Position numbers and translations under genes: made by a program. The notes under the pieces are model-generated. The model had not been told where the DNA came from and did not search any database. It saw only the letters and a list, made by a program, of their open reading frames with translations. DNA of 16,816 nt from Candidatus Saccharimonadota bacterium (GTDB taxonomy: Bacteria; Patescibacteriota; Saccharimonadia; Saccharimonadales; Saccharimonadaceae): positions 1-16,816 of the forward strand of contig JAGCAL010000072.1 in assembly GCA_017652715.1 (NCBI GenBank), given 5' to 3'. Positions 1-16,816 of the stretch are shown here, piece after piece. Numbering within the stretch: position 1 is the first letter of the stretch; each line of letters begins with the position of its first letter.

Positions 1-1335
1 ATAAAGAAAAAACAGAAAAACGAAAAGGTTAAATCCAGTAAAAAGCTTAAAGTCATTGTTTACATAATCATCATATTGCTAATAATTCTAATCGGCGCCG
101 GAGTTTGTTTCATCCTCTGGGGAAACGACATTATCGCTAAAATCACCGGCGGTCAAGGTAACATTCTCGATTTAATCTTCCAAGACGAAACCTACGAGCC
201 GTTAAAAGCCGACGAGAAAGGTCGCACAAATATTCTAGCCTTCGGTACTAGTGGATACAATATGGAAGGCGACGAAGGTAACGGCAAACACGATGGCGCA
301 CAGCTAACCGATTCAATCATGATAATTAGCCTAGACCAAAACACCGGCGACGTTGTTATGCTTTCTCTGCCCCGCGACCTAAAAGCCTCTCCAACTTGCA
401 CTGCTACCGGTAAAATCAACGAGGTCTACTGGTGTAATAATATGTACGGCGACAATGAACAGGCTGGCGCCGAAGCTCTCATGAAAGAAGTCGGCTCCAT
501 TCTAGGATTAGATTTCCAATATTACGCTCACCTTAACTGGGGCTCCTTGATTTCTATTGTTGACACCCTCGGCGGAATCCAAGTAACCCTAGACGAAGAC
601 ATCCTTGACTATAATTACACTGGCGCCGTCTATGAAGCTGGAGTCGAATATACTATTAATGGCGCTGAAGCCATGGGCCTTTCTCGCGCTCGTCACGGAA
701 CTGCTAATGGCGACTTCTCTCGCGGTGCATCCCAACAGAAAATTCTCATTGGCATTAAAAACAAGGTTCTCGAAAAAGGTCTCTCGATTACCGATATTAT
801 TAGCCTAGCCTCTACCTTAGGCGACAATCTTCGAACTAACTTCTCAATCGATGAAATGAAAACCTTAGCCCACCTTACCTATGATTTTGATTTCGATAAC
901 GTACGTCAAATTTCTCTACTCGAACCAACTAGGCTTATGACGACCGGCACCATTAATAATATTTCTTACGTTCTTCCCTCCGCTGGTCAAGGTAATTATT
1001 ACAATATCCGTAATTACATCGCAAAAACCTTCTCCAGCAATCCTCTCGACTATGAAGACTATAGTATTCTTATATTGAATGCTACCGAAGAATACGGTCT
1101 CGCTAGTGCCGAGCAATCCAACCTCGAAGAAGCCGGTTATACTAATATCGACGTAGACAACATAACGAGTGACGAAATTACAGAGCAATACACACTCTAT
1201 TTTCTTTCCGACTCCGCCCCAGGAACCAAGAAGCTTCTAGAAACAAAATATAATACGACCGCCAAATCCGCCGAAGAACTCCCAGAAGGAGTATCAAGAG
1301 ATTACGACTTTGTTATTATCGTTAATAATAGCTAA
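1..1335 (+). CDS. LytR-CpsA-Psr (LCP) family cell-wall glycopolymer transferase, 5' end cut by window
   Basis: The frame is open from base 1, so the true start lies outside the window; 444 residues are visible. A TTG at 76 falls inside the membrane helix and is not a credible start. Counting from base 1, residues 1-17 are lysine-rich (cytoplasmic) and about 18-40 form one hydrophobic transmembrane helix, so the rest is extracytoplasmic. The LCP domain follows: GRTNILAFG (74-82), DSIMIISLD (104-112), SLPRD (122-126), VDTLGG (187-192), and the arginine cluster RAR...DFSRG (229-242). These are the Asp/Arg positions that bind the pyrophosphate of polyprenyl-linked substrates in this family. A LytR_C-type domain occupies about 353-444. 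LCP proteins transfer wall polymers from undecaprenyl pyrophosphate to peptidoglycan; the polymer here is unknown. The stop codon lies inside the left arm of the palindrome at 1325-1494. Family call is strong; substrate is not determinable. Confidence 0.9.
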   Translation: MKKKQKNEKVKSSKKLKVIVYIIIILLIILIGAGVCFILWGNDIIAKITGGQGNILDLIFQDETYEPLKADEKGRTNILAFGTSGYNMEGDEGNGKHDGAQLTDSIMIISLDQNTGDVVMLSLPRDLKASPTCTATGKINEVYWCNNMYGDNEQAGAEALMKEVGSILGLDFQYYAHLNWGSLISIVDTLGGIQVTLDEDILDYNYTGAVYEAGVEYTINGAEAMGLSRARHGTANGDFSRGASQQKILIGIKNKVLEKGLSITDIISLASTLGDNLRTNFSIDEMKTLAHLTYDFDFDNVRQISLLEPTRLMTTGTINNISYVLPSAGQGNYYNIRNYIAKTFSSNPLDYEDYSILILNATEEYGLASAEQSNLEEAGYTNIDVDNITSDEITEQYTLYFLSDSAPGTKKLLETKYNTTAKSAEELPEGVSRDYDFVIIVNNS

Positions 1336-1494
1336 ATAAGAATTATTCGAAACATTTAAAATTACCCAACTAAAAATTACAACTGTTACGGATTTGAGTG
1401 CGAAACTGAAATTTCGCCGAAAATCCGCCTAACTGTTGTAATTTTTTATTATGGCGTAATTTTAAGTTGAGAATAGTTCTTATTTAGCTATTAT
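1325..1494. repeat. 170-base imperfect palindrome between convergent genes
   Basis: The outer arms ATAATAGCTAAATAAGAA (1325-1342) and its exact reverse complement (1477-1494) are 18 bases long. The match continues inward imperfectly through ATTTAAAATTAC (1354-1365) against GTAATTTTAAGTT (1456-1468). A second pair follows: AAAAATTACAAC (1372-1383) with GTTGTAATTTTT (1435-1446), then CGGATTT/AAATCCG, and a terminal GCGAAA-CTGAAA-TTTCGC. Nearly the whole intergenic space can fold into one long interrupted hairpin on either strand. The left arm contains the LCP stop codon and the right arm ends 12 bases before the jag stop. It may be a bidirectional terminator or a degraded small palindromic (MITE-like) element; no second copy is seen here. 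Confidence 0.8.
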
Positions 1495-1506
1495 CAATAC
1501 TAGACT

Positions 1507-1971
1507 CTAGTCTACATCTTTTTTACTAATAATCAACTTCCGTTCGCGCCCTTCGCCTTCCGAATGCGTCTCAATATCCGAATAGTCCTGCGCAGCCTTA
1601 TGTACAATTCTTCTGTCCGCTGCATTTAGGTTAATCTCCATCGGCTCCCCGGTTTCTCGTACTTTCCGAATCCACCCCTCAGCCTTCTCGGCAATTCTAT
1701 CCGCTCTCTGCCTCTTATAATTCGCAACATCTACGTTTACCCGCGTCACCTCTGCTCCCTTTGAAACTAAAGCCATCGACACAACATGTTGTAATGCTCT
1801 TAAATTATCCGCATTCCGACCTATCAGTAGCGAGTTTAGCGACGTCGAAGGGACGGACAGTTGTATCACCTCGTCATCAATCGTCGAATTAACAGCCACG
1901 TTAATCCCGAAAAAACTTAATAGGTCTTCGAGGTACCTTGCCGCAAATCTAATCGATTCATCTTTATTCAT
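1507..1971 (-). CDS. jag: Jag/KhpB-type KH-R3H RNA-binding protein
   Basis: This 154-residue protein has a KH-type region with LIGRNADNLRALQHVV (about 49-64), corresponding to the GxxG loop of Jag proteins (here GRNA), followed by an R3H domain ending in MEINLNAADRRIVHKA...SDIETHSEGEGRERKLII. The N-terminal Jag_N domain of the longer Bacillus-type protein is absent, so this is the short form. Jag/KhpB binds RNA, is found with KhpA in other bacteria, and is usually encoded beside yidC. Its ATG directly follows the yidC stop codon (TAAATG, zero gap). A clear AAGGAG sits about 9 bases upstream inside the yidC end, so it is probably translated from the yidC mRNA. Identification is firm; the RNA targets are unknown. 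Confidence 0.9.
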   Translation of the reverse strand: MNKDESIRFAARYLEDLLSFFGINVAVNSTIDDEVIQLSVPSTSLNSLLIGRNADNLRALQHVVSMALVSKGAEVTRVNVDVANYKRQRADRIAEKAEGWIRKVRETGEPMEINLNAADRRIVHKAAQDYSDIETHSEGEGRERKLIISKKDVD

Positions 1972-3084
1972 TTATTTTCTCCTTTTCTTTTTAATATCCT
2001 TCGCGGAGATACGAGTTATTTTTGTTCCTGTCTTTTTATTTTTAACCACCTTAGCTTCTTGAATATCCCTTAGTTCTTTTAAGACTACCTTATCGGTCAT
2101 GTCATCAATCTTTTTATCCACTTTCTTTAAAACAATCCTCTGTTGAACTACTGTTATTACATTGCTTAAGAAATAATAAAATGCCAACGCACCGTTCAAA
2201 TTAAACATAATAAAGAACATCATTAAAGGCATCATCATCGACATCTGCCCAGTTGCAAAACTATTTACATCCGAATTCTCTAATTCTTTCCCATCCTTAG
2301 CGTCTTTAATCAGCTCTCTAAACGTCTTGTGCTTCTCCGACTTCCCAGACGGCATCTGTTGCTTAGTCGCCCAATACTGCACAACAGAAGCCATAATTGC
2401 GCAAACTAGAATAAAGAATGCACTCCAACTAAATTTAGAAAACACATTGCTTGCCTTCACGTCTAAGCGAACCAGACCAAACAACTTCGGATGAAAGTCA
2501 TACTCAGTCTTTTCTTCTGCCGGTATCTCATCATTCGTTAAATCCTCTAGATATACCTTCTGTTTATCTTCTAGAGTCCGGATTTCCGAACCCTCGTATG
2601 CCACAAAATCATACGCTCGGTTTGATAAGTTGTCGATAGGCAGCGGCGTCGCAATCACACGAATCGCCGAAAAAATCGCTATAAATATCGGAAGCTGTAT
2701 GAATAAAGTCAAAATCGACGCAAACGGTTTTACATTATACCGTTTATAAAGATCCATCGTTTGTAAAGACTCTAACTGCTTATTACCTTTACAATTCTTC
2801 TTAATCTGAGTTAATTCTGGCTGCAACTTCCTCATTAATTTAGTCTGATTCAATTGCTTCTTCGTTAACGGCCAGAGGCACAACTTGACTATTACGGTAA
2901 AGATAATAATCGCTAAACCAAAATCGTGTACTAAATTAAATATTATAAATAAAATATTAACGATCGGCCTAACAATAATTAAATCAATAAAATTAAACGG
3001 ACTACCAGTTATGACCGACCCCACCACAAAAGCAACAAAGATCCCCCAATATATGAACTTTTTCACACTCATCCTATTCATCAT
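1972..3084 (-). CDS. yidC: YidC/Oxa1 membrane protein insertase
   Basis: This 370-residue protein inserts membrane proteins, alone or with SecYEG. The N-terminal segment FIYWGIFVAFVVGSVI (about 10-25) is hydrophobic. The Oxa1 core begins with a helix ending FGLAIIIFTVIVKLCLWPLT (about 55-74) followed by the amphipathic KKQLNQTKLMRKLQPEL cytoplasmic hairpin. Later hydrophobic segments start near LTLFIQLPIFIAIFSAI, FSWSAFFILVCAIMASVVQYW and MMPLMMFFIMFNLNGALAFYYFLSN. The C-terminus is lysine-rich (KDIKKKRRK), as in ribosome-binding tails. The conserved groove arginine of the IIxxTxIVR motif is lysine here (Lys67), so the positive charge is kept. An insertion of roughly 65 residues follows RVIATPLPI. 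The first of two tandem ATG codons at 3084 is chosen because a promoter -10 box sits 7 bases upstream. It lies 13 bases after rnpA and abuts jag. Confidence 0.93.
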   Translation of the reverse strand: MMNRMSVKKFIYWGIFVAFVVGSVITGSPFNFIDLIIVRPIVNILFIIFNLVHDFGLAIIIFTVIVKLCLWPLTKKQLNQTKLMRKLQPELTQIKKNCKGNKQLESLQTMDLYKRYNVKPFASILTLFIQLPIFIAIFSAIRVIATPLPIDNLSNRAYDFVAYEGSEIRTLEDKQKVYLEDLTNDEIPAEEKTEYDFHPKLFGLVRLDVKASNVFSKFSWSAFFILVCAIMASVVQYWATKQQMPSGKSEKHKTFRELIKDAKDGKELENSDVNSFATGQMSMMMPLMMFFIMFNLNGALAFYYFLSNVITVVQQRIVLKKVDKKIDDMTDKVVLKELRDIQEAKVVKNKKTGTKITRISAKDIKKKRRK

Positions 3085-3091
3085 TCCCTCT

Positions 3092-3100
3092 ATTATATCA
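3092..3100 (-). promoter_or_regulatory. Extended -10 promoter of yidC, predicted leaderless transcript
   Basis: Reading leftward the sequence is TGATATAAT, a consensus extended -10 (TGn plus TATAAT at 3097-3092). It overlaps the last codon and stop of rnpA. Seven bases separate the hexamer from the yidC ATG at 3084, so the predicted start site is 3084-3085. There is no convincing -35 hexamer. The GAGGG between the box and ATG is too close to the start to act as a normal ribosome-binding site. The promoter would allow yidC-jag to be expressed independently of rnpA. Confidence 0.6.
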
Positions 3101-3436
3101 CACTTTACTCTCTTGTATTAATTCCCCCAGATTCTTCTCTAGCTCCGAAAACTTCATCTTGAGTACATCTTTCGTAAAAATCACGAAAATATAATCCTTT
3201 TTCTTTGGCAGCTGTTCAAAATTCAGCCGAATCGCCTCATACACTCGCCTCCGAATCCGATTTCTTCCAACCGCCGATTTCTCCACCTTCTTCGATACAA
3301 CTACTGCCACTCGCATTAACCCCCTAGTGTTCTCAGCAAAAATCAACGACATCTTAGGTGAACGAATCGTCTTACCTTTCTGATAAACATATCTCACCCC
3401 GCCTCGCGAATGAAACCGATATTTCTTACTCAACAT
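3098..3436 (-). CDS. rnpA: Ribonuclease P protein component
   Basis: The 112-residue basic protein is of normal family size. It binds RNase P RNA and helps 5' maturation of tRNA precursors. It opens with the typical MLSKKYRFHSRGGVRYVYQKG, and carries the diagnostic block VVVSKKVEKSAVGRNRIRRR (about 46-65) with the RNR signature GRNRIRRRVYEAIR. It lies between rpmH and yidC, the near-universal bacterial order. There is no Shine-Dalgarno before its ATG; instead TATAAT ends 7 bases upstream. The gene is separated from rpmH by a hairpin. Identification is firm. Confidence 0.94.
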   Translation of the reverse strand: MLSKKYRFHSRGGVRYVYQKGKTIRSPKMSLIFAENTRGLMRVAVVVSKKVEKSAVGRNRIRRRVYEAIRLNFEQLPKKKDYIFVIFTKDVLKMKFSELEKNLGELIQESKV

Positions 3437-3443
3437 AAATATA

Positions 3444-3449
3444 ATTATA
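3444..3449 (-). promoter_or_regulatory. -10 box before rnpA, predicted leaderless transcript
   Basis: TATAAT (read leftward, 3449-3444) lies exactly 7 bases before the rnpA ATG at 3436, the same geometry as at yidC. The predicted transcription start is 3436-3437. No extended TG and no clear -35 are visible, and the region is very AT-rich, so a chance hexamer is possible. The repetition of the spacing at five other genes in the window raises confidence. Confidence 0.5.
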
Positions 3450-3450
3450 T

Positions 3451-3482
3451 AATAAATAAGCCCCGTAGGGCTATATTTATTA
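3451..3482 (-). terminator. Hairpin between rpmH and rnpA
   Basis: AATAAATAAGCCC (3451-3463) pairs with GGGCTATATTTATT (3468-3481), with a CGTA-type loop. Read leftward, the stem begins at the rpmH stop codon and is followed by an AT-rich run (TATATAATTATATTT) holding the rnpA -10 box. It could be an intrinsic terminator or attenuator that limits rpmH read-through into rnpA, or an mRNA-stabilising stem at the rpmH 3' end. It lacks a clean poly-U tract. Confidence 0.55.
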
Positions 3483-3617
3483 TGCTGTCAGCCGTGCACG
3501 ACCTTTAATGCGTCGTCGCGCTAATACCTTTCGCCCGTTCTTAGTGGCATTTCGTTTCAAAAAACCATGTTCAACTTTGCGCTGTCTTTTATGAGGCTGA
3601 TAAGTTCTTTTTGGCAT
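3480..3617 (-). CDS. rpmH: 50S ribosomal protein L34
   Basis: This 45-residue basic protein begins [19 protein letters not shown] and ends [12 protein letters not shown]. That matches the L34 pattern (MKRTYQPS..KR.R.HGF..R...K.GR.VL..RR.KGR..L). L34 is a small protein of the 50S subunit near the peptidyl transferase region. The start is set by the conserved N-terminus and an AAGGA sequence six bases before the ATG. The position next to rnpA and divergent from dnaA is the classic bacterial origin arrangement. The loop residues H18-G19-F20 differ little from the usual form. Confidence 0.95.
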
Positions 3618-3657
3618 ATTATTCCTTAAACTTTAATTTATTTCAAATTCTTTGTAT

Positions 3658-3686
3658 AGTATACTCTATTTTTCCACATTTTTCAA
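3658..3686 (-). promoter_or_regulatory. Sigma-70-type promoter of rpmH with a DnaA box in its spacer
   Basis: Read leftward, TTGAAA (3686-3681), a 17-base spacer, then TATACT (3663-3658) form a near-consensus housekeeping promoter. The predicted start is near 3651, giving a leader of about 34 bases that contains the AAGGA of rpmH. The spacer contains a complete DnaA box (3670-3678, TTTTCCACA on the + strand). DnaA bound there would compete with RNA polymerase, so regulation of rpmH by DnaA is a reasonable inference. Confidence 0.7.
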
Positions 3687-3794
3687 GCAGTTTTCCACAA
3701 CCTACTAGAGGACACTATTTTTTGTGGAAAACCCCTATCTATTTTCCAACAAAATATTATAATATATTATTTCCAAACCACATCCTGTGGAAAA
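3670..3794. other. DnaA-box cluster upstream of dnaA (first half of a bipartite origin)
   Basis: Four identical TTTTCCACA boxes differ from the consensus TTATCCACA at one position. Two are on the + strand (3670-3678 and 3691-3699) and two inverted as TGTGGAAAA (3723-3731 and 3786-3794). After the second box comes CTACTA (3702-3707), a short trio-like run. The rightmost box covers where the -35 region of the dnaA promoter would sit. The 218 bases between rpmH and dnaA hold no other gene; an apparent reading frame there is not credible. Confidence 0.8.
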
Positions 3795-3807
3795 CTTCGC
3801 CTTTTCA

Positions 3808-3832
3808 TGCTATACTAGCTACTAAAAGGAGG
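3808..3832 (+). promoter_or_regulatory. dnaA promoter (extended -10) and strong ribosome-binding site
   Basis: TGCTATACT (3808-3816) is an extended -10 element, with a predicted start near 3823. AGGAGG (3827-3832) is a full Shine-Dalgarno only three bases before the ATG at 3836. No -35 hexamer is apparent; a DnaA box (3786-3794) occupies that place. This suggests autorepression by DnaA, as known in other bacteria (inference). Confidence 0.6.
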
Positions 3833-3835
3833 TAA

Positions 3836-5194
3836 ATGTACGACGTTTGGAAAAATGTCTTGGCTGAAATCGAGCAACAAATTTCTGCTGCTAATTTTTC
3901 CACTTGGTTCCAAGACACATCCCTCCTCTCAACCGAAGATGGACAAATCGAAATTGGTGTCAAAAACTCTTTCTATATTAAACAGCTTGAATCCCGCTAC
4001 TTAAATCTTATTACTACTGCACTAAAAAACAATAATGTCGATGTCGTCGCCGTAAAGTTTAAAGTCAATTCTCTCCCAAAAACTAAGTCTCGCGCCCGTG
4101 AGGTTATAAAAGAGGAAGACCCCATCAAAAGTCGCTTCAAAAAAATCCAGTCCTTAAAAACCAGCCAAACCCTAAACAATGGACTTAATAATAAATACAC
4201 GTTAGATAATTTCGTCATCGGCTCAAACAACGAGCTCGCTGTCGCTGCAGCTAAAAGTATTATTGCTTCTCCCGGTACTCGCTACAACCCTTTCTTCCTT
4301 TACGGAGGACCAGGTCTTGGTAAAACCCACCTCGTTCAAGCTATCGGCAACGAACTCCTCCGAATTAACCCAGATTACAAAATCTTCTATACCCCAATTT
4401 CCCATTTTTATTCAGATTTCATCGACGCCATCCAAAATGGCAAAGGTAAAGAATTTAATCGTAAATTCCAAAAACTAGACTGCCTAATCATTGATGATTT
4501 CCAGCTCATTATTAATAAAGAGAAATCCCAAGAAGAATTCTTTAATATATTCAATGACTTATACCAGCTCAACAAACAAATCATCGTCACTTCCGATCGC
4601 CTTCCTTCTCAAATTAAGACCGTAGATGAACGCCTCGCCTCTCGTCTAACGTGGGCCGGGGCTTTCGACCTGCAGCTCCCTAAATTTGAAGATAAATGTG
4701 CAATATTACGCACAAAAGCCGAACTCCTTGGCGCAGAAATAGAACCAGAAGCAATTGAATATATCGCTGAAAATGTTAACACAAACATCCGCGACCTCGA
4801 AGGCGAATTCTCAACCATCCTCTTAATGTCCGAGGTTCGCGGTCTTACCCCTCTCGAACTAATCCAAAATGGCTCAGTAAATGTCAATAAGACTTCTAAA
4901 TTACGACCAACCTCCCCAAAACAAATTGTCGACAAAGTTGCCAAATACTACCACTTAACTACGAAAGAAATGTGTGGAAAATCCCGCGTCTCTAACATTA
5001 AAAATGCCCGCCAGGTCACAATGTTTATCTTGTCAAAAGAGCTAAGCCTAAGTACTAATAAAATCGCGTCCGAAGTTGGCGTTAAAGACCACACAACCGT
5101 CATGCATGGGATTAAAAAAATTGAACAGCAATTAAAGCTAGACTTCGCCCTTCGCGACCAGATTGAAGAGATTAAGGAGAAAATATATGACTAA
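3836..5194 (+). CDS. dnaA: Chromosomal replication initiator protein DnaA
   Basis: DnaA (452 residues, normal length) binds DnaA boxes, oligomerises with ATP and opens the origin. Domain I spans about 1-80 (VWKNVLAEIEQQISAANFSTWF is typical). Domain II is a basic linker of about 35 residues. Domain III is the AAA+ core, with Walker A GGPGLGKT (157-164), Walker B LIIDD (217-221), sensor I TSDR (252-255), the arginine finger in RLASR (266-270), and sensor II NIRDLEG (317-323). Domain IV carries the DNA-binding helix-turn-helix with the signature KDHTTVMHG (417-425). The usual LSKSRKRE motif is altered to MCGKSRVSNIKNARQ. The start follows a strong Shine-Dalgarno. DnaA-box clusters flank the gene on both sides. 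Confidence 0.96.
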   Translation: MYDVWKNVLAEIEQQISAANFSTWFQDTSLLSTEDGQIEIGVKNSFYIKQLESRYLNLITTALKNNNVDVVAVKFKVNSLPKTKSRAREVIKEEDPIKSRFKKIQSLKTSQTLNNGLNNKYTLDNFVIGSNNELAVAAAKSIIASPGTRYNPFFLYGGPGLGKTHLVQAIGNELLRINPDYKIFYTPISHFYSDFIDAIQNGKGKEFNRKFQKLDCLIIDDFQLIINKEKSQEEFFNIFNDLYQLNKQIIVTSDRLPSQIKTVDERLASRLTWAGAFDLQLPKFEDKCAILRTKAELLGAEIEPEAIEYIAENVNTNIRDLEGEFSTILLMSEVRGLTPLELIQNGSVNVNKTSKLRPTSPKQIVDKVAKYYHLTTKEMCGKSRVSNIKNARQVTMFILSKELSLSTNKIASEVGVKDHTTVMHGIKKIEQQLKLDFALRDQIEEIKEKIYD

Positions 5195-5428
5195 TGTGGA
5201 AAAAGTGTTCAAAAACCAGTTTAAAAAACCGTGTAAATCTAGTCCAAAATCTTGTTCAAAACTAACCACTAAAATTCACGTTGTGTATTTCACGCATTTT
5301 TACAATACTTATTCACAGTTTTTAACTTTTTTATCCACCATAAAATCACCCCTATCAAATTCCTGTCTTTTCCACTTTTCCACCAAGTCTACTACAACAA
5401 CTAATAAATAATATATGAAAGGAAACTT
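5195..5428. other. oriC: Probable oriC core, dnaA-dnaN intergenic region
   Basis: This 234-base AT-rich gap holds no gene. DnaA-box-like 9-mers are TGTGGAAAA (5195-5203, inverted, beginning at the dnaA stop), TTATTCACA (5309-5317), TTATCCACC (5331-5339), TTTTCCACT (5368-5376) and TTTTCCACC (5376-5384). The last two are tandem and followed by a trio-like run and AT-rich DNA. A repeat TGTTCAAAA occurs at 5206-5214 and 5253-5261. With the cluster upstream of dnaA this makes a bipartite origin of the type known in Bacillus and Helicobacter. Strand skew would be needed to confirm it is the active origin. Confidence 0.75.
5368..5406 (+). other. Candidate basal unwinding element: tandem DnaA boxes plus DnaA-trio run
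   Basis: Two touching DnaA boxes (5368-5384) are followed by the four-base spacer AAGT and then CTA CTA CAA CAA CTA ATA (5389-5406). On the lower strand these read 3'-GAT GAT GTT GTT GAT TAT-5'. This fits the published architecture of the DnaA-trio system (3'-GAT-5' repeats), with two trios best matched next to the boxes. AT-rich DNA follows (ATAAATAATATATG). The spacer is less GC-rich than in Bacillus and the middle trios are non-consensus. Confidence 0.55.
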
Positions 5429-6529
5429 ATGAAAATTAAAGTTACACAAGAAAAACTAGCGAAAGCGTTAAACAATATAAGTCGTATAGCCGTAGGAAAA
5501 GTAACCTTACCAATCCTAAATAATGTCCTAATCCGTGTAGACCAAAAGAAAGTATCTCTTATCACTACCAACCTAGATATGGCTATAGTTGATTTTCTTC
5601 CAGTATCAGATTCCGAAGATGGTGTAATAACCGTACCAGCCAAACTTCTTGCTGAATTTATCTCTAACCTTCCAAAAGGCGAAGTTATTGAACTAAAGTC
5701 AAAAGACAATAAACTAATCATCTCAACTAAAAATTATTCCTCAACTATCAACGGCTCATCTGCTGACGATTTCCCTGAACTCCCAGAAATATCAGACAAA
5801 ACCGCAACCGTGTTCAAAATTAACTGTGAAGAATTTAAGAACAGCCTGGGCCAAGTTATTATTGCTAGTTCAAACGATCTAACTAGACCTGCTCTAACCG
5901 GAGTGTATTTTAATACAGTTGATCAAACCTTAGCTATCGCCGCAACCGACGGTTATCGTCTTGCAGAGAAAAAACTTATCGAAAAAGTTAAAAGCGAAAT
6001 CAAAGCAATTGTCCCGACTAGCTCTCTTCAAGAGGTTCTCCGCTCGATTACTGACGAAATAGACGAAATCGAAATGTCATTTAATGAAAGTCTTGTGCGC
6101 TTCCGCCTTGGTGAAATCGAAGTAATCTCTAAGCTCATTGACGCAAGCTTCCCTGAATATCAAAAATTAATCCCCAAAAACAATGATGTTAAAGTCCTCC
6201 TTAGTCGCGAGGAATTAGCTAGAGTAACTAAGCTAGCTGCGCTTTTTGCTCGTTCGGTTGGCGGTTCAATAGTTTGCGAATCTATACCAGATAATACATT
6301 TTCCGTAAAATCTATCACTAACGAATTTGGTGAAAATGACTCTAAGATTGAAACCGAAGTTAAGAAAGCCGGAAAGGTTAACCTAAACTCCCGCTTCCTA
6401 CTAGATGCCTTAAATGCCCTCGAGGAAGAAAAAATCAACTTCGAATTCTCAAGCCACGTTAATCCGGTTGTCTTAACTAACCAAAAGAACAATAAATATA
6501 TTCATATTATAATGCCTTTGAACTCATGA
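5429..6529 (+). CDS. dnaN: DNA polymerase III beta subunit (sliding clamp)
   Basis: The 366-residue protein is of normal size for the three-domain clamp. Its opening MKIKVTQEKLAKALNNISRI, the segments GKVTLPILNNVLIRV (about 23-37) and FPELPEI, the central ATDGYRLAEKK (about 172-182) and the terminal YIHIIMPLNS are diagnostic of DnaN. The clamp ring tethers the replicative polymerase and other factors to DNA. The ATG follows AAGGA with a 5-base spacer. Its promoter would lie within the origin unwinding region, so origin opening and dnaN transcription probably share DNA. Its TGA stop overlaps the recF start (ATGA). Confidence 0.95.
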   Translation: MKIKVTQEKLAKALNNISRIAVGKVTLPILNNVLIRVDQKKVSLITTNLDMAIVDFLPVSDSEDGVITVPAKLLAEFISNLPKGEVIELKSKDNKLIISTKNYSSTINGSSADDFPELPEISDKTATVFKINCEEFKNSLGQVIIASSNDLTRPALTGVYFNTVDQTLAIAATDGYRLAEKKLIEKVKSEIKAIVPTSSLQEVLRSITDEIDEIEMSFNESLVRFRLGEIEVISKLIDASFPEYQKLIPKNNDVKVLLSREELARVTKLAALFARSVGGSIVCESIPDNTFSVKSITNEFGENDSKIETEVKKAGKVNLNSRFLLDALNALEEEKINFEFSSHVNPVVLTNQKNNKYIHIIMPLNS

Positions 6530-7518
6530 TAATTAAAAAAATTACACTAATTAATTTTCGTAATCACAAAGAGTATCAACTAGATTGTAATAAGGATACT
6601 ACCCTAATCCTTGGTCCAAACGGCTCCGGAAAAACCTCGGTCCTAGAAGCAATTTATATACTAACCCGCGGGAAAAGCTTCCGGGCAGTAGACTCCGAGA
6701 TTCTAAAACGTGACGCAGACTTTTATCGCATCGAGCTAGAATACGATAATGGTGAAAAGAGTATCGCGACTTTTGATGGTGAAAATAAAAACTTTTTTAT
6801 TCTTGATAAAAAAGTTCGTCGCCTACCTAAAAAAAATAAATACCCTCTCATTCTATTTGTCCCCTCCGACCTTAATTTAATTACTCATTCTCCTTCTCGT
6901 CGTCGTGATTATTTCGATAAGTTCTTTTCGCAACTAGATGAGTCCTATAACCAAAGCCTCCTAAGATATGAAAAAGCCCTAAAACAAAGGAACGAGCTCT
7001 TAAAAAATGATTCCTCGACCGAGAATATATTCTCATGGAATCTTCTCTTAGCTAAGTACGGCATATCATTAACTAATTACCGCCAAAAGTTCGTCGACGA
7101 GATTAATAGTGAGCTTACGAAAACTTACCGCTCTATTGCGAAAAATGAGGACCAGGTTATAATTAATTATGTTTCCGAAGCAACCGATTTTACAGAATCG
7201 AAATACCTCAAGAAACTCGAGGTAAATTATGAAAAAGACCATCTCTTGGGTCACACCAGTTTTGGTGTTCATCGCGATGATTACGTTTTTCTCTTTAATG
7301 AAAAAGAAGCGAATGGCTCCGCCTCGCGCGGCGAAACCCGTTCAATTATTTTAGCGCTAAAATTCATCGAAGCAAAACTAATCTTCGAAAAACTCCATCT
7401 TAAACCAATTATTTTATTAGATGATGTCTTCTCGGAACTTGACAATTCTCGTCGTCGCAGTTTAATCGACAACTTCAAAGACAACCAAGTCATCATTACT
7501 AGCGTAGAAGCTCTCTAG
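6526..7518 (+). CDS. recF: DNA replication and repair protein RecF
   Basis: This 330-residue SMC-like ABC ATPase helps load RecA at gaps. Walker A is GPNGSGKT (30-37). Residues 100-125 carry LFVPSDLNLITHSPSRRRDYFD, typical of RecF. HTSFGVHRDDYVF (243-255) is the conserved RecF block. The signature is SASRGETRSIILALKF (265-280), and Walker B with D-loop is ILLDDVFSELD (296-306). It is somewhat shorter than the usual 350-370 residues. The start overlaps the dnaN stop by four bases without an obvious ribosome-binding site, so translational coupling is likely. The last 57 bases overlap the 3' end of a gene on the opposite strand. Confidence 0.94.
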   Translation: MIIKKITLINFRNHKEYQLDCNKDTTLILGPNGSGKTSVLEAIYILTRGKSFRAVDSEILKRDADFYRIELEYDNGEKSIATFDGENKNFFILDKKVRRLPKKNKYPLILFVPSDLNLITHSPSRRRDYFDKFFSQLDESYNQSLLRYEKALKQRNELLKNDSSTENIFSWNLLLAKYGISLTNYRQKFVDEINSELTKTYRSIAKNEDQVIINYVSEATDFTESKYLKKLEVNYEKDHLLGHTSFGVHRDDYVFLFNEKEANGSASRGETRSIILALKFIEAKLIFEKLHLKPIILLDDVFSELDNSRRRSLIDNFKDNQVIITSVEAL

Positions 7519-9687
7519 GAATGCTGTAACTGGGTTTTGACTCCCCTCGAAATACAAAATATTGTTATAAGCCGTTTTGTCAGATGAGTATTGTTTAAGC
7601 GCCGCCGCCGCCCGAGCTAGAGAGACATATCTCTGGGCATATTTGTAAACCTGCCAATCTGAATTTGAACTTGAATTAACAAAGGCAGCCCCATTCGCAA
7701 TCCTCTTATCCGATTCGCTCATCCCTAGAGAAGTCTTCACCATATTTAATATATTACTTACGAAAGAAACGGAACTAGACTGAGTTTTTAATGATTCCAA
7801 AATACCTCCATCCACTACTCCGTTTGGAGTTTTTCTTTCGTCGTTATAGACTATAAAATCGGCTAAAGCTGAATTCTGATTAACGGTTCTCACCCCGGAG
7901 CTTAGTGTTGTGTTGTTGTTTATGAACTCAATAAACCCAGCATCATGATACGGATCGTTTAATGTTGATATATCGTAAGTCGCTATTTCTGTGCATTGTG
8001 GTGAACCTGTTGCATCAATACCGGGTAGAGTAATACAATCCCCGAAAGAACTTAAATAGCCATCCGAGGCATCCGCTAGTGACTGTGACCCAATTGAATT
8101 AATAGACTTACCAACTAAACTAGAAAAATTTTTAACTCCAGAAAAGAAAGAACTACCCTTATTATTTAATGATATGATTGCTAAGTTATAAAAAATTGAA
8201 CCAAGGAAAGTGTTTTTCGAAGTAATATCAAAAGGACTTTTTTCCATCCTCTCGACTTTTCTATCCATCGCGAGGACCGCATTATTTAATCTCGCGTAAC
8301 TGTTAATTGCCGCCTCATCTCCGGCTGTCGCTCCGCTAGCCTTCGCTAAAGATTTTCCAACATTCACTGCACCCTCGACTAGAAGTTCCCCGGCATTAAT
8401 CCCCTTTGTCGAACTAAAAGAATTATTGACTAGAGATGAATTAATTGTCGGCTCTACTACTCTTAAGGCTTCTTGATTTGCTGTACTTGAGCCGTTATTT
8501 ATATAGCGCCCAATTGAGCCCTTTACGTTTTTCTCAGCCGAAGCAACTGTTCCAGAAACCGCACCGGTCGTATTGTTCCCTACGGCGTTCCCTACTGTTT
8601 TTAAAATCCTATCCGATGAATAGTTTTCTACCGCATCCACGTCAACTTTACTGTTGGTTAATATTGCATATAAGCTCGGTGATTCTATTGGTGCTCCTTC
8701 TACTGTTACTATTTCTCCGGTCTTTACATCAACAACCTCCGATACTTCTCTTTCGTGTATATAATTCATCGCTTCGTTTATCTTCGAATTATTTCCCTCG
8801 CCAGCCTTCATCTTACTAATGTTTTCCATAAAAGCTACATAAAACAAACTTGACTTCTGTTCCTTCGCGATAGTATCTGCAACCTTAAGTGAATCAGCCG
8901 AATTCATAGTCGCCTCCTCGGTGCTAGCGGCATGGTTTTTCTCACCTACCGCGCTAATGAAATTCGAGGCGACGTTTGACTTCGCGTTATTCCCTAGCTC
9001 CTCATATTCATAAATAATACTTTTCTCACCAGTCTCTTGATTTATTACTTCCTTCTCAACTAGGCCAACGGTATTTACATCAATATCACTTCCCTCCCCA
9101 ATCAGCTTCGACATCGCTTCCTCAAAATCGTCATCCTCTGTGAAATTATTACGGCTAGTTCCAATCTCTCGAAAAACCTTTTTTGCCGATTCGTCGTAAT
9201 AATAAGCGGCTCGGTTATAAGTTGCATCATTAAACGCCTTATATAATTCAGCGTCATTACTTACTTCTCTCACGAAATCATCTGCAGAAATAATCCTTTC
9301 ACCTTTTTGTAAGAAAATCTCTCCGCTTTCTTCATCCTTCTCAACCAAAAATCCTTCATCCTCTAAAATACGTTCTGTATCGTTTGGGATTTCCCCTTCA
9401 CGCATGGCTTGTTGGAAAACAATCTTTTTACTTTCAACCGCGTCGGCATACTGCACGTCAGTTTCTTCGATTAATTGATCTGAAATTATCGACGGTATTA
9501 TATTGCCAGAACTGAACAAAACGCCAAAAAATAAAACCATTGCAGCGACAAATCCGGTCGCTCCAACCGACATCGACTTCTTACCGGTTTTTGATGGCTT
9601 TTTTGCCTTTCCGGATACATTTGCGATAATCTGATTGTTTTTAAGCGCTTGTTTTTCGTTAGACCTTAGTAGTTCCTCAGCGGACAT
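7462..9687 (-). CDS. Unknown 741-residue membrane-anchored extracytoplasmic protein
   Basis: I do not recognise a family. An upstream in-frame start would add 28 residues, but the ATG at 9687 (MSAEELLRSNEKQALKNNQ) is preferred: an extended -10 box ends 6 bases before it, and the extension would run through the divergent promoter into the next gene. A basic cytoplasmic segment (1-39) is followed by one transmembrane helix (about 40-58, VGATGFVAAMVLFFGVLF). The remainder is a large Ser/Asn/Glu-rich, probably surface-exposed region with many helical stretches. A mildly hydrophobic segment lies near residues 495-510 (LGSIFYNLAIISL), and two cysteines sit about 14 residues apart near 550-564, possibly disulfide-bonded. 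Its gene order and size recall the large surface proteins of Saccharibacteria, possibly secretion or attachment related, but that is speculation. The end overlaps recF. Confidence 0.8.
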   Translation of the reverse strand: MSAEELLRSNEKQALKNNQIIANVSGKAKKPSKTGKKSMSVGATGFVAAMVLFFGVLFSSGNIIPSIISDQLIEETDVQYADAVESKKIVFQQAMREGEIPNDTERILEDEGFLVEKDEESGEIFLQKGERIISADDFVREVSNDAELYKAFNDATYNRAAYYYDESAKKVFREIGTSRNNFTEDDDFEEAMSKLIGEGSDIDVNTVGLVEKEVINQETGEKSIIYEYEELGNNAKSNVASNFISAVGEKNHAASTEEATMNSADSLKVADTIAKEQKSSLFYVAFMENISKMKAGEGNNSKINEAMNYIHEREVSEVVDVKTGEIVTVEGAPIESPSLYAILTNSKVDVDAVENYSSDRILKTVGNAVGNNTTGAVSGTVASAEKNVKGSIGRYINNGSSTANQEALRVVEPTINSSLVNNSFSSTKGINAGELLVEGAVNVGKSLAKASGATAGDEAAINSYARLNNAVLAMDRKVERMEKSPFDITSKNTFLGSIFYNLAIISLNNKGSSFFSGVKNFSSLVGKSINSIGSQSLADASDGYLSSFGDCITLPGIDATGSPQCTEIATYDISTLNDPYHDAGFIEFINNNTTLSSGVRTVNQNSALADFIVYNDERKTPNGVVDGGILESLKTQSSSVSFVSNILNMVKTSLGMSESDKRIANGAAFVNSSSNSDWQVYKYAQRYVSLARAAAALKQYSSDKTAYNNILYFEGSQNPVTAFLESFYASNDDLVVFEVVD

Positions 9688-9723
9688 ATTAAAATTATAA
9701 CATATTTTGGTATAATTAAAAAC
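9688..9723. promoter_or_regulatory. Overlapping divergent extended -10 promoters, both predicted leaderless
   Basis: On the + strand TGGTATAAT (9708-9716) lies 7 bases before the GTG at 9724. On the - strand TGTTATAAT (9702-9694) lies 6 bases before the ATG at 9687. The two hexamers are only 11 bases apart, and each -35 area falls next to the other gene's start, so the polymerases should compete. Neither start has a Shine-Dalgarno. The whole 36-base space between the two genes is promoter. Confidence 0.7.
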
Positions 9724-10947
9724 GTGAATAGAGAAGTAATTATCCCGACTAAGATTGTCCCGGGCGGCCAAGCCCTCGGGGAGTTAAAGAGCGGCAAAAA
9801 AGTTTTCCTCTGGGGAGCCTTACCCGGCGAAGAGGTAATAGATTATGATATTACGAAAAACAAATCACGCTACCTCGAAGCGATTGCCACAAGAATACTG
9901 AATAACTCTCCTTGGCGGGTTACGCCGAAAGACAACGTCTACCTATCTACATCGCCTTGGCAAATCATAGAGTATAGTAACGAACTCAATCTGAAGCGCG
10001 AGCTTGTGGTTGAAATTTTCCGCGAGCACCATATTGATATTCCAACTCCAGAAATACTTACCGACAATAAAGACTATTTCTATCGTAATAAGATGGAATA
10101 TTCACTTTATTGGAACAATGAAACCAGTAAAATTGAACTTGCCTTTCATGAACGCGGCTCACACCGTAAAGTACCAATTATCACTTCATCCATCGAACGT
10201 CCTGAGATTTTTAATCGCGCAAGAGCTATTATTGATGAGCTAAATTCTCGCGGCGAGCAAGCCCGTAAATATCAGTCACTACTTTTACGCTGTAATAAAA
10301 ACGGTGAAGTTTCCGGCGGGCTTTATGAAAATAATAAACCACATCAGAAATTCAAAAACCTTACTGATACTATTCTAGGTTATGAGTACTCCTATTCCCC
10401 AAACGGCTTTTTCCAGATTAATCTCCCGGTCTACGAAATGGCGCTAAAAGAAATTAAACAACATATCATAACCGACAAAGTCCTAGACCTCTATGCCGGT
10501 GTCGGCACTATTGGCCTTTCGGTTGCAGGGGGCAAGCAGCTGACCTTGGTCGAAGTTGATAAGTTTGCTTTTGAAGAAATGAAAAAGAACTGCGAGCAGT
10601 CAATTTATAAAGACGAAAGCTATAGTGAAAACAAATCGTCGGCTGAACTAGCTCAAGCAAAATGCCCGGTCGCAATCCTTGCTAAATCTGAAGAAGTTTT
10701 AGAATACATAGAACCAGAGCAGACAGTAATCTTAGACCCCCCTCGCGCTGGCTGTGACAAAAAGTTAATCGATAAGTTAACAGAAATAAAACCTCGGACA
10801 GTAATTTATCTCTCTTGCAACCCATCTACGCAGGCAAGAGACATTAAATTATTAGAAGAGGTATATAATATCAAGGCTATTAAAGTATTTAACTTCTTCC
10901 CTCATACTCCACATATTGAGAACCTAGTTGTATTAGAAAGAAAATAA
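9724..10947 (+). CDS. RNA uracil-5-methyltransferase of the RlmD/RlmCD/TrmA family, without iron-sulfur ligands
   Basis: The 407-residue enzyme should methylate C5 of a uridine in rRNA (or tRNA) using S-adenosylmethionine. An N-terminal TRAM-like region runs to about residue 57 (PGGQALGELKSGKKVFLWGALPGEEV). Later come SPNGFFQIN (225-233), the SAM-binding DLYAGVGTIGL (255-265), DPPRAG (338-343), and SCNP with catalytic Cys365 (364-367). FFPHTPHIENLVVLER carries the proposed base Glu399. The cysteines that hold a [4Fe-4S] cluster in RlmD are missing: the matching stretch reads NVYLSTSPWQIIEY (71-84). The GTG start fits the upstream promoter geometry. The family is clear; which uridine it modifies is not. 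Confidence 0.88.
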   Translation: MNREVIIPTKIVPGGQALGELKSGKKVFLWGALPGEEVIDYDITKNKSRYLEAIATRILNNSPWRVTPKDNVYLSTSPWQIIEYSNELNLKRELVVEIFREHHIDIPTPEILTDNKDYFYRNKMEYSLYWNNETSKIELAFHERGSHRKVPIITSSIERPEIFNRARAIIDELNSRGEQARKYQSLLLRCNKNGEVSGGLYENNKPHQKFKNLTDTILGYEYSYSPNGFFQINLPVYEMALKEIKQHIITDKVLDLYAGVGTIGLSVAGGKQLTLVEVDKFAFEEMKKNCEQSIYKDESYSENKSSAELAQAKCPVAILAKSEEVLEYIEPEQTVILDPPRAGCDKKLIDKLTEIKPRTVIYLSCNPSTQARDIKLLEEVYNIKAIKVFNFFPHTPHIENLVVLERK

Positions 10948-10991
10948 AATAAAAATAAAATTCGTTTCTTTCTACTAATAATATTTTTATA

Positions 10992-11000
10992 TGGTAAAAT
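10992..11000 (+). promoter_or_regulatory. Extended -10 promoter of tRNA-Ser
   Basis: TGGTAAAAT (10992-11000) is an extended -10 box whose predicted start lies about 5 bases before the mature tRNA 5' end at 11012. It follows an AT-rich run after the methyltransferase stop at 10947. No clear -35 is visible. Confidence 0.55.
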
Positions 11001-11011
11001 AAGGAAAAGAT

Positions 11012-11101
11012 GGAAGTGTGGCCGAGTGGTTGAAGGCGCACGCTTGGAAAGCGTGTAAAGGGGCGACTCTTTCGCAGGTTCGAATCCTGTCGCTTCCGCC
11101 A
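11012..11101 (+). tRNA. tRNA-Ser(GGA)
   Basis: The acceptor stem GGAAGTG (11012-11018) pairs with CGCTTCC (11091-11097) with one G-T pair. Discriminator G is at 11098, and CCA is encoded at 11099-11101. The anticodon arm is CACGC-TTGGAAA-GCGTG with anticodon GGA at 11046-11048. It has the long variable arm expected of a class II serine tRNA (AAAG...CTTT) and a T arm AGG-TTCGAAT-CCT. It reads UCC and UCU codons. It ends 61 bases before an exact copy of its own 3' terminus. Confidence 0.95.
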
Positions 11102-11179
11102 TAAAGCTTCAGCGAGAGCTTGCTCTCGATGAAGATTTATAAGGAAGCAAGAGGATAAACTTTCCTGTCGCTTCCGCCA
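11085..11179 (+). repeat. 17-base direct repeat of the tRNA-Ser 3' end (att-like), spaced 78 bases
   Basis: TCCTGTCGCTTCCGCCA occurs at 11085-11101 (the tRNA 3' end) and again at 11163-11179. Flanking bases differ on both sides. Integrases that use tRNA genes duplicate the tRNA 3' end in this way, so the second copy may be the scar of an excised or eroded element. The second copy also pairs with GGAAGC at 11143-11148, forming an acceptor-stem-like GGAAGC/GCTTCC with an inner AGGA-TAAACTT-TCCT hairpin and a terminal GCCA. This makes a small tRNA-like fold. Origin is uncertain. Confidence 0.8.
11107..11134 (+). terminator. Strong hairpin after tRNA-Ser
   Basis: CTTCAGCGAGAGC (11107-11119) pairs with GCTCTCGATGAAG (11122-11134) around a short TT loop, with a single A-G-type mismatch. 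It follows the tRNA by five bases and is succeeded by ATTTAT rather than a poly-U run. It may be a terminator or a processing stem. Confidence 0.5.
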
Positions 11180-11199
11180 AGTTAATTTACAATTAAAAA

Positions 11200-11220
11200 T
11201 GCAAAAACTTGTTTTTTGCA
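11200..11220 (+). terminator. Hairpin with T-rich arm upstream of the ABC operon
   Basis: TGCAAAAA (11200-11207) pairs with TTTTTGCA (11213-11220) around CTTGT. It lies between the tRNA-like repeat and the leader ORF. It is weak and AT-rich and could end the tRNA transcript or form part of the ABC operon leader. A smaller 6-bp palindrome TGGAAT-AATC-ATTCCA follows at 11233-11248 and could be an operator. Confidence 0.35.
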
Positions 11221-11280
11221 ATGTATTAAGGGTGGAATAATCATTCCAGATAAAAATAAGGCATTAAAGGAGGTATAAGG

Positions 11281-11325
11281 ATGACAATCTTGCCATCGCC
11301 ATTAAAAGGTGGAAACCATGAGTGA
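11281..11325 (+). CDS. Candidate 14-residue leader peptide overlapping the ABC ATPase start
   Basis: An ATG preceded by AAAGGAGG (11265-11272 area) opens a 14-codon frame, [14 protein letters not shown], ending in TGA at 11323-11325. The stop overlaps the start region of the downstream ATPase (ATG 11318), the two frames sharing ATGAGTGA. The second half of the leader codons (AAAGGTGG) doubles as the ATPase Shine-Dalgarno. This arrangement permits translational coupling or leader-peptide control of the transporter. It is the best ribosome-binding site in the region, which is why I report so short a frame; no homologue is known to me. Confidence 0.5.
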   Translation: MTILPSPLKGGNHE

Positions 11326-12136
11326 AAACATCTTAATAGAATTAAAAGGATTAACTAAGCGATATGGATATGGCGATACCGAATCCTTTGCCTTAAAAGA
11401 TTTCGATCTTACCATTAAACGCGGCGAATTTATTATGATCATGGGCCCAAGCGGTTGCGGTAAAACGACGCTGCTTAATATTATCGGCCTTTTGGACCGC
11501 GCCACAAAAGGTGAATACATTTTGAACGGCGAAAACGTCGCCAGTATATCATCCCGTCGTCAATCTCGTTTACGTGCTAAAAAAATCGGCTTTATTTTCC
11601 AAAATTTTAACCTTATTGAAGACCTGCCCATCCTTGAGAATGTCGCTCTTCCGCTTATCTATTCTGGCTACTCTAAGACAGCTCGTTTAAAGAACGCCTC
11701 AAGTGCCCTAAAACGTTTCCATCTCCAAGAACGTGAATATTATCTTCCCTACCAACTTTCCGGCGGACAACAGCAGCGCGTCGCAATCGCCCGTGCTATC
11801 GTTAGCGATCCGGAAATTATCCTAGCCGACGAGCCAACTGGTAACCTAGACTCTCGCTCTTCACATGTTGTTATGGAGGAATTGAAGGCTATCCACGAAG
11901 AAGGTAACACTATTATTATGGTGACGCATAACCCAGCTCTAACCGTTTACGCTACTAGGGTTATTAATATGCTTGATGGCCAAATTGATACCGACGTGAA
12001 AACGGTTGCCGACCAGAACCTTCCTCAGCCGATTAGTGTTAAGATTAAAAAGAAGAAAGATAACTTTGCTGCTCTCGAGCTTCCGGAATCTAAAGAATCT
12101 AGAAAATCTCGAAGAAAGAATAGGAGGAAAAAATAA
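11318..12136 (+). CDS. ABC transporter ATP-binding subunit, MacB/LolD type
   Basis: The 272-residue ATPase has Walker A GPSGCGKT (43-50), Q-loop Gln95 (FIFQNFNLI), signature LSGGQ (147-151), Walker B ILADE (168-172) and H-loop His204 (MVTHNP). The VALPLIYSG and DEPTGNLDS stretches are typical of the MacB/LolD/FtsE group. A GTG at 11309 is also in frame, but ATG 11318 is better placed behind AAAGGTGG. A lysine/arginine-rich tail ([10 protein letters not shown]) extends past the usual domain. Its TAA shares one base with the ATG of the permease. With that protein it would form a mechanotransmission-type transporter for peptides, toxins or lipids; the substrate is unknown. Confidence 0.93.
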
Positions 12137-13368
12137 TGGCTAGTCTTATTAAAACTCATTTTAAACTTGCCCGTACTTCCATAAAAGAAAACCGTACGCG
12201 CTCTTTCCTAACCTGTCTCGGCATAGCTATCGGTGTAGCAAGTATCGTCTTGATTCTGTCTTTAATGGGCGGGATTTCTAATTTAGTCAAAAGCGAAATT
12301 AGTGAAATCGGCTCCGATCTTATAGTTGTTCGCCCTAGTAGTACTAAAGATAATATAACTAATATCGTAGAGGAACTTACCTCGGCTAATAACTTCCAAA
12401 AGAGTAACCTTACCGTCTCCGACGTTTCGGAGATTGCTAAAATTGAGGGTGTTTCCGCTGCTGCTCCTATAGCTATCTCGACCAACACGGTAACCTCCGA
12501 AAAAAATACTTTCTCTTCGGTCCCAGTCTTAGGAACGAATCTTGATTTCATTAAAATCGAGCCCCTAGCCCTTAAGTTTGGTGGCTTCCTGAATGAGCAA
12601 AACGAAGAAAATGCTGTCGTGCTCGGCCACACCCTTTCCCTTGCCCTGTTTAATACGATTAATAGCACGGTCGGTAAAACCATTAACATTATGGGTGAAA
12701 AATTCATGATAGTCGGGGTTCTTGACGAGGTCGAGAAGTCTATAAACTTTGACAATATAGATTTCGACAACGCCTTGATTATGGATGTCAAATCGCTCGA
12801 TAAAATTACCGGCTCAACCCAAATTCAACAAATTAACGTTAAAGCTGCGAACACTGATAGCCTCGCTAAAATATCAGAAGACATCAGAAATTCCCTCGTA
12901 ACCCAAAAGCTTGGCGATCAGAACTTCTCCGTTTCCTATGGTGACGCAATTACCCATCCTGCCAGCTCTCTGTTTACGATAGTATCTGGTATGCTAACAC
13001 TGGTTGCCGCAATTTCGCTAGTTGTTGGCGGGATTGGTATTATGAATATTATGCTAGTTTCCGTCGCTGAGCGCTCCCACGAGATTGGCGTCCGTAAAGC
13101 CGTTGGTGCTTCCTCTCGAAATATCCTCATGCAGTTCCTCTTCGAAGCTCTCATCCTTTCTATACTGGGTGGCATCTTTGGCCTTATTCTTGGCTATGTG
13201 CTCGCCTTCATTATCTCGACTCGTACTCCGTTCACTCCGTTTATTAGCTGGGAAATAGTCCTGCTAACCTTCCTAACGACCCTTATTGTCGGCATTATCT
13301 TTGGTATCTACCCAGCCGTTAAAGCTGCTTCGAAAAACCCTATCGATTCGCTCAAGCACTACCGCTAA
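12136..13368 (+). CDS. MacB/FtsX-type ABC transporter permease
   Basis: The 410-residue protein shows the MacB_PCD plus FtsX architecture. TM1 is near 24-46 (FLTCLGIAIGVASIVLILSL). An extracytoplasmic domain spans about 50-270. The FtsX core with three membrane segments runs from about 275 to the end. It includes GGIGIMNIMLVSVAERSHEIGVRKAVGA, the coupling-helix block typical of MacB, and ends YPAVKAASKNPIDSLKHYR. AGGAGG lies 8 bases before the start within the ATPase tail. No N-terminal ATPase is fused, as is normal for Gram-positive-type two-gene versions. No partner membrane-fusion protein gene adjoins, fitting a monoderm cell. Confidence 0.92.
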   Translation: MASLIKTHFKLARTSIKENRTRSFLTCLGIAIGVASIVLILSLMGGISNLVKSEISEIGSDLIVVRPSSTKDNITNIVEELTSANNFQKSNLTVSDVSEIAKIEGVSAAAPIAISTNTVTSEKNTFSSVPVLGTNLDFIKIEPLALKFGGFLNEQNEENAVVLGHTLSLALFNTINSTVGKTINIMGEKFMIVGVLDEVEKSINFDNIDFDNALIMDVKSLDKITGSTQIQQINVKAANTDSLAKISEDIRNSLVTQKLGDQNFSVSYGDAITHPASSLFTIVSGMLTLVAAISLVVGGIGIMNIMLVSVAERSHEIGVRKAVGASSRNILMQFLFEALILSILGGIFGLILGYVLAFIISTRTPFTPFISWEIVLLTFLTTLIVGIIFGIYPAVKAASKNPIDSLKHYR

Positions 13369-13382
13369 TAATATATATGCAT

Positions 13383-13388
13383 TATAAT
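13383..13388 (+). promoter_or_regulatory. -10 box before murE, predicted leaderless transcript
   Basis: TATAAT at 13383-13388 lies exactly 7 bases before the ATG at 13396, and there is no Shine-Dalgarno. It sits in a 27-base AT-rich gap after the permease stop. The predicted start is 13395-13396. Confidence 0.55.
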
Positions 13389-13395
13389 AACACTT

Positions 13396-14652
13396 ATGAA
13401 ACAGTTTTTAAGCCGACTCCCTCTTTATAACGAAATGGTCTTACCATACCATTATGCTCAATCTGTTGTGGCAAGTATTAAATACGGTTATCCAGGGAAA
13501 AAGCTTCGCGTTATCGGTGTTACTGGTACGAACGGCAAAACTACGACCTGCTTTATGATTTGGAAAATGCTAAATAGTAGCGGACATAAAACTGGTCTCA
13601 TGACTACTGTTGCCTACGGAATTGATAAGCTCGAACCGGAAACTGGCCATATGACGACGGTTGACGCTTTTACCCTTAATCGGCGTATTAAGAAAATCGC
13701 CGACCAAGGTGCGGAGTTTCTCGTCCTCGAAGTTACCTCCCACGCTCTTGCTGAATTTCGTACTCTTAATATCCCCTTCGAAATCGCTGTATTTACTAAC
13801 CTAACCCACGAGCATCTGGACTACCATAAAACCCTAGAAAAATATCGTGCAGCAAAAGGTAAACTCTTCAAGAAAGCCGCCTATTCTATTCTGAACGCTG
13901 ACGACCCGGCAACGAAATACTATAAAAAACTAACAGATGATTATTCGACTTATGGTATAAAAAACGGTCAGAATCGTCCAGAAAACCTAAAATTATCCGT
14001 AAATGGTGTAAAATATTCGCTCGGTGATATAAATATAGAGACAAACTTACCAGGCGAATTTAATGTCTATAATTCCCTAGCCGCTACTCTTGTTGGTAAA
14101 AAACTCGGACTTACAAACTCCCAGATTGAAACCGGCATTAAAGCCTTAAAAGAAGTTGAAGGGCGCATGAATATAATTGATGAAGGACAGCCATTTATGG
14201 TAATCGTCGACTACGCCCACACCCCAGATGCCCTAAACAATGTCTTCGAGGCCCTTAAAAACCATAAAGGTAAAATTATTTCTGTTCATGGTGGAGCTGG
14301 CAGGCGTGACCCTTCTACGCGCGAGGTTCGCGGTAGGCTCTTAGCTGAAAATTCTGATACTGTTATTATTACAGAAGATGATTCCAGAGACGAAAACCCC
14401 GAAACTATCGCCGCCGCTTTCATTAGGGGCGCCGAAAGCCAAGGAAAAATCCTCGGAAAAAATCTCTTTAAGGAGCTTGATCGTAAAGAAGCTATTAAAC
14501 TCGCCATAGAGAAAGCTAAACCTGACGATATCGTCCTAGTCCTCGGCAAAGGCCACGAGAAAACCATCCTTCGTGCCGACGGCCCACATGCATTTGAAGA
14601 TATTAAAGTTGCAAAAGAGTTGCTTAGGGCTAAAAACTTTACTCAAAAGTAA
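13396..14652 (+). CDS. murE: MurE-type UDP-MurNAc-tripeptide ligase, short N-terminus
   Basis: The 418-residue protein has the Mur ligase central and C-terminal domains: P-loop GTNGKTT (44-50), LEVTSHAL (111-118) with the metal Glu112 and His116, NLTHEHLDYH (135-144), the carbamylated-lysine position Lys154 in YRAAKGKLF, EGRMNII (255-261), DYAHTPDAL (272-280) and GKGHE (384-388). MurE adds the third amino acid of the peptidoglycan stem peptide in the cytoplasm. Only about 38 residues precede the P-loop, where E. coli-type MurE has a UDP-binding domain of about 90. The DNPR specificity motif reads DDSR (328-331), so the amino acid added cannot be assigned. The leaderless-type promoter argues that the short N-terminus is real. 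It could be another Mur-family amide ligase. Confidence 0.8.
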   Translation: MKQFLSRLPLYNEMVLPYHYAQSVVASIKYGYPGKKLRVIGVTGTNGKTTTCFMIWKMLNSSGHKTGLMTTVAYGIDKLEPETGHMTTVDAFTLNRRIKKIADQGAEFLVLEVTSHALAEFRTLNIPFEIAVFTNLTHEHLDYHKTLEKYRAAKGKLFKKAAYSILNADDPATKYYKKLTDDYSTYGIKNGQNRPENLKLSVNGVKYSLGDINIETNLPGEFNVYNSLAATLVGKKLGLTNSQIETGIKALKEVEGRMNIIDEGQPFMVIVDYAHTPDALNNVFEALKNHKGKIISVHGGAGRRDPSTREVRGRLLAENSDTVIITEDDSRDENPETIAAAFIRGAESQGKILGKNLFKELDRKEAIKLAIEKAKPDDIVLVLGKGHEKTILRADGPHAFEDIKVAKELLRAKNFTQK

Positions 14653-14658
14653 TATTTC

Positions 14659-14679
14659 ATGTTATCATTAAAATAACAT
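14659..14679. promoter_or_regulatory. Perfect 7-bp inverted repeat between murE and the next gene
   Basis: ATGTTAT (14659-14665) and ATAACAT (14673-14679) flank CATTAAA. A possible -10, TAAAAT (14669-14674), lies inside, with a predicted start near 14681 and a weak GGGA before the ATG at 14694. It could be an operator over a promoter or a weak end signal for murE. Confidence 0.35.
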
Positions 14680-14693
14680 AAACGGGAATAACT

Positions 14694-15875
14694 ATGGAAA
14701 ATAACAATACTGGCGCTGCGCCATCTAGCGCGCCGGAACAACCGCCTATTAACTCTAATAAAATTGCGGCGTCGGAAACCGTAAAAGCTGAACCGGTTCA
14801 GAAAAAGAAACATACCGGCTTAATTGTTGGCATTATTGTAGCTGTTCTGCTTTTGATTGCTGGCGGCGTATTCGCGGCGTTCGCAATCGTTAAGAATCAA
14901 CCAGAAAATATTGCTGCCGAATCATTTAACAATCTAGTCAACGCGAAACAAGTCGCTATCTCTGGTACCTTCTCTCTTACACCTAAGGGTGACTATGTAG
15001 ACAGCATGACCCCAGTTAACGTCAAACTCGAATCTAAAGCTGCTAATGCCAACCAGTCTGCTACTACAACAATCTCCGTCAACTACGGCGACAGTCAAAA
15101 AACGATTGAGCTCGAAGTCGGAGAGATATTTCTAAATAACGGTGTTTTCTATCTGAAAGCTAGCGGCATTAAGAAGATTTATGACGAATTCTTGCATGAT
15201 ATGTTAGAGGAGTATCTATATTCCGGAACTCCTAGTCAAATCGCTGCTATCGAAAGTCGTATCGAGAATATCATCAAAAAAGTTGATGATCAATGGTTCG
15301 AATTTTCCATTGAGGATATCTTAGCAAGCGAACTCATTAGCACATATCTAGGCCAAACCGAAAAAGATACAATAAGCAAAGCTTATGATTGCTCGATGCG
15401 AATTTACAAAAATTTGCCACAGTATACCCAGGAAATCTCAGACCTATACTCTGAAAACAAATTCCTCGTTTTAGAGCCAGCCCAAAACTCATTCTATAAA
15501 GTTTCGTTTGATGCCGATAACCTAGCTAATTATCTCAACGCTATTCCAGAAACTAAAATCATTGCCGACTATACAAACTGCAATAATTTCCAAATCACCG
15601 AAGAGACGTATTCAAAAGTTTCGTCTAGTGACCTCTCTAGAGCGATGGAAGAATTACCAAACATCTATACTAAATTCGACGGCTTCCTGAATCATCACCT
15701 TACCGAAGTTAAGGTCGAAAAGGAAGATGAATATTACTCAGTAACGTCTGACATTAACATTGCTTATCCGACCAACCTAACTATTACCGCTCCTTCGGGT
15801 GCTCGTCCGATTATGGATCTCGTCCAAGACGTCATCCAAGAAATAACTAACCTATACCAGTCGCTCTACGAATAA
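14694..15875 (+). CDS. Unknown single-pass membrane-anchored extracytoplasmic protein
   Basis: I do not recognise a family. The 393-residue protein has a Pro/Asn/Ala-rich cytoplasmic N-terminus (1-36), a KKKH stop, one transmembrane helix (about 42-66, GLIVGIIVAVLLLIAGGVFAA), then about 325 extracytoplasmic residues. That region begins ESFNNLVNAKQVAISGTFSL and continues with alternating strand-like and helix-like segments, resembling the layout of anchored lipid- or polymer-binding proteins, but no motif confirms this. There are only two cysteines in the outer region (near 236 and 302). A Lys-rich flank before the helix gives an N-in orientation. It lies between two Mur-type genes and may serve the envelope; that is context only. 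Confidence 0.8.
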   Translation: MENNNTGAAPSSAPEQPPINSNKIAASETVKAEPVQKKKHTGLIVGIIVAVLLLIAGGVFAAFAIVKNQPENIAAESFNNLVNAKQVAISGTFSLTPKGDYVDSMTPVNVKLESKAANANQSATTTISVNYGDSQKTIELEVGEIFLNNGVFYLKASGIKKIYDEFLHDMLEEYLYSGTPSQIAAIESRIENIIKKVDDQWFEFSIEDILASELISTYLGQTEKDTISKAYDCSMRIYKNLPQYTQEISDLYSENKFLVLEPAQNSFYKVSFDADNLANYLNAIPETKIIADYTNCNNFQITEETYSKVSSSDLSRAMEELPNIYTKFDGFLNHHLTEVKVEKEDEYYSVTSDINIAYPTNLTITAPSGARPIMDLVQDVIQEITNLYQSLYE

Positions 15876-15883
15876 GATTGATT

Positions 15884-15941
15884 AAATTGTAGACTTGGCC
15901 GAATTAATTTGGATAATATTCGGCCAAACCGTCTACAATTT
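15884..15941. terminator. Long hairpin between convergent genes, probable bidirectional terminator
   Basis: AAATTGTAGAC (15884-15894) pairs with GTCTACAATTT (15931-15941), and TTGGCCGAAT (15895-15904) with ATTCGGCCAA (15918-15927), with a three-base bulge ACC at 15928-15930. The + strand continues into a T run (15939-15944). It ends the 393-aa gene, and its right half lies within the last codons of the leftward Mur-like gene, so that coding sequence is constrained by the fold. Confidence 0.75.
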
Positions 15942-16653
15942 TTTCAGCTTCTATACCTAGCGTGCTTGCAATCGCGGTAGCACAAGCCATATAAGAGACC
16001 GCGGTCTCGCCCGGTACGAACGATGCTGCATTTACAATCTCGGACTTTATCGAGAAAGTCGCCTCTGTTCCCTTTGCATATAGTTTAGAATTCAAGATTT
16101 TTACATCAGACGACGAAAGCCCGTAGCTTATCGTCTTCTCACTTCCCTTAAATTCGGAAAAAGTCTCATAATTTATATCATCGTGATTCAATACGACGAT
16201 TTTCGGTTTCATGTCGAACAGAGTTTTTTCGTTATCGAGGTATTCCGCCGGTTCCATATCGGAAAGTCCAGCCGTAACGAAGTTCGTCATTGCCGCAACC
16301 ATCACTGGTAATCCATAAAATACGTTATCTCTTAACCCTTCAGCTGGGACCGTTACGACTACATAATTTGCCCCCGCTTTCCAAGCGTCGGAAAGAAACT
16401 TATGCAGCATCCCGACTTTAAAAGGCTGATCGCTAGCTAGAACTGCTACTTGCTCACCTGCTGACTTCAAAATTTCATGTACGAAATGCGCAACCACGGT
16501 TTTACCAGTAGTACCAGTAATCGCAATAAGCTTCATATCCTTAATCGGGTTGCCGTAGTAAGTCTTCAAAGCCTGCGCCTTAATTTTTTGTGCCTTTTTC
16601 TTAAAACCACCGTTTTTATTTTTGGTTCGGCTTGTACTTTCCCTCTCTCTCAT
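15904..16653 (-). CDS. Degenerate Mur-ligase-like P-loop protein, central domain only
   Basis: This 249-residue protein has a basic linker (1-40), then KLIAITGTTGKT with P-loop GTTGKT (47-52), and the remaining central-domain fold (AMTNFV...AEYLDNEKTLFDMKPKIVVLNHDD). It ends where the C-terminal Mur domain would begin, with no DYAHTP or GKGHE motif. Compared with the MurE at 13396, the metal-binding Glu/His block LEVTSHAL is VTVPAEGL, NLTHEHLDYH is NFVTAGLSDM, and the carbamylated lysine position holds Glu142. Nucleotide binding is plausible, but ligase activity as usually understood is not. There is no sign of frameshift; the last codons lie in a terminator hairpin. A regulatory or accessory role in wall synthesis is conjecture. 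Confidence 0.75.
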   Translation of the reverse strand: MRERESTSRTKNKNGGFKKKAQKIKAQALKTYYGNPIKDMKLIAITGTTGKTVVAHFVHEILKSAGEQVAVLASDQPFKVGMLHKFLSDAWKAGANYVVVTVPAEGLRDNVFYGLPVMVAAMTNFVTAGLSDMEPAEYLDNEKTLFDMKPKIVVLNHDDINYETFSEFKGSEKTISYGLSSSDVKILNSKLYAKGTEATFSIKSEIVNAASFVPGETAVSYMACATAIASTLGIEAEKIVDGLAEYYPN

Positions 16654-16662
16654 AATAGCCCT

Positions 16663-16671
16663 ATTATACCA
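16663..16671 (-). promoter_or_regulatory. Extended -10 promoter of the Mur-like gene
   Basis: Read leftward, TGGTATAAT (16671-16663) is a perfect extended -10. It lies 9 bases before the ATG at 16653, giving a leader of at most about 3 bases and no Shine-Dalgarno. Base 16654-16680 holds no other signal. Confidence 0.6.
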
Positions 16672-16745
16672 CAGAAATAAAAAGACTCCGAAGTTAAAAT
16701 CGGTATGAACTCAGCCGCTTCATCACTTAATTCAAATTTACTGAT

Positions 16746-16774
16746 TTGTATCCCCAATAGTTTTGTACTATACT
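16746..16774 (+). promoter_or_regulatory. Candidate promoter reading out of the right edge
   Basis: TTGTAT (16746-16751), a 17-base spacer and TATACT (16769-16774) make a reasonable housekeeping promoter with a predicted start near 16781. The region between the Mur-like promoter and here (16681-16745) shows no gene or clear structure. Confidence 0.45.
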
Positions 16775-16802
16775 TAGGAGAGTTTGGTGGGAGAAGTTTT
16801 TT

Positions 16803-16816
16803 AAAAAAGGAGGTGA
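16803..16816. other. AAGGAGGTGA at right edge: Shine-Dalgarno of the next gene, or 3' end of a leftward 16S rRNA
   Basis: The window ends AAAAAAGGAGGTGA. On the + strand this is a ten-base Shine-Dalgarno placed some 25 bases after a plausible promoter, which suggests a gene starting just outside. The reverse complement, TCACCTCCTTTTTT, is equally what the 3' terminus of a bacterial 16S rRNA looks like. The bases beyond the window decide between the two; I slightly prefer the first because of the upstream promoter. Confidence 0.45.

Follow-up and report, generated by a model that had tools for sequence, protein, structure and literature searches.

Extended -10 boxes at a fixed distance from start codons point to leaderless genes beside Shine-Dalgarno genes in a Saccharibacterium

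The leaderless mode of gene expression is itself known elsewhere. In the available part of Zheng et al. 2011 (PMC3160421), TA-led genes are described, in which a -10-like signal about 10 bases before the start replaces the Shine-Dalgarno sequence, and which occur beside Shine-Dalgarno genes; in several low-GC genomes, most strongly in Lactococcus, the box is preceded there by a TG peak. About one quarter of the genes of Mycobacterium tuberculosis were mapped experimentally as leaderless, with a dominant -10 and a -35 motif that was not found, according to the accessible portion of Cortes et al. 2013 (PMC3898074). In the bidirectional promoters of E. coli, the starts are mostly 18 bp apart, with 10 and 23 also common (PMC12825309, in the sections available). 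A literature search found no description of the leaderless mode in Saccharibacteria. The stretch of DNA analysed here (the window; 16,816 nucleotides) comes from a member of this lineage, a tiny-genome bacterium.

Six boxes and their start codons in the window

Six genes carry the hexamer TATAAT 6–9 bases before the start codon, at exactly the spacings given in the preliminary description, and the TGn that it had placed before four of the six boxes was confirmed. The putative leaderless start of yidC (3082–3100, reverse strand) comprises TGA and TATAAT (3092–3097), a spacer of 7 bases and the ATG (3082–3084), and a -10 with at most one mismatch and a spacer of 5–9 recurs in 63 of 71 orthologues. 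That of rnpA (3434–3449, reverse strand) has TATAAT at 3444–3449 without TGn, again a spacer of 7, and the ATG at 3434–3436 (-10 in 58/76 orthologues). The gene for a 741-residue protein, probably leaderless as well (9685–9702, reverse strand), begins with TGT and TATAAT (9694–9699), a spacer of 6 and the ATG at 9685–9687 (37/54 orthologues). Its promoter stands back to back with that of a tRNA/rRNA (uracil-5-)methyltransferase-like gene, whose candidate leaderless start (9708–9726, forward strand) consists of TGG and TATAAT (9711–9716), a spacer of 7 and a GTG at 9724–9726 (61/71 orthologues). The predicted leaderless start of murE (13383–13398, forward strand) has TATAAT at 13383–13388 without TGn, a spacer of 7 and the ATG at 13396–13398; the -10 is found in 26 of 61 orthologues, and many of the remaining murE genes abut the permease stop. 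A gene with a Mur-ligase middle domain would be leaderless or near-leaderless (16651–16671, reverse strand), with TGG and TATAAT (16663–16668), a spacer of 9 and the ATG at 16651–16653; all 13 orthologues have the box.

The pattern TATAATN{6,9}RTG matches the window exactly six times, and all six matches are these gene starts. Dinucleotide shuffles of the window, which do not require matches to lie at gene starts, gave a mean of 1.72 matches, and 2 of 200 reached six. Six of 15 starts with TATAAT correspond to a probability of about 1e-7 to 3e-6 at a per-gene chance of 1.7–3%, a rough estimate taken from exact TATAAT at other distances.

The comparison set comprises six genes for which a clear Shine-Dalgarno sequence had been claimed, and it is present in all six, with TATAAT in none of them within 45 bases upstream. 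These are jag (1979–1985, reverse strand; conserved in 72/72 orthologues), rpmH (3623–3627, reverse strand; 79/79, of which 14 also have a -10 under a loose definition), dnaA (3825–3832, forward strand; 80/80), dnaN (5418–5423, forward strand; 79/79), a short leader ORF before an ABC ATPase (11266–11274, forward strand) and a MacB/FtsX-type permease (12122–12127, forward strand; 67/67). The claim that no member of the TATAAT set has a usable Shine-Dalgarno stands with a qualification for yidC: its spacer does hold GAGGG, yet this lies upstream of the expected transcript start. Three of the 15 starts checked fit either set poorly, namely recF, which overlaps the dnaN end, the gene at 14694 encoding 393 residues, and the ABC ATPase, with AAAGG alone upstream. 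The 741- and 393-residue proteins have no match in Pfam. At the contig edge (16803–16816, reverse strand), the sequence TCACCTCCTTTTTT is presumably the 3′ end of a 16S rRNA gene with its anti-Shine-Dalgarno intact; the 16S rRNA Rfam model matched 0/1 and 0/12 genomes, and we suspect that rRNA genes were masked or left unbinned.

Start signals across genomes and related loci

The pattern TATAATN{6,7}ATG occurs 142 times in the genome of the window, versus 44 times when the spacing is moved by 10, while TGNTATAATN{4,9}ATG occurs 119 times, versus 5 for the reversed pattern. Genes were called with our own simple caller in 37% of this genome and in 400 kb of another of the same genus. A -10-like box 5–9 bases before the start is present in 49/190 and 67/361 genes, respectively, with 10–17 and 17–29 in slid controls; in 100 kb of E. 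coli, used as a control, it precedes 1 of 87 genes, with 0–3 in controls. These counts support the genome-wide dual strategy proposed in the preliminary description. The profile that it had suggested computing has, in the samples of the two genomes, a sharp TATAAT peak at spacers 6–8, with few Shine-Dalgarno sequences in those genes. Both signals occur together in only 4 and 5 genes (Fisher p 2e-8 and 3e-15), so 4/49 and 5/67 of the -10 genes have a Shine-Dalgarno, at or below the slid background (29–33/190 and 52–91/361). Part of this anticorrelation is geometric, since the -10 box occupies much of the Shine-Dalgarno zone. The statement that the two sets do not mix goes too far, and strict separation is rejected; about one third of the genes (68/190 and 123/361) have neither signal.

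TGn directly precedes the box in 36/45 of the -10 genes, as in extended -10 promoters, and GTG starts are rare (4/45). No clear -35 element is apparent, with a weak excess of sites having at most three mismatches to TTGACA (28/36, versus 53% in shuffles). The RpoD region with IRIPVHMVE is intact in the seven sequences read (the genome's own RpoD and six of the genus, with PVHMVE in each); the sigma region 3.0 residues, the His and Glu of HxxE, are thus both present. A pyrimidine precedes the start codon in 41/45 and 56/62 of the -10 genes, compared to 31/73 and 82/171 of those with a Shine-Dalgarno, a bias that would follow from transcription beginning on the A of the start codon. Among the related loci, this pyrimidine is frequent at spacer 6 (58/68) and not common at spacers 7 (36/82) and 8 (18/79), which weighs against such a start.

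The related loci (80 loci with 1110 genes, which are orthologues and hence non-independent) have a bimodal -10-to-start distance, with peaks at 6–9 and 21–30 and a trough at 11–20. A spacer of 6–9 is found in 258 genes, 16 with a Shine-Dalgarno, and one of 21–30 in 89 genes, 72 with a Shine-Dalgarno. The mode is conserved across these loci for most window genes; murE, rnpA and the 741-residue gene switch mode among relatives. The start position of yidC is variable, and 20 of its 71 orthologues have both signals by the criteria used, with AAGGAG within the spacer in some loci (L051, L054, L060 and L068).

Proposed mode of initiation and its alternatives

RNA polymerase starts 6–9 bases downstream of the -10. 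We consider it very probable that the boxes are extended -10 promoters of leaderless mRNAs, in a genome that also has Shine-Dalgarno genes and a large group of genes lacking both signals. A sizeable minority of genes in this Nanosyncoccus-kind Saccharibacterium would thus begin with one short cassette, TRTGnTATAAT followed by 6–8 bases and ATG. The motif would be a complete extended -10 promoter that the housekeeping sigma factor reads largely or wholly without a -35; from promoter geometry, transcription is predicted to begin on the A of the start codon or no more than about 3 bases away. The mRNA would then have no space for a Shine-Dalgarno and so would have to be translated as leaderless. 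Other genes would have a -10 about 21–30 bases upstream together with a Shine-Dalgarno, or be internal to operons. An account of the leaderless mode by missing translation factors was dropped because S1 and IF3 occur in most genomes of the genus (IF3 in 11/12, a long S1-like match in 10/12; the window's own bin, 79% complete, has a short S1-domain match only). Their presence neither proves nor excludes translation from a 5′-terminal start codon by a 70S or IF2 route.

Were the boxes chance products of AT-rich start regions rather than working promoters, the transcripts would come from upstream promoters and carry leaders with a weak or no Shine-Dalgarno. Many bacteria do have AT-rich start regions, 11 of 45 marked genes lie at most 25 bases from a same-strand gene, and scrambled TAATAT likewise becomes more frequent close to gene starts (10, 6 and 4 matches at spacers 4–6), which fits an echo of TATAATAT. 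However, the count falls when the spacing is shifted, and base composition does not explain the TGn, the trough at 11–20 or the bimodality; on these grounds we reject chance or AT-rich sequence as a sufficient explanation, and we regard such leadered transcripts as very unlikely. We give as little credence to real promoters with true starts further downstream, where short or normal leaders would lie inside the called coding sequence. The codon-2 data argue against this: differing pairs are synonymous in 97% for rnpA (at most 6% upstream), 62% for the 741-residue gene (5% upstream) and 49% for murE (7% upstream), and no in-frame ATG with a Shine-Dalgarno was found in codons 3–25 of the -10 genes (0/45 and 0/62). 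Constraint from the first codon is thus clear in three of five genes, for which misplaced starts are rejected. This rejection does not extend to yidC, with its variable starts, and the methyltransferase gene, whose exact starts are less sure because of their little synonymous excess at codon 2 (0.12 and 0.16).

A start codon might also be used twice, on a leaderless mRNA made from the gene's own promoter and, by Shine-Dalgarno or coupling, on leadered read-through transcripts of the preceding gene. The yidC orthologues with both signals, some inside the spacer, and the frequent position of marked genes close behind a same-strand gene speak for such dual use, while the rarity of both signals in the sampled -10 genes speaks against it. 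We hold it to be possible but doubtful; it supplements the leaderless reading more than it opposes it.

The cassette may also save space, as a signal of 18–20 bases would be the entire promoter, transcription start and translation start, giving a gene its own promoter without intergenic space. In 45/64 related loci, the 3′ end of rnpA contains the yidC promoter, which encodes the last RnpA residues, Cys-Tyr-Asn; in such tails Tyr is TAT in 48/50 and Asn is AAT in 48/48, against 71% and 66% usage in the same loci. We lean slightly towards regarding the leaderless cassette as a gene-packing device, in which a promoter, rather than protein function, may dictate the last residues of the preceding gene, as in RnpA, leaderless and read-through transcripts could both use one start codon, and back-to-back boxes may let divergent genes begin 34–40 bases apart.

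Comparison with known systems

If this reading is correct, leaderless and Shine-Dalgarno initiation would operate side by side throughout Saccharibacteria, an ultrasmall epibiont lineage, and, on the same count, in many other Patescibacteria. Such a dual programme would bear on gene-start annotation in thousands of uncultured genomes and on tools for their expression, on translation start by reduced ribosomes, and on genome shrinkage through merging of promoter, transcript start and start codon.

The arrangement resembles that of the TA-led genes, with a -10 in place of the Shine-Dalgarno within one genome, at a fixed short distance above chance, and no Shine-Dalgarno beyond background. A difference from the TA-led genes described in the available part of PMC3160421 is that the present box matches TATAAT almost perfectly, at 42% GC; that part names no Saccharibacteria or other candidate phyla among the TA-led groups and mentions one unclassified genome. 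With M. tuberculosis, as far as the accessible portion of PMC3898074 describes it, the window's genome shares a leaderless fraction of about a quarter, here predicted from sequence, and a dominant -10. The mycobacterial box is, however, TANNNT with 7% TGN, and GTG starts are common there and rare here. The short stretch at 9687–9724 holds two -10 elements that face outward, which recalls the E. coli bidirectional promoters (PMC12825309, same sections). Starts lie about 10–23 bp apart there; here 37 bp separate the two start codons, and the -10 elements are consequently placed back to back without overlap. TRTGnTATAAT, an apparently weak -35 and an intact sigma region 3.0 are common to extended -10 promoters of the sigma-70 class and those described here, which differ in being placed such that the transcription start would coincide with the start codon.

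TATAAT boxes ahead of start codons

The window is one complete contig (C58) of a 640-kb genome (100 contigs, 79% complete) and carries LytR-like, jag, yidC, rnpA, rpmH, dnaA, dnaN and recF genes, among others; the names rnpA, rpmH, jag, dnaA, dnaN and recF derive from the preliminary description and gene order, not from a profile search. The pattern TATAATN{6,9}RTG matches six times in the window, each time at one of the six starts marked in that description (rnpA, yidC, a 741-aa gene, a methyltransferase gene, murE and a Mur-like gene). All six spacings that it gave between TATAAT and start codon are correct, as is the TGn extension claimed for four of the boxes. Among 15 window starts checked, the box precedes six and a clear Shine-Dalgarno sequence another six (all those for which one had been named); recF, a 393-aa gene and the ABC ATPase gene fit neither set well.

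In the whole genome, TGNTATAATN{4,9}ATG occurs 119 times, compared to 5 for the reversed pattern, and TATAATN{6,7}ATG 142 times, compared to 44 for TATAATN{16,17}ATG. Within 236 kb, ORFs of at least 80 codons whose ATG follows TATAAT number 28, 20 and 7 at spacers 6, 7 and 8 and 0–5 at every other spacer; the proposed peak at a fixed distance before starts lies at spacers 6–8. Start profiles were built with a simple gene caller, blind to upstream signals, and a -10-like box (at most one mismatch, spacer 5–9) was compared with the same zone slid upstream. It precedes 49 of 190 genes of this genome (10–17 in slid zones), 67 of 361 genes in 400 kb of G286, another genome from this genus (17–29), and 1 of 87 genes in 100 kb of E. 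coli (0–3). The pattern is real and genome-wide, and a rough estimate, with background subtracted, places 12–20% of genes in this class. A divergent gene pair at 9685–9726, with starts 37 bases apart, has extended -10 boxes back to back; four such cassettes occur in our own-genome sample, three in G286, none in E. coli and 23 in 80 related loci, mostly one and the same gene pair.

Counts at true and shifted spacing were compared in 286 genomes of the phylum, with a per-genome threshold of p < 0.01. They were 490 vs 126 in the genus (3/3 genomes significant), 780 vs 233 in the rest of the family (11/12), 287 vs 173 in the rest of the order (3/7), 158 vs 29 in the rest of the class (3/3) and 11651 vs 6814 in the rest of the phylum (114/261). 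The genus's three genomes all rank in the top four by excess, and in the 25 lowest genomes the true-spacing count falls below the shifted one.

Conservation of the starts and the yidC promoter

The related loci are the best 80 of 180 stretches found with the DnaA protein in species genomes. Almost all are labelled Candidatus Saccharibacteria; one is Ca. Nanosyncoccus alces (L044), a genome that the set may share with the G286 sample. Three saccharibacterial dnaA contigs, L034, L062 and L063 (82, 77 and 77% identical), sit in records assigned to Methanobrevibacter, Erysipelotrichaceae and uncultured bacterium, respectively; L034 and L062 are likely misbinned. Only placeable starts were counted, excluding matches that begin after residue 12 and starts less than 50 bases from a locus end; a -10 box required spacer 5–9 with at most one mismatch, and a Shine-Dalgarno sequence at least four bases. 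The box is present in 63/71 yidC, 58/76 rnpA, 61/71 methyltransferase, 37/54 741-aa, 26/61 murE and 13/13 Mur-like orthologues. A Shine-Dalgarno sequence is found in 72/72 jag, 79/79 rpmH, 80/80 dnaA, 79/79 dnaN, 67/67 permease, 51/67 ABC ATPase and 0/78 recF orthologues. The initiation mode changes between relatives for murE and the 741-aa gene: box-less murE orthologues mostly start abutting the permease stop, and in several loci (such as L036, L055, L059, L074 and L076) the box of the 741-aa gene lies ~22–27 bases upstream with AAGG between.

The start codons were assessed by the synonymous share of differing orthologue pairs at codon 2 compared with upstream triplets. This share is 97% for rnpA (at most 6% upstream), 62% for the 741-aa gene (at most 5%) and 49% for murE (at most 7%); yidC (12%) and the methyltransferase gene (16%) lack a synonymous signal at codon 2 in this comparison. 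An in-frame ATG with a Shine-Dalgarno sequence within codons 3–25 occurs in 0/45 -10 genes of this genome and 0/62 of G286.

The yidC box lies entirely within the rnpA frame in 45 of 64 loci. At this junction (L022, L024, L044 and others) the promoter forms the codons of a Val/Met-Cys-Tyr-Asn tail, and Cys-Tyr is found near the C-terminus of 50 of 76 RnpA proteins, encoded as TGY-TAT-AAT (46), TGC-TAT-ACT (2) or TGC-TAC-AAT (2). Tyr is TAT in 48/50 tails (background 71%) and Asn is AAT in 48/48 (background 66%), in relatives that are not independent. In view of this, the promoter, rather than the protein, probably dictates the RnpA tail.

Elsewhere in the window, the murE-like protein (13396–14652) matches Mur_ligase_M and Mur_ligase_C, with the N-terminal Mur domain not reported. 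The LytR-like gene and jag are separated by a large imperfect inverted repeat (1322–1497), with arms of 55 nt that are 73% complementary; it is possibly a small mobile element or a bidirectional terminator. The 17 bases that end tRNA-Ser (GGA; 11085–11101) recur exactly at 11163–11179, 78 bases downstream, a duplication resembling those that arise when an element integrates at the end of a tRNA gene.

Promoter architecture and relation to Shine-Dalgarno sequences

The four positions ahead of the spacer base are T, R, T and G in 25, 31, 32 and 31, respectively, of 36 promoters of this genome whose box is exact. A -35 element is not evident in own-genome promoters, although partial TTGACA matches slightly exceed expectation. 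Sigma factor region 3.0 (IRIPVHMVE), whose His and Glu presumably read the TG, is intact in seven sequences. A pyrimidine directly precedes the start codon in 41/45 -10 genes of this genome and 56/62 of G286, compared to 31/73 and 82/171 Shine-Dalgarno genes, an excess expected if transcription begins at the A of ATG. Across the 80 loci, this preference is seen at spacer 6 (58/68) but not at spacers 7 (36/82) and 8 (18/79), which speaks against a single rule for every spacing.

Both signals, the -10 box only, the Shine-Dalgarno sequence only and neither were found in 4, 45, 73 and 68 of the 190 own-genome genes and in 5, 62, 171 and 123 of the 361 G286 genes. The anticorrelation anticipated in the preliminary description is significant (Fisher p 2e-8 and 3e-15), but part of the effect is geometric, because the box occupies part of the Shine-Dalgarno zone. 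It is better stated that Shine-Dalgarno sequences are not above background in -10 genes (8% and 7%, compared to 15–17% and 14–25% in slid zones). The claim that the two sets do not mix goes too far: yidC has both signals in 20/71 orthologues, and rpmH also passes the loose -10 criterion in 14/79.

The TATAAT-to-start distance is bimodal among 1110 genes of the 80 loci, largely orthologues and thus not independent, and both peaks recur in the two sampled genomes. The peak at 6–9 holds 258 genes (16 with a Shine-Dalgarno sequence) and that at 21–30 holds 89 (72 with one); 43 genes lie at 11–20, 20 of which match recF, whose box sits within dnaN, in number and distance. On the minus strand, the contig breaks at TCACCTCCTTTTTT (16803–16816), a stretch that resembles the 3′ terminus of a 16S rRNA gene and whose anti-Shine-Dalgarno would be intact. 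No 16S rRNA was detected with the Rfam model in 12 genomes of the genus, where rRNA was probably masked or unbinned.

Comparison with known leaderless genes

Among the papers found by lineage name, none describes leaderless genes in Saccharibacteria. The GeneMarkS-2 survey (Lomsadze 2018) is the likeliest to cover a TM7 genome, and it possibly holds an earlier automatic leaderless prediction for a Saccharibacterium. In the accessible text of PMC7441243 and PMC10523443, “leaderless” appears only within reference titles, and in that of PMC6851277 a reference title concerns leaderless protein secretion. The accessible part of PMC12641178 notes only the broad conservation of YchF, which it ties to leaderless translation. 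In a lineage for which we found no description, these leaderless-type starts are of a kind already known.
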